DNA of 44,759 nt from a virus, in the IMG/VR virus record IMGVR_UViG_3300000311_000002, positions 1 to 44,759 of that record. One strand, given 5' to 3'. Each line of letters starts with the position of its first letter. Position 1 is the stretch's first letter. Positions 1-44,759 of this stretch are shown piece after piece. The notes under the pieces are model-generated. The model was not told the DNA's origin, made no database searches, and saw nothing but the letters and a program-made list of their open reading frames with translations. The position numbers were made by a program, and so were the translations under genes.

Positions 1-14
1 GCGGGAGAAGTTTT

Positions 15-236
15 ATGCTGTTAAAAAAATGTGACGCCTGTGGGGAAGAAATCCCAGAAAAAAGTTACTATAATATAACCGTTAGTGTTAACAAACCTTG
101 GCTTCTAGAATATCATTATTTTGATTTATGTAATCAATGTGCTGGAATTAATAAAGATATGGATACTAGTTGTGTGAGTCGGATTATTAGTAAATTTCTT
201 AGAAAAACCTTTAAAGAACGGAATAACAGGGGATAA
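15..236 (+). CDS. small zinc-binding protein, paralogue of next gene
   Basis: The 73-residue protein has a CDAC pair near residue 7 and a CNQC pair near residue 40, which could form a four-cysteine zinc site. The order (CxxCG near the start, a beta-rich stretch, then a second CxxC before a helix) matches the following gene, so the two look like tandem duplicates. A GGGAGAAG ribosome site lies just upstream of the ATG. The rest is a basic C-terminal helix. The family is not recognised and the function is unknown; a nucleic-acid-binding or regulatory role is only a guess. Confidence 0.7.
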   Translation: MLLKKCDACGEEIPEKSYYNITVSVNKPWLLEYHYFDLCNQCAGINKDMDTSCVSRIISKFLRKTFKERNNRG

Positions 237-239
237 ATT

Positions 240-518
240 ATGGCTTTTTTGTACAGATGTGATAATTGCGGTAAGGAAACAGGTCCTGATAACCACGTAA
301 TGATAACTATACGTTCCGGTGGTGCTTATACAGTTGGTCAGTTTAATTTAGATTTTTGTACTGAATGTTTTGGGTTGAAAATAGATAGTGGGGTTGACCT
401 TGAGGAGGTTAAAAAGGATACTTTATCTATTTTAAAGCTCATGATTAATAAGGCGTTAAAAGAAGATATTTTTAAGAGTACAGTAGTTGTAGAGGGTGTA
501 AATGAGGAACTTTTATAA
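240..518 (+). CDS. small zinc-binding protein, paralogue of previous gene
   Basis: The 92-residue protein has CDNCG near residue 7 and CTEC near residue 40, spaced as in the upstream gene, followed by a longer helical tail. It starts three bases after the upstream stop and overlaps the next gene by 17 bases, so the three genes are likely cotranslated. The pairs suggest one bound zinc ion. Function is unknown. Confidence 0.7.
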   Translation: MAFLYRCDNCGKETGPDNHVMITIRSGGAYTVGQFNLDFCTECFGLKIDSGVDLEEVKKDTLSILKLMINKALKEDIFKSTVVVEGVNEELL

Positions 519-828
519 AACTGACGACTTTAATGTTGGGCAATTAAACATCCGTTCTTTTCGTGCTGAATTAGACATTAGTGATGGGGATTATTATGAT
601 TTATTAGTCTTTGGGCCTATTAAAGGGGTATTCACCCACCCAAGTTTAGGATCGGTTGAAAATGGATATATTATTTCATATCGAGGGGTTAATTATGCCT
701 TTCAACCTGAGGGGTTTTTGTCTTACGATTATGTTATGGAAAAGCTAGGTGTCTATGATATAGATGTTGGGCAATGCTTAACTGATATGATACGTAAAAT
801 TATTGGGAGAGAGACTAATGCTTTCTAA
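502..828 (+). CDS. hypothetical protein, 108 aa
   Basis: The protein looks globular and mostly beta, with no membrane segment and no motif that I recognise. Its ATG lies inside the 3' end of the previous gene and its stop overlaps the start of the HD-domain gene, which supports a real gene in a tight operon. Function is unknown. Confidence 0.65.
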   Translation: MRNFYKTDDFNVGQLNIRSFRAELDISDGDYYDLLVFGPIKGVFTHPSLGSVENGYIISYRGVNYAFQPEGFLSYDYVMEKLGVYDIDVGQCLTDMIRKIIGRETNAF

Positions 829-1399
829 TTTCAATAGTTTGCTTTATTTAACTAAAGCTTACACAGATCGGAGAAGAAGATTTCATAATCTTGGACATAT
901 ACAGGATATGCTTACTAATTCCGATAGTTTGGACCTTCGAGATCACAAAATTATGGCTATCTGGTGGCACGATGCCGTATATATACCGGGTAGAGAGGAT
1001 AATGAAATCAAAAGTGCTCTGTTGGCGGCTGAATATTTAGCTAGAGAAGGGGTTGATACTTATACTATATCTCTAGTTACTCAAACTATCCTTGATACAA
1101 AGGATCATGTTGCGACGAATACAGAGAGCGAGTTAGTATTAGACTTAGATCTTAGGGTGTTGGGGTTAGAGAGTTATTATCAATATTTAGATATTTACGT
1201 AAACAGGGTTAGAGAGGAATTTTCATATTTAACTGATTCTTCTTGGTGTTTAGGTAGAACCGAATTTATAAAGAGAATGTTAGGAAGACCTTATATTTAT
1301 TATACTAAAGAATTCAGAGATAGGTATGAGGTAAATGCTCGTAATAACTTGAGTAAGGAATTGGCTTCTTGGAAATTAGGTTTAGGAATTGAAGGTTAA
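818..1399 (+). CDS. HD-superfamily metal-dependent phosphohydrolase (COG4339-like)
   Basis: The 193-residue protein contains H23xxxH27 in RFHNLGHI and the H51-D52 pair in WWHDAVY, followed by PGREDNE. This is the order seen in the predicted HD phosphohydrolases of COG4339 (RHYHNLxHI, then FHDxVYxP, then DNE). An acidic LDLDLRVLG stretch further on fits the last metal-ligand region. Such enzymes hydrolyse phosphoester or nucleotide substrates; the substrate here is unknown. I chose the ATG preceded by GGGAGAGA rather than an upstream TTG in the same frame. The stop shares its last base with the start of the next gene. Lying next to a cREC-like gene fits a role in nucleotide or RNA metabolism, which is inference. 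Confidence 0.75.
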   Translation: MLSNFNSLLYLTKAYTDRRRRFHNLGHIQDMLTNSDSLDLRDHKIMAIWWHDAVYIPGREDNEIKSALLAAEYLAREGVDTYTISLVTQTILDTKDHVATNTESELVLDLDLRVLGLESYYQYLDIYVNRVREEFSYLTDSSWCLGRTEFIKRMLGRPYIYYTKEFRDRYEVNARNNLSKELASWKLGLGIEG

Positions 1400-1779
1400 T
1401 GAAAAATTTTTCGGAAAAAAGATTTTTATTTTTAGATGATTCTGAAGAAAGACAAAAATTGGTTAGGTCTACCTATCCTTTTGTTACTGGTGTAAGGACA
1501 GCCGAAGAGTGCATAAAGAAATTGAATAGGGATTGGGATTTAGTTTCTTTAGATCATGACCTTGGTGGAAGAGTTTATGTTCCGTCCGAAGATACAAATA
1601 CTGGGATGGAAGTAGTCAGGTATTTGGAAAAATCGAATTCAGATAAATACGGGGTATTAAAAAGAATAATTGTTCATACTCTCAATAGTCCTGCTGGTAT
1701 TGAAATGGTTAATAGACTTGAATCATTAGGTTTCGATGTTATTTACCATCCATTTTTGGAGTGGGGCTTATCTAGGTAG
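1399..1779 (+). CDS. cyclic-phosphate processing receiver-like domain protein (cREC-like)
   Basis: The 126-residue protein has a receiver-like fold pattern: FLFLDDSEER (D13, D14), a TAEECIKKL helix, LVSLDHDLGG (D52, H53, D54), and IIVHTLNSPAG before MVNRLESLGF. The LDHDLG core and the HTxN strand match the cREC family described as cyclic-phosphate processing receiver domains, which differ from two-component receivers by the added histidines. The family is predicted to act on cyclic phosphates at RNA ends or in nucleotides. It is translationally coupled to the HD phosphohydrolase gene. The assignment rests on motif recall only. Confidence 0.7.
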   Translation: MKNFSEKRFLFLDDSEERQKLVRSTYPFVTGVRTAEECIKKLNRDWDLVSLDHDLGGRVYVPSEDTNTGMEVVRYLEKSNSDKYGVLKRIIVHTLNSPAGIEMVNRLESLGFDVIYHPFLEWGLSR

Positions 1780-1782
1780 AAT

Positions 1783-2082
1783 ATGAAAACCGAGGTTAAA
1801 GTATATATTGAAAACCTAGGTTATGATGGGACATGGGTTACTTTAGAAGACGTTTCTAAAGGACTGTCCGGGAGTGGTCGTACATTTGATTCTGCTGTTC
1901 TTGACTTGTGTTCCTCGATAGGTAGAGAGGAATTTGAAAGATCCCTTAAAAAAACCTGTACCCGTAGGAAAAGAGAAACTCCTAGGAAAGGGTGGTTGGA
2001 AAGACAAGCTAAGAGTATAAAAAAAGAAATAGATAGTTGGCCTGATTCAGTTAAAAGGGATTTTGGGGTCCCTTTAAAATAG
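1783..2082 (+). CDS. hypothetical basic protein, 99 aa
   Basis: This is a soluble protein with a beta-rich first half and a Lys/Arg-rich second half (KKTCTRRKRETPRKGWLER). The charged tail could contact nucleic acid. It starts three bases after the cREC-like gene. An antisense frame is open over the same stretch but has no support. The family is not recognised. Confidence 0.6.
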   Translation: MKTEVKVYIENLGYDGTWVTLEDVSKGLSGSGRTFDSAVLDLCSSIGREEFERSLKKTCTRRKRETPRKGWLERQAKSIKKEIDSWPDSVKRDFGVPLK

Positions 2083-2091
2083 GTAATAAAG

Positions 2092-2169
2092 ATGTTTATA
2101 AAAATGGTTATAATATTGGTTATATTATACATATTTGTAGATATACTTAATAATAGGTATAGACCATGA
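2092..2169 (+). CDS. 25-aa single-pass membrane peptide
   Basis: A short open frame encodes an almost entirely hydrophobic helix (IKMVIILVILYIFVDIL) followed by a charged end (NNRYRP). Its TGA overlaps the ATG of the next small membrane frame in an ATGA junction, the coupling used elsewhere in this operon. The ribosome site is weak (AGGTAATAAAG). No family can be assigned at this length. Confidence 0.45.
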   Translation: MFIKMVIILVILYIFVDILNNRYRP

Positions 2170-2279
2170 GTGAAAGAGAAAAAATAAATTTAGTTTTTGC
2201 TATTTTAGGTGGGTTTTGGGTTATATTTATATCAACCATATTTATATGTGCATACTTGGGATTATTAGGAAATGGATGA
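2166..2279 (+). CDS. 37-aa single-pass membrane protein
   Basis: A short charged N-terminus (MSEREK) precedes a long hydrophobic helix rich in Phe, Ile and Leu, ending in GLLGNG. It overlaps the previous mini-gene by four bases and the next gene by eight bases, as expected for translationally coupled phage genes. It could be a small inner-membrane effector or lysis accessory protein, but there is no direct evidence. Confidence 0.5.
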   Translation: MSEREKINLVFAILGGFWVIFISTIFICAYLGLLGNG

Positions 2280-2505
2280 GAAAATATCAAAACCTCCTTG
2301 GAATAAGGATCAATTAGATAGTATTAAAGGTTACCAAAAATCTACTTCTTGGCATCCCTTTACCTGTGAGACGCATGGAAATGAAGGTGTGCTGGAGCCT
2401 ACAACTGATTTTATGGGGTGTCCTTTGTGTGGGTATAAAGAATTTTGGTGTCATGATTTTATGTCGAATTGGGGGTGGAAGAAATCGTCAACAAAAAAGA
2501 TCTAA
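2272..2505 (+). CDS. small zinc-binding protein, 77 aa
   Basis: The protein contains CETHG, CPLCG and a following WCHDF, giving a Cys/His set that could bind zinc. The N-terminus is basic and proline-rich. It is coupled to the small membrane gene upstream. Function is unknown; the sequence resembles other short zinc-ribbon proteins common in large phages. Confidence 0.6.
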   Translation: MDEKISKPPWNKDQLDSIKGYQKSTSWHPFTCETHGNEGVLEPTTDFMGCPLCGYKEFWCHDFMSNWGWKKSSTKKI

Positions 2506-2574
2506 CGTTGTAGAGGAAATGTAGGTATTCAAATTATTGGATGTTTTTTTGTTTAAACACTAAAGGAGTTTTAA

Positions 2575-2844
2575 ATGGATTATAGAGTTACTATTGGTGG
2601 TGAAAATGGCACGGTTTATTCATATGTAGTTAATGATGGGGATTTAACTATTGGCGATTGGGTGACCCCTTTTGATTCAGAAGCTGGGGAATTTATAGCT
2701 TCTCTTTATACTTCGAACAGTATACCACAAATATTTTTAAGTGAAAAAGTTACCATGCTCACCATTGAAGAAAATATGGACGAATTTTTAGACATAGATG
2801 ATGATTATGAAGACGAAGAAGATGACGAAGGCGAAGAAAATTAG
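2575..2844 (+). CDS. hypothetical protein with acidic tail, 89 aa
   Basis: A beta-rich body is followed by a strongly acidic C-terminus (about 17 of the last 20 residues are Asp or Glu). TAAAGGAG gives a good ribosome site. Acidic tails of this type occur in DNA mimics and in proteins that bind basic partners, but nothing here shows which. The 69 bases upstream hold no gene. Confidence 0.65.
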   Translation: MDYRVTIGGENGTVYSYVVNDGDLTIGDWVTPFDSEAGEFIASLYTSNSIPQIFLSEKVTMLTIEENMDEFLDIDDDYEDEEDDEGEEN

Positions 2845-2856
2845 TGGGGTAACAAA

Positions 2857-3141
2857 ATGGACAGTGTTTTAACTAAAGGGTTGAAACTTACTGGAAAAGT
2901 AAGGGTTTTAATTGACAAAGGAGCGGAAGTTATTCGTACAGTACCTGCGTCAATTAGTAATTTACCAGATAACAAAGTATTAGTTTGTGTTGTACTAAAT
3001 TTTAACCCTTTTTCAGAAACAGCCTTCGTAATTCGTGACCAAAAAGAACTTAATAAATTTTCTATTGTTAATTTATCTAACCCACAACCAAAGACCTGGT
3101 TATTGATTGATAAAAAAGTCGTCAAAGAGTTTGAGGAGTAG
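2857..3141 (+). CDS. hypothetical protein, 94 aa
   Basis: A soluble beta-rich protein with no cysteine motif or membrane segment. It sits between two short genes in the same direction, with a GTGGGG-type upstream sequence. The opposite strand is also open here, but that frame has no ribosome site and runs against the operon. Function is unknown. Confidence 0.6.
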   Translation: MDSVLTKGLKLTGKVRVLIDKGAEVIRTVPASISNLPDNKVLVCVVLNFNPFSETAFVIRDQKELNKFSIVNLSNPQPKTWLLIDKKVVKEFEE

Positions 3142-3142
3142 A

Positions 3143-3349
3143 ATGAAGAATAAAGATATTAGAGTCGGTGACTGGGTTAGGTTTATGCGTAACGGGTTAC
3201 TTGTACTATCTGAAGTTGAATACGTTAAGAAGGATAGGCTTTCTTATATTTATGGCATGGATATAATAACCACCAATGGTAGTGTGCCAGAAAAAGATAT
3301 TCTTGAAATAAGAAGAGAAAAAGTTTTTATGGAGGAAGAAAATGACTAA
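3143..3349 (+). CDS. hypothetical protein, 68 aa (KOW/SH3-like)
   Basis: The start with RVGDWVRFMRNGLL looks like a small beta-barrel in which GDxV opens the first strand, as in KOW or SH3-like folds. I chose the ATG preceded by GAGGAG, because an upstream in-frame ATG lies deep inside the previous gene. The stop overlaps the next ATG by eight bases. The fold is an inference. Confidence 0.6.
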   Translation: MKNKDIRVGDWVRFMRNGLLVLSEVEYVKKDRLSYIYGMDIITTNGSVPEKDILEIRREKVFMEEEND

Positions 3350-3812
3350 AATTAAGATTTCAAAGGCACTAAAACTTAAGAATAGGTTATCTGAGAAGAT
3401 TTCAAAGTTTGGTACGGATATTATTATGTTCAATTCAACCCCCAAAGCTGACACTACTAGAGAAGTGGTAGTAGATGATTTAATGAAAGAAAGGGATTTG
3501 GCTGTTGACCAATTAGTAGAATTGAAAAGTAAAATTACAGAGGCTAATGTTAATGGCGGGGTTCAAGCGGTTATCTACAGATTGGCCGAGCTGAAGGGTA
3601 AAGTTTCTTTCATTTCAGGAATAAACACCTTTAGGGGGCTGAAGGTACCAGAGTTCTATAATACCCCTCCAATTGAGTATGACTCCATGGTAACTAAACC
3701 AGAAATTGACAAGATGATTGTTAATTTAGAAAAAGAAATCGACTTAATTCAAGAGAAATTGGATACTTTTAATTATACGAATGAGATAGAAGTATCTTTT
3801 GATATTGATTAA
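3342..3812 (+). CDS. coiled-coil protein resembling the DIP1984 family
   Basis: The 156-residue protein is mostly helical: KISKALKLKNRLSEKISK, then a middle helix with ITEANVN and LAELKGKVSFI, and a last helix ending EIDLIQEKLDTFN. The order resembles DIP1984-family proteins (an alpha-helical pair, an INxTN-like turn, a closing LDxxIQxxN helix). The function of that family is not established. Seen directly: long amphipathic helices and no membrane segment. The family link is from memory and moderate. Confidence 0.55.
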   Translation: MTKIKISKALKLKNRLSEKISKFGTDIIMFNSTPKADTTREVVVDDLMKERDLAVDQLVELKSKITEANVNGGVQAVIYRLAELKGKVSFISGINTFRGLKVPEFYNTPPIEYDSMVTKPEIDKMIVNLEKEIDLIQEKLDTFNYTNEIEVSFDID

Positions 3813-3822
3813 GGAGCAAAAA

Positions 3823-4650
3823 ATGCTAAGTCAAAAAATGGGTTGGATAAGAGACTTACCGGATTTTAGAGATTATGCTGGCAACCAAGAAGGTAAATTG
3901 GCTGCGTCAGGTAGTATTGTACCAACAGTGCTACCCAGTTCTGTAGATCTAAGAAAGTGGTGTTCACCAGTAGAAAATCAACAGTCTTTATCAAGTTGTA
4001 CCGCTCATGCGGGGGTGGCAGTTATTGAGTATTATCACAATAGGATTTTTAAACGTAACTTTGAGGGTTCAAGGTTATTCTTATATAAAGCCACAAGAAA
4101 TTTACTAGGCTCTGTGACTGATGACGGGGCCTATTTAAGGACTACGATGAAGGCTATGGTAGCTTTTGGTGTATGCCCGGAGAAATACTGGCCTTACAAC
4201 GTGTCAAAATGGAACGACGAACCATCAGCTTTTTGTTATTCATTAGCCCAGGACTATCAGGCTATCCAATATTTTAGACACGATATGCCCGGAGTACAAC
4301 CTGCTGACGTGCTTTTAGGGATTAAAAAGTACCTAAATGCTGGCGTGCCTACAATGTTTGGTTTTACTGTTTACTCTTCAATAAATACTGCGGAGCATTC
4401 TGGTGTTATTAGGTTTCCTTCCTCTTCCGACCGTGTAGAAGGTGGCCACGCAATAGCTGCTTTTGGATATGATGATAATATGGTTATTGATAAGTGTAGA
4501 GGAGCTTTAATAATTAAGAATTCCTGGGGTTCATCCTGGGGGGATAATGGATATGGATATTTACCATATGATTATATTCTTCAGGGGTTAGCTGCGGATT
4601 TTTGGTCTTTGGTCAGAGCGGAGACGATATCACCAATTTTTGATAATTAA
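3823..4650 (+). CDS. papain-like cysteine peptidase (family C1)
   Basis: The 275-residue protein has the papain signature in order: oxyanion Gln in ENQQSLSSC, catalytic C59, catalytic H209 in EGGHAIAAFGYDD, and N233 in IIKNSWGSSWGDNGYGYLP. The short N-terminus (WIRDLPDFRDY) is typical of bacterial and viral C1 peptidases without a long propeptide. No signal peptide is seen, so it probably acts in the infected cell or is carried in the virion. I chose the ATG preceded by AAGGAG; a TTG further up lies within the previous gene. A probable structured RNA follows immediately. The biological target is unknown. Confidence 0.88.
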   Translation: MLSQKMGWIRDLPDFRDYAGNQEGKLAASGSIVPTVLPSSVDLRKWCSPVENQQSLSSCTAHAGVAVIEYYHNRIFKRNFEGSRLFLYKATRNLLGSVTDDGAYLRTTMKAMVAFGVCPEKYWPYNVSKWNDEPSAFCYSLAQDYQAIQYFRHDMPGVQPADVLLGIKKYLNAGVPTMFGFTVYSSINTAEHSGVIRFPSSSDRVEGGHAIAAFGYDDNMVIDKCRGALIIKNSWGSSWGDNGYGYLPYDYILQGLAADFWSLVRAETISPIFDN

Positions 4651-4659
4651 TTAAACTTG

Positions 4660-4837
4660 TGGGGTAGGCTGACGAAGTGTTGGTAACTACACTGGTTATT
4701 TTCGATTCTGAACTTGAAAGTCAAAATTTAAAGTTTAAGAATTTAACACTTAACTATTAAGGTTTAAGACTTAAGTTTATCAATGCTTCGGGCAATACAG
4801 TTTATTTTTATAGAAACTGTATTGCTAACCTACCCCA
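4660..4837 (+). ncRNA. structured RNA candidate (multi-branch leader or small RNA)
   Basis: No gene fits this gap. The ends pair perfectly over nine bases (TGGGGTAGG at 4660-4668 with CCTACCCCA at 4829-4837). Inside is a perfect 12-bp hairpin (GCAATACAGTTT at 4792-4803 with AAACTGTATTGC at 4814-4825, 10-base loop). Further inside are a short AGTGT/ACACT hairpin near 4676-4693 and partly complementary TTTAAG/CTTAA segments. A closed outer helix with internal arms is the layout of a riboswitch or regulatory RNA. The outer helix ends ten bases before the next ATG, which has no visible ribosome site, so translational control is possible. No known class is recognised. Confidence 0.55.
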
Positions 4838-4847
4838 TTTATTTAAT

Positions 4848-5063
4848 ATGAATATAAAAAATATTAGACTAGCTTTAGTGGAGGCAAAGAAGTTTATTTC
4901 TATTGCTAGCGATGTTATTATAGATGAGAACTCTAAGAGAAAAGATTCTGATAATGAAAATTTTGAAACTTACTATTTAAGTGGTAGTAAGCTGACTGGA
5001 GCTTGTAGGCGTGCTAGTATGGATTTAACTAGGGCGCTAGCAAACATGCGTAAAAATGGTTAA
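4848..5063 (+). CDS. hypothetical helical protein, 71 aa
   Basis: A mainly helical, charged protein with no recognised motif. The ATG follows the closing strand of the structured RNA by ten bases and no purine-rich ribosome site is visible, which is unusual among the neighbours. The stop overlaps the ATG of the secreted propeller gene, so control of this gene would also affect the propeller gene. Function is unknown. Confidence 0.6.
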   Translation: MNIKNIRLALVEAKKFISIASDVIIDENSKRKDSDNENFETYYLSGSKLTGACRRASMDLTRALANMRKNG

Positions 5064-6744
5064 GAAATATACAATTGTATTGTACTTTATCTTTTTTCCT
5101 GTTTTTGCCGTTGGTGAAGATTGGCCGCAGTATAGAAGAGACGAAGCTCATACTAGTTGGTCGCCAATTACCGTGTACCCACCCTTTGAAAGAGTAGCTA
5201 CTATAAAAGTAGACGGGCTAACTAACAATAAGCAGGCTGATGTGATTGTTTCTAAAGGGAATTGGGTAAGTGTACTTGGTGCTCTTGCTGGTGGGTTACC
5301 GGGGCAGGCACACTCTTCGACAAGGACGATTTATGAAATAAATAGAACTACATTAAAACCTAGGAAAGATCAACCCTATCCATTTAGTGATCCTTTATTA
5401 ATTGAAACGTCTACAGGTACTTGGCCATTTATGTATTCAGAACGATGGGGGTATTTATTTGAAAGTGGATTTTTAAATTTTTATGGCTCCACCGTGGTAA
5501 AAAGGTATAGTTTTGACATTTATGGTATTGTTGTTGGGAGAGATTTCCCTAAAGGGAACCCAAATTATGATGTTTGGCAGCTATCATGGGAAGAGTGGCA
5601 TGTACCATCAAAAATGTGGAGTAAAACCGAAAAGGATATATTTTGGGGCTGGATGCGTGGTGTTCCAACCAGTGGGCCTAACAATAGACCAGAGGGATAC
5701 ACTATTATAGCTGATGGAGTTTTTATTGATAATTATTTAGTTACTAATACTGTTGTTTCAGTGGGGCATCCAGAGAAATGGGATAGACTTAACGAACCCC
5801 CGCCCCCAGGTACATGTGGTCCTGCTGTTTGGGAACTATACTCAGGTAAACCCCCAATATCAGAAATATGTGGTCAATATGGGATGTTATCAATTGATAA
5901 GAAAAACAACCGACTGTGGACTACAAGGCAGGATTGGAGATACCCAAATGAAGAGGTATATGACCAGTTTCGTGGGGGGCAAAGAAGGCCAGGAACTTCC
6001 GATGCTTTATTAGCTTTTTCTTTACCTGATTTAAGATTAGATATAATTAAAGATGGCTATAATTTAACTTCAGATATGCAAGAAGCCCCATTAATAATTG
6101 GCAATAAAATTATTTGGCTAGCAAAGCGTGGTGGGGAGGGGGTTATAGTAGCATTTGATTCTTTAACTGGAGAGGAACTTTGGGAGACAAAAGTTAACCC
6201 GTGGGTAAAAAAACAGGATTGTTCCTATTATAGGCAGGGTTATACGACCAGCCTAGCTGCTTCCGGGGACACTTTGGTTCATGCTGGTAATGGAATAGAC
6301 TTTATTAATTCTAATACTGGAGAGATTGTGCAGCATTTTAATGAAATTAATAATAATCAGGAATCTAAGTATTTTAATCCGATATTTATTGACGGAGAAC
6401 TTTGGGTATTGAGATGTTATGGAAATATTTTAAATAGCTATTTTGTTGGGAATGACCCGTTGCCTAGTAATATTGAAATACCTGATGGGTGGGTTCTTAG
6501 GGTATTTTCAAACTCTTGGTTTGCCCTAAAGTATGACGGTGAAGCTCCCCCATTGTTAAAGTCTCCTAAACAGCACTCAGGGTTTAACTGTGGGGGATAT
6601 CAAGTTGAAGTATTCAAACCCAAATTTATCTCTCAACCAGAAGTTAGCCCTACTATTGTTGAACCGACTAAAATTCCTGTAAATATTGATGGTTTTATTA
6701 AGAACAAATTAAATCCTATTAGTGGGGTGGTAATATATTATTAG
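5056..6744 (+). CDS. secreted PQQ-like beta-propeller protein
   Basis: The 562-residue protein starts with a Sec-type signal peptide (KK, hydrophobic core, FAVGE) followed at once by DWPQYRRDEAHTSWSP. That is the typical mature N-terminus of PQQ-type propeller proteins (DWPQFRG). Blade-like stretches follow, such as IVAFDSLTGEELWETKV and FINSNTGEIVQHF. Several cysteines fit disulphides in an exported protein. Residues for PQQ cofactor binding were not identified, so it may be a binding scaffold. The C-terminus NIDGFIKNKLNPISGVVIYY resembles the first strands of a carboxypeptidase-regulatory-like domain cut short, and the stop codon shares its last base with the tRNA gene. Exported propellers are unusual in phages. 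Confidence 0.75.
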   Translation: MVKKYTIVLYFIFFPVFAVGEDWPQYRRDEAHTSWSPITVYPPFERVATIKVDGLTNNKQADVIVSKGNWVSVLGALAGGLPGQAHSSTRTIYEINRTTLKPRKDQPYPFSDPLLIETSTGTWPFMYSERWGYLFESGFLNFYGSTVVKRYSFDIYGIVVGRDFPKGNPNYDVWQLSWEEWHVPSKMWSKTEKDIFWGWMRGVPTSGPNNRPEGYTIIADGVFIDNYLVTNTVVSVGHPEKWDRLNEPPPPGTCGPAVWELYSGKPPISEICGQYGMLSIDKKNNRLWTTRQDWRYPNEEVYDQFRGGQRRPGTSDALLAFSLPDLRLDIIKDGYNLTSDMQEAPLIIGNKIIWLAKRGGEGVIVAFDSLTGEELWETKVNPWVKKQDCSYYRQGYTTSLAASGDTLVHAGNGIDFINSNTGEIVQHFNEINNNQESKYFNPIFIDGELWVLRCYGNILNSYFVGNDPLPSNIEIPDGWVLRVFSNSWFALKYDGEAPPLLKSPKQHSGFNCGGYQVEVFKPKFISQPEVSPTIVEPTKIPVNIDGFIKNKLNPISGVVIYY

Positions 6745-6816
6745 CTGGGGTAGCCCAACGGCAGAGGCACCGGACTCAAAATCCGGCAAGTGTGAGTTCG
6801 AATCTCACCCCTAGCA
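6744..6816 (+). tRNA. tRNA-Leu (anticodon CAA), short variable loop
   Basis: A full cloverleaf can be drawn. The acceptor stem GCTGGGG pairs with CCCTAGC (one G-U). The D stem is GCC/GGC, and the anticodon stem CCGGA/TCCGG carries loop CTCAAAA, giving anticodon CAA for codon UUG. The T arm is GTGAG-TTCGAAT-CTCAC. The discriminator is A and no CCA is encoded. The variable region is only about five bases, unlike the long variable arm of standard bacterial tRNA-Leu; short-armed Leu tRNAs are known from phages. The first base is also the last base of the upstream stop codon. Confidence 0.9.
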
Positions 6817-6839
6817 TTGTTAATTTATGGAGGATTTTA

Positions 6840-7037
6840 ATGGAAAATGTTGGCTGGAAGTGCCCAAGTTGTGGGGCTTGTTATGCTCCATGGGTATGGA
6901 AGTGTTCAAATTGTCCTGTAAAACAAAATATTAATGTTAATGGAACTGTTGACATGTGTGATGGGTCTTGTGTTGATAAGACTAACGGTCCTTGCCCGCT
7001 GCATAAGCTTCGTACTAGTGTAGTGGGTATTAGTTAA
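6840..7037 (+). CDS. small double zinc-ribbon-like protein, 65 aa
   Basis: The protein has CPSCGACY and CSNC (a classic zinc ribbon), then CDGSC and CPLH, which could form a second site. GGAGG lies seven bases before the chosen ATG; the same frame extends upstream only into the tRNA gene. Function is unknown. Confidence 0.7.
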   Translation: MENVGWKCPSCGACYAPWVWKCSNCPVKQNINVNGTVDMCDGSCVDKTNGPCPLHKLRTSVVGIS

Positions 7038-7068
7038 TTAATATATTTAATAATTAAGGGGATACCAG

Positions 7069-7479
7069 ATGATTAAAAGAAATAATATCAATGGTAGTTT
7101 AGGTTTTACTATAGTAGCCTTTTTATTCATGAGTGTTTTTTTACTATTGGTGATTTTTAAATACGCAGATAATAACCCTAATTATGACAGGGATAAAAGT
7201 TTGACCACTTTAAATGAAGTGAATAAAAATTCAGAGTCATTTAATTATTTAATAAAATACACTAAATGCGGGTCAGTATTCGGTGGTTCTTGTTGTTGTA
7301 GTAACTTTAATATTGAAGAGGGTAGATGGGAAAAACTAAATTGTTTTATTGGACCTTGTAGAAAGGATTCTTATGACAATGATTTGTTTAATCCCTCGAC
7401 GGTGATGGATAGTACAATATCCAGTACGCCAACACCTACCCCAACTCCTACTCCTACGGATACTCCTATATTTGTTTGA
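7069..7479 (+). CDS. membrane-anchored or secreted protein with Pro/Thr tail
   Basis: The 136-residue protein starts with a basic N-terminus (MIKRNNINGS) and one long hydrophobic segment (about residues 12-33). A cysteine-rich part follows (CGSVFGGSCCC, then NCFIGPC) and then a run of Thr-Pro dipeptides near the end. The hydrophobic segment begins with GFTIV, somewhat like a type IV pilin N-terminus, but no processing site is clear. The Thr-Pro tail matches linkers in the fibre-like proteins downstream, suggesting a common origin or a lost C-terminal domain. Function is unknown. Confidence 0.6.
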   Translation: MIKRNNINGSLGFTIVAFLFMSVFLLLVIFKYADNNPNYDRDKSLTTLNEVNKNSESFNYLIKYTKCGSVFGGSCCCSNFNIEEGRWEKLNCFIGPCRKDSYDNDLFNPSTVMDSTISSTPTPTPTPTPTDTPIFV

Positions 7480-7739
7480 TGAATAAAAAATCTAAAAAAG
7501 ATTATAAAACTAAAGAAGTTTTATTAACTGAATTAAGGAAGAAGGCGATTAGAAGATTGAAAAGATTAGGGCATAAGCAAGGGCATTGGAAACACCCAGA
7601 TCCAAATGGTTCGAGGTTATGGGTTTGCGATAAATGTGGAAAGGCTGCTGTGGTTAATCCAAAGAGATTTGAAGTGGATAAAAAAGGTGTTGGTGGGTCT
7701 GCATTAAGCAACCGCTGTACAATTAGTACAAATAAATAA
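7479..7739 (+). CDS. small basic zinc-binding protein, 86 aa
   Basis: A lysine-rich N-terminal half is followed by WVCDKCGKAA and a further cysteine near the end. The ATG overlaps the previous stop (TGATG). The basic helix plus CxxC suggests nucleic-acid binding, as an inference. The opposite-strand open frame is a shadow. Confidence 0.6.
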   Translation: MNKKSKKDYKTKEVLLTELRKKAIRRLKRLGHKQGHWKHPDPNGSRLWVCDKCGKAAVVNPKRFEVDKKGVGGSALSNRCTISTNK

Positions 7740-7753
7740 ATTTGGAGGTTACC

Positions 7754-8272
7754 ATGAACAGAAAAACATTTTTTAGAACTTTTATTGTATTATTTACTTT
7801 AATGTTTTTACTACATAATGAGTATGATCATTTAACTAGTTTGGTAAAGATAAAAGATTTAAAAACAAGGGTAGGACAATTAGAAGAAAAAGTAATAATT
7901 TTAGAGAGTGCTAAATGTTTATGTAATTGCGAGGAGAATAAAAAAGTTATCTTTCCGGTGGAGGGTAAAAAGAAAAAATTAGAGGTCTCAGCTTATAATT
8001 CTACTCGTAAGCAAACAGACAACAATCCGTGCGAGGCTGCGGACGGGTCAAATATCTGTAAGAGGCATCGAAATGGTGAAAGTTTGTGTGCTTCGAATAA
8101 ATTTCCTTTTGGAACCGTTCTATACATAGACGATTACGGAACATGCACCGTGGCAGACAGGACCCACAAAAGAAATAGTAATAGAATAGACCTTTATTTC
8201 GGCAAAGACGTCTTGTTGGCTAATGCGTGGGGAGTAAGAAGATTAGATGTTTGGCCTGTAGTGGAGGGTTGA
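7754..8272 (+). CDS. 3D-domain (RlpA/MltA-like) cell-wall protein with signal anchor
   Basis: The 172-residue protein has an N-terminal hydrophobic segment (about residues 5-20), then a coiled coil (LKTRVGQLEEKVIILESAK) and a C-terminal double-psi barrel. That domain shows LEVSAYN, QTDNNPCEAADG, FPFGTVLYIDDYG, VADR and IDLYFG, and ends with WGVRRLDVWPV. The three aspartates are those of the 3D domain found in lytic transglycosylase-like proteins. It probably acts on peptidoglycan from the membrane or periplasm, in lysis or cell-wall remodelling. GGAGG precedes the chosen ATG. A promoter for the next gene overlaps its stop codon. Confidence 0.85.
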   Translation: MNRKTFFRTFIVLFTLMFLLHNEYDHLTSLVKIKDLKTRVGQLEEKVIILESAKCLCNCEENKKVIFPVEGKKKKLEVSAYNSTRKQTDNNPCEAADGSNICKRHRNGESLCASNKFPFGTVLYIDDYGTCTVADRTHKRNSNRIDLYFGKDVLLANAWGVRRLDVWPVVEG

Positions 8273-8297
8273 CTTTTACCTTTTACTGTGGTATCAT
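8269..8297 (+). promoter_or_regulatory. sigma70-type promoter, possibly giving a leaderless mRNA
   Basis: TTGACT, a 17-base spacer and TATCAT match the bacterial -35/-10 pattern with one mismatch in each box. The expected start point, seven or eight bases after the -10 box, falls on or next to the A of the following ATG. No ribosome site is visible there, so the transcript could be leaderless. This is predicted from sequence only. Confidence 0.5.
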
Positions 8298-8304
8298 TAT
8301 TCCG

Positions 8305-9294
8305 ATGGAAAATATAAAGGAATATTTCGAGAGTTCCCCAGAGTGGGTTTTTGATAACACCCTTTTCTTGACTAAAAGGGGTTCGTATGCTTATGGACTT
8401 GACACTAGTGATAGTGATTTAGATTTGTCTGGTATTTGTATACAACCATTAAAATACTTATTTGGATTTTTGAATAAGTTTGAACAATCAGAAGTAACCT
8501 CTCCGGTTGACATGGTTGTTTTTGGACTGCAAAAGTTTTTTATGCTTTCTGCCGACTGCAATCCGAATATTATTGAAATGTTGTGGACTGATAGAGATGA
8601 CCATTTAATAACTTCTAAATGGAGTGAGATGCTAATTAGTATTAGAGAAAAGTTTCTAAGTAAAAAAGTTAGGCACACTTTTTCTGGGTATGCTATGTCA
8701 CAATTAAAGAGGATTAAGACACATCGTAGGTGGTTGCTTAATCCTCCTAAGTCTCAGCCACTAAGAAAAGAGTTCGGTTTACCTGAAACTACCGTTCTTG
8801 CTGCCGATCATTTAGGGGCTATAGAAGCGATTAAAAATAATGACACTGTGTTCCCCCCTCATGTGATGGATCTTTATCATAGAGAGAGGTCGTACGCAAA
8901 TGCACTGAGAGAGTTTCAACAGTATGAAAATTGGAAGAAAACTAGGAACAAAAAGAGAGCTGAATTAGAAGCTAAGTTCGGTATGGACACCAAACACGCT
9001 ATGCATTTATGCAGACTTTTTAAGATGTGTAAAGAAGTTTTAAAGTACGGAGAAGTTATTGTAAAGAGGAAATATGATAGGGAGGAACTGTTGGCAATTC
9101 GCAATGGAGCTTGGGATTATGATAGGCTTATGAAATGGTCTATTGACCAAGACGAAGAACTTGACCAATTAGAAAGAGAGTCTGAGTTACCTCATTCTCC
9201 CGATAGGCCCTATTTAGATTCTGTTTGCATAGAAATGATGGAGGAATATTTGAATATAAAAGGTGAATTTAATGACAGAGGATTCTTTTTATAA
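8305..9294 (+). CDS. RlaP-like nucleotidyltransferase (DNA polymerase beta superfamily)
   Basis: The 329-residue protein opens with RGSYAYGLDTSDSDLDLSG. The GS motif and D38xD40 form the nucleotidyltransferase active site as seen in RlaP (PF10127), a pol-beta family linked to RNA repair. Next come the family-like NIIEMLW segment and a helical part with HTFSGYAMSQLKRIKTHR and RKEFGLPE. The members are predicted to add nucleotides to RNA ends. I chose the ATG at the predicted promoter start point; an upstream in-frame ATG lies inside the 3D-domain gene. The gene belongs to a set with the CCA-type nucleotidyltransferase and Thg1-like genes nearby. Confidence 0.82.
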   Translation: MENIKEYFESSPEWVFDNTLFLTKRGSYAYGLDTSDSDLDLSGICIQPLKYLFGFLNKFEQSEVTSPVDMVVFGLQKFFMLSADCNPNIIEMLWTDRDDHLITSKWSEMLISIREKFLSKKVRHTFSGYAMSQLKRIKTHRRWLLNPPKSQPLRKEFGLPETTVLAADHLGAIEAIKNNDTVFPPHVMDLYHRERSYANALREFQQYENWKKTRNKKRAELEAKFGMDTKHAMHLCRLFKMCKEVLKYGEVIVKRKYDREELLAIRNGAWDYDRLMKWSIDQDEELDQLERESELPHSPDRPYLDSVCIEMMEEYLNIKGEFNDRGFFL

Positions 9295-9502
9295 AAAGTT
9301 CTTTGAGTACACAGAGAAAGCTACTAAATTATGCTGTTTGTGCAGAGAGGAAGGACCGCCAAATGACTATGGAAGAGGGTGGGAACATTCAGGGAAACAT
9401 GACTATGTAAAAGTTGAGTGCAATTCGAGTCATATTTGGTCAGAGCTATTAAGTAACTACCCACGACAAACACGTAATGTGATGGGGGAGCATAATGATT
9501 GA
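9272..9502 (+). CDS. hypothetical Cys-containing protein, 76 aa
   Basis: A CCLCREEG cluster near residue 21 and later Cys and His residues could bind a metal. The ATG overlaps the end of the RlaP-like gene, with AAAGGT upstream; a GTG three codons earlier is an alternative. The stop overlaps the next ATG. Function is unknown. Confidence 0.6.
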   Translation: MTEDSFYKKFFEYTEKATKLCCLCREEGPPNDYGRGWEHSGKHDYVKVECNSSHIWSELLSNYPRQTRNVMGEHND

Positions 9503-9680
9503 GGCTGCTCAACTAATTGTTTTAATAATTATAGCTTACAATTTATATGCAATTGAAAATAGGATTGCTGAATTAGTTTATGATAGGCTTTCTCACAAAG
9601 ATGATAATAAAGATGCTTTGTTGTGGGAAGACCAAGATCATTGGGATAGCTTGGATATTAAAGATTCCATGAAGAGGTAA
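9495..9680 (+). CDS. 61-aa membrane protein
   Basis: The N-terminal half is a hydrophobic helix (AAQLIVLIIIAYNLYAI) and the rest is charged and soluble. GGGGGAG precedes the ATG, which overlaps the previous stop by eight bases. A one-span anchor with a charged tail would fit a lysis accessory or anchor protein, but no family is recognised. Confidence 0.6.
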   Translation: MIEAAQLIVLIIIAYNLYAIENRIAELVYDRLSHKDDNKDALLWEDQDHWDSLDIKDSMKR

Positions 9681-9682
9681 AT

Positions 9683-10093
9683 ATGGAGCTTTCTAATAGT
9701 AACGTGTATACTATGTCTTGCGAGGATGTATCTAAAATGCTTGAAAGAAAGCAATTTTTTAATGGCCCTGCTGGATTAGAATTAGAGAAAATGTTTTTGA
9801 GGAGGGCTATTTTAGGTGAATTGGTTGTTACCAATATTATTAATAATACGGAGGAAAGTCTTTTTTTTACTGAAAAAGGAGTTGAGTGTGGATTTAAGGC
9901 ATTAAGGGACGCTGAGTCTGGACTGAACCCTGAACCTGAGGAGGCAGCTTCTGCACTATTGGTTTCATCATTTATATCTGATATGGGAGAGAACTCTTCT
10001 GTTGAGGCAATAAAAGTTTTTTCTACCTACGTGAGTGAACTAGTAAAAGATTTTCCTTTTATGTTAGAATTTATTAATGAGACCGAGGTATAA
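9683..10093 (+). CDS. hypothetical helical protein, 136 aa
   Basis: A soluble, mainly helical, acidic protein without cysteine motifs or membrane segments. It follows the upstream stop by two bases, with GAAGAGG as ribosome site. The family is not recognised and no function can be given. Confidence 0.65.
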   Translation: MELSNSNVYTMSCEDVSKMLERKQFFNGPAGLELEKMFLRRAILGELVVTNIINNTEESLFFTEKGVECGFKALRDAESGLNPEPEEAASALLVSSFISDMGENSSVEAIKVFSTYVSELVKDFPFMLEFINETEV

Positions 10094-10094
10094 A

Positions 10095-10229
10095 ATGGCT
10101 GTGGTAACTCTTGTTTTAGGCGCTTCTTTTTTACATTATTTGGGGTATGATTTGTTTGGGGGAAATTTTTGGGAAATTTTTGTTTTATCTGTTTATGCTG
10201 CTGTTCATGATTTATTAAAATCATTATAG
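10095..10229 (+). CDS. 44-aa membrane protein
   Basis: A short frame begins one base after the previous stop. It encodes two hydrophobic stretches (VVTLVLGASFLHYLG and FWEIFVLSVYAAV) separated by a glycine-rich turn, ending in HDLLKSL. The ribosome site is GACCGAGG. It fills a gap that would otherwise be empty in a packed operon. Holin-like topology is possible but unproven. Confidence 0.5.
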   Translation: MAVVTLVLGASFLHYLGYDLFGGNFWEIFVLSVYAAVHDLLKSL

Positions 10230-10238
10230 GAAGATAAA

Positions 10239-10424
10239 ATGAAGAAAGTTACATATGGCTATTGTTGTAAAATGATAGACATGTATGTTGATAATTTAGA
10301 GGTATCTATTTTACTGAAAGATGCCATAAAAGATTTAATGATTGGTATAGAGGAGAGTCTGGAGCCGGGGGTGGATGTAATGAGAGTTAGAGACTCAATT
10401 AAGTTCGATAGGATGTATAGGTAA
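10239..10424 (+). CDS. hypothetical helical protein, 61 aa
   Basis: A soluble helical protein with a CC pair near the start. AGGAAG gives a ribosome site. The opposite-strand frame is a shadow. The family is unknown. Confidence 0.55.
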   Translation: MKKVTYGYCCKMIDMYVDNLEVSILLKDAIKDLMIGIEESLEPGVDVMRVRDSIKFDRMYR

Positions 10425-10427
10425 CCT

Positions 10428-10637
10428 ATGCCAAATGACAATTTTGTTTTACCCCCATTAGCCTCTAAATATATTGAAGCTATTTGGGAAGATTTTAAAT
10501 CTAGATCTAATATTAGGAATAATAAAAATTATATTGAGGACGCAAGGAGAGCCCGTGAGAATCTAGTTAACATTAGAAAAGAAGTTAAGAAAATCTATAA
10601 TATCCACACTTTTTCGGAAGAGGAAGAGAATGAATAA
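10428..10637 (+). CDS. hypothetical helical protein, 69 aa
   Basis: A charged helical protein ending in FSEEEENE. It starts three bases after the upstream stop, and its end overlaps the next gene by eight bases. The family is unknown. Confidence 0.55.
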   Translation: MPNDNFVLPPLASKYIEAIWEDFKSRSNIRNNKNYIEDARRARENLVNIRKEVKKIYNIHTFSEEEENE

Positions 10638-10974
10638 GAAAGGCAATAAGTATTTAGTGAGGATCAGGAGGTCCTCTCTTAGAGATTTACATATTACCCA
10701 TTCAGCGGTTACTTTGCTTGGTGATTCTGATGAAAGGTTGTTCCAGGCCAGGTCAATTTTTTATGATGAAAGACCTATTTCAGGAAACCCAAAAGTGGCT
10801 AGGGAAATTTACCCCTCTCGTGAGTGGGTAGAGTTACTTGATAGAAAAGGTAACCCGGTAGCTCTTCTGTGGCCGTCGTTAGTTGAGAAAGTTAAGGTTA
10901 AAAAGGTAAAAAAGATAAGTAACAATTCTGGGAGTAACCATGAATACACCGTCAATAATAATCTTGCATCATAG
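10630..10974 (+). CDS. hypothetical basic protein, 114 aa
   Basis: A beta-rich body is followed by a lysine-rich segment (VEKVKVKKVKKI) and a polar tail. The last 35 bases overlap the start of the amidase gene, so both tail and overlap are out of frame with each other. GGAAGAGG is the ribosome site. The family is not recognised. Confidence 0.6.
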   Translation: MNKKGNKYLVRIRRSSLRDLHITHSAVTLLGDSDERLFQARSIFYDERPISGNPKVAREIYPSREWVELLDRKGNPVALLWPSLVEKVKVKKVKKISNNSGSNHEYTVNNNLAS

Positions 10975-11392
10975 TTTGACTAAGGATAGTGGGACTGTTT
11001 CTTGGAGTGCGATAAGAAATTATCATGTACATACTAATGGATGGAAGGATATTGGGTATCATTTTGGAATTGAGAAAGTAACTAACCCAAATGATTCTTA
11101 TTTAGTCTATGAAATTTTACTTGGAAGATTTGCTGACATGGTTGGTTCCCATGTAGAGGGGCATAATTATGGGTCGTTAGGTATATGTTTCGTTGGTAAT
11201 TATGATGAAGAAGAGCCAAGTAGTACAATGATAAACAAGGGAGTCGATCTTGTGTCTTGGCTATGTAGATTATATAAGATAAAACCTGAATATATTTTGG
11301 GGCATAGAGATTTTAATAGCCATAAATCGTGCCCAGGAAAACTTTTTGATGTTGAAAAGTTTAGGGATTTAGTGAAAAAAAGGGCGGTATAG
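10940..11392 (+). CDS. N-acetylmuramoyl-L-alanine amidase, T7-lysozyme type endolysin
   Basis: The 150-residue protein is an Amidase_2/PGRP domain with almost the same length and spacing as T7 lysozyme. Seen: IIILHHSLT (zinc ligand H10), GWKDIGYHFGI (catalytic Y40), VGSHVEGHNYGSLGICFVGNYD, and GHRDFNSHKSCPG (zinc ligands H122 and C131, catalytic K129). The enzyme cuts the amide bond between muramic acid and the stem peptide. There is no signal peptide, so release would need a holin, and several small membrane proteins are nearby. In T7 the same protein also inhibits the phage RNA polymerase; no such polymerase is seen here. Confidence 0.93.
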   Translation: MNTPSIIILHHSLTKDSGTVSWSAIRNYHVHTNGWKDIGYHFGIEKVTNPNDSYLVYEILLGRFADMVGSHVEGHNYGSLGICFVGNYDEEEPSSTMINKGVDLVSWLCRLYKIKPEYILGHRDFNSHKSCPGKLFDVEKFRDLVKKRAV

Positions 11393-11398
11393 TTTATT

Positions 11399-12577
11399 AT
11401 GCCAAATTTAGACTGCTCCACGTATATTAAAAATTTATTCTCTGTAGAATCAAGCGACTTTTCAATTTCTACTTCTGGGTATGAAATTAAGAACCAAGAG
11501 TATTTTTGGGGAATAGCCGCTAAAATAGCTGTGACTTGTTCATATAAGTATTCAGTTTATGATGTGTGGGGGACATCAGTTGATTTTCCAAATTTAAATT
11601 CTTTCCTTTCTGATAATAAAATTAATGGGGTAAATTTAGAACTTTACCATTTTGATGACGAGGGGGAGACCGTTTTATTAAGTAAAGAAATGATTATAGG
11701 CATAGTAAGATTCGATAAGGAAGACAAAAAAATTGATTGTCGAATTTTCGGTGAAAGTCAGGAGGTTATAAATAATTTTATTTTAACTGTAAAGAACTAT
11801 TTCCCCTTTGTTAAACAAACTGATGAAACCGATATGTCTTTTTGGATGGCATCTTCTGGTGGGGGAGGATCTTCTATTAGGAAAGGTTTAAAAAGATACA
11901 AGTGGGAGGATATGAGTAATAATTATTGGGGAGAGACTTATTCTTCTTTAAATAGACTTATGACTACTGTCCCACCATTAGGAAGTGGAAGAATAGTGTT
12001 GTTTCATGGCCCACCAGGGACGGGTAAAACTTATGCTATAAGAGCCTTAATAGATTCTTGGGGTTGGTGTAAATCTTCTTATATTGTAGACCCGGAAAAT
12101 TTCTTAGATCGCCCTGCGTATATAAAATCAGTGCTTTTTTCTGACAAGTATTTTGACGAAGACGGGGAATGGATAATGTCATCAGAAAAAAGCAGTAAAA
12201 GTGATGATAAGGTTAGACTAATAATCATGGAAGACGTAGATGAATATCTATCAACCGACGCAAAATTACAGGCTGGTCAGAAATTATCTAGATTATTAAA
12301 TATGAGTGATGGGTTTATTGGAGAAGGAAGTAATTGTATACTTTTATTAACTACTAATGTTACTTTGGAAGTTATTAACACCGCCGTGTCCAGGCCCGGT
12401 AGATGCTTGTCTATTGTAAAATTTAACCCCGCCACAAAAAAAGAGGGGGAAGAATGGTTGACAAAGCACGGGTGTTCTGCTAAGATAGAGGATAGAAAGA
12501 TACCGATTGCAGAATTGTACTCTATCCTTGATGGAGCGGACGGGGTAAGAAATAGGATGGGATCTGTTGGGTTCTAG
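11399..12577 (+). CDS. AAA+ ATPase
   Basis: The 392-residue protein has an unrecognised N-terminal region (about 180 residues, with a GGGGSS linker near residue 155) and a C-terminal AAA+ module. That module shows Walker A GPPGTGKT at 204-211, Walker B LIIMEDVDE at 274-282, sensor-1 TTN and SRPGRC as arginine-finger region. The pattern is closest to classical AAA proteins of the Bcs1/proteasomal-ATPase type. Likely roles are unfolding or remodelling a phage or host protein complex; the target is unknown. The gene ends exactly where the convergent small membrane gene ends. Confidence 0.85.
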   Translation: MPNLDCSTYIKNLFSVESSDFSISTSGYEIKNQEYFWGIAAKIAVTCSYKYSVYDVWGTSVDFPNLNSFLSDNKINGVNLELYHFDDEGETVLLSKEMIIGIVRFDKEDKKIDCRIFGESQEVINNFILTVKNYFPFVKQTDETDMSFWMASSGGGGSSIRKGLKRYKWEDMSNNYWGETYSSLNRLMTTVPPLGSGRIVLFHGPPGTGKTYAIRALIDSWGWCKSSYIVDPENFLDRPAYIKSVLFSDKYFDEDGEWIMSSEKSSKSDDKVRLIIMEDVDEYLSTDAKLQAGQKLSRLLNMSDGFIGEGSNCILLLTTNVTLEVINTAVSRPGRCLSIVKFNPATKKEGEEWLTKHGCSAKIEDRKIPIAELYSILDGADGVRNRMGSVGF

Positions 12578-12700
12578 TTATTGCAGGGAATGTTTTAAAA
12601 TAGCGGTCATTACCATAAGGTAAAGGACCATAAGTGAAAATATAGCTGCTATACCTGGTATATTCGAAACTCCATATATTTTTTTATATATTCTTTTCAT
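12578..12700 (-). CDS. 40-aa membrane protein, the only minus-strand gene
   Basis: Read on the minus strand, an ATG preceded by AAGAGGA at good spacing opens a frame with a basic start (MKRIYKKIYG), a long hydrophobic helix (IPGIAAIFSLMVLYLMVMTAIL) and end KHSLQ. Its stop abuts the stop of the AAA+ gene. A possible promoter on the same strand is CTAACA, an 18-base spacer and TATAGT. All other genes run the opposite way, so it is probably controlled separately. It may be a small inner-membrane effector; no family can be assigned. Confidence 0.6.
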   Translation of the reverse strand: MKRIYKKIYGVSNIPGIAAIFSLMVLYLMVMTAILKHSLQ

Positions 12701-12802
12701 TTTATTAGTCCTCTTAAACTATAGACTTAAATGACGCACCGTGTTAGGTTTTTTACTATTAATAGTATTAATTCCTATTAGATTATAAGAACTTACGTCA
12801 TT
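12701..12802. promoter_or_regulatory. divergent intergenic control region
   Basis: This region lies between the minus-strand membrane gene and the deaminase gene. It holds a perfect 12-base palindrome (ACTATTAATAGT, 12755-12766), a candidate operator, and a seven-base inverted pair (AATGACG at 12730-12736 with CGTCATT at 12796-12802) that ends right before the deaminase ATG. An AT-rich GATTATAAG segment near 12781 could be a -10 element for the rightward gene, whose ATG has no clear ribosome site. The assignment is tentative. Confidence 0.4.
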
Positions 12803-13192
12803 ATGGCAAATAAAAACACAATAGATCGAAGGATGGCTCTTGCTAGGACGGTTTCTAAGAAATCCCTATGCAATGTCCAAATGGGGGCTGTTGTTGTAAG
12901 CGGTAAGAGTATTGTTGGGGTTGGGTTTAATAGGGTTAGTAAGACACACCCTATATCTCGTTCTCAGTTTCCAGGTTTACATGCTGAGGTTGATTGTATT
13001 ATTGGTGTTGATAGGAGGCATTTAGTTGGTGCTACTATGTATGTTTATCGTGAGCATAAGGATGGAAGCTTGGCTATGAGTAAGCCTTGTTTGAGGTGTC
13101 AGGATGTTTTAATCGAATCGGGTATAAAAACTGTTTATTATACTACTGACAAGGGGATTCAAAAATTTAGTATTCGTGATTTGAGGAGGTAA
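12803..13192 (+). CDS. cytidine/deoxycytidylate deaminase family protein
   Basis: The 129-residue protein has the zinc-dependent deaminase signature: H60-A-E62 (LHAEVDCI) and C96xxC99 in KPCLRCQDVLIESGI, with the closing KTVYYTT strand. In phages such enzymes usually deaminate dCMP to dUMP for thymidylate synthesis. The protein is shorter than T4 dCMP deaminase and substrate-specific residues cannot be judged. Deamination of RNA or free cytidine is an alternative. It is the first gene after the divergent control region. Confidence 0.85.
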   Translation: MANKNTIDRRMALARTVSKKSLCNVQMGAVVVSGKSIVGVGFNRVSKTHPISRSQFPGLHAEVDCIIGVDRRHLVGATMYVYREHKDGSLAMSKPCLRCQDVLIESGIKTVYYTTDKGIQKFSIRDLRR

Positions 13193-13196
13193 TATC

Positions 13197-13502
13197 ATGT
13201 TTAAGGTTATTGACGAAAAAGGGCAGTCTATTCGGTTTAAGTTTGTTTACCCGGCAATAAAAAGTCACTATAAAAATAAGAGAATTATTTGTGTTATTCA
13301 AACTAAAATTGACATTGATTGGTATACGATAGGAATTGGGTGCAGTCAGTGCCACACTGTAGACGAGTATGATAAGGGGCTTGGAAGGAGAGTTGCTCTT
13401 GCAAGGGCACTAAAAGCTGCTTCGTTGACAAGAGAAGTTAGAGGTAAAATTTGGGATTCTTACTTTGCCAGCGTTAAGGATAAGTGTAGAAATCAATATT
13501 AA
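13197..13502 (+). CDS. hypothetical protein, 101 aa
   Basis: A beta-rich first half (IRFKFVYPAIKSHYKNKRIICVIQ) is followed by a helical, basic C-terminus. TGAGGAGG lies upstream as a strong ribosome site. It follows the deaminase gene by four bases. The family is unknown. Confidence 0.6.
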   Translation: MFKVIDEKGQSIRFKFVYPAIKSHYKNKRIICVIQTKIDIDWYTIGIGCSQCHTVDEYDKGLGRRVALARALKAASLTREVRGKIWDSYFASVKDKCRNQY

Positions 13503-13503
13503 T

Positions 13504-13746
13504 ATGAAAAAGCTAGTAGATGATAGTAGTTTTTCTGTTGAAATTAGTACAGAAAATGAAGATATTAAAGAAGCTTTAAATTCTAAGTTTTTTAGTCCTT
13601 TGATGAGGGCGGCAGCAAACTGGGTGATTTCTTCTATACTGCTTGAAGGAACAGAACCTTTTAGGTGTGCGGTACTATTAGAAAGGGAATTAAAAAGAGG
13701 ACTAGACGAGGTTAACACAAGTATACTAGAAAAAGTTGGTAACTAA
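13504..13746 (+). CDS. hypothetical protein, 80 aa
   Basis: A mostly helical soluble protein. I chose the ATG one base after the upstream stop; a TTG earlier in the frame would overlap the previous gene by 38 bases. No good ribosome site is visible, so translation may depend on the upstream gene. The family is unknown. Confidence 0.55.
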   Translation: MKKLVDDSSFSVEISTENEDIKEALNSKFFSPLMRAAANWVISSILLEGTEPFRCAVLLERELKRGLDEVNTSILEKVGN

Positions 13747-13747
13747 T

Positions 13748-14443
13748 ATGTTCAGCTTAACTGATAAAGATTTAAATAAAGTTTTATCTTCTTTTTCGTC
13801 TTCTATGATTTTAGATATAATTAGAGAAGCCCCGGTATTTTTATCAGGTGGCTATATTAGGGACGTGCTATGTGGGGTGGAACCAAACGATATAGATTTA
13901 TTTCTGTTCGATATTTTAGATAGAAGGTATACTATTGATTTAATAGGAAACAAGTTAAAATCTATTTACCTTAAAAAGTTAGAAACTAGGCATACAGTAA
14001 ACGCTATTAATTTTACTATAAAAGATGAGTATGCCCCAAAAGAGTTTAAGTATATTCAATTAATTACATGTAACGCAGGTAGTCCTATACGTGTTATGGA
14101 GACCTTTGATTTTTCCATATGCAAAGCGTCAATATGGTATGACAGTAAAAAGGGTTTTTTAAGTGTTATAGGTGGTAATTTTTACGAGGATATCAAAGAG
14201 AGGAGATTAAGAGTAGAGTATTTTGACTTACCGGGTTTGCTGGAAAGAACAATAAAATTCGTAAATCGTGGGTATAGAATCTATGCTGAGGATTTAACCA
14301 GTATTATCGAGGTAGCCACTAGAAAAATATTAGTGGACATAGATAATGATGGTCTTCTTAATTTACCAAACAAAGAAGAATTAAAAGCCCTTATTTTTAG
14401 TAAATTTTTTTCTACCAAGAGTGTTGATAAGTATGGTAGGTGA
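13748..14443 (+). CDS. nucleotidyltransferase, CCA-adding/poly(A) polymerase head-like
   Basis: The 231-residue protein contains FLSGGYIRDVLCG (G34, G35, R38, D39) and NDIDLFLFD (D48, D50). This is the GGxxRD...DxD signature of class II CCA-adding and poly(A) polymerase head domains. A later FDFSICKASIWY segment and a helical C-terminus follow. It is about half the length of full CCA enzymes, so the neck, body and tail are reduced or absent. It may add nucleotides to tRNA ends, and the tRNA in this window lacks an encoded CCA, but other substrates are possible. I chose the ATG rather than an earlier TTG. Confidence 0.78.
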   Translation: MFSLTDKDLNKVLSSFSSSMILDIIREAPVFLSGGYIRDVLCGVEPNDIDLFLFDILDRRYTIDLIGNKLKSIYLKKLETRHTVNAINFTIKDEYAPKEFKYIQLITCNAGSPIRVMETFDFSICKASIWYDSKKGFLSVIGGNFYEDIKERRLRVEYFDLPGLLERTIKFVNRGYRIYAEDLTSIIEVATRKILVDIDNDGLLNLPNKEELKALIFSKFFSTKSVDKYGR

Positions 14444-14639
14444 ATATTATAAGTCGTTTGCTGAGGGGGTTTGCCTTGAATTGCAGGGACTAAAGGAGAA
14501 AAATAAAGTCCTTGAGGAAGTTTTATTAGCTGCTGTTGCTTTGTTAGATGCTCGTGGAGATAGAGTTAGTACATCAAGAGCCATGAGCGCATTGAATGCT
14601 GCTGTAGTAAAAGCAAAAAGGTCTGAAGTTGATTTATGA
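14433..14639 (+). CDS. hypothetical helical protein, 68 aa
   Basis: A helical protein rich in Ala, Leu and Glu with coiled-coil character (LKEKNKVLEEVLLAAVALLD). The ATG overlaps the end of the nucleotidyltransferase gene, and the stop overlaps the start of the dockerin gene. Function is unknown. Confidence 0.55.
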   Translation: MVGEYYKSFAEGVCLELQGLKEKNKVLEEVLLAAVALLDARGDRVSTSRAMSALNAAVVKAKRSEVDL

Positions 14640-15151
14640 TAAGTTCTATAATTTTATTGGTTTTGGTTTCTTCTAGTCTTAATAGTACAAAAACTGACGC
14701 CTATGGGTATTATAGTATTGACATAATTAGTCAGGGTAAAATTACTCCTTCTAAGACCGGGGATTTTTGTAATGGCATAACAGCTTTGGATGCTTCTTGG
14801 ATACTACAGTACCTTGTTGGTAAAAGACAGTTTTCGGAAGAACAACTGTTGGCTTGTGACACAAACGGTGACGGAGTATGTTCTTCCGCTGACTCCTCTA
14901 AGATTTTACAGTTTTTAACAGGTAAGATTTCTAGGTTTCCTGCTGGGATCTTGTGTAATTCTGATTGGCTATTTGTTCCTACCCCACAACAAGTACATGG
15001 GCAAACAATTACAAACCCTAATATAACTAGTGGTGTTTGTGTTATGGGTTCTATAATGTATTCTGACCTTGTATATGATCCTATAAATAATCAAAATTTT
15101 AAAGGTATACTTATTGGGGACGTAACTGGAGATTGGACTCCCTGCCAATAA
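14636..15151 (+). CDS. dockerin-like secreted protein
   Basis: The 171-residue protein begins with a hydrophobic stretch (SSIILLVLVSSSL), probably a signal peptide though without a basic start. Two dockerin-type repeats follow: a degenerate FCNGITALDASWILQYLVG and a clear CDTNGDGVCSSADSSKILQF with a calcium-loop pattern. The C-terminal half has several cysteines and no known motif. Dockerins bind cohesins and attach proteins to cell-surface complexes. In a phage this suggests binding to a host surface or cellulosome-like structure, as inference. Confidence 0.75.
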   Translation: MISSIILLVLVSSSLNSTKTDAYGYYSIDIISQGKITPSKTGDFCNGITALDASWILQYLVGKRQFSEEQLLACDTNGDGVCSSADSSKILQFLTGKISRFPAGILCNSDWLFVPTPQQVHGQTITNPNITSGVCVMGSIMYSDLVYDPINNQNFKGILIGDVTGDWTPCQ

Positions 15152-15162
15152 GAGGAGTTTGT

Positions 15163-15408
15163 ATGCCCATATATGAGTATGAGTGTAAGAATTGTGGTGT
15201 TTTTGAAATAGAACAAAAGATAACAGACCCCCCTATTTCTAAATGTTCAGTTTGTAAAGGGAGAGTAAATAAAATAATGTCAGTATCCACCTTTATTTTA
15301 AAGGGTAGCGGGTGGTTTAAAGATGGGTACTCAAGTAATGCTTCTGATGAGTTACCGAGTATAAAAGGTAAACCTCAAATAAAGGTTACTAAAACAAAGG
15401 CTAAATGA
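15163..15408 (+). CDS. FmdB-like zinc-ribbon protein
   Basis: The 81-residue protein begins MPIYEYECKNCGVFEIEQ and continues with SKCSVCKGRVNKIMSVSTF, the standard layout of FmdB-type zinc ribbons (MPxYEYxCxxCG, then CPxC). These are putative regulatory proteins of unclear role that occur in many phages. AGAGGAG precedes the chosen ATG. The tail is lysine-rich. Confidence 0.85.
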   Translation: MPIYEYECKNCGVFEIEQKITDPPISKCSVCKGRVNKIMSVSTFILKGSGWFKDGYSSNASDELPSIKGKPQIKVTKTKAK

Positions 15409-15641
15409 TGTCTGAAAGCTATGATAATTTTTATTCCCCGGAGGTTTTATTTTCTTCCACTCCACCAACAATGTTTAACGGGATAGTGTGTTCAATATTA
15501 GGATGTAACAATATTGTTTACGTTTGTCCAGTTTGTTATAATTTGGATAGGTATTATTTGAAATGTCCTACCCACGGCGGTTGTTGCTGTGATAGAAAGA
15601 ACTGGGGAAGTAACAAAAAATTACCTTGGTTTGACAATTAG
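15405..15641 (+). CDS. cysteine-rich hypothetical protein, 78 aa
   Basis: Cysteines occur as CSILGC, CPVC and CPTHGGCCC, consistent with two zinc sites. The first of two adjacent ATG codons overlaps the FmdB-like stop. The family is unknown. Confidence 0.6.
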   Translation: MMSESYDNFYSPEVLFSSTPPTMFNGIVCSILGCNNIVYVCPVCYNLDRYYLKCPTHGGCCCDRKNWGSNKKLPWFDN

Positions 15642-15649
15642 AGGTTATT

Positions 15650-16189
15650 ATGTATTTTTTTACTGCTGACCAACATTACGGTCATAACAATATTATTAGA
15701 TATTGTAATAGACCTTTTAATACTGTTGAAGAAATGGATGATGAAATTATAAAAAGGCATAATTCGGTAGTTAATAACGATGATACTGTTATTAATGTCG
15801 GGGATTTTTGTTGGTGTAAAACTTACAGGGAGGCTAAGGAAAAATATATAAGTAAGTTGAATGGGAACCACTTTTTTTTGGTTGGTGACCATGACTCATG
15901 GTTTACTAATGCTGGAGCGGAAAATTGGGGAAAGCCTTCAATATGGAAAAAGAATATGGATGATATTTATGTTGTAGCTTGCCATTATGCTATGAGAGTG
16001 TGGCCACGTTCTCATTTTAATAGTATTCAGTTGTATGGGCATACCCACGGTAGGTTGGAGCCAGTGGGAAAACAATGGGATGTAGGGGTTGATAATAATG
16101 ATTTTTATCCTGTTTCTTTTGATAGCATAAAAGATATTATGTCGAGAAGACCAAATAACCCTAATTTTATACCGGAAGAAAAAAGGTAA
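15650..16189 (+). CDS. calcineurin-like metallophosphoesterase
   Basis: The 179-residue protein carries all five blocks of the family in order: FTADQHYGHNNII (D7, H9), INVGDFCW, LVGDHDS, VACHYAM and YGHTHGR. The GDHDS block replaces the usual GNHD. Such short phage and bacterial members hydrolyse phosphoesters. In an RNA-repair setting they could open 2',3'-cyclic phosphates or remove end phosphates, but the substrate is not shown here. GAGGTTATT precedes the ATG. The Thg1-like gene follows five bases later. Confidence 0.88.
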   Translation: MYFFTADQHYGHNNIIRYCNRPFNTVEEMDDEIIKRHNSVVNNDDTVINVGDFCWCKTYREAKEKYISKLNGNHFFLVGDHDSWFTNAGAENWGKPSIWKKNMDDIYVVACHYAMRVWPRSHFNSIQLYGHTHGRLEPVGKQWDVGVDNNDFYPVSFDSIKDIMSRRPNNPNFIPEEKR

Positions 16190-16194
16190 TTCGC

Positions 16195-16926
16195 ATGAAT
16201 CTGTTTGAGCGAATGAAGAAGTACGAAAGGTGTGTGGGGAGTTACTGTACTCCTAATATGCCTATTATTATTCGAGTAGACGGAAGAGCTTTCCATACTT
16301 TTACTAGAAAGTATGGGTGTGAGAAGCCTTTTGATACTAAGTTGTCTGAAAGTATGGTTTATGCTGCATCAACATTATGCTCAGAAATACAAGGAGCATT
16401 CTTTGGGTATGTACAGAGCGATGAGATTTCTATAGTAGCACATGATTTAACTTCTTTTGATACAGAACATTGGTTTGGTGGGAAGGTTCAAAAAATAGCT
16501 AGTGTATCTTCTAGTATAGCATCAGTTAGTTTTAATAAGTGTTTTAATACTTATTTAAATTCTAGTATTTTTCCATTGGCTACAGCAACTTTTGACTCTA
16601 GGGTATTTTCTATTCCTGAGAACGAAATAGTTAATTATTTTATTTGCCGCCAGCAAGATTGGATAAGAAATTCTTTGCAAATGGTGGCGAGAAGTTATTT
16701 TTCTCACAACGAACTTAATGGTATTAAAGGCCCTGGGTTACATGAAAAGCTTTTTTCGGAAAAAGGAGTTAATTGGGCGAATTTACCCACTAAGTGGAAA
16801 AACGGAATAGCTGTTATTAAAGAGGGTAATGGTTGGAGGCCAGATTTTGAGACCCCCAAATTTTCGGATAACAAAGAGTACGTACTTAGGAGTTTTTTGC
16901 AGGAAAGTGTTGACACGGGTATTTGA
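16195..16926 (+). CDS. Thg1-like protein, 3'-to-5' RNA polymerase family
   Basis: The 243-residue protein aligns by eye with tRNA-His guanylyltransferases: FERMKKYE at the start, PIIIRVDGRAFHTFTRKY (metal ligand D29) and GYVQSDEISI (D76, E77), close to the positions in eukaryotic Thg1. A later SFNKCFNTYL and ATFDSRVFSIP also fit. The family adds nucleotides to 5' ends, and bacterial or phage Thg1-like proteins mainly repair 5'-truncated tRNAs. Neighbouring phosphoesterase and other nucleotidyltransferase genes support RNA repair. Its 3' end contains the promoter of the next gene. Confidence 0.9.
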   Translation: MNLFERMKKYERCVGSYCTPNMPIIIRVDGRAFHTFTRKYGCEKPFDTKLSESMVYAASTLCSEIQGAFFGYVQSDEISIVAHDLTSFDTEHWFGGKVQKIASVSSSIASVSFNKCFNTYLNSSIFPLATATFDSRVFSIPENEIVNYFICRQQDWIRNSLQMVARSYFSHNELNGIKGPGLHEKLFSEKGVNWANLPTKWKNGIAVIKEGNGWRPDFETPKFSDNKEYVLRSFLQESVDTGI

Positions 16927-16938
16927 ACATGCTATTAT
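16910..16938 (+). promoter_or_regulatory. sigma70-type promoter
   Basis: A perfect TTGACA is followed by exactly 17 bases and TATTAT (one mismatch). It lies across the stop codon of the Thg1-like gene, 36 bases before the next ATG. It is the best housekeeping-type promoter that I can see in the window. Together with the terminator after the following gene it makes a separate one-gene unit. Confidence 0.75.
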
Positions 16939-16973
16939 GTGTGGCACTGGATGAGTAAGTGGAAAGGGAAAAC

Positions 16974-17447
16974 ATGAAAAAGATTCTTGAGGCTTATGTT
17001 GGTAAGAAGGGTGACCTGGTGCTTCTAATTGAGGCAGGTAAGGAGCACGACTTTAGTGAATTAGATTTTAAAGTTGTTGACAATGCAAATAATAAGTATT
17101 TTTGGTCGTACGATGATGGGTTAATTCTGGCTCTTACCGGGAAACCGGTTGGTGAATGTGAGTTTCCCATTTATGTTCTTACTAGGGATGGGGTTGAGTT
17201 CGGCCTAGACGTTCCTATTGCCCCGGTTAGAATAATATCAAAAGAGATTGGGGGGCCACTTTTGAGGGTTCTAGTTACTGATAAAAGAAATAAGATATGG
17301 GAAAGAGAAGAATTCGAAGAATATTTACTTCCTGCCTATTTAGATAAAGGGATTGCTGAAAAAGTAGTAGAAGAGTTTTTTTGGGGTTCCGTAAGTCTTA
17401 AGGCTAATAATAATGGGGCGTTGTCTATTATTAATAAGCTATCGTAG
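16974..17447 (+). CDS. hypothetical protein in its own transcription unit
   Basis: The 157-residue soluble protein of mixed alpha/beta composition has no recognised motif. It is preceded by a strong sigma70-type promoter and AAAGGGA ribosome site and followed by a strong intrinsic terminator. I chose the ATG over an upstream GTG. Independent expression from a host-type promoter is typical of early phage proteins that act on host machinery, so a host-takeover or anti-defence role is possible but not shown. Confidence 0.7.
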   Translation: MKKILEAYVGKKGDLVLLIEAGKEHDFSELDFKVVDNANNKYFWSYDDGLILALTGKPVGECEFPIYVLTRDGVEFGLDVPIAPVRIISKEIGGPLLRVLVTDKRNKIWEREEFEEYLLPAYLDKGIAEKVVEEFFWGSVSLKANNNGALSIINKLS

Positions 17448-17475
17448 AATATAGATTATACTCTATTTTCATTTC

Positions 17476-17510
17476 GGGGGTGTGCCTTGGTTGGCATACC
17501 CCCTTTTTTT
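17476..17510 (+). terminator. intrinsic terminator
   Basis: GGGGGTGTGCC pairs with GGCATACCCCC over 11 bp (one G-U), with a six-base loop and a run of seven T. It is a strong Rho-independent terminator closing the one-gene unit upstream of the head module. Confidence 0.92.
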
Positions 17511-17561
17511 GTTTAAAAATCTAATATTATTGAGTTTTTTAGTCTGAAGTTCAGATAAGTA

Positions 17562-17650
17562 TAGCTGGGTGCTAGGTGATTATTTAGTTTGATGTCCTCC
17601 TTTAGTTGTTTGAGTTTGTTGCACCCACACAATCATTTAGTACCCAGCTA
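17562..17650 (+). promoter_or_regulatory. long 5' UTR hairpin with anti-ribosome-site loop
   Basis: Bases 17562-17581 pair with 17631-17650 over 20 bp (perfect TAGCTGGGT/ACCCAGCTA base, then three G-U pairs). The 49-base loop contains TCCTCCT, complementary to the AGGAG ribosome site of the next gene ten bases after the stem. Two exclusive folds are therefore possible, with the ribosome site free or paired to the loop. It stands at the head of the capsid module. The rest of the 220-base gap holds the terminator and no gene. Confidence 0.6.
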
Positions 17651-17669
17651 GATAAAATTAGGAGTCGGT

Positions 17670-18092
17670 ATGCCATACATTTTTGATGCTGATGATTTAA
17701 TAGAGGTAGCAATAGCGGGTGGTTCTGTAACTAAATTTATTGAAAAAACACCTATTGATAATAAAAAAACACCAAAAAATATTGATCCAGATGGGCCTAG
17801 TGAGTCAATGGATTTTCAACAAGCTGCGGTTGAAATAGGAAAGGCTATACCAAAAATTCTTCTTGCTATGAAGTCTGTTTCAAGCATGGAGGAAAAGAGA
17901 GTGTTTGTTGGGATGCTTGAGAGGGCTGTAGACGCTCAGATGTACCTATCCGCTTATTCCTCAAATGCGAGCCAATATAGCCTAAAAAAGGCTGGGGTGG
18001 CTGTAGAGAGGTTTAATGAAGTAGTAAAGGAAGCTAGAAAGCTCTCTGATTCTCTCTCTTTCCCTGTTGTTGGCCATTTTCCTTCTAAGTAA
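17670..18092 (+). CDS. tagged head-module protein, 140 aa
   Basis: The N-terminus DADDLIEVAIAGGSVTKFIE is a divergent copy of the short helix-G-helix tag seen in many neighbours. A Lys/Pro-rich linker follows, then a helical domain (residues 45-135). AGGAG precedes the ATG. It is the first gene of the head module, after the long hairpin. The body is not recognised; a virion-internal or assembly role is inferred from the tag and position. Confidence 0.6.
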   Translation: MPYIFDADDLIEVAIAGGSVTKFIEKTPIDNKKTPKNIDPDGPSESMDFQQAAVEIGKAIPKILLAMKSVSSMEEKRVFVGMLERAVDAQMYLSAYSSNASQYSLKKAGVAVERFNEVVKEARKLSDSLSFPVVGHFPSK

Positions 18093-18121
18093 TTTATAAT
18101 TATTTAAATTTATTAAGTTTT

Positions 18122-18292
18122 ATGAAGATTCGTAACACTGAAATAAATGAAGTTATTGCAGTGAGAATTATTGATCGAGTCTTAGATGGTGATGATTTAA
18201 GTACTGCTATAGATTCAGTTATGACTCCTATAAGTAGGGTAGAAATTTCATTAGAAGACTTACTAGGTAAGGATGACATAAATGTTTTATGA
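18122..18292 (+). CDS. 56-aa protein consisting mostly of the shared tag
   Basis: The short frame encodes a polar start, then VRIIDRVLDGDDLSTAIDSV, a clear copy of the shared tag, and about 20 further residues ending in a LEDLLG helix. Its stop overlaps the next gene by 11 bases. Upstream DNA is AT-rich without a clear ribosome site. It supports the tag being a stand-alone element. Short scaffolding or core peptides are a possible role. Confidence 0.55.
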   Translation: MKIRNTEINEVIAVRIIDRVLDGDDLSTAIDSVMTPISRVEISLEDLLGKDDINVL

Positions 18293-19016
18293 TGATATAA
18301 AAAGAATTGTAGATAATTTAATAGAAGGGTATGATTTAGTTTTTTTACTTGATGAAGAAGTAGAATATCAAGAGAAGGATGGGAAATTTGGCCTTCAAAC
18401 AGGTAATAGGCTAACTTTTTTTAGGCATGGTGGAAACCCTTTTAGGTATAATCAAGCTAAAGCAAAAGGCCCAGAGGAAGAAGAAAAGTATAGACAAAAT
18501 CATATCCATAGTTTTGATAGTTTTCTTAAACATCATGGTGTTGTTAAAGATAATATTATTAAAACACCTACTTTTGACACCCATAGACTTTTATATACCG
18601 GGCTTGAAAAATTTCATTTAGACCCAGAAGCTGAACATAGTTTAACCCATCAAGAAGTTAAGGCTTTAGTTAAGCATACTACTTTTTTAAGGCACGAAAT
18701 AGCCCAAAAGTTTAGCCCTGCATTTTTTGAGAAGCATAATATTGATCGTAACGAGGTTAAAGAACATCCTTATAAGAATACAGCTAGAAGTATTTATGTG
18801 ACTACCCCACTTGACAGGAAAAGTGGTGGAGTTAATACAGAAGATGGGGTTGGACTATCCTTACCAGTTATGGGACGAAACCAACGTGGTGGATTTGAAC
18901 TACACCAGGTTAGAGCTAAAAGAGTTGGTATAGACGCTAAGACAGGTGGTGCTAAGTTTAGAAGTAAGTATCTTCGTGACCCGGTTGTTAGAAGGGAAAA
19001 GGTTAGGAAACATTAA
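18282..19016 (+). CDS. tagged head-module protein, 244 aa
   Basis: The tag is at the very N-terminus (IKRIVDNLIEGYDLVFLLDE), followed by a His/Lys-rich helical body and a glycine-rich C-terminus with GGVNTEDGVGLSLPVMG and RGGFELHQVRAKRVGID. No family is recognised. The basic composition would suit packing next to DNA. The stop shares its last base with the next ATG. AAGGATG gives a ribosome site inside the previous mini-gene. Confidence 0.65.
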   Translation: MFYDDIKRIVDNLIEGYDLVFLLDEEVEYQEKDGKFGLQTGNRLTFFRHGGNPFRYNQAKAKGPEEEEKYRQNHIHSFDSFLKHHGVVKDNIIKTPTFDTHRLLYTGLEKFHLDPEAEHSLTHQEVKALVKHTTFLRHEIAQKFSPAFFEKHNIDRNEVKEHPYKNTARSIYVTTPLDRKSGGVNTEDGVGLSLPVMGRNQRGGFELHQVRAKRVGIDAKTGGAKFRSKYLRDPVVRREKVRKH

Positions 19017-19396
19017 TGTTTGATTGGCCTAGTCAGGTAATCCTAAATGAAGAGGATATCGTATTTGACCATGAAGACTCTCATGGTGTGATAATAGACC
19101 CTCTTTTATACCAGCGCGATCCACAAGCAGCTAAAGAAAGAGAAATAAGGCCAAGAGAATATGGAATTATTCAAATACAAATGGATAATTTATATTCTTA
19201 TTCAATATGGATATATCCTAATATTATGCATGAGTTTGAGGATTATGAGCTTTTTCGTAGGTGCCTATTAAAATATGTTAAAGATGAAGAATTAGTCGAG
19301 AGAGCAGCAACTTGTGTAGCTAATTTTAAATTAGTAAATATAGATTTAAAAGAAAAAGTAGCCTATGCAGTTCTTGGTTACGGTAGAATTGCATAG
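19016..19396 (+). CDS. hypothetical protein, 126 aa
   Basis: A soluble alpha/beta protein without the tag; its centre reads REYGIIQIQMDNLYSYSIWI, followed by helices. It could be a partner of the preceding tagged protein, to which it is coupled by a one-base overlap. The family is unknown. Confidence 0.6.
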   Translation: MFDWPSQVILNEEDIVFDHEDSHGVIIDPLLYQRDPQAAKEREIRPREYGIIQIQMDNLYSYSIWIYPNIMHEFEDYELFRRCLLKYVKDEELVERAATCVANFKLVNIDLKEKVAYAVLGYGRIA

Positions 19397-19412
19397 ATAA
19401 ATAGGGTTGTAA

Positions 19413-19904
19413 ATGCCAAACGAAGACTATGCCGAACAGTTATTAAGGAACATGGCTATCGGTAATGCCCTTGTTGAGAGGCTAATTGGAGAAGTTAGAG
19501 ACTCCTCAACTATACTTGGTGAGCTTGAACGTAATGTTGGCGTTCTTCAACATGATGTTTCAGGTCTACGTAAAGATATAGATGACCTAGTTAGGATAGT
19601 TAGAGGAGAAGGCAACGGAACTTCTGGGTTAACGGGTAGAACGGTGACCTTAGAACATATTTCTGATGACCTTAGAAATGGGATAGAAAGTATTAGAGAA
19701 AACTGTAAAGTTCACTTAAAGGATTTAACTAATCAGAGAATTGAAGAAGCTAGACTTGAAAAAACAGAGAAACACCAAGAGAAATTAGAAGGAATTCGTG
19801 GTAAGTGGGTAGTGATGGCTGCCTTGTGTGGCACTTCTTCGGTAATCGGAGTTATTGCTGCTATAGTTTTAACTAAACTATTTCATTTATTTGTTTTTAA
19901 GTAA
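19413..19904 (+). CDS. coiled-coil protein with C-terminal membrane anchor
   Basis: The 163-residue protein has a long coiled coil (LGELERNVGVLQHDVSGLRK and DDLRNGIESI), a charged helix, then one membrane segment at the end (about residues 134-158). The layout resembles XhlA-type or other tail-anchored phage membrane proteins, and a holin or spanin-related role is possible. No known motif proves it. The AAATAGGGTTG upstream sequence gives a weak ribosome site. Confidence 0.6.
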   Translation: MPNEDYAEQLLRNMAIGNALVERLIGEVRDSSTILGELERNVGVLQHDVSGLRKDIDDLVRIVRGEGNGTSGLTGRTVTLEHISDDLRNGIESIRENCKVHLKDLTNQRIEEARLEKTEKHQEKLEGIRGKWVVMAALCGTSSVIGVIAAIVLTKLFHLFVFK

Positions 19905-19907
19905 TAT

Positions 19908-20483
19908 ATGTTTGATTTAGACGCTATAATAGAATCTGTTTTAAACGGGGAATCAGTAGAATCAGTAATAGATAGGACCATTAGAGTAGAAGACAAAAGA
20001 CCCCCACACTATTATGTACATTTAGGTGTTAACCCCTGTTTTCGTGGTGTTGGGTATAAGATGTGGGTATTAGAGAAGAGAGAACTTGAAGAGATATTAA
20101 AAAGGGATTTTTGGAATAAAGAGGTTATTTGGAATAAACAAGAAGATAGTTCAATTAAATTAATTAAAGAGGAATACCCTAAATCTATTAAGCATTTATT
20201 AAATACACATAGGGGAATTAAATTACTTAATGAAAACTTTGAACTTTTAAATAGTGGGGAAGTTTATAATTCAGTGAACTTATCAGGAGACCTAAAGACT
20301 ACTAAATTCCTCGGTGCATGGAGGGGGTTTTCCGAATCTACTTTTGGTAAAATCCCTTTCATTCATATTCATAATGTTTTAGATTCCATAAATAAATTTG
20401 ACGGTTATAAAATTTTGTTAGAAAGCTTAGATAATTTACACCCAAAAGGAAAAGTATTTATTTCGGTTAATGTAAGGAGATAA
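19908..20483 (+). CDS. tagged head-module protein, 191 aa
   Basis: The N-terminus is a clear tag (AIIESVLNGESVESVIDRTI). The body is alpha/beta with HYYVHLGVNPCFRGVGYKMW near the start and no recognised family. It begins three bases after the upstream stop. The body is unrelated to other tagged proteins, as expected if the tag is a sorting signal. Confidence 0.62.
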   Translation: MFDLDAIIESVLNGESVESVIDRTIRVEDKRPPHYYVHLGVNPCFRGVGYKMWVLEKRELEEILKRDFWNKEVIWNKQEDSSIKLIKEEYPKSIKHLLNTHRGIKLLNENFELLNSGEVYNSVNLSGDLKTTKFLGAWRGFSESTFGKIPFIHIHNVLDSINKFDGYKILLESLDNLHPKGKVFISVNVRR

Positions 20484-20485
20484 GA

Positions 20486-21016
20486 ATGCCCGCACCTAAA
20501 AGACCACCGTGCCCACCAACAACCGGTTACTCGTTACCACAAGAACTAGACAAAGATCCTAATGAAAAGTTTGAGGTTGGGGCTAAGGTAAGACGAGTTC
20601 CAATGGATTTACCCACTATGAGTGGGGGGACGAAGAAGTCTCATGTACCCGCTGGCCATTCTGGTGTAGGGAAGGTAGTTGGATTTTATGGTGGTAAGGA
20701 TCATCCTCCGACAGTAATAGTTAATTGGGGGAATGGTGGCAGAGATCTAAGGAGTGTGCATACTCATAAGGAATTAGAACCAGTTAAGGAAAGCCTAAAT
20801 AGTACGGGATATGCTGTTGATAGACTAATAGAAGGAGACTCTATTGAAGATATCATGAATGAAATATTTTCTCCTTCTAATAAACCGAAAAAACTCGGTA
20901 GTCAACCCTCGCATTTGAAGGGGACGGGCGATAAAAATAGTGGTCCAATACAACCAAATACAGACACAAGTAGGATGTTCTCTATAACACCTCCTCAAAG
21001 TAATATTGGTAAGTAA
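20486..21016 (+). CDS. KOW-like protein with internal tag, 176 aa
   Basis: The protein has a Pro-rich start and a beta-barrel-like part (FEVGAKVRRV, then GVGKVVGFYGG and TVIVNWGNGG). The tag lies near the C-terminus (AVDRLIEGDSIEDIMNEIF, about residues 110-128), followed by a disordered tail. GTGxV and VxNWG are typical of KOW/SH3-like barrels that often bind nucleic acid. The internal tag position is an exception to the N-terminal rule. GGAG precedes the ATG. Confidence 0.65.
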   Translation: MPAPKRPPCPPTTGYSLPQELDKDPNEKFEVGAKVRRVPMDLPTMSGGTKKSHVPAGHSGVGKVVGFYGGKDHPPTVIVNWGNGGRDLRSVHTHKELEPVKESLNSTGYAVDRLIEGDSIEDIMNEIFSPSNKPKKLGSQPSHLKGTGDKNSGPIQPNTDTSRMFSITPPQSNIGK

Positions 21017-21020
21017 ATAT

Positions 21021-22247
21021 ATGAATACTAGCAGTTTAATAGAAAATTTTATTAATGGAGAAGATATAAATTATTTATTAGATTCTATATTAGAAGAGGC
21101 AGATTTTAATAATGTTTTAGAATGTACCGCTCATATTTATCTTCCTGATGGGTTACCTGAAGAGGTGTATGAGAAATACTTACATCCAGGAATAGAACCC
21201 GGTATAGAAGAGGGCAGAGCTACTCATCCAGCCAGTAAAAAAGAATTACATCAAGTCGGCTCGTTTGGCCTTACTTACGGTCAGGCACATGCTATAACCG
21301 GAGGATTGTCTAACCCAGGAAAGATGCCTGGCTATGGTTACTCATTACCGGCGTGGAGATGCCATGTTGGGTCTGTTTTACATAAAATAGCGAAAAATGT
21401 CTGCCATAATTGCTATGCCAGGGCAGGAAGATACTTATTTCCTAATACAGCAACTAATACTACTAAGAGAATAGATTCCATAAGTCATCCACATTGGGCT
21501 CCTGCAATGGCAACACAAATAGCTTACCATGCTAGGAAGATAAACTATCGTGGGAAAGAAGTAAAACCACACGTATTATTTAGGTGGCATGATTCTGGTG
21601 ACTTACAATCCCCTGAACACTTAGAAAAGATAGCTGAGGTAGCTAGAATGACTAAGGACCACGATGTTAAGCACTGGCTACCAACAAAGGAATATAAACA
21701 TCTTGATAAATGGCTTGAGGCTGGAAAAAGGTTAGGTAAGAAGGATCATGAGTTAGTACCTGAAAATATGGTTATAAGGGTTTCCCACCCTTCCGTGGAT
21801 GAAAGGGCCACATCTTTATACAAAAAATATTCTCATATACCTGGGATATCTTTTGCTAGTGTTACGGATGATGAGCATTTCTCCGGTCATACTTGCCCAG
21901 CGGGTAAACAGGATGGTATGTGTATACCAAAAGACGGTAGTCCTGGATGTATAAAGTGTTGGGATCGTAATACAAAAGATATAAATTACCCAAAGAGAAA
22001 AACACCTTTTACTAAAAAAGAGGGCGAGCCGAAATATAAGGATAAGGGTTGGTTAAATATGATTCAGGATCGAGCTAATAAGTGGTCGCAAAAGTTTAAG
22101 AGTCAATATAATGTAGGAGAATACGATCCTAATAAAGTAGCAAAAACATCTGATCATCACGACAAAATGATTAAAATGCTAGGAAAAATGGGTGGGGAGA
22201 AATACCAAAATCCTGGTGAATTAATAAAGATAGGTGGTCTTAAATAA
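21021..22247 (+). CDS. Gp88-like protein with N-terminal tag
   Basis: The 408-residue protein starts with the tag (SLIENFINGEDINYLLDSIL). The body resembles the phage Gp88 family (PF17338): GYSLPAWRCHVG, VCHNCYARAGRYLFPN (C128, C131), LFRWHDSGDLQ, THDHDVKHW-like helix, and a C-terminal cysteine cluster TCPAGKQDGMC...CIKCWD. The conserved cysteines and HDSGD suggest a metal-binding, possibly enzymatic, protein; the family's function is not established. I chose the ATG after the upstream stop over an earlier GTG or TTG-type start. The tag on this enzyme-like body suggests delivery in the virion. Confidence 0.72.
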   Translation: MNTSSLIENFINGEDINYLLDSILEEADFNNVLECTAHIYLPDGLPEEVYEKYLHPGIEPGIEEGRATHPASKKELHQVGSFGLTYGQAHAITGGLSNPGKMPGYGYSLPAWRCHVGSVLHKIAKNVCHNCYARAGRYLFPNTATNTTKRIDSISHPHWAPAMATQIAYHARKINYRGKEVKPHVLFRWHDSGDLQSPEHLEKIAEVARMTKDHDVKHWLPTKEYKHLDKWLEAGKRLGKKDHELVPENMVIRVSHPSVDERATSLYKKYSHIPGISFASVTDDEHFSGHTCPAGKQDGMCIPKDGSPGCIKCWDRNTKDINYPKRKTPFTKKEGEPKYKDKGWLNMIQDRANKWSQKFKSQYNVGEYDPNKVAKTSDHHDKMIKMLGKMGGEKYQNPGELIKIGGLK

Positions 22248-22345
22248 TTGACTATAAACAAAATTTTAAAAATTTCTCCTTAAACACAGTCATATAGTAT
22301 GTGACCAACAATATCTTATGGCCAAGACTACTAAAGAGGAAAGAT

Positions 22346-22765
22346 ATGAGAAATAAAGATGTAACTTTTGAAGAGTTGGTTGAAGCTACAGAGAATGGGC
22401 TTCATCCTATGGAAATTATTGAGGCTCAGTTAGGCCAAGATAGAAAAGATGACTTTACGGATGAAAATGTAAAAGTTCGTGAATTCGCTCGAATCGCTGG
22501 CCAATGTGCCGGTGCTGTGCCTAATATAGGTCCTAATTGGATTGATGTTATTGCGACCAGTTTGAGAAAGGCTAATAAAGAAGGTATGAGTGAGCTTATT
22601 CAAATGGCGCAAAGAAACAGAGACCAATATGATAGTACGTCTAAGATTGATGCTGGTGGATCTTACGAGTTATGGAGTAGCATTTTACGGGGATTACTAG
22701 CTGTAAGAACAGATCAGGTCCCCCCAGGTCCAGCATCTATGATAGACAAACCAAACCTGGCGTAA
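22346..22765 (+). CDS. tagged head-module protein, 139 aa
   Basis: The N-terminus VTFEELVEATENGLHPMEII is a divergent tag (helix, NG, helix). The body is helical, with a central AGAVPNIGPNWIDVIATSLR. AGAGGAAAG gives the ribosome site for the chosen ATG. The 98 bases upstream hold no gene and only weak promoter-like AT-rich sequence. The family is unknown. Confidence 0.6.
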   Translation: MRNKDVTFEELVEATENGLHPMEIIEAQLGQDRKDDFTDENVKVREFARIAGQCAGAVPNIGPNWIDVIATSLRKANKEGMSELIQMAQRNRDQYDSTSKIDAGGSYELWSSILRGLLAVRTDQVPPGPASMIDKPNLA

Positions 22766-22766
22766 G

Positions 22767-23000
22767 GTGGCGATTTACCCTGACACCACTGCTTTTGAGC
22801 ACCCCTTAGTTTCTCTTTATGGAGTAAATGAATTGTCATCTATAAAAGATAAAATTGCAGATGCTATTTATAGTATTGAGGGTGCTTTGGCTATATCTAC
22901 CAATTCAGAAGATGGTAATATAGTAAATTTAAAAAATCAAATAATAACAATTAGAAATAGTTTAATAACTTTGCATAGTTCATTAATGCATAGGTTTTAG
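22767..23000 (+). CDS. hypothetical protein, 77 aa (GTG start)
   Basis: A helical protein starting two bases after the upstream stop; the codon is GTG with AAGG just before it. The C-terminal helix is amphipathic. It lies directly before a virion-type beta protein. The family is unknown. Confidence 0.55.
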   Translation: MAIYPDTTAFEHPLVSLYGVNELSSIKDKIADAIYSIEGALAISTNSEDGNIVNLKNQIITIRNSLITLHSSLMHRF

Positions 23001-23026
23001 TTTAAATTGATGGAGGTTAAGATATA

Positions 23027-23926
23027 ATGCAATCAAGTGGACGAAGACAATTATCCGCTCCAAAATGTAGTGCTTTCACTGGGGTAGCCTTAAATGGTAT
23101 CACAACTTCGGCTTTAACGTATAATCACGGGGACTCTTTTATTTCTAGTTCTGGTGGGGTTTCTGCTGGAGCGACTTCAATAGTAGTAGCTGATAACACT
23201 CTTGTTGGTGATGTGAACCCGTTTGCTGCCGCAGACACTATCTACGTTGGATATGGAACGGCTTTACAAGAGGAGCTAACTATTAGTTCTATTAGTTCTT
23301 CTGCTACCACTATTTATGTTGTTGGTAATGTAGTAAACGATCATGCTAATGGTGAGAGAGTTGTAGTTAAAATTGATGAAGCTCCTTATAGACCGGGTAG
23401 TGTTAGTTTGATCAGTGGTGGTTCTACGGTTGTGGCTACCGATGATGGAGCCGGAACTTTGGCAACATCAGGTAACGTAGCTGCTTTTTCTACTGGCACA
23501 GTTGATTATAATACGGGTACGGTTACTGCTACTTTTACGACCAGTGCAAGTTTGACCCTTACTATCAATGGTGACACGCTTGTTGATACTGCAACTGCTG
23601 ACGCTGTTGATGGTAGTGGTTTCCAAAGAAACTTTGAGGTCCTTGGCCTAATGACCCGAGATGCCCCAGAGTTTGTGGTTCTAACCAATCTTGGTGATAC
23701 TGAAGCTGGTGTTTTGGTAGAAGTCTCTAAGGATAAGGGTAGGCACTTTGAGTCTGCCCCCGGTGTAGCTTCTGCTGTTCTACCCCCGTTTGCTCGTAAA
23801 ATGCTGGCAATGCCTTCCGGTTCAGGAAAGAGCGCTGTCAGAATTCGTTGTGGTGCCGAGTCAACCGGAGCTTCTAGCATTGTCGATGTAGACACCATTT
23901 ATGATATCAGTAACAACGGACAGTAA
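23027..23926 (+). CDS. beta-rich virion protein, shares a domain with the capsid protein
   Basis: The 299-residue protein is rich in Ser, Thr, Val and Gly. An N-terminal domain with SAGATSIVVADNTLVGDVNP is followed, at about 122-182, by a beta module with PGSVSLISGG, TDDGAGTL and VDYNTGTVTATF. The C-terminal domain contains FVVLTNLGDTEAGVLVEVS and SAVRIRCGAE. The middle module also occurs inside the major capsid protein. It is probably a decoration, head-fibre or other surface protein. GGAGGTT gives a good ribosome site. Confidence 0.65.
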   Translation: MQSSGRRQLSAPKCSAFTGVALNGITTSALTYNHGDSFISSSGGVSAGATSIVVADNTLVGDVNPFAAADTIYVGYGTALQEELTISSISSSATTIYVVGNVVNDHANGERVVVKIDEAPYRPGSVSLISGGSTVVATDDGAGTLATSGNVAAFSTGTVDYNTGTVTATFTTSASLTLTINGDTLVDTATADAVDGSGFQRNFEVLGLMTRDAPEFVVLTNLGDTEAGVLVEVSKDKGRHFESAPGVASAVLPPFARKMLAMPSGSGKSAVRIRCGAESTGASSIVDVDTIYDISNNGQ

Positions 23927-23950
23927 TCTTGAGGTAGTTTAGGGTAAATA

Positions 23951-24715
23951 ATGCCCATTCAAAAGGACCCCCATCAATCTAACGATACGCAGCCTCAAGC
24001 ACCTTTGGTTTGCCCCAGGTGTGGGGCTGCGTTAAGTCCTGCTGATGGAAAAACTTTTGATTACCCAAAATGTCCTAAATGTGGAGAAGTTATGACTAAT
24101 AATGATAACCAAACTGCCACAGGAACACCTGCAAACATAGATACTAAGAATTTAGTTGCTGGTGAGTCAATCACATGCCCTTATTGTGATGCAGTTAACG
24201 AGGGTTCTCAAGATAATTGTTTTCGTTGCGGCGAATCATTCAACGAAGGTATGAGTAATGATGAGATGAAGGCCAAACCCGAACAACCCGAGCCGGTGGA
24301 ACCCGGTGGGCCTATGCCTGAATATGATCACCCCTTATGCCAGATGTGCGGTGGAATGATTGGACAAAATGAGGAAAACGAAACTATCCATTGCTTCGAT
24401 TGTGGGTTTCACACCGTTTGTGAGGAAGACATAGTTGAAGGATCTACAATGAATATTGAGGATCTACAAGACGCTGCATTTTTTATCACCCATGCTTCTA
24501 GTGTGGATGAAGAGGGTATAAAGTCTCTAGCTAATTATTTGGTTTGGGGACAGTTTGACGAGGCAGAAAATTCTGTTGAAGACCTGGCAAGTAACCCTCC
24601 AAAGTGGCTATCAGAACAGTACCATGAAATGTGGGGTGCTGTTGTAAATCACTTTGGCTGTGAAACGAATAATTCAGCTATTCAACGGTTGCTTGGTGTC
24701 GCCTGTGACCTTTAA
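23951..24715 (+). CDS. protein with three zinc ribbons, 254 aa
   Basis: Three zinc-ribbon modules are visible: CPRCGAAL...CPKCGEVM, CPYCDAVN...CFRCGESF, and CQMCGGMIG...CFDCGF. A helical acidic C-terminus follows (about residues 165-254). Such arrays bind nucleic acid or proteins. The gene lies between virion genes just upstream of the protease-scaffold gene, which suggests a structural or assembly role. No family is assigned. Confidence 0.65.
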   Translation: MPIQKDPHQSNDTQPQAPLVCPRCGAALSPADGKTFDYPKCPKCGEVMTNNDNQTATGTPANIDTKNLVAGESITCPYCDAVNEGSQDNCFRCGESFNEGMSNDEMKAKPEQPEPVEPGGPMPEYDHPLCQMCGGMIGQNEENETIHCFDCGFHTVCEEDIVEGSTMNIEDLQDAAFFITHASSVDEEGIKSLANYLVWGQFDEAENSVEDLASNPPKWLSEQYHEMWGAVVNHFGCETNNSAIQRLLGVACDL

Positions 24716-24726
24716 GGAGTAATACA

Positions 24727-25014
24727 ATGCCCGGAGCATTAAAAAAGAATCAAATTCCTAAACAAGGGAATTCAGGTTCTTTATGGAATAGTTCAAGTTT
24801 TAAAGCGAGACTAGACTCAAACGGGGTTGCATCCCCTATCTCTGCCTCAAACCCACTAAAATCTGGTGATATCGTAGATACTACGATTGGTCTAGGTCAA
24901 GTTGTAGCTGTTAGTGGTTCTAGAGCATCAATAGTCCTTTTATTTGGTAATGGCCCATCAAAAGATGACCCAATGAGACTTGATGTTCAATGTAGTGGTG
25001 TTGAAGCTCTATAA
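24727..25014 (+). CDS. KOW-like small protein, 95 aa
   Basis: A disordered start is followed by a beta barrel-like part (GDIVDTTIGLGQVVAVSGSR, then ASIVLLFG). AAGGAG precedes the ATG. The barrel resembles that of the tagged KOW-like gene near 20.5 kb. The function is unknown; position suggests a head protein. Confidence 0.6.
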   Translation: MPGALKKNQIPKQGNSGSLWNSSSFKARLDSNGVASPISASNPLKSGDIVDTTIGLGQVVAVSGSRASIVLLFGNGPSKDDPMRLDVQCSGVEAL

Positions 25015-25025
25015 ATGAGTCTATT

Positions 25026-26642
25026 ATGGATAATTTAATATTAACTGAAGATTTTAGTGGGTTCATCCCTAATATTTTAGAGTCTGGGCCTAATAAGCCT
25101 TTAAAAATGGAAGGTATTGTTGGGCTTGGAAATTACGTAAACGAAAATAACAGGTACTATAGTGAGTCTGTATTACGTAATGCGTTGGAAAGCCCGAAGC
25201 TAAAAACTATGCTTAAAGAGGGAAGGTGTCTTGGGGAACTTGGGCATCCTAAACCTGAAGTAGGCCCTCAGTTAGAAAGAGCCAGTCACAAGTGGTTAAA
25301 CTTTGTTCTTGATACTAAAGAGGATAAACGTTGCCCAGTATGTGAGTCTGGTCATGGCCCGCATGTGCATTTAAGAGGGACCGAGGTAGTTTTAAGCACC
25401 CCTTATGGCAATGTTTTAAAATCATTAGTAAATGATGGGGTAAAGGTAGAAGCCAGTAGCCGTGGTAGTGGTAAATGTACAGAATCAACTATGAATGGAA
25501 GATTAGTAAACGTAGTTGAAGATGGATATAGTTTTGACTCAGTTGACCACGTTTTATATGCTAGTGCTACCGGGGCTCATACTCTTCCAGTTTCGTCAAT
25601 TAATGGCGGTTCCACAATGAACGCTGGGATGGATGACGTTATAATTTCTGCTGTTGGTAACCTACTTTCTGAAAATTGTTCAGTTAATGAGTTACAGGGA
25701 TATAAAAATGTAGTTTCAGATATGTTAGAAACTTATAAAGGTAGTACTAAATTTGTTTCTAATGCTAGTAGTTTAATTGAATCAATAGATGTTCGTATTT
25801 CCAATTATGGGAATACCTCTGTTCAGGTGCCCAAAAATTACGGTTCCTGGGTTAAAGATAAATTGGAGGTAAATAGAATGAGCGAGACTAAGGAGCACGA
25901 TATCCAATCCCTAGCTAGGGAGTTGGCTGCTTCAGAGGTTCAACGTGTTCGTGATGAATATGAAAGAAGAATTGCTGAAGCCGTTTCTACTATTGACGGC
26001 TTACAGGATGAACTAGAAGCTGTAAATAATAGATATGCTAGAGCCGAAAGTATTGGTAAAGAACTATTATCTCAGGTGAAAGAGCTTCAGATTAAGAACG
26101 AAGCCTACAAAGATCACATTGAGCAAGAATTAAGTGAAGAAGAAGACGAAGAAGGGCATACTCTTTCTGAAAAGTTTGAAGTATCAAAAAAGATAATTGA
26201 TGAGCTAGTTGGTAGAGTTCAAAGACTAATGGTTTATGAAAATAGATCCAATGCCGCTGAGAAGCTATTGGGTGAAACCATTGCTAGAATTCGACGTGAC
26301 CGATTAGTATCTCATGTTGATAATATGCTAGCTAATTCGGGTCTTCCTGAAAGTGTTAGAGGAAAGATCAAGCCAATTATATTAGAAGCAACAACCGCTA
26401 AGGAAGCTAATGAAAAGTTTGCTACTGTTTATAGTGTTCTTAGCGAGGGACTAACAAAAGAAGCGCCAGTTGGTAAAGGTAAGGTATTGACGAATGGAGC
26501 CCTCCCGAAACCAGAATCGGTAACCGAACAAACCCTATCTGAAAAACCAATTGAAGGTCCAGATGAAAATGATGAACTGGATGAGGCCACTTATCAAACA
26601 AAGTTTGCTGAGGGGCTTATGAATAGGTTACTAAACGGATAA
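25026..26642 (+). CDS. prohead protease (gp21-like) fused to scaffold region
   Basis: The 538-residue protein begins with a T4 gp21-type protease (S77). Seen: GNYVNENNRYYSESVL, CLGELGHPKPEVG (catalytic H74), RASHKW and VEASSRGSG (serine 144 or 145). A CPVCxSGHGPHVH insert at about 103-115 looks like a zinc knuckle and is unusual. From about residue 285 the protein is a charged coiled coil typical of a scaffold (gp22-like). T4 keeps these as separate proteins. A strong internal ribosome site and ATG suggest that the scaffold is also made alone. The protease removes the core and trims capsid proteins after LxE or IxE-type sites. Confidence 0.85.
   Translation: MDNLILTEDFSGFIPNILESGPNKPLKMEGIVGLGNYVNENNRYYSESVLRNALESPKLKTMLKEGRCLGELGHPKPEVGPQLERASHKWLNFVLDTKEDKRCPVCESGHGPHVHLRGTEVVLSTPYGNVLKSLVNDGVKVEASSRGSGKCTESTMNGRLVNVVEDGYSFDSVDHVLYASATGAHTLPVSSINGGSTMNAGMDDVIISAVGNLLSENCSVNELQGYKNVVSDMLETYKGSTKFVSNASSLIESIDVRISNYGNTSVQVPKNYGSWVKDKLEVNRMSETKEHDIQSLARELAASEVQRVRDEYERRIAEAVSTIDGLQDELEAVNNRYARAESIGKELLSQVKELQIKNEAYKDHIEQELSEEEDEEGHTLSEKFEVSKKIIDELVGRVQRLMVYENRSNAAEKLLGETIARIRRDRLVSHVDNMLANSGLPESVRGKIKPIILEATTAKEANEKFATVYSVLSEGLTKEAPVGKGKVLTNGALPKPESVTEQTLSEKPIEGPDENDELDEATYQTKFAEGLMNRLLNG
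25878..26642 (+). CDS. nested scaffold protein from internal start
   Basis: In frame with the protease gene, GGAGGT followed eight bases later by ATG would start a 254-residue protein (MSETKEHDIQSLARELAA). It consists of helical coiled coil with an acidic stretch (ELSEEEDEEG). The ribosome site is among the best in the region and lies exactly at the domain border, as in lambda C/Nu3. The separate product would act as the prohead core. It is predicted, not proved. Confidence 0.65.
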   Translation: MSETKEHDIQSLARELAASEVQRVRDEYERRIAEAVSTIDGLQDELEAVNNRYARAESIGKELLSQVKELQIKNEAYKDHIEQELSEEEDEEGHTLSEKFEVSKKIIDELVGRVQRLMVYENRSNAAEKLLGETIARIRRDRLVSHVDNMLANSGLPESVRGKIKPIILEATTAKEANEKFATVYSVLSEGLTKEAPVGKGKVLTNGALPKPESVTEQTLSEKPIEGPDENDELDEATYQTKFAEGLMNRLLNG

Positions 26643-26671
26643 CTTAAAATCATAGGAGGTTTATTTAAATT

Positions 26672-28195
26672 ATGATTTCAGGTAATTCACTTCAAGAAGA
26701 AATGACAGGGCTCCAAGATAACTTTTTAAGTGTTGGAAAAGTCCTATCAGAAAGCAAATGGAGTAATATATGTAATGTTGGCTCCATGGATAATGTTTCT
26801 AAGTATGGCTTAGCTGTCATGCTTGAAAACCTATCTCGTTATATGAATAACATGGATGAAGCTACTAGAGCGGTTAATATCGGCGATTTCCAAAAATACG
26901 CATTCCCGCTTGTAAGGGCAATCTTTCCTGAATTGATTGCTAACTCTTTAGTTTCGGTTCAGCCTATGTTAGGACCGGCAAGTTTGGTTTTCTACATGGA
27001 TTTCGTGTTTGCAACGAATAAGGGATCAGTTCGTCGTGGTGATACCATGATGTCTTCAGTAACCCGTGGTCCAAATCAACTTTCTTATACTTCTCCCCAA
27101 GTTGATTCGGAACCTTTGGTAACTGGTGATGGTTCTACTGTTAGTTGGACAAACCAATCTCTATTATTTACTCCAATCGTTCCCGGTTCTTTAAGTATTA
27201 CTGATGGAGTTCAAACTCTTACTGATGATGGTCAAGGAAATTTAGTTGGCAATACTGGTTCAGGAACCAATACTATTAACTATTCTACCGGCGCATTAAA
27301 TTTCAGTTTTTCCGGTGCTCCTGATAGTGGTAGTGTAGTTGCTGGAACTTGGACATATGATATGGAAGCCAACCCATTGGTACCAGAGGTTGACTTACAG
27401 CTTAACTCGTCTCCGGTTATCGCTAGACCCCGTAAACTTCGGGCAAAGTGGTCGCTTGAGGCTGCCTACAACATGCGTTCATTGCATGGTTTAGAAGCAG
27501 AGGTTGAGTTGACGTCAGTAATTGGTTCTGAAATTCGTTTTGAAATCGACCGAGAAATCATCAACGATTTACAGAATCATGCGGCTGCTGGGTCTGTGTT
27601 CTGGAATAAGGACCTACCACAAGGGGTGTCTTTGGCAGAACAAAAGCTTTCAATGGTTGACTGCCTACAAACTGGTTGTAACGTAATTCACCAGAAGACC
27701 GGTCGTGCAACAGGTACGTGGCTTCTTTGTGGTGAGAGTGTAGCAACCATTGTTGAGACCCTCCCTGGTTTTATTGCTACCCCAGGTCTACCTAATGGTA
27801 TGGTAAAGGGAGCTTACAGAGCGGGTAATTTAAATGGAAAGTGGGAAATTTTTAAGGACCCCTTTTACACTAATAATTACTTCTTAATGGGATTCAAGGG
27901 ACAAAGATTCCTTGAGGCTGGTTATATTTATGCCCCGTATATTCCTCTTTACTCAACTCCAACCATCGTTCTGGACGATTTCGTTGCTCGTAAGGGTCTA
28001 GCGACTCAGTATGGCAAGAAAGCCGTCAACCCACTGTTCTACCTAACAGGACAAATGGGAACTGGAGCACAACTTGAGGCGAAGGCTGGTGTTGCTGCTG
28101 GTACTATTAGTTCCAGTGGTCAAGCACGTTTGACCCACGGTGATGCTGAGGCTGACCTTGGTTTTAGTACGGGTCGAGGGGTTTTTGGAGTATAA
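26672..28195 (+). CDS. major capsid protein (T4 gp23-like)
   Basis: The 507-residue protein is of gp23 length and has its landmarks: AFPLVRAIFPELIANSLVSV then QPMLGPASLVFYMDFVF, and C-terminal IPLYSTPTIVLDDF. The first ~65 residues probably form the region cut off by the prohead protease. At about 146-232 a beta domain with PGSLSITDGV, LTDDGQGNL and INYSTGALNFSF is inserted, like one in the protein at 23.0 kb. AGGAGGT gives a strong ribosome site. It is followed by a strong terminator. Confidence 0.88.
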   Translation: MISGNSLQEEMTGLQDNFLSVGKVLSESKWSNICNVGSMDNVSKYGLAVMLENLSRYMNNMDEATRAVNIGDFQKYAFPLVRAIFPELIANSLVSVQPMLGPASLVFYMDFVFATNKGSVRRGDTMMSSVTRGPNQLSYTSPQVDSEPLVTGDGSTVSWTNQSLLFTPIVPGSLSITDGVQTLTDDGQGNLVGNTGSGTNTINYSTGALNFSFSGAPDSGSVVAGTWTYDMEANPLVPEVDLQLNSSPVIARPRKLRAKWSLEAAYNMRSLHGLEAEVELTSVIGSEIRFEIDREIINDLQNHAAAGSVFWNKDLPQGVSLAEQKLSMVDCLQTGCNVIHQKTGRATGTWLLCGESVATIVETLPGFIATPGLPNGMVKGAYRAGNLNGKWEIFKDPFYTNNYFLMGFKGQRFLEAGYIYAPYIPLYSTPTIVLDDFVARKGLATQYGKKAVNPLFYLTGQMGTGAQLEAKAGVAAGTISSSGQARLTHGDAEADLGFSTGRGVFGV

Positions 28196-28215
28196 TAAAA
28201 CCTAACAAAAAACTT

Positions 28216-28255
28216 AAATGGGGTACTATGGTGTTACACTTGGTACCCCATTTTT
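28216..28255 (+). terminator. intrinsic terminator after capsid gene
   Basis: AAATGGGGTAC pairs with GTACCCCATTT (11 bp, 16-base loop) and is followed by a T run. It closes the capsid transcription unit about 20 bases after the stop codon. Confidence 0.88.
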
Positions 28256-28271
28256 GCTTTAGGAAATAATA

Positions 28272-28715
28272 ATGGCAAAGAAAAATTTCGAAGATCAAGA
28301 AAGCGACAGTAATTTTAATAAAACTAATTATACTATTTTTCATACTCCAGGTGGCCCAGTAAAAGAGGTGGAAGGGGCTAATTTAAAAAAACAATTAGAA
28401 AAGGGGTGGAAACCAGGGAAACCTGTACGAAGTCCGTTAAAACTAATAACAAAGGAAGAGATAGAAAATATAGTGGATTTATTAGTTGAGGGTGAAGATA
28501 TAGATAGTATTTTTGAGTCTGCTTCTGATCATAACTTTAAAAAAGATTTTGGGATATGTGCGTCTAAGGGGTGTAATAAACCGGGTGATTTTACAGCAAC
28601 CTCAAGAGCTGATGGTGGTTTTATAGGGCATTTTTGTAAGGGGTGTAAAGAGTCTGGTAATTTTGATACTGTTAATACTAGTATTAAACCTATTGATAGA
28701 AAAAGTTTGAGATAA
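28272..28715 (+). CDS. zinc-binding protein with internal tag, 147 aa
   Basis: The tag is in the middle (EIENIVDLLVEGEDIDSIFE, about 63-82). It is followed by a zinc-binding domain with CASKGC and FCKGC. The N-terminal part contains IFHTPGGPVKEVEGANLKK. AGGAAATAAT precedes the ATG. It starts the unit after the capsid terminator. The body is unrecognised. Confidence 0.65.
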   Translation: MAKKNFEDQESDSNFNKTNYTIFHTPGGPVKEVEGANLKKQLEKGWKPGKPVRSPLKLITKEEIENIVDLLVEGEDIDSIFESASDHNFKKDFGICASKGCNKPGDFTATSRADGGFIGHFCKGCKESGNFDTVNTSIKPIDRKSLR

Positions 28716-28731
28716 TTATATAGGATTAAAA

Positions 28732-29028
28732 ATGCCCTTTAAACATCGTTCAATTGGCCATGAAGATGAGGAAAGTAGTTTATTTAAGTGGTTAGCAGGT
28801 ATAACCGCTACTTTAATAACTGCCTTAGCTATTGGGGCCTTTGGGTTTGCTTGGAATACAAATTCTAAGTTGATTGAGTTACAGCAACAAGAAAAAGCTA
28901 TAGCAGAACAGAAAGACCAGCATATAAAACATTGGAAGTATGATGCTTTTTTATTGAAACAAATAAATGAATTGAGATTTAAAAATGACTTACCCCCAGT
29001 TACAATGGATTGGGGTAGTAGCGAGTAA
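28732..29028 (+). CDS. small membrane protein, 98 aa
   Basis: One membrane segment (about 21-42, WLAGITATLITALAIGAFGF) is followed by a coiled coil (KLIELQQQEKAIAEQKDQ). Topology could fit a holin- or spanin-like protein or a membrane anchor for head assembly. It has no tag. The family is unknown. Confidence 0.6.
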   Translation: MPFKHRSIGHEDEESSLFKWLAGITATLITALAIGAFGFAWNTNSKLIELQQQEKAIAEQKDQHIKHWKYDAFLLKQINELRFKNDLPPVTMDWGSSE

Positions 29029-29032
29029 TATT

Positions 29033-29275
29033 ATGAGGACAACAACAAAACCAATATCAATTTTAATAAAATCTTTAATTTCTGGTGACTTAACAACCGA
29101 CGAAATTTTTGAGGGTAAGAAACAAAAATTTACTACTATAAAAGTTGGGAGTGCTTTGGATGCATTAGGAAGTGTTAGAAAACCTATTCCAAAACCTACT
29201 GAAATTTTACGGGCAGAAAAAGGAAAAGGAAGCTATCGAAGGAGACCAAAGCATAGAAGACCATATGAGGGATAG
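29033..29275 (+). CDS. tagged basic protein, 80 aa
   Basis: The N-terminus ISILIKSLISGDLTTDEIFE matches the shared tag. The rest is highly basic (KGSYRRRPKHRRPYEG at the end), as expected of a protein packed with DNA. I chose the ATG after the upstream stop. The combination recalls T4 internal proteins, which are small, basic and tagged. Identity as an internal head protein is inference. Confidence 0.6.
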   Translation: MRTTTKPISILIKSLISGDLTTDEIFEGKKQKFTTIKVGSALDALGSVRKPIPKPTEILRAEKGKGSYRRRPKHRRPYEG

Positions 29276-29287
29276 TTAGGAGTAGTA

Positions 29288-31792
29288 ATGTCTGAAGATT
29301 TAGATAGAGTTGAATATCCAATTAAAGTTGATGAAGAATATATTTATAAATATGTTAAATATATGCTTGGGTATCCTCATGTTGAAGTTGAAGTTACTGA
29401 TGTTCAATTAAAAGCATTTCTAGAACATACTCTAAGTTATTATTCAAGATTACTACCAAAAATTAGATGGTATAGTATTACTGCTTATGCTGGTGTTCAA
29501 GAGTATTTATTAAATAAAGATACCATCGGGTATGGTATTGTAAAAGTTTTAATACCTAGATTAGATCCTATAGCTCCATTGTTATTATCAAGTGGACCCC
29601 GTTTAGATATTTTTGGTTATAAATATTGTTTAACTGATGATACATTAATAAGTTTACTTGATGGTAGAGAGAGATCAATAAGAGAACTGTATGATGAGTA
29701 CGGTGATAGGGAATTTTGGGTATATTCTTGTGACAAAGATGGAAACGTAAAACCCGGTAGGGCTTGGGGAATACACCAAACCGGTTGTAAAGAGAAGGTA
29801 ATAAAAGTTACTTTAGATAATGGTAAATTTATTAGATGTACGCCGGGCCATAAGTTTTTAATGAGGGACGGAAGTTATAAGCCAGCCGGGGAGTTGAAGC
29901 CTGGTGATAGTTTAATGCCGTTGTATAGGAGAACTAGAAAGGTTGGTAGTTCTAAATCAGAATATGAGCTTTCTAGGGCCGGTGCAGAGGAACAGTTTAC
30001 TCATAGAGTGGTTTCCGAGAGCACTAATAATGGAAAGTGTTCTTATTGTGGGATTGAGCTGCCCGATAGAAAACATACTATAAGACACCATATAAATTTT
30101 AATAATAAAGACAATAGACCTATAAATATTCAATGGGTTACTTATAAGGAACACCGATTCATACATAGTGAGTTTACTAAGTTGTGGAAGAGTGAAGATT
30201 TTCGTATTGCTCATTCTGAAAGAGCAAGCGAAAGAATGAGAAAACTTTGGGAGAACGAAGAATTTAGAGACAAGATGGTTGAGAAGGCCAGAAGACGAAT
30301 GGCTAAGCAGCACAAGGACCCAAAGTTCCGAGAGTTGGTAAATGAGGCAATTAAGGAGAAGTGGAAGGACCCAGAGTATTTAAAAAGACAAGGGGAAATT
30401 AGTAGAAAAACAATGAAGAAACTGTGGGATAATACAGAGTTTCGTGAAAAGCAGTCTAAAATTCTAACTGAGCTTTGGAAGGACCCGGAATTTCGGGTTA
30501 ATAATTGTAGACTAAGTAGTGAAAGAAATAGGAATAAGTGGAAAGACGAAGAATTTCGGGCTGAATTTAGCAAAAGACATAGCTCTTTGATGAAGCAGAA
30601 ATGGAATGATCCAGAATACCGTAAGAGAGCGGTGGAAGCTGCAACAACTAAAGAAAGTCGTTCAAAGAGAAGTGTAAACACCAGCAAACAAATGAAGGAT
30701 AAGTGGGCGAATGATACCGAGTTCAGGGATAGAAAAATTGCGGCCAATCGTGATAGATTAAATAAGAATTGGGGTGACCCTGACTATAAAGAGGGAATGC
30801 GAATAGTTAGTAAAAAAGCAATGCATAAGCGGTGGGGACATACTGAGGACTTTGACTCGTGTGAAAGGTGTGCTAATAACCATAAAGTTATTAGTATTGA
30901 AGATGCTGGGTATGAGGATGTTTGGGATTTTTCTGTAGACAAGTACCACAATTTCGCTTTAAATTCAGGTATTTACGTGTCGAACTCGTATCCGTATCGT
31001 GACATTTGTATATCAGGTGATACTGAGATACTTATGGTTGATAATACGAAAATTAGTTTATCTACTTTATACAATTCTATAGGTGGTAAGTCATTTAGTG
31101 TATTTTCTTATGATATAGTTGATAAAAAAGTTATTATTGGTAACGGTCATTCATTGAGGGAGACACATAAAGATGCGAGTATAATTCAGATAAATCTATC
31201 AAATGGGAGATTTTTTAAATGCACCCCTGATCATAAATTACTTACGAATGGATTGAGTTACAAAGAGGCTTGTAAAATAAATAATGGTGAAGTTTTAGTT
31301 GGCGGGCTAACTGTAACTAGTGTTATAGATGCGGGTATTAGTAATGTTTATGATTTAACGGTAGATAAATACCATAACTTCAAGTTAGCCTGTGGGGTAT
31401 TTGTTAAAAATTGTGAACTCTGGACCGACTATATGTATTTCCAAGAAGCACAGCGTATACTTAGCTCACAGTTCGATTATGAAGTCTTAAATAACTCTTT
31501 ACATATTCACCCAAAACCTGACGAATCTTTCCCATTGACTTACGCAAGTGCTTTCCCAAGGGGTATTGACTCAGTTCCTTATGATGATGTCGATTGGATT
31601 AAGAGGCACGTATTAGCTCAAACTAAGATAGCTGTAGGTCACGCGAGACGTAAGTTTCAAGTACCAGGTGCGCAAACCTCTCAGCCCCTTGATGGTCGTG
31701 AGATGGTAAATGATGGTAATGTTGAGCTTCAAAATTTAGAAGAGGACTTATTAAGAAGAACTCCTCCATTCCCATTTTATAGGGATTTATAA
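29288..31792 (+). CDS. neck/head-completion-like protein with two inteins
   Basis: The 834-residue precursor has three extein parts: residues 1-113, a seven-residue piece SYPYRDI (567-573) and 709-834. Joined, they give a ~246-residue protein (YVKYMLGYPHVEVEVTDVQL at the start, LRRTPPFPFYRDL at the end). Its size and start resemble T4-type neck proteins (gp13/gp14), and its position after the capsid gene fits. Two inteins must be removed before the virion protein is functional. The extein family is moderately certain; the inteins are clear. Confidence 0.75.
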   Translation: MSEDLDRVEYPIKVDEEYIYKYVKYMLGYPHVEVEVTDVQLKAFLEHTLSYYSRLLPKIRWYSITAYAGVQEYLLNKDTIGYGIVKVLIPRLDPIAPLLLSSGPRLDIFGYKYCLTDDTLISLLDGRERSIRELYDEYGDREFWVYSCDKDGNVKPGRAWGIHQTGCKEKVIKVTLDNGKFIRCTPGHKFLMRDGSYKPAGELKPGDSLMPLYRRTRKVGSSKSEYELSRAGAEEQFTHRVVSESTNNGKCSYCGIELPDRKHTIRHHINFNNKDNRPINIQWVTYKEHRFIHSEFTKLWKSEDFRIAHSERASERMRKLWENEEFRDKMVEKARRRMAKQHKDPKFRELVNEAIKEKWKDPEYLKRQGEISRKTMKKLWDNTEFREKQSKILTELWKDPEFRVNNCRLSSERNRNKWKDEEFRAEFSKRHSSLMKQKWNDPEYRKRAVEAATTKESRSKRSVNTSKQMKDKWANDTEFRDRKIAANRDRLNKNWGDPDYKEGMRIVSKKAMHKRWGHTEDFDSCERCANNHKVISIEDAGYEDVWDFSVDKYHNFALNSGIYVSNSYPYRDICISGDTEILMVDNTKISLSTLYNSIGGKSFSVFSYDIVDKKVIIGNGHSLRETHKDASIIQINLSNGRFFKCTPDHKLLTNGLSYKEACKINNGEVLVGGLTVTSVIDAGISNVYDLTVDKYHNFKLACGVFVKNCELWTDYMYFQEAQRILSSQFDYEVLNNSLHIHPKPDESFPLTYASAFPRGIDSVPYDDVDWIKRHVLAQTKIAVGHARRKFQVPGAQTSQPLDGREMVNDGNVELQNLEEDLLRRTPPFPFYRDL
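29627..30985 (+). mobile_element. intein 1 with HNH-type endonuclease (453 aa)
   Basis: It runs from C114 to N566 of the precursor. Block A is CLTDDTLISLLDG and block B is FIRCTPGHKFL. Block F is VWDFSVDKYHNFAL, and the end is GIYVSN before Ser+1. The penultimate His is replaced by Ser, which is known but uncommon. The insert contains an HNH-type domain (CSYCG at 251-255, IRHHINFNNKDNRPINI, then HRFIH) and about 11 short repeats. It should be able to splice and to home. Confidence 0.88.
30179..30853 (+). repeat. about 11 tandem ~20-aa repeats in intein 1
   Basis: Units read KLWKSEDFR, KLWENEEFR, KWKDPEYLK, KLWDNTEFR, LWKDPEFR, NKWKDEEFR, QKWNDPEYR, DKWANDTEFR, KNWGDPDYK and KRWGHTEDF, each followed by a charged helix. 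They lie after the HNH part and probably form DNA-binding helical repeats that set target specificity. The repeats keep the opposite strand open, which creates a false antisense frame. Confidence 0.8.
31007..31411 (+). other. intein 2, mini-intein without endonuclease (135 aa)
   Basis: It runs from C574 to N708 of the precursor. Block A is CISGDTEILMVDN, block B is FFKCTPDHKLL, and block F is VYDLTVDKYHNFKL. The end is GVFVKN before Cys+1, with Lys in place of the penultimate His. Length and lack of insert show a mini-intein. Blocks A, B and F resemble intein 1, suggesting common origin. Confidence 0.88.
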
Positions 31793-31796
31793 AATT

Positions 31797-32204
31797 ATGT
31801 TGAAAAACACTAATACTAATGAAATAGAACCTTTGGATGGTTTAATTCCTTCACGTAAATTTAATTGGTCAATAAAAAATGTACCTGATCACATAAATTT
31901 ATGTCTTCATTCTTTATACTCAAAAGATAATAGTGACATAGTATTAGTATTTCGTACCTTTGTAGATTTACCTATGTCGTCTTTATACTTTCAAAATAGA
32001 GTGGAAAGGAATATAGGTATATTATTATTCTCAGGTTTAAAAGACTCAAAAGTAGTTAATGAGATAACAATATATTATAAAGATTGTAATATTATGCCTT
32101 TTGATTTAGATATGAGTCTTCCTGATCAGATGTTGGAAAAAGTTATATTTACTGGGGCTAAGTTTACTAGTACTGTAAGAGAACTATTAGAAGATGAATA
32201 TTAA
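31797..32204 (+). CDS. hypothetical head/neck-module protein, 135 aa
   Basis: A soluble alpha/beta protein (FNWSIKNVPDHINLCLHSLY, IVLVFRTFVDLPMSSLYF). It follows the neck-like gene by four bases and overlaps the J-domain gene by 11 bases. It may be a head-completion or tail protein, judging from position only. The family is unknown. Confidence 0.6.
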   Translation: MLKNTNTNEIEPLDGLIPSRKFNWSIKNVPDHINLCLHSLYSKDNSDIVLVFRTFVDLPMSSLYFQNRVERNIGILLFSGLKDSKVVNEITIYYKDCNIMPFDLDMSLPDQMLEKVIFTGAKFTSTVRELLEDEY

Positions 32205-32925
32205 CACAACTTTTTTAAACCTTATTGAAGAACTCTCAGATGATGAAGCTCATAATATATTTAATAAACATGGGGTAAATTCTCGTGGTAAAAGCCCGGA
32301 GGAGTTAAGTAAAAGTTATAGATCTTTGGTATTTAAAATTCATCCTGATCGTGGTGGATCATTAAAAGATACAAAAGATGTAAATGCTGCTTGGGACAGA
32401 TTGAAAAAGGGCAGTTCTAGTGGTGGGAGCGAAAGAAAGAGTTATCCAAGTGAACACCATAGACCTAGAGGATCTGTATCAACTCCTGAATGGGCATGGG
32501 CTGGGTATTCAGGTGGGCTTCCTCCTAGTTCTCATATTTATAATAATGATTATCGAGACCTAAATTTTATCAAGAAAAGAATGTGGGAACTCTCAGGTAA
32601 GTCCAAAGAAGAACACACAGTACACCAGTTTGATGGTAATTATTTTCGTAACACATTTACTGCTTATGGTAATAGTAATATACATCACCATATGGCTAAG
32701 GCAATGTTAAAGTGGGGGGCTCACGGTAATCCGTATAATACCAAGGCTATATTTGTCTCTAAAAAATCTGACCCTAAAAAACTTCATCTTGTTTGGGCTA
32801 ACGGTAAACATGTTGAACCGGGGGTGCATATAGAGCATAACTCTTTTAATAATAATCCATCAAATGATCAAGAATTCACAAAAAATCTATCTTCTTGGAT
32901 TGATTCTAAAGTACCAAAAAACTAA
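32194..32925 (+). CDS. J-domain (DnaJ-like) protein with N-terminal tag
   Basis: The 243-residue protein starts MNINTTFLNLIEELSDDEA, a second type of shared opening with an L-I-E site. A J domain follows (helix II SKSYRSLVFKIHPDRGG with HPD at 50-52, then DVNAAWDRLKKG). The long C-terminal domain contains HHMAKAMLKWGAHG and is unrecognised. J domains activate Hsp70 ATPases. A tagged J protein could be injected and redirect the host DnaK, which is inference. It shares its N-terminus with two nearby genes. Confidence 0.78.
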   Translation: MNINTTFLNLIEELSDDEAHNIFNKHGVNSRGKSPEELSKSYRSLVFKIHPDRGGSLKDTKDVNAAWDRLKKGSSSGGSERKSYPSEHHRPRGSVSTPEWAWAGYSGGLPPSSHIYNNDYRDLNFIKKRMWELSGKSKEEHTVHQFDGNYFRNTFTAYGNSNIHHHMAKAMLKWGAHGNPYNTKAIFVSKKSDPKKLHLVWANGKHVEPGVHIEHNSFNNNPSNDQEFTKNLSSWIDSKVPKN

Positions 32926-32937
32926 TATTAAAATTTA

Positions 32938-33345
32938 ATGGATATTAACACAACTTTTTTATCATTACTTGAGGGGAGAATTCAATTTGACATTCATCCT
33001 GTAGACAGGAAAAAATTACTAAAAACCTTCAAACCAAAATATAAAGATGTATTTGCTGACCATATTACTCATGAAATATCCGCTAGTGAGGGGGATAAAA
33101 GACCTAAGGTAAAGGGAGCACGTATAATAGGCCACGTTGATAATGGGGAGGATCTTGAAGCCTTGGTCGCTAAAGTTGGTAGTAACTTAAAAAGACCTGA
33201 TCGTGGTCAATATCATGTTACTTTGAGTTTAGATAAAGATAAAGGAAGAAATCCAGTTGATTCAAATGACATTATTTCAGACCTTGGGTACAAAAAGTTA
33301 AGGAAGTCAATTCCTATAAGAGTTAATACAAGATATATAGACTAA
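32938..33345 (+). CDS. tagged protein, 135 aa
   Basis: The opening MDINTTFLSLLEG is nearly the same as that of the J-domain gene, with L-L-E before Gly. The body is alpha/beta and basic (KKLLKTFKPKYKDVFADH, then GQYHVTLSLDKDKGR). No ribosome site is clear. The body is unrelated to that of the other genes with the same opening. Function is unknown. Confidence 0.62.
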   Translation: MDINTTFLSLLEGRIQFDIHPVDRKKLLKTFKPKYKDVFADHITHEISASEGDKRPKVKGARIIGHVDNGEDLEALVAKVGSNLKRPDRGQYHVTLSLDKDKGRNPVDSNDIISDLGYKKLRKSIPIRVNTRYID

Positions 33346-33352
33346 CGATAAA

Positions 33353-33832
33353 ATGCCTACTCCTCCTTTAATAGAAGAAACTGATCAAACCGGTATCGCT
33401 ACTGTCCCTTTTGGTGGTGGTAGGAGAGACCTTGAGTTTATCATAAGAACCAATTATGAACAGTTTATAAAATTATTCCCAAGGGTCTCTTTATACAAAC
33501 TTGATCGTGAAGTATCTAGACCTGACCCTTTATATAGAGAGAAGGTTCATAAGACTTATAGTGATATCCCAATTCCTGTTAATGCCTTCTTTGTTTTTCA
33601 TCCTCCTGATAAGCTGCTAAAAAATTTCGGGATCGAGGTAGAACACGACGCCTTGGTGGTTTTAAATGACCGGCAGTTGAATTTACTGGATGCAAAAATC
33701 GTCAAAGGAGACCTGATAGAATACTTGGGAATAAATTATGAGACCCTGGTGGTTAAACTTGTTGATTATTTTTTAAACACACAGGTACCATTAAATTCCC
33801 TAGCAGTCGTTAGACAGTTAGCAGCAAGGTAA
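33353..33832 (+). CDS. head-tail joining/stopper-like protein, 159 aa
   Basis: The pattern IPIPVNAFFVFHPPDKLL, then EHDALVVLNDRQLNLLDAKI and VKGDLIEYLGINYETLVVKL fits a small beta-barrel. GDLIEYxGxxYE is typical of head-tail stopper or connector proteins of long-tailed phages. It has no tag. The assignment is a pattern-level guess supported by position among head genes. Confidence 0.5.
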   Translation: MPTPPLIEETDQTGIATVPFGGGRRDLEFIIRTNYEQFIKLFPRVSLYKLDREVSRPDPLYREKVHKTYSDIPIPVNAFFVFHPPDKLLKNFGIEVEHDALVVLNDRQLNLLDAKIVKGDLIEYLGINYETLVVKLVDYFLNTQVPLNSLAVVRQLAAR

Positions 33833-33840
33833 TATAAATT

Positions 33841-34263
33841 ATGGAAAATATAAGTAAATCTTTAATAAAAGAGGCAGTTGATAAATTGATAGATGGTAAC
33901 TCTTTCAGTGAAATATTGGATACGGTATATAAAAAAGACCACCTTTCGGAAGCTAAACCACTTCATGTTGCTGGTGGGATGGTAAGGGGGCCAGACGGGG
34001 AACACCATGGCAGTGCCTACATTATTTATAAACCCGGTGCCACACCAAAACATCCTGCTGATCCATATATGGGTACTAACGATAGAGAAGAGGCTAAGAA
34101 GATAGCCCGTACAGTTAAGGGGCATGTTGCACAAACCTCTACTGGGTTTACTTGGCATCCAGAAGGGAGCCCAGAACATCAAGGGGGAAGGTGGAAAAGC
34201 TTTGCAAGTCGAACAGGTGGTTCTGGTAGGGCTCCAATTGTTGGATTAACGGTGGATAGGTAA
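33841..34263 (+). CDS. tagged protein, 140 aa
   Basis: The N-terminus SLIKEAVDKLIDGNSFSEIL is a clear tag, followed by a Gly/His-rich body (RGPDGEHHGSAYIIYKPGA, then EAKKIARTVKGHVAQTSTGF) and a glycine-rich tail. It starts eight bases after the upstream stop. The family is unknown. Confidence 0.62.
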   Translation: MENISKSLIKEAVDKLIDGNSFSEILDTVYKKDHLSEAKPLHVAGGMVRGPDGEHHGSAYIIYKPGATPKHPADPYMGTNDREEAKKIARTVKGHVAQTSTGFTWHPEGSPEHQGGRWKSFASRTGGSGRAPIVGLTVDR

Positions 34264-34264
34264 T

Positions 34265-34495
34265 ATGACTAATATTGATGAATTAATAAATTCTATCTTG
34301 GATGATGAAGAACTCGTTAATGAGGCTGTTAATAAATTAGTGACTCTTGCTAGAAGTCAAAAGGCTGGATGTTGTGGAAAGTGTAAACCTGGGGAAATAT
34401 GCTCTTGTGACCCTGTGCATGGTGGCAGTTGGTGTTCTGAACATGACCAGGATATTCCACCGGAATCCCAAAAAGTAGGACGTACCAGGAAGTAA
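34265..34495 (+). CDS. tagged cysteine-rich protein, 76 aa
   Basis: A tag-like N-terminus (IDELINSILDDEELVNEAVN) is followed by CCGKCKPGEICSC and WCSEHD, probably a zinc site. It follows the previous stop by one base. The family is unknown. Confidence 0.58.
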   Translation: MTNIDELINSILDDEELVNEAVNKLVTLARSQKAGCCGKCKPGEICSCDPVHGGSWCSEHDQDIPPESQKVGRTRK

Positions 34496-34499
34496 AGTT

Positions 34500-34787
34500 A
34501 TGAATATAAATACTACGTACGAAGAACTTTTAGAGAGCCTGTTTACTAAAGGTCAATTGGTTTTGTATCCTAAGACATTCTGGGATGTTGATAAATTCTC
34601 TACCAAACTGGCTCCGGGTAGGATTTCAGATATTGGCTGGGATAAGAAAAATAAGGAAGAGATTAGAGTTCTTAGAGGAATGAAAGGAGAAGGAAATCCT
34701 TCCTCATTTATGAGTGGTCATTATATTATACCAACTACTAAAAGAAAGGCCAGAGCTGCATTATCTGGCAGTAATAGAGGAGTATAG
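34500..34787 (+). CDS. tagged protein, 95 aa
   Basis: The opening MNINTTYEELLESLF is the same as that of the J-domain and following genes, with L-L-E before Ser. The body is small and basic with a beta-rich part (GQLVLYPKTFWDVDKF) and a basic end. It may be a small SH3-like barrel. Function is unknown. Confidence 0.6.
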   Translation: MNINTTYEELLESLFTKGQLVLYPKTFWDVDKFSTKLAPGRISDIGWDKKNKEEIRVLRGMKGEGNPSSFMSGHYIIPTTKRKARAALSGSNRGV

Positions 34788-34789
34788 AA

Positions 34790-35038
34790 ATGGTTAAGAT
34801 TACTTTATCCGTACCTTCACAGTGTGGGTGCGTACCAGGATTGCTAGAAGAAATCACTTCTGCTTGTATAGATGAAACTGTATTTCCCTCATTACAGGAA
34901 GATATTTGGGTTGGGGTGATTATTGGTGGTGCTATGTTAGCAAATCCAGAAGTCATTGAAAAGTTACCAAAAATGGATGACGGGATAACACCTAAAGTAA
35001 CCCCGGATACTATAAAAATTGGTGTTTTCAGAGGTTAA
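34790..35038 (+). CDS. hypothetical protein, 82 aa
   Basis: The protein has SQCGCVPGLLEEITSAC at the start and a hydrophobic segment WVGVIIGGAMLANPEV that is too short for a clear membrane span. The ATG follows GAGGAGTATAGAA. The family is unknown. Confidence 0.55.
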   Translation: MVKITLSVPSQCGCVPGLLEEITSACIDETVFPSLQEDIWVGVIIGGAMLANPEVIEKLPKMDDGITPKVTPDTIKIGVFRG

Positions 35039-35039
35039 G

Positions 35040-35222
35040 TTGGGCTACCCATATATACAAGAAAGAGATGGTTTTATGGTCATCGTCAAAGGGTTGAAGA
35101 TGACTGGTAATCTTAATACTGATGGATTTGATTATCACTATTTGTACCCAGAAGACGAAGATAAAAAAACTAGAAAGAAAACACCAAGGATTCACCCCTT
35201 GCCTTATCATCAATCTTCTTAA
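35040..35222 (+). CDS. hypothetical protein, about 60 aa (TTG start likely)
   Basis: The frame has no ATG near its upstream end. I suggest the TTG right after the previous stop, with AGAGG a few bases before it; an ATG 36 bases later is an alternative. The last base overlaps the ATG of the next mini-gene. The C-terminus is basic (DKKTRKKTPRIHPL). Function is unknown. Confidence 0.45.
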   Translation: MGYPYIQERDGFMVIVKGLKMTGNLNTDGFDYHYLYPEDEDKKTRKKTPRIHPLPYHQSS

Positions 35223-35332
35223 TGTGCCTAATTAGACCAATTGACCCAGAGATTATTTACATAACTTTATGGGCTATAGGTTATGGCTTAGTTATCATAG
35301 CCGCAATATACTTGATAAAACAGAATATTTAG
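35222..35332 (+). CDS. 36-aa membrane protein
   Basis: A short frame (MCLIRPIDPEII, then a hydrophobic YITLWAIGYGLVIIAAIYLI and KQNI) begins at the last base of the upstream stop and fills an otherwise empty gap. The Cys near the start is not in a clear lipobox. It may be a one-span membrane protein of unknown role. Confidence 0.5.
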   Translation: MCLIRPIDPEIIYITLWAIGYGLVIIAAIYLIKQNI

Positions 35333-35348
35333 CTTTATTAGGTATTAT

Positions 35349-36008
35349 ATGTCTTTATGTATTAATGATTATTGGGAAGTCAGAAAGTATATGCAACCCG
35401 GTGATGTTATTGCTTTTGGGGGTAATGACACTATATCAAACGTAGTAAAGTTAGCCACACGTTCATCTGTTTCTCATGTAGGTACAATTCTTCAATCAAA
35501 AGTAATTTTAGAAGAAGCCATTCAGGATGGTTTTTTAAATCACATAATTGAATCTACTTCTTTGAATGGATTCAATGGTGTTGTCGTCAATAGAATGAGT
35601 GACCGATTGTCTGATTATGACGGAAACGTTTGGTGGCTTCCTTTGAGAAATGAGGCTAGAGAACGATTTTGCGGGAAGTCGTTTTTTGATTTTCTTTTGA
35701 AACAAGAAAGAAAACCTTACGATTTTTACCAAGCGTTTGAAGCTGGGGTGGGGTCGATTAGTCTAAGTGTATTGAGGAAGATTTTTGGGGAGAAGGAAAA
35801 TTTCTCAAAATTTTTTTGCTCTGAGTTGGTTGTAGCTGCTTTTGAAATAGCTGGGTTACTATCGGACGTAAATGCTTCCGAGGTCACCCCAATAGACCTG
35901 TGTATGTTCAGTATTTATCAAGATAATTATTATCAAATAAAAGGTAATAAAGAAACACAAATAAAAGGTTTCAATACTTTGAATCCTTCCTCATGGGGGA
36001 TTGATTGA
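35349..36008 (+). CDS. permuted NlpC/P60-like (YiiX-type) cysteine hydrolase
   Basis: The 219-residue protein contains MQPGDVIAFGG, then SNVVKLATRSSVSHVGTIL (H43) and, in the C-terminal half, SKFFCSELVVAAFEIAG (C157). This is the order of circularly permuted NlpC/P60 enzymes of the YiiX/YebB type (His first, Cys later). They cut peptide or acyl bonds in cell-wall or lipid substrates. There is no signal peptide. It may be a virion-carried enzyme. A hairpin with T run follows. Confidence 0.8.
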   Translation: MSLCINDYWEVRKYMQPGDVIAFGGNDTISNVVKLATRSSVSHVGTILQSKVILEEAIQDGFLNHIIESTSLNGFNGVVVNRMSDRLSDYDGNVWWLPLRNEARERFCGKSFFDFLLKQERKPYDFYQAFEAGVGSISLSVLRKIFGEKENFSKFFCSELVVAAFEIAGLLSDVNASEVTPIDLCMFSIYQDNYYQIKGNKETQIKGFNTLNPSSWGID

Positions 36009-36016
36009 GGTTTTAG

Positions 36017-36054
36017 AATTTTCCTAAATACAAAAATAACATAGGAAAATTTTT
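36017..36054 (+). terminator. weak intrinsic terminator
   Basis: AATTTTCCTA pairs with TAGGAAAATT (10 bp, 15-base loop) and is followed by four or five T. It is AT-rich and so probably leaky. It lies between the YiiX-like gene and the protease gene. Confidence 0.6.
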
Positions 36055-36084
36055 AAGATTGGCTGTTTGGTTAAAGGAGGATGT

Positions 36085-38022
36085 ATGAAGATTGAGAATG
36101 TGAAGGATTTTCGGGAGAAGGTGTTGTATCCGTGTGTACGAGTATCTACTGGAAAAGCCGGTGGGTCCGGTCAAGTGATACATGCCTCAGACAACGGGAC
36201 CTTTGTACTTACTTGCCATCACGTTGTAGAGGGTGCTATTAACGTCAAGAAGGAGTGGTCTCAATTATTGCAAAGGGAAGTTCAAAAAGATGTAATGTCT
36301 CCGGTGAACGTAGAATTCTTTGTGTATAAATACGAAGATAGGGCGATTGGTTCTACAAAAGTTCAAGCTGAGATAGTTTGTTACGATAAGAATGAAGATA
36401 TTGCTCTATTACGACTTGATGCTGACCCCAGGACCGATAAGTGGGTTGCTAGTATGATGCCTTGCGAAGGATTAGATGACCCGGAAGTTTCAAAGAAGGT
36501 GGATTATACAGCCCCAGTAATAACTATTGGTGCCGCTTTGGGTAGTGATCCACTAATGACTACAGGAAACTTAAGTGGTTTTGGAATTTTAATTGATAAT
36601 AGAGAGTATTGGTTAGCAACTTCCGCAGCGGTTTATGGGAATTGTTTGGCCCAGGATACATTAGTTTCTATGTCTAATGGTACAATAAAGAAAATAAAAG
36701 ATGTACAAGCTGGAGATTATGTACTTGGGTACGGGGAACTAAACAGTGGAATGTCCAGGGAAGTTAAGGTTGAGGAAGTTATTAAATCTGGAAGAAAGAA
36801 GATTCTTAAAATCAAAACTAGGAATAGGACCATTAGGCTGTCTAAAGATCACCCGGTAGTAAAAATTAGTAAGGTTTATGATTGGTCCGGTAAGATAAGA
36901 AATATTCCTCAGTGGGTTGAAGCTGGGGATTTAACTGAAGGCGAATGTATATTTGTTATGTCTAGCCATATTCCTTATGAGAGGCAAACTCAAGGATTTA
37001 ACTTCGCTAAGGAAATTGGCCAAGATGAAGACCCTACTAGACTTATGGAATTCTTAGGATTTTTTGTCGGTGATGGGTATAAGAGATATAGAAAAAGTGA
37101 AGGTGGAGAAGTTCAACTATATACTTTCAATGAAACCCTAGGGAAAAAGTATAAGTCAATAATGGAAGATTTATTTTCTGTTAATGTTAGTGTTGTTGGT
37201 AATTATGAAACATTGAGGGTTAGTTCAGTTGCGTTAGTTAAAAAACTTACGGAATGGGGATTTAATGGTTTGTCTAAGACAAAAACAATTCCTGATTGGG
37301 TTTTTTCTACTGTTCCAGAAAATCAGATGGCCTTTTTACGCGGGTACTGTGAAGCAGATGGTTATATAAATCCTTCTGGTGCTTGGGTGTTTGAAGCGGC
37401 TAATGAGACTTTAATTAATCAATTTCGTATGCTTTGTATGCATTTAGGTATGCAAGTTTGCAATGTTTCTAGTAGGAGTAGAACAACAACGCTTAATGGT
37501 AGAGAGTTAAAAACTGATTGCTGGTCTTTTCAAGCGTACCCAAGTTATTCAAGAAGTCCTAATTCCTGTATAGATGGAGAAAAATCTCTTATCCCTGACG
37601 ATTTGAATTATGTTAAAATTACCAGTGTAGAAGAAGACGGGGAAGATGAAACTTATGATATTAAGCTTGATAAAAGACACGCTTTCTTTGCTGATGGAGT
37701 TTTAGTTCATAATTCGGGTGGTGCAACTTTCTTAGCCGACACTTGGGAATTCGTTGGTATGCCAGCTAGAATTGCTGTAACGGGTATTTTTGGTCAGGAT
37801 GCAATTACCCATATGTGCTACATTGTTCCTATTACTAGAATTTCTCAATTTTTAAAAGATAATTTAATGTTATTCTTTTTTAACAAAGATCTTACCTACA
37901 ATGAGTGTAAGGATATGATTAAGAGAAAGAGAGAAACCTCTGAGTTGGATATGTTAGCGGCGGCAATGAAGGGAGATACCACAAAAAAGGATTCAGTTGA
38001 CTACCCAGAAGGTCATCTATAA
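36085..38022 (+). CDS. trypsin/HtrA-like serine protease interrupted by an intein
   Basis: The 645-residue precursor gives a ~288-residue protease after splicing. Visible are GGSGQVI near the start, LTCHHVVEG (catalytic H46), NEDIALLRLD (D105) and, split by the intein, GN|SGGATF with the catalytic serine as Ser+1. No signal peptide is seen. The fold is that of HtrA-like trypsin domains; no PDZ domain follows. AAAGGAGG gives a strong ribosome site for the chosen ATG. The protease can only be active after splicing. The target is unknown (virion maturation or a host protein). Confidence 0.88.
   Translation: MKIENVKDFREKVLYPCVRVSTGKAGGSGQVIHASDNGTFVLTCHHVVEGAINVKKEWSQLLQREVQKDVMSPVNVEFFVYKYEDRAIGSTKVQAEIVCYDKNEDIALLRLDADPRTDKWVASMMPCEGLDDPEVSKKVDYTAPVITIGAALGSDPLMTTGNLSGFGILIDNREYWLATSAAVYGNCLAQDTLVSMSNGTIKKIKDVQAGDYVLGYGELNSGMSREVKVEEVIKSGRKKILKIKTRNRTIRLSKDHPVVKISKVYDWSGKIRNIPQWVEAGDLTEGECIFVMSSHIPYERQTQGFNFAKEIGQDEDPTRLMEFLGFFVGDGYKRYRKSEGGEVQLYTFNETLGKKYKSIMEDLFSVNVSVVGNYETLRVSSVALVKKLTEWGFNGLSKTKTIPDWVFSTVPENQMAFLRGYCEADGYINPSGAWVFEAANETLINQFRMLCMHLGMQVCNVSSRSRTTTLNGRELKTDCWSFQAYPSYSRSPNSCIDGEKSLIPDDLNYVKITSVEEDGEDETYDIKLDKRHAFFADGVLVHNSGGATFLADTWEFVGMPARIAVTGIFGQDAITHMCYIVPITRISQFLKDNLMLFFFNKDLTYNECKDMIKRKRETSELDMLAAAMKGDTTKKDSVDYPEGHL
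36643..37713 (+). mobile_element. LAGLIDADG intein in the protease (357 aa)
   Basis: It runs from C187 to N543 of the precursor. Block A is CLAQDTLVSMSNG and block B is IRLSKDHPVVKI. The endonuclease motifs are FLGFFVGDG (323-331) and FLRGYCEADG (417-426). Block F is TYDIKLDKRHAFFADG, and the end is VLVHN before Ser+1. All splice residues are canonical and both endonuclease motifs look intact, so splicing and homing should both work. Confidence 0.93.
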
Positions 38023-38046
38023 TCCTAGATTAAATATTTGAGAAAA

Positions 38047-38108
38047 GCCTATATAGTACGCCCATGATTAAATTATACCAATTTATGGTGTAAGCGTACT
38101 ATATAGGC
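38047..38108 (+). promoter_or_regulatory. long perfect hairpin in intergenic region
   Basis: GCCTATATAGTACGC pairs perfectly with GCGTACTATATAGGC (15 bp). Inside the 32-base loop, CCA/TGG and TAAATT/AATTTA can extend the stem. AAAACTTTTTG follows, so a terminator is possible, but the helix is longer than usual. It lies 23 bases before the next ATG. It could be a transcription terminator, RNA stability element or protein-binding site. Confidence 0.65.
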
Positions 38109-38131
38109 AAAACTTTTTGTTCGGGGGTTGT

Positions 38132-38392
38132 ATGGTTGTAAATAATAAAAATCTGTGTACTGTTTGTTCAAATGAAGCTGTCGGGTATAATAAAATAGGG
38201 ATAAATTTTGCTGAATATGAAGTTTGGAGAAAATTTTTTGCTGATTGTAATAAGACTACAAAAATGTGTAAAAAACATTTAAATTCTCTTCATAATGAAT
38301 ATCTTGATTATAAACCTAAACCGACTTTTTATATAAAGATAAGAAGAATTGGTGATGCTAAGTGGGAGTATTTAAATAAATTTAAAGGCTAG
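38132..38392 (+). CDS. small Cys-containing protein, 86 aa
   Basis: CTVC near the start and a later C...CKKH could bind zinc. The C-terminus is basic. I chose the ATG downstream of GGGGG; an earlier TTG exists. It is the first gene after the long hairpin. The family is unknown. Confidence 0.6.
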   Translation: MVVNNKNLCTVCSNEAVGYNKIGINFAEYEVWRKFFADCNKTTKMCKKHLNSLHNEYLDYKPKPTFYIKIRRIGDAKWEYLNKFKG

Positions 38393-38400
38393 AGGATATT

Positions 38401-38670
38401 ATGAAAGCTAATAAATTAGAAGATGCCTATATTGATTCTTCGGTAACTATTTCTTCCACAGATGTTTGTATGAATTACCCGATACCTACTATTTCTTCCA
38501 CCAACTCTTCCTGGGATGGGCTGTCGTGCTTTTATCCTAAGACTACTGTTTCTCCTTTATATACTTCTAGTGCTAATTATACTTATCATGATTTTTCCTA
38601 TAAAATAACTTTTTTTACTAGCGACCATAAGATAATTGAAAATGGTAGGGTAGTTCGGCCTTTATACTAA
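38401..38670 (+). CDS. hypothetical protein, 89 aa, C-terminal RPLY
   Basis: A Ser/Thr/Tyr-rich protein, beta-like, ending in NGRVVRPLY. AGAGGATATT precedes the ATG. The next gene ends in the same four residues. The family is unknown. Confidence 0.55.
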   Translation: MKANKLEDAYIDSSVTISSTDVCMNYPIPTISSTNSSWDGLSCFYPKTTVSPLYTSSANYTYHDFSYKITFFTSDHKIIENGRVVRPLY

Positions 38671-38671
38671 T

Positions 38672-38899
38672 ATGAATAGTACTAATATTAAGAGACCAAG
38701 AAGAAAACTAAAAACAAAATGGTGCCATCTTGGAGAATTAACTCCTTTGGATGTTGATGTATTAGGCTTAGGCTACGACATTAATTCTGTTATTGAATTA
38801 AACTTAGTTAAGGGTGGTAAGGGTCTTTTTAGTCTTGACCCAAAAGGCATAAATAGTGACGGGGGGCGTATTTTAAAAAGAATACGACCTTTATATTAA
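38672..38899 (+). CDS. hypothetical basic protein, 75 aa, C-terminal RPLY
   Basis: The basic start (IKRPRRKLKTKW) is followed by a mixed alpha/beta part and the end KRIRPLY. It begins one base after the previous stop. The family is unknown. The 73 bases after it hold no gene and no clear promoter. Confidence 0.55.
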   Translation: MNSTNIKRPRRKLKTKWCHLGELTPLDVDVLGLGYDINSVIELNLVKGGKGLFSLDPKGINSDGGRILKRIRPLY

Positions 38900-38972
38900 T
38901 AATATAATCACGTAAGAAATCTTAAGAGTAGGTAGGGTAAAGTTAAATATTTAGTCTAATTGGAAAGTAGGA

Positions 38973-40130
38973 ATGAGATTGAAAAATTTTTATACTAGAA
39001 TTAGTTTATTTTTAATATTTATATATATTTTTCCTCAAGTAGGTATTAGTCAGGTTAATACTCCTACCCCGACCCCGTGTCAGGACGGAAACGATAATTA
39101 CGTACAATTTTTAAGCCATGCTGAGGGAGAACCCGGTGGTACTACATTTATTGATAGTTCTCAGAATGGAACGGAGGTAGGATATTTTGGTAATACAACC
39201 ACCAGTGAGCTTATTGATAAGTTTGGAAACTCTTCAATATTATTTGTTGGAGATGGTGCTATATTTTTTTCTACATCAGGAAAACCTCAATATCAAATAG
39301 GTACTAAAGCATTTACCTATGATTTTTGGGTTTATGTATATGAGTTTTCATCTGATGCTGCTGTTTTTGGTGCTGAAGCAATGAATGACTTCTCTAATAT
39401 ACTACTTTTTGGTATTTTGAACCAGGAACCTAGAGTTATAATAGTTACTGCGCCAAATGGTTCTATTGCTATTACTGGTAATATTGTTATAAACACAGGT
39501 GAGTGGACACATATTGCCTTGATTGGAAACGGCGGGGCAGACGGAAACCGTGCAATAAGGCTCTTTGTGAATGGGTCTTTTGATGGGGAAGCACTTATAG
39601 ACTATGACTATTCTTCTGATGGTGTTTTTTTTGGTGGACTCCCTTATGTAGGGGCATTAATGGGTTTTATTGATGAGATTAGATTTTCGGTTGGTATTGC
39701 AAGATGGTGGGATACTTTAGATGTGCCTGAGTGCGAATATAGTGTTCCTACCCCTACTCCAACCTTAACTCCAACCTTAACACCAACCCAGTTTCCGGCA
39801 GTTTCCTGTTCTGTTGGTGGGGATGTTGAGTGGGTTTCAGAAGAATATAGTTCTTTAGGACCTGCTTTAATAATAGCTCAGCCTACTGGTACGAAAGCTA
39901 ATTCTTTAATTAATATACATTCTCTAATAGTAACTTCTGACGCAGCCACAACAGTAGTACTGAAAACCGGAGATAGAACAGCTTTTACTTTGGATTTTGA
40001 CGCTGCGGGGAGTATCCCTGTTATATTAGACCCAGATTTACCCTTATGTAATACGAAGGGTGGGTTATTTTTTTCACAAACCGGAGCGGCTAATGTGTGG
40101 ATTGGAGTTGGGTATTCTATAAGTCCTTAA
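38973..40130 (+). CDS. secreted LamG-like fibre/adhesin protein
   Basis: The 385-residue protein has a signal peptide (basic start, FLIFIYIFPQVGIS), a short Thr-Pro stretch, and a concanavalin/LamG-type domain (about 40-255, with FTYDFWVYVYEF, WTHIALIGNGG and GFIDEIRFSVGIARWW). A second Thr/Pro linker and a C-terminal domain (about 275-385) follow. The C-terminal domain also ends two genes downstream. It probably binds carbohydrate at the host surface. Signal peptides are unusual for tail fibres, so it may be displayed by the infected cell. Confidence 0.75.
   Translation: MRLKNFYTRISLFLIFIYIFPQVGISQVNTPTPTPCQDGNDNYVQFLSHAEGEPGGTTFIDSSQNGTEVGYFGNTTTSELIDKFGNSSILFVGDGAIFFSTSGKPQYQIGTKAFTYDFWVYVYEFSSDAAVFGAEAMNDFSNILLFGILNQEPRVIIVTAPNGSIAITGNIVINTGEWTHIALIGNGGADGNRAIRLFVNGSFDGEALIDYDYSSDGVFFGGLPYVGALMGFIDEIRFSVGIARWWDTLDVPECEYSVPTPTPTLTPTLTPTQFPAVSCSVGGDVEWVSEEYSSLGPALIIAQPTGTKANSLINIHSLIVTSDAATTVVLKTGDRTAFTLDFDAAGSIPVILDPDLPLCNTKGGLFFSQTGAANVWIGVGYSISP
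39749..39791 (+). repeat. Pro/Thr linker, tandem DNA repeat
   Basis: The linker DNA repeats ACTCCAACCTTA-like 12-base units (CTCCAACCTTAA twice), encoding alternating Thr-Pro. Such repeats change in length by slippage. Similar but longer Thr-Pro stretches occur near 7.43, 42.4-42.7 and 43.38 kb. Confidence 0.7.
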
Positions 40131-40149
40131 ACAGTTTACAAGGTTTTTT

Positions 40150-40845
40150 ATGAGAAAATATATATTTTTTATTATTTGTATTTTAACTCCTAGTTTAGTT
40201 TTTGGTGCGGCTTGTACTGAGGATGAACCGGGTGTTTCTATATGTGATAAGTATTTGTCAAGGGATGCCAACGCTACCAATAACCCTAATATACTAATAA
40301 TGTACCCGAATGTTGGGTTGTCTTCCCCCCCAACTTGTAATTCTGTAACTAATTCCACAGTGTTTGACTCAGACAATACTTCTGGGAGATTCTGGGTTCA
40401 TTGTAGCTCTACCGTGGAATTTACTGGGACTGATGATACTACTAGGGTAATTATTAAAGGTAATGGTACGCAGACAAGCAATTTACAAGAGTGGCGTAAT
40501 AGCTCCGATTCGGTAAAGGGAAGTGTTAGTAATAATGGGGCCGCTGTTTTTTCCGGTGTAATAACGGGGGTGGGTTTTACCGAGGCAATTTCAACTAAAA
40601 CCACAACTTACCAAATAACAACTAGCGACTCTACAATATTAGCAAACGGCACTTTTGATGTAACTTTACCAACGGCAGCGGGTATTCCCGGTAGAGTTTT
40701 TACTATAAAAAACATAGGAACCGGAATGATTACTGTAAAAACTACTGGTGGGCAAAATATAGACGGTGAATCGGATATGGTAATAAGTGCTAGGTATAAT
40801 AGTTTATCTGTTATTAGCGACGGATCGAATTGGTTTATTAAGTAG
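40150..40845 (+). CDS. secreted tail-fibre-type protein, 231 aa
   Basis: A signal peptide (RKYIFFIICILTPSLVFGAA) is followed by a cysteine-containing part and a fibre-type C-terminal domain. That domain has TYQITTSDSTILANGTFDV, LPTAAGIPGRVFTIKNIGTG and a closing SLSVISDGSNWFIK, as in many phage fibre or host-specificity proteins. The start is at the ATG after AGGTTTTTT. It probably takes part in the same surface complex as the neighbours. Confidence 0.7.
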   Translation: MRKYIFFIICILTPSLVFGAACTEDEPGVSICDKYLSRDANATNNPNILIMYPNVGLSSPPTCNSVTNSTVFDSDNTSGRFWVHCSSTVEFTGTDDTTRVIIKGNGTQTSNLQEWRNSSDSVKGSVSNNGAAVFSGVITGVGFTEAISTKTTTYQITTSDSTILANGTFDVTLPTAAGIPGRVFTIKNIGTGMITVKTTGGQNIDGESDMVISARYNSLSVISDGSNWFIK

Positions 40846-40850
40846 GAGAA

Positions 40851-42239
40851 ATGATGTCATATTTTAATTCAATTACCCAGAATGTTACAGAGGATGCTAT
40901 AAATACTAGTATTGATTTAGTAAGTTTAGACCCTGGGGAAATTTTTAACAATAACCAGGCTACTGGAACTAGTACTCTTGGTGTTGCCGGTATTCAAGTA
41001 AATTTAATGTGTGATCAGGACTGTGATGTTTATGTTGATCAGTCTATGGATAACTCTAATTGGGACATAACAGACACGTATACGTACGTGACTCACTTAG
41101 GCGGGAATTCATGGACAGTACAAGCCACTGCTTCATACGTACGAGTTAGGGTTAAAAACCTTGGAGCGATAGCTACTTCTGTTTTTAGACTACAAACAGC
41201 CTTATGCCCTATAGTAGATTCTGTTCCCAGGTCCTTGGATGACGACGGATTTTTAAAAGTTGGAATCTGGTGTACGCACGATGATGAAACTGGCTATGAG
41301 GCAAGAATTGATCAATATAATACTATAAAAACAGGGAACGCAATTAGAATAGTAGGACGAACTTTTAATGGAACCACTAAAGATACAAATTTTTGGACTG
41401 AGACTGTTACAGGTTCCGGTTCGGTTAGTCAAAGTTCAGGCTCTGTAAATTTAGTTACTGGGGCCACAGCCAATTCAACAGTTAAATATTCGTCAGTAAC
41501 TGTGGCTAGGTTCGTTCCTGGTTCTAGTAATATTTATAGAGGTAGAGTTAAGTTGAGTCATACGGGAACTGCAAATAATATAAGCAGATGGGGTATGTAT
41601 GATACAAATGATGGTTTATTTTTTGAGCTTACAGGAACTACTTTTAATATAGTAACTAGATATGGTGGGGTGGACACAAAAATTCCAGTCTCCTCTTGGT
41701 CTGAAATAAGACGTTTTTCAATGGATACTAATTTTCATACTTATGAAATTTGGGCTGGTTTACGTGGTGCTCAATTTTTTATAGATAATAATGTTGTTCA
41801 TTCAGCCACGGTGGATGGGTCTTCGTCATTACTAACAGAAACCCTAAATGTACCTATAAATATAGAAAACAATAATTCTAATGGAAGTGTATCTAATTTA
41901 ACTCTTACTTCACCGATGCAAATTATTTTAAGACTTGGTGGTTTAACTACCCAACCTAGATTTAGATTCCAATCTGGTACTACTGCTGGAATAGTACTAA
42001 AATATGGGCCGGGAAATTTACATAGGATGATATTATCCAGTATAACTAGTGGTAGTACTATCACCCTATATGATAATACTGCTGCTAATGGGACCATGTT
42101 GTGGCAGGGAACTATATCGTTTGGCAACCAAGGTGGTCCAGGAATACTACCAATAGATTTTGGTGGTGTGTCTTTTTCAGCCGGACTAACTTTAGTTATT
42201 GCTACGCAGAACTCAAATGCTTTAGTAATTTACGAATAA
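40851..42239 (+). CDS. virion/adhesin protein with LamG-type fold, 462 aa
   Basis: This is the only gene of the cluster without a signal peptide (MMSYFNSITQNVTEDAINT). An N-terminal beta domain (to about 120) is followed by a concanavalin-like domain (about 190-340, with FHTYEIWAGLRGAQFFIDN). The C-terminal beta module contains GPGNLHRMILSSITSGSTIT and LYDNTAANGTMLW, which is common in phage receptor-binding proteins. AGGAGAAATG precedes the start; the next codon is also ATG. It is likely a tail or receptor-binding protein. Confidence 0.7.
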   Translation: MMSYFNSITQNVTEDAINTSIDLVSLDPGEIFNNNQATGTSTLGVAGIQVNLMCDQDCDVYVDQSMDNSNWDITDTYTYVTHLGGNSWTVQATASYVRVRVKNLGAIATSVFRLQTALCPIVDSVPRSLDDDGFLKVGIWCTHDDETGYEARIDQYNTIKTGNAIRIVGRTFNGTTKDTNFWTETVTGSGSVSQSSGSVNLVTGATANSTVKYSSVTVARFVPGSSNIYRGRVKLSHTGTANNISRWGMYDTNDGLFFELTGTTFNIVTRYGGVDTKIPVSSWSEIRRFSMDTNFHTYEIWAGLRGAQFFIDNNVVHSATVDGSSSLLTETLNVPINIENNNSNGSVSNLTLTSPMQIILRLGGLTTQPRFRFQSGTTAGIVLKYGPGNLHRMILSSITSGSTITLYDNTAANGTMLWQGTISFGNQGGPGILPIDFGGVSFSAGLTLVIATQNSNALVIYE

Positions 42240-42262
42240 AAAGGGTAATTATTAGTGTTTAC

Positions 42263-43780
42263 ATGCATCGTGGAAGTATAATTATTGTTTGTGCAATAAT
42301 AAGTTTTTTATTATCTTATATATCATATGCACAACAACTTGAATTTGTTGGTGGTGAGTTAATTGGTGGAGAGGTTGGCCCCACATTAGCAGAAACAAAG
42401 ACCCCTACTATTACTCAAACCCCAACTATAACTTCTACTTTTACCCCTCTTGGCTCACATACACCTACTGTTACTCAGACTGGGACTATTACTGACACAC
42501 CAACTATTACAAGTACCCCAACTTCTACATTTACAGAGGTTCCAACTTATACTTCAACACCTTTGGATACGGGTACACCAACCGAAACTACTACGGCAAC
42601 GGCAACGGTTATAGCTACTGGAACTCAAACAGTAACTAGCACTGTTGTATTAACTAATACCCCAACTAAAACACAAACGCCAACAAGGACCTCTATAAGA
42701 ACCCCTATATGTAGTAATGGAGTTAGGCGCGGATTGTCCTTTACTTCATCAGAAAACCAATTTGTTGATACTGGAAGTTGGAGTGTTACTGGTGATTCTA
42801 TTTCAATAACTGCTTGGATTTATATCTCTAGTCAGGGGGAGCATGATATAATAGGCCAGTATGGTAATATTAATAGAAATTGGGAATTATATATAACTGA
42901 AGATAATTATAGATTTAATATCTTTGATATTAACAATGTAAGGCACGGTGTCGCCAGTTTTGTCGTGCCGGTTGCTGACCAGTGGCATCACATAGCCGTA
43001 ACCTTAGATGGATCTACTATGACTATGTATATTGATGGAGTAGCAGACGGTATTGAGAGTTCTTGGCCTACAAGTACTAATATGCGTAGTAATAATAAAT
43101 CAATAACTATTGGTAACATTGCTGGGGCGTCTAAGTGGCTAAACGGAAAATTAGATGACCTACGTATATATTCTCAGGGGTTGACTTCTTTGCAAGTAGC
43201 AAATATTTATAATGGTTGTTTAGGACAGTGCGATGATTCAGAAGGATATTTATTAGCGCATTGGAAATTTGATGATTATGCAGATTCGTTAATTGACAGT
43301 AGTGGAAATAATCATACAGGAACTTTAGAAGGTAATACTCTACCTATTTGGGGGGACGCTTTTGTTTGTTGTGATTTTACCCCAACACCAACAGCAACCC
43401 CAACTGTCACACCAACCCCACCGGCACAGAATTGTTCCTATGAGTATGAAATTTCCTCCGTACCAAAAAATAAAGGTATGATTTATGTGCCAGCGAGTTT
43501 TTCCGGTTCTGAGGCAACAAAAATAGTTGATGCTCTTTCTGGAAGAAATATTAATACCAAATTTGGGGTTTCTGGGGTTTACCTTAGTGTTCAGGAGGCA
43601 ACCACTATAACTTTTATGTCTGGGTCGTCAACCATATTAAAATTTTCCTTTACTAAGGCCGGAAATGAGTACTTAAGTTTTGGAATAGATACTCCTTTGT
43701 GTGGTAGTACCGGGGAAATAAATGTACAACAAACCGGGAGTCAAAGTGTAAACATAGGATTATTATATTCTACTATGTAA
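42263..43780 (+). CDS. secreted LamG protein with long Thr/Pro linker
   Basis: The 505-residue protein has a signal peptide (IIIVCAIISFLLSYISYAQ) and a ~110-residue linker of Thr, Pro and Ser. A LamG-type domain follows (about 165-360, with ISITAWIYISSQGEHDIIG, DQWHHIAVTLDGSTMTMYID and KLDDLRIYSQGL), then a short Thr-Pro linker and the shared C-terminal domain. I chose the ATG at the signal peptide; a longer frame upstream lies inside the previous gene. The ribosome site is distant. It probably binds glycans at the cell surface. Confidence 0.75.
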   Translation: MHRGSIIIVCAIISFLLSYISYAQQLEFVGGELIGGEVGPTLAETKTPTITQTPTITSTFTPLGSHTPTVTQTGTITDTPTITSTPTSTFTEVPTYTSTPLDTGTPTETTTATATVIATGTQTVTSTVVLTNTPTKTQTPTRTSIRTPICSNGVRRGLSFTSSENQFVDTGSWSVTGDSISITAWIYISSQGEHDIIGQYGNINRNWELYITEDNYRFNIFDINNVRHGVASFVVPVADQWHHIAVTLDGSTMTMYIDGVADGIESSWPTSTNMRSNNKSITIGNIAGASKWLNGKLDDLRIYSQGLTSLQVANIYNGCLGQCDDSEGYLLAHWKFDDYADSLIDSSGNNHTGTLEGNTLPIWGDAFVCCDFTPTPTATPTVTPTPPAQNCSYEYEISSVPKNKGMIYVPASFSGSEATKIVDALSGRNINTKFGVSGVYLSVQEATTITFMSGSSTILKFSFTKAGNEYLSFGIDTPLCGSTGEINVQQTGSQSVNIGLLYSTM

Positions 43781-43797
43781 TAAATTTGAGGGTAAGA

Positions 43798-44208
43798 ATG
43801 ATTAAATTTTTTATATGTGTTTTAGTTGGAATTTTATTATTTGTTAATCCATCTTTTGGTACATGTACTTACCAAACCACGGGTGTTGGATATTCTGTTT
43901 CTTGGGAAAATTACGCTATTAGTGGGGACGGAAACTCACATGTTTTAGTCAGTGCTCCTACCGGTAGAAAGGCTGCGTCGAAGATATTAGTATCATCTAT
44001 TGTAGTGTCTGTAGATGCTAGTTCTACTGTTACTTTTACTACTGGTACTAATACTTTGTTGGTATTGAGTTTTGATGCTGCTGGAACAAAGCCATTGATT
44101 TTTGGAAGATTTACTCCTATTTGTAATACTACTGGGGCTTTAAACGTTCAACAGACTTCTGGTAGTGCAGACGTTTTTATTACTGTTGGGTATGAAGTTA
44201 TCCCATAA
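43798..44208 (+). CDS. secreted single copy of the shared C-terminal domain
   Basis: The 136-residue protein consists of a signal peptide (KFFICVLVGILLFVNPSFG) and one domain similar to the C-termini of two LamG genes upstream. It has VSVDASSTVTFTTGTNTLL, a PICNTTGALNVQQTSGS-type stretch and VFITVGYEVIP. GAGGGTAAGA precedes the chosen ATG. As a stand-alone copy it may be the partner that builds a multimer with the others. The family is not recognised. Confidence 0.7.
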   Translation: MIKFFICVLVGILLFVNPSFGTCTYQTTGVGYSVSWENYAISGDGNSHVLVSAPTGRKAASKILVSSIVVSVDASSTVTFTTGTNTLLVLSFDAAGTKPLIFGRFTPICNTTGALNVQQTSGSADVFITVGYEVIP

Positions 44209-44225
44209 TTAGTTAATTTAGTCAG

Positions 44226-44300
44226 ATGGGTATTGCTCTAGTAATAATTGGAGTAATTCTATTTATCCTATCTATTTTTATAGATCAAAATTATTCTTAA
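44226..44300 (+). CDS. 24-aa single-pass membrane peptide
   Basis: A very short frame encodes GIALVIIGVILFILSIFI and a polar end (DQNYS). It lies 17 bases after the secreted domain gene, with a weak ribosome site. It may be expressed, but the length allows chance. The next 67 bases hold no gene and an AT-rich TATATAAG. Confidence 0.35.
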   Translation: MGIALVIIGVILFILSIFIDQNYS

Positions 44301-44367
44301 GTAGTCTTATTTAAGTATATAAGATTTATTCTTTTATTACGTAAATACAACAATTAAAGGAGGATGA

Positions 44368-44759
44368 ATGTTTCCTGAAGTGCCTGTTAACAGTGGGTCG
44401 AGTTTTGCTGAGGTTACAAAAAGGAGTGGTATTAAAGAAGTATTTAATATAAAAAAGATAGAGAAAGCAATTTATAGATGTTTGGTGTCTAGTGGGATTA
44501 AAAGGGAAATTTCTAAAACTGTTTCTGTAGATTTATCGAAAAGAGCTTCAAATATAGTATTAAATTCTAACGGTCATGCTCCGGTTAATATAGAGAAAAT
44601 TCAAGATATCGTTGAGCAACAACTAATGGCTGCGGGTCAATTTGATGCAGCAAAACAATATATATTATTTAGGGAAGAAAAAAGAAAGCTCAGAGAAACT
44701 AAAGAAGTATCCCAAGAAATTAAAGATCTTGTGAAGAATAATAAAAAATATTTTGAAAC
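44368..44759 (+). CDS. ribonucleotide reductase large subunit, N-terminus (partial)
   Basis: The gene runs off the window after about 130 residues. It shows an ATP-cone: VTKRSGIKEVFNIKKIEKAI, then NIEKIQDIVEQQLMAAGQFD and AKQYILFREEKRKLRE, followed by KDLVKNNKKYFE as at the start of the catalytic domain. The cone binds ATP or dATP and controls activity. Class I or class II cannot be decided from this part. AAAGGAGG gives a strong ribosome site. Phages use it to make dNTPs for replication. Confidence 0.85.
   Translation, partial: MFPEVPVNSGSSFAEVTKRSGIKEVFNIKKIEKAIYRCLVSSGIKREISKTVSVDLSKRASNIVLNSNGHAPVNIEKIQDIVEQQLMAAGQFDAAKQYILFREEKRKLRETKEVSQEIKDLVKNNKKYFE

What the first reader, a model, noticed from the sequence alone, without database searches (positions are those of the whole stretch)
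17670..34495. A shared helix-G-helix tag on many unrelated proteins around the capsid genes
At least ten proteins carry a short segment of the form hhxxLI(E/D/N)G(E/D)xhxxIhDxh. Examples are VDRLIEGDSIEDIMNEIF, IESVLNGESVESVIDRTI, IENFINGEDINYLLDSIL, IDRVLDGDDLSTAIDSVM, VDLLVEGEDIDSIFESAS, IKSLISGDLTTDEIF, VDKLIDGNSFSEILDTVY and VDNLIEGYDLVFLLDE. It is mostly N-terminal, but near the C-terminus at 20.8 kb and in the middle at 28.5 kb. The bodies have nothing in common (KOW-like, Gp88-like, zinc, basic). All lie within the head module with a gp21-like protease. In T4, internal proteins carry N-terminal capsid-targeting sequences cut by gp21 after LxE or IxE, and several tags here contain LIE, LVE or IFE. 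I infer a prohead-targeting tag that brings a set of effector proteins into the head. Counter-evidence: some copies lack a cleavage motif and two are internal.
Basis: partly seen in the sequence, partly recalled or inferred. Interest (0 to 1): 0.88.

Follow-up and report, generated by a model that had tools for sequence, protein, structure and literature searches.

The report
Prohead-loading tags on phage cargo proteins
A virus of bacteria with a T4-style head carries the same short double-helix tag on about ten otherwise unrelated proteins made beside its capsid genes, and comparisons with other phages suggest the tag is an address label that loads proteins into the head as it is built.

Summary
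Eight helix-G-helix segments in different proteins score above all 2,920 shuffled proteins when each is left out of its own profile. An unsupervised comparison of N-termini finds 19 matching pairs between 17.6 and 51 kb (shuffles: mean 2.0, maximum 5). A phage without a T4-type head shows no excess. The tag reaches beyond the window (48.3 and 50.3 kb) and recurs on other bodies around the head genes of uncultivated relatives.

The targeting idea is well supported indirectly; no virion was measured here. (1) The head is T4-type: a Gp23 capsid protein and an S77 protease fused to a scaffold-like region. (2) A second tag, M(N/D)INTTxxxL(L/I)E, is the part that three untagged homologues of one body lack. 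GP88 homologues also start after its tag. (3) In cyanophage S-CREM2, published virion mass spectrometry found a SAM hydrolase, Cas9, a kinase and a cytidylyltransferase; all four carry a T4-CTS-like peptide at or near the N-terminus. The pattern then correctly predicted the virion NMNAT of S-SCSM1.

Not shown: that these window proteins are in virions, that the tags are cleaved, or what the bodies do. I file it as a new variant of T4-type capsid targeting.

The parts
18164..18226 (+). helix-G-helix tag RIIDRVLDGDDLSTAIDSVMT in a 56-aa, almost tag-only protein (18122-18292)
   Evidence: leave-one-out 13.7 bits, 0 of 2,920 shuffles as high; also first hit of a gp67 prohead-core profile in this record, E 0.14
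18303..18365 (+). tag RIVDNLIEGYDLVFLLDEEVE, N-terminal (protein 18282-19016)
   Evidence: leave-one-out 8.2 bits, 0 of 2,920 shuffles
19923..19985 (+). tag AIIESVLNGESVESVIDRTIR, N-terminal (protein 19908-20483)
   Evidence: leave-one-out 12.1 bits; top hit, 15.5 bits, of a profile made from other phages' tags only
20810..20872 (+). tag YAVDRLIEGDSIEDIMNEIFS, internal, residues 109-129 of 176, after a KOW-like body (protein 20486-21016)
   Evidence: leave-one-out 15.4 bits
21033..21095 (+). tag SLIENFINGEDINYLLDSILE, N-terminal, on a GP88 protein (21021-22247)
   Evidence: leave-one-out 9.4 bits; Pfam GP88 3e-24; homologues elsewhere start after the tag
22373..22435 (+). tag ELVEATENGLHPMEIIEAQLG, N-terminal (protein 22346-22765)
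   Evidence: seed of the extended profile, so its 14.8 bits are not independent; kept in homologues of G001 and G003
28467..28529 (+). tag NIVDLLVEGEDIDSIFESASD, internal, residues 66-86 of 147 (protein 28272-28715, next to the capsid gene)
   Evidence: leave-one-out 9.4 bits; relatives G003 and G004 have a 49-51 aa tag protein in the same place
33871..33933 (+). tag EAVDKLIDGNSFSEILDTVYK, N-terminal (protein 33841-34263)
   Evidence: leave-one-out 9.3 bits; low-confidence model shows two helices then the body
29060..29122 (+). possible tag ILIKSLISGDLTTDEIFEGKK (protein 28985-29275)
   Evidence: weak: 1.6 bits
34280..34342 (+). possible tag ELINSILDDEELVNEAVNKLV (protein 34265-34495)
   Evidence: weak in the tag profile; second hit of the gp67 profile, not significant
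32194..32229 (+). second tag family MNINTTFLNLIE, on a DnaJ-like protein (32194-32925)
   Evidence: clusters with 32938 and 34500; weak DnaJ match at residues 31-71
32938..32973 (+). second tag family MDINTTFLSLLE (protein 32938-33345)
   Evidence: untagged homologues in Phosso, SCTP-2 and Atu_ph07 lack 10-12 residues here
34500..34535 (+). second tag family MNINTTYEELLE (protein 34500-34787)
   Evidence: clusters with 32194 and 32938
25026..26642 (+). S77 (gp21-type) head protease fused to a long C-terminal scaffold-like region
   Evidence: Pfam Peptidase_S77 1.5e-8, PHROG head maturation protease 1.3e-22; fusion aligned in six phages
26672..28195 (+). major capsid protein, Gp23 family; probable maturation cut after MDE (residue 63)
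   Evidence: Pfam Gp23 2.2e-62; window MDE-AT, L003 LDE-TT, L004 LTE-TT at the same alignment place

Best explanation
The tags are capsid-targeting modules. During assembly the helix-turn-helix segment binds the internal core of the prohead (probably the scaffold part of the protease-scaffold fusion, or a small gp67-like core protein), so whatever protein carries it is enclosed when the Gp23 shell closes. Some tags, most clearly the INTTF family, probably end in an L/IxE site cut by the S77 protease, freeing the body inside the head for delivery with the DNA. Shown: the shared tag, its clustering around the head genes, the T4-type head set, untagged homologues of two bodies. Inferred: binding to the core, presence in virions, cutting, and delivery as helper proteins into the next host.
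For: Tags beat all shuffles when left out and the excess of shared N-termini sits in 17.6-51 kb. A profile made only from other phages' tags puts five tagged head-region proteins on top of the record's 112 genes, two of them above ten shuffles. In the 241-kb relative G001 the best hits lie at 18-45 kb and 236-241 kb, not in between. Gp23 capsid protein and S77 protease, protease-scaffold fusion in relatives, LxE-type capsid cut site kept in relatives. Untagged homologues of the 32938 body lack the tag, which ends LLE; two of the three lie beside topoisomerase genes. GP88 homologues start after the tag. L/IxE occurs in 16 of 17 tag segments against 9.4 expected. In S-CREM2 five of six proteins with [FL]xxF[LM]xE near the N-terminus are mass-spectrometry virion proteins, including all four non-lytic enzymes found (PMC10665884). 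With the pattern fixed, the non-lytic enzyme of S-SCSM1 virions, NMNAT, carries it (PMC9602691). T4 precedent: CTS, L/I-x-E cutting, core with gp22/gp67/gp68 (PMC9026906).
Against: No virion data exist for this phage. Two strong tags are internal rather than N-terminal. The helix-G-helix family has no fixed cut site, and the tag-only protein has no L/IxE in the scanned segment before its last residues. The tag is unlike the T4 CTS in sequence. One strong hit in relative G007 (47.6 kb) lies far from its head genes. The S-CREM2 pattern was chosen after seeing six of those N-termini; S-SCSM1 alone gives p = 0.16. No untagged homologue was found for most bodies.
Confidence: 0.72

Rival explanations
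1. The tag is an assembly-contact module of ordinary structural or core proteins of the head and neck, not a way to load cargo: each tagged protein is itself a small core or accessory part.
For: Almost tag-only proteins exist (18122-18292; G004 5910; G003 27554). The tag profile resembles the prohead core protein gp67 better than 40 column-shuffled controls (hhalign score 12.2 against a maximum of 8.0).
Against: Bodies include a GP88 domain and a DnaJ-like protein. Homologues of the 32938 body lie beside topoisomerase genes in two phages. T4-like cyanophages tag enzymes, not only structural parts.
Confidence: 0.13
2. The tag is a general protein-protein or DNA-binding helix pair (the first part resembles a helix-turn-helix) with a role in the infected cell, and its nearness to head genes only reflects late co-expression.
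For: The consensus hxxhhxGxxxxxhhxxhh resembles part of a helix-turn-helix; a genuine-looking HTH in G001 (169996) gets a weak score. One tag in G007 lies far from the head genes.
Against: No recognition helix follows the tag; it is too short to be a DNA-binding domain by itself. Occurrence around head genes repeats in several relatives on unrelated bodies.
Confidence: 0.08
3. The proteins are an old paralogous family that kept only the N-terminal domain, with no shared function left.
For: Tag-coding DNA has diverged to 42% mean identity, as in an old family.
Against: Protein-level tag pattern is kept while DNA and bodies differ; the tag is also found inside proteins; bodies such as GP88 and 32938 have their own untagged homologues.
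Confidence: 0.04
4. Chance likeness of amphipathic helices in an A+T-rich phage.
For: The segment is short and helix-prone; some listed members are weak.
Against: No shuffled protein reaches eight of the tags in the leave-one-out test; no excess in the rest of the record or in a control phage.
Confidence: 0.03

Closest known systems
T4 capsid targeting sequence (CTS) of internal proteins IPI, IPII, IPIII
   Same: Short segment shared by otherwise unrelated proteins of a phage with Gp23 capsid, gp21-type protease and scaffold core; the window's INTTF family ends in L/IxE as the CTS does.
   Different: The main family here is a roughly 21-residue helix-G-helix with no sequence likeness to MKT(Y/F)xEF; it can sit inside the protein; about ten proteins carry it; no fixed cut site.
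T4 prohead core protein gp67 (Pfam GP67)
   Same: N-terminal helix pair of similar length and pattern; core location; tag-only proteins look like gp67 in build.
   Different: Only suggestive profile similarity; gp67 carries no cargo body; no Pfam GP67 match for tag proteins.
Propeptides of phiKZ-like giant phage head proteins (SPN3US, phiKZ)
   Same: N-terminal parts of several inner head proteins removed by the head protease and thought to target them into the prohead (PMC5694885).
   Different: Those are mostly over 100 residues and, apart from two paralogues, not described there as one shared short motif; cleavage motif differs.
N-terminal [FY]xxFLxE tags of T4-like cyanophage virion enzymes
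   Same: Shared short N-terminus on unrelated bodies in phages with T4-type heads; bodies detected in virions by published mass spectrometry.
   Different: Single short helix ending in an LxE-type site with T4 CTS spacing; the window's main tag is a helix pair.

Membership tests
T4 capsid targeting sequence (CTS) | phage has Gp23-type capsid, gp21-type protease and scaffold core | tested here: met
   Pfam Gp23 2.2e-62, Peptidase_S77 1.5e-8; scaffold-like C-terminal region aligned in relatives
T4 capsid targeting sequence (CTS) | shared segment on otherwise unrelated proteins | tested here: met
T4 capsid targeting sequence (CTS) | N-terminal position | tested here: not met
   Met for most, not for 20486 (residues 109-129) and 28272 (residues 66-86)
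T4 capsid targeting sequence (CTS) | sequence likeness to T4 CTS | tested here: not met
   Tag profiles do not pick out T4 internal proteins; the INTTF family is closer by eye but was not tested by profile
T4 capsid targeting sequence (CTS) | ends in an L/IxE site of the head protease | tested here: inconclusive
   L/IxE in 16 of 17 segments against 9.4 expected, but at varying places
T4 capsid targeting sequence (CTS) | sufficient for entry into the prohead; removed in the mature virion | not testable with these tools
   needs prohead loading assay and virion proteomics
gp67 prohead core protein | significant match to the GP67 family | tested here: not met
   No Pfam GP67 hit for tag proteins while T4 gp67 itself scores 1.8e-48
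gp67 prohead core protein | profile-level similarity of the N-terminal helix pair | tested here: inconclusive
   hhalign score 12.2 against maximum 8.0 in 40 column shuffles, E 0.02 for a single comparison, probability 1%

The most novel reading that the evidence does not exclude
The helix-G-helix tag is a borrowed piece of the prohead core itself (a gp67-like module): these phages load cargo by fusing a copy of a core component to it, at any position in the chain, and tag-only genes are surviving core parts. More broadly, each lineage of T4-type-head phages has its own core and matching address tag, so a phage's packaged proteins could be read from its genome.
Probability: 0.28. Interest if true: 0.78.

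Novelty: new variant of a known kind. Interest (0 to 1): 0.62.

Why it matters
What T4-like phages carry inside their heads besides DNA is known for few phages. If the tags are address labels, packaged proteins can be predicted from sequence alone in uncultivated phages, and the predictions can be checked in cultured ones, as with the S-CREM2 and S-SCSM1 virion enzymes here. It would also offer new tag and scaffold pairs for loading proteins into phage heads.

Tried and rejected
A DNA pattern search for the tag in the own genome and a profile search of two relatives found nothing: the tag is too short for those filters, so relatives were fetched and scanned in Python. Pfam, PHROGs and PADLOC give no family for most bodies. 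tblastn of 18282, 19908, 33841 and 32194 in phage genomes found nothing, and no relative of the GP88 protein turned up in viral contigs. Tag profiles against T4, LIS04, GXN1, Colly and immuto gave no clear hit. Extraction of gp67 genes from 80 T4-like contigs picked the wrong small ORF in most; 18 were kept by eye. The unsupervised cluster in T4 is driven largely by homing endonucleases, not internal proteins, so that test is not a positive control there. Recurrent N-termini seen by eye in GXN1 and immuto did not stand out in the unsupervised test. AF2 models have low confidence (pLDDT 46-52) and were not searched further.
Full report
OBSERVATION. The window is bases 1-44,759 of an 81.8-kb virus record. 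I aligned ten helix-G-helix segments without gaps, left each out in turn and rescored it. Eight (18122, 18282, 19908, 20486, 21021, 28272, 33841 and 48295, the last outside the window) scored above all of 2,920 shuffled proteins; 50286 was weak and 17670 failed. In a test that knows nothing of the tag, all pairs of N-termini were compared after removing homologous proteins: 36 pairs and a cluster of 19 proteins against at most 15 pairs and clusters of 5 in 20 shuffles. The excess lies in 17.6-51 kb (19 pairs; shuffles mean 2.0, maximum 5); the other 63 genes give 8 pairs (maximum 8) and the phage HTVC027P, taken as a control without a T4-type head, 10 (maximum 14). Tag-coding DNA is on average 42% identical, so recent copying is not the cause.

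EXTENT. The family is larger than reported: 22346 (kept in homologues of two relatives), 48295 and 50286 beyond the window, and possible members at 28985, 34265 and 46960. One member, 18122-18292, is nearly tag only. A second N-terminal family, M(N/D)INTTxxxL(L/I)E, sits on 32194, 32938 and 34500. In two low-confidence AF2 models the tag is two helices joined by a short turn.

SETTING. The capsid protein belongs to Gp23 (2.2e-62) and the protein before it is an S77 head protease (1.5e-8) with a long C-terminal region aligned in six phages, taken to be the scaffold. Capsid proteins of this phage and two relatives share an [LM]xE-[AT]T stretch; T4 gp23 has FLTE-A in its N-terminal part, its known cut.

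RELATIVES. MCP searches gave eight uncultivated relatives with longer flanks, among them a 241-kb (G001) and a 205-kb contig (G007). With tags of other phages only, the top five of this record's 112 genes are tagged head-region proteins, two of them above ten shuffles. In G001 the best hits are at 18-45 kb and 236-241 kb, with nothing comparable in between. G007 has one strong hit at 47.6 kb, far from its capsid gene but about 1.6 kb from a second ORF with S77-like sequence (49742), a resemblance by eye. In G008 seven of 21 genes share a different N-terminus, xAxELIDxYLxE. My gene calls in the high-GC contigs G001 and G002 are rough.

BODIES WITHOUT TAGS. Homologues of the 32938 body in the jumbo phages Phosso, SCTP-2 and Atu_ph07 lack 10-12 residues at the N-terminus, matching the stretch MDINTTFLSLLE; in Phosso and Atu_ph07 the gene stands beside topoisomerase genes, in SCTP-2 near a clamp loader. 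GP88 homologues in HTVC027P and Seuss begin after the tag and a further stretch of roughly 60 residues. So at least two bodies exist elsewhere as untagged proteins.

VIRION EVIDENCE FROM COUSINS. Cyanophage S-CREM2 has a published list of 52 virion proteins (PMC10665884). Its four non-structural, non-lytic enzymes, SAM hydrolase, Cas9, an APH/ChoK-like kinase and a cytidylyltransferase, all carry [FL]xxF[LM]xE at or near the N-terminus (in Cas9 it starts at about residue 18); five of the six proteins with the pattern are virion proteins (p = 3e-4 among non-structural genes). I chose the pattern after seeing six of these N-termini, so that p-value is optimistic. With the pattern fixed I asked whether NMNAT, the one non-lytic enzyme the authors single out in S-SCSM1 virions (PMC9602691), carries it: it does (MKSFLQFLKE), as one of two hits in the genome (p = 0.16 alone). 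The spacing matches T4 CTS residues 4, 7, 8 and 10, which mutational work links to targeting and cutting (PMC9026906).

HOW IT MOST LIKELY WORKS. The tag binds the prohead core and carries its protein inside before the shell closes; some tags are then cut by the S77 protease. L/IxE occurs in 16 of 17 tag segments against 9.4 expected by shuffling and in 36% of untagged N-termini, but helical segments are prone to such motifs and the place is not fixed. A link to the core protein gp67 is suggested: the tag profile scores 12.2 against it, above all 40 column shuffles (maximum 8.0), and a gp67 profile ranks 18122 and 34265 first and second of 112 genes, though with E-values of 0.14 and 0.49. These numbers justify a test, not a claim.

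VERDICT. Prohead targeting is the best reading (0.72), cutting is less certain (about 0.4 for the helix-G-helix family, my estimate), and effector function is open. The principle is known from T4; the segment, its free position in the chain and its number of bearers make this a new variant.

Noticed in passing
L016, contig G001 50331-52194: Seven consecutive small ORFs (74-116 aa) with different bodies all carry near the C-terminus G(R/S)(V/A)Gx(F/Y)SxxGPA, with varying codons: a protein-level C-terminal tag family in a relative of this phage.
   Followed up: partly
L051 (G008) 1524-9804: Seven of 21 genes share an N-terminus xAxELIDxYLxE, most ending in a [LIMV]xE motif: another tag family in a phage with T4-type capsid and protease genes.
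   Followed up: partly
L059 3837-13331 and L062 26609-27469 (S-CREM2): Virion-borne Cas9, SAM hydrolase, kinase and cytidylyltransferase share a T4-CTS-like N-terminus that would explain why they are in the particle.
   Followed up: yes
window 29288-31792 and 36085-38022: A probable neck protein and a trypsin-like protease each carry an intein; the second also has a LAGLIDADG domain. The head protease of L012 also looks interrupted by an intein (by eye).
   Followed up: no
L049 (G006) 9518-10384 and L035 (contig G007 170235-171101): The capsid gene of two relatives is split by an insert with an ORF that looks like a zinc-finger or endonuclease protein.
   Followed up: no
L029 (contig G007 47613-50245): The one tag far from the head genes lies near a 167-aa ORF with S77-like sequence (by eye), perhaps a second protease and cargo pair.
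   Followed up: no
window 38973-44208; L002 2276-15838: Several predicted secreted or fibre-like proteins with TPT-rich repeats, apparently tail fibres.
   Followed up: no
L001 3596-3901 (record 48295-48600), G003 21238, G004 11837, G001 44550: The motif FGAI(Y/R) followed by an aromatic- and N/H-rich stretch recurs shortly after an E in differently built proteins.
   Followed up: no
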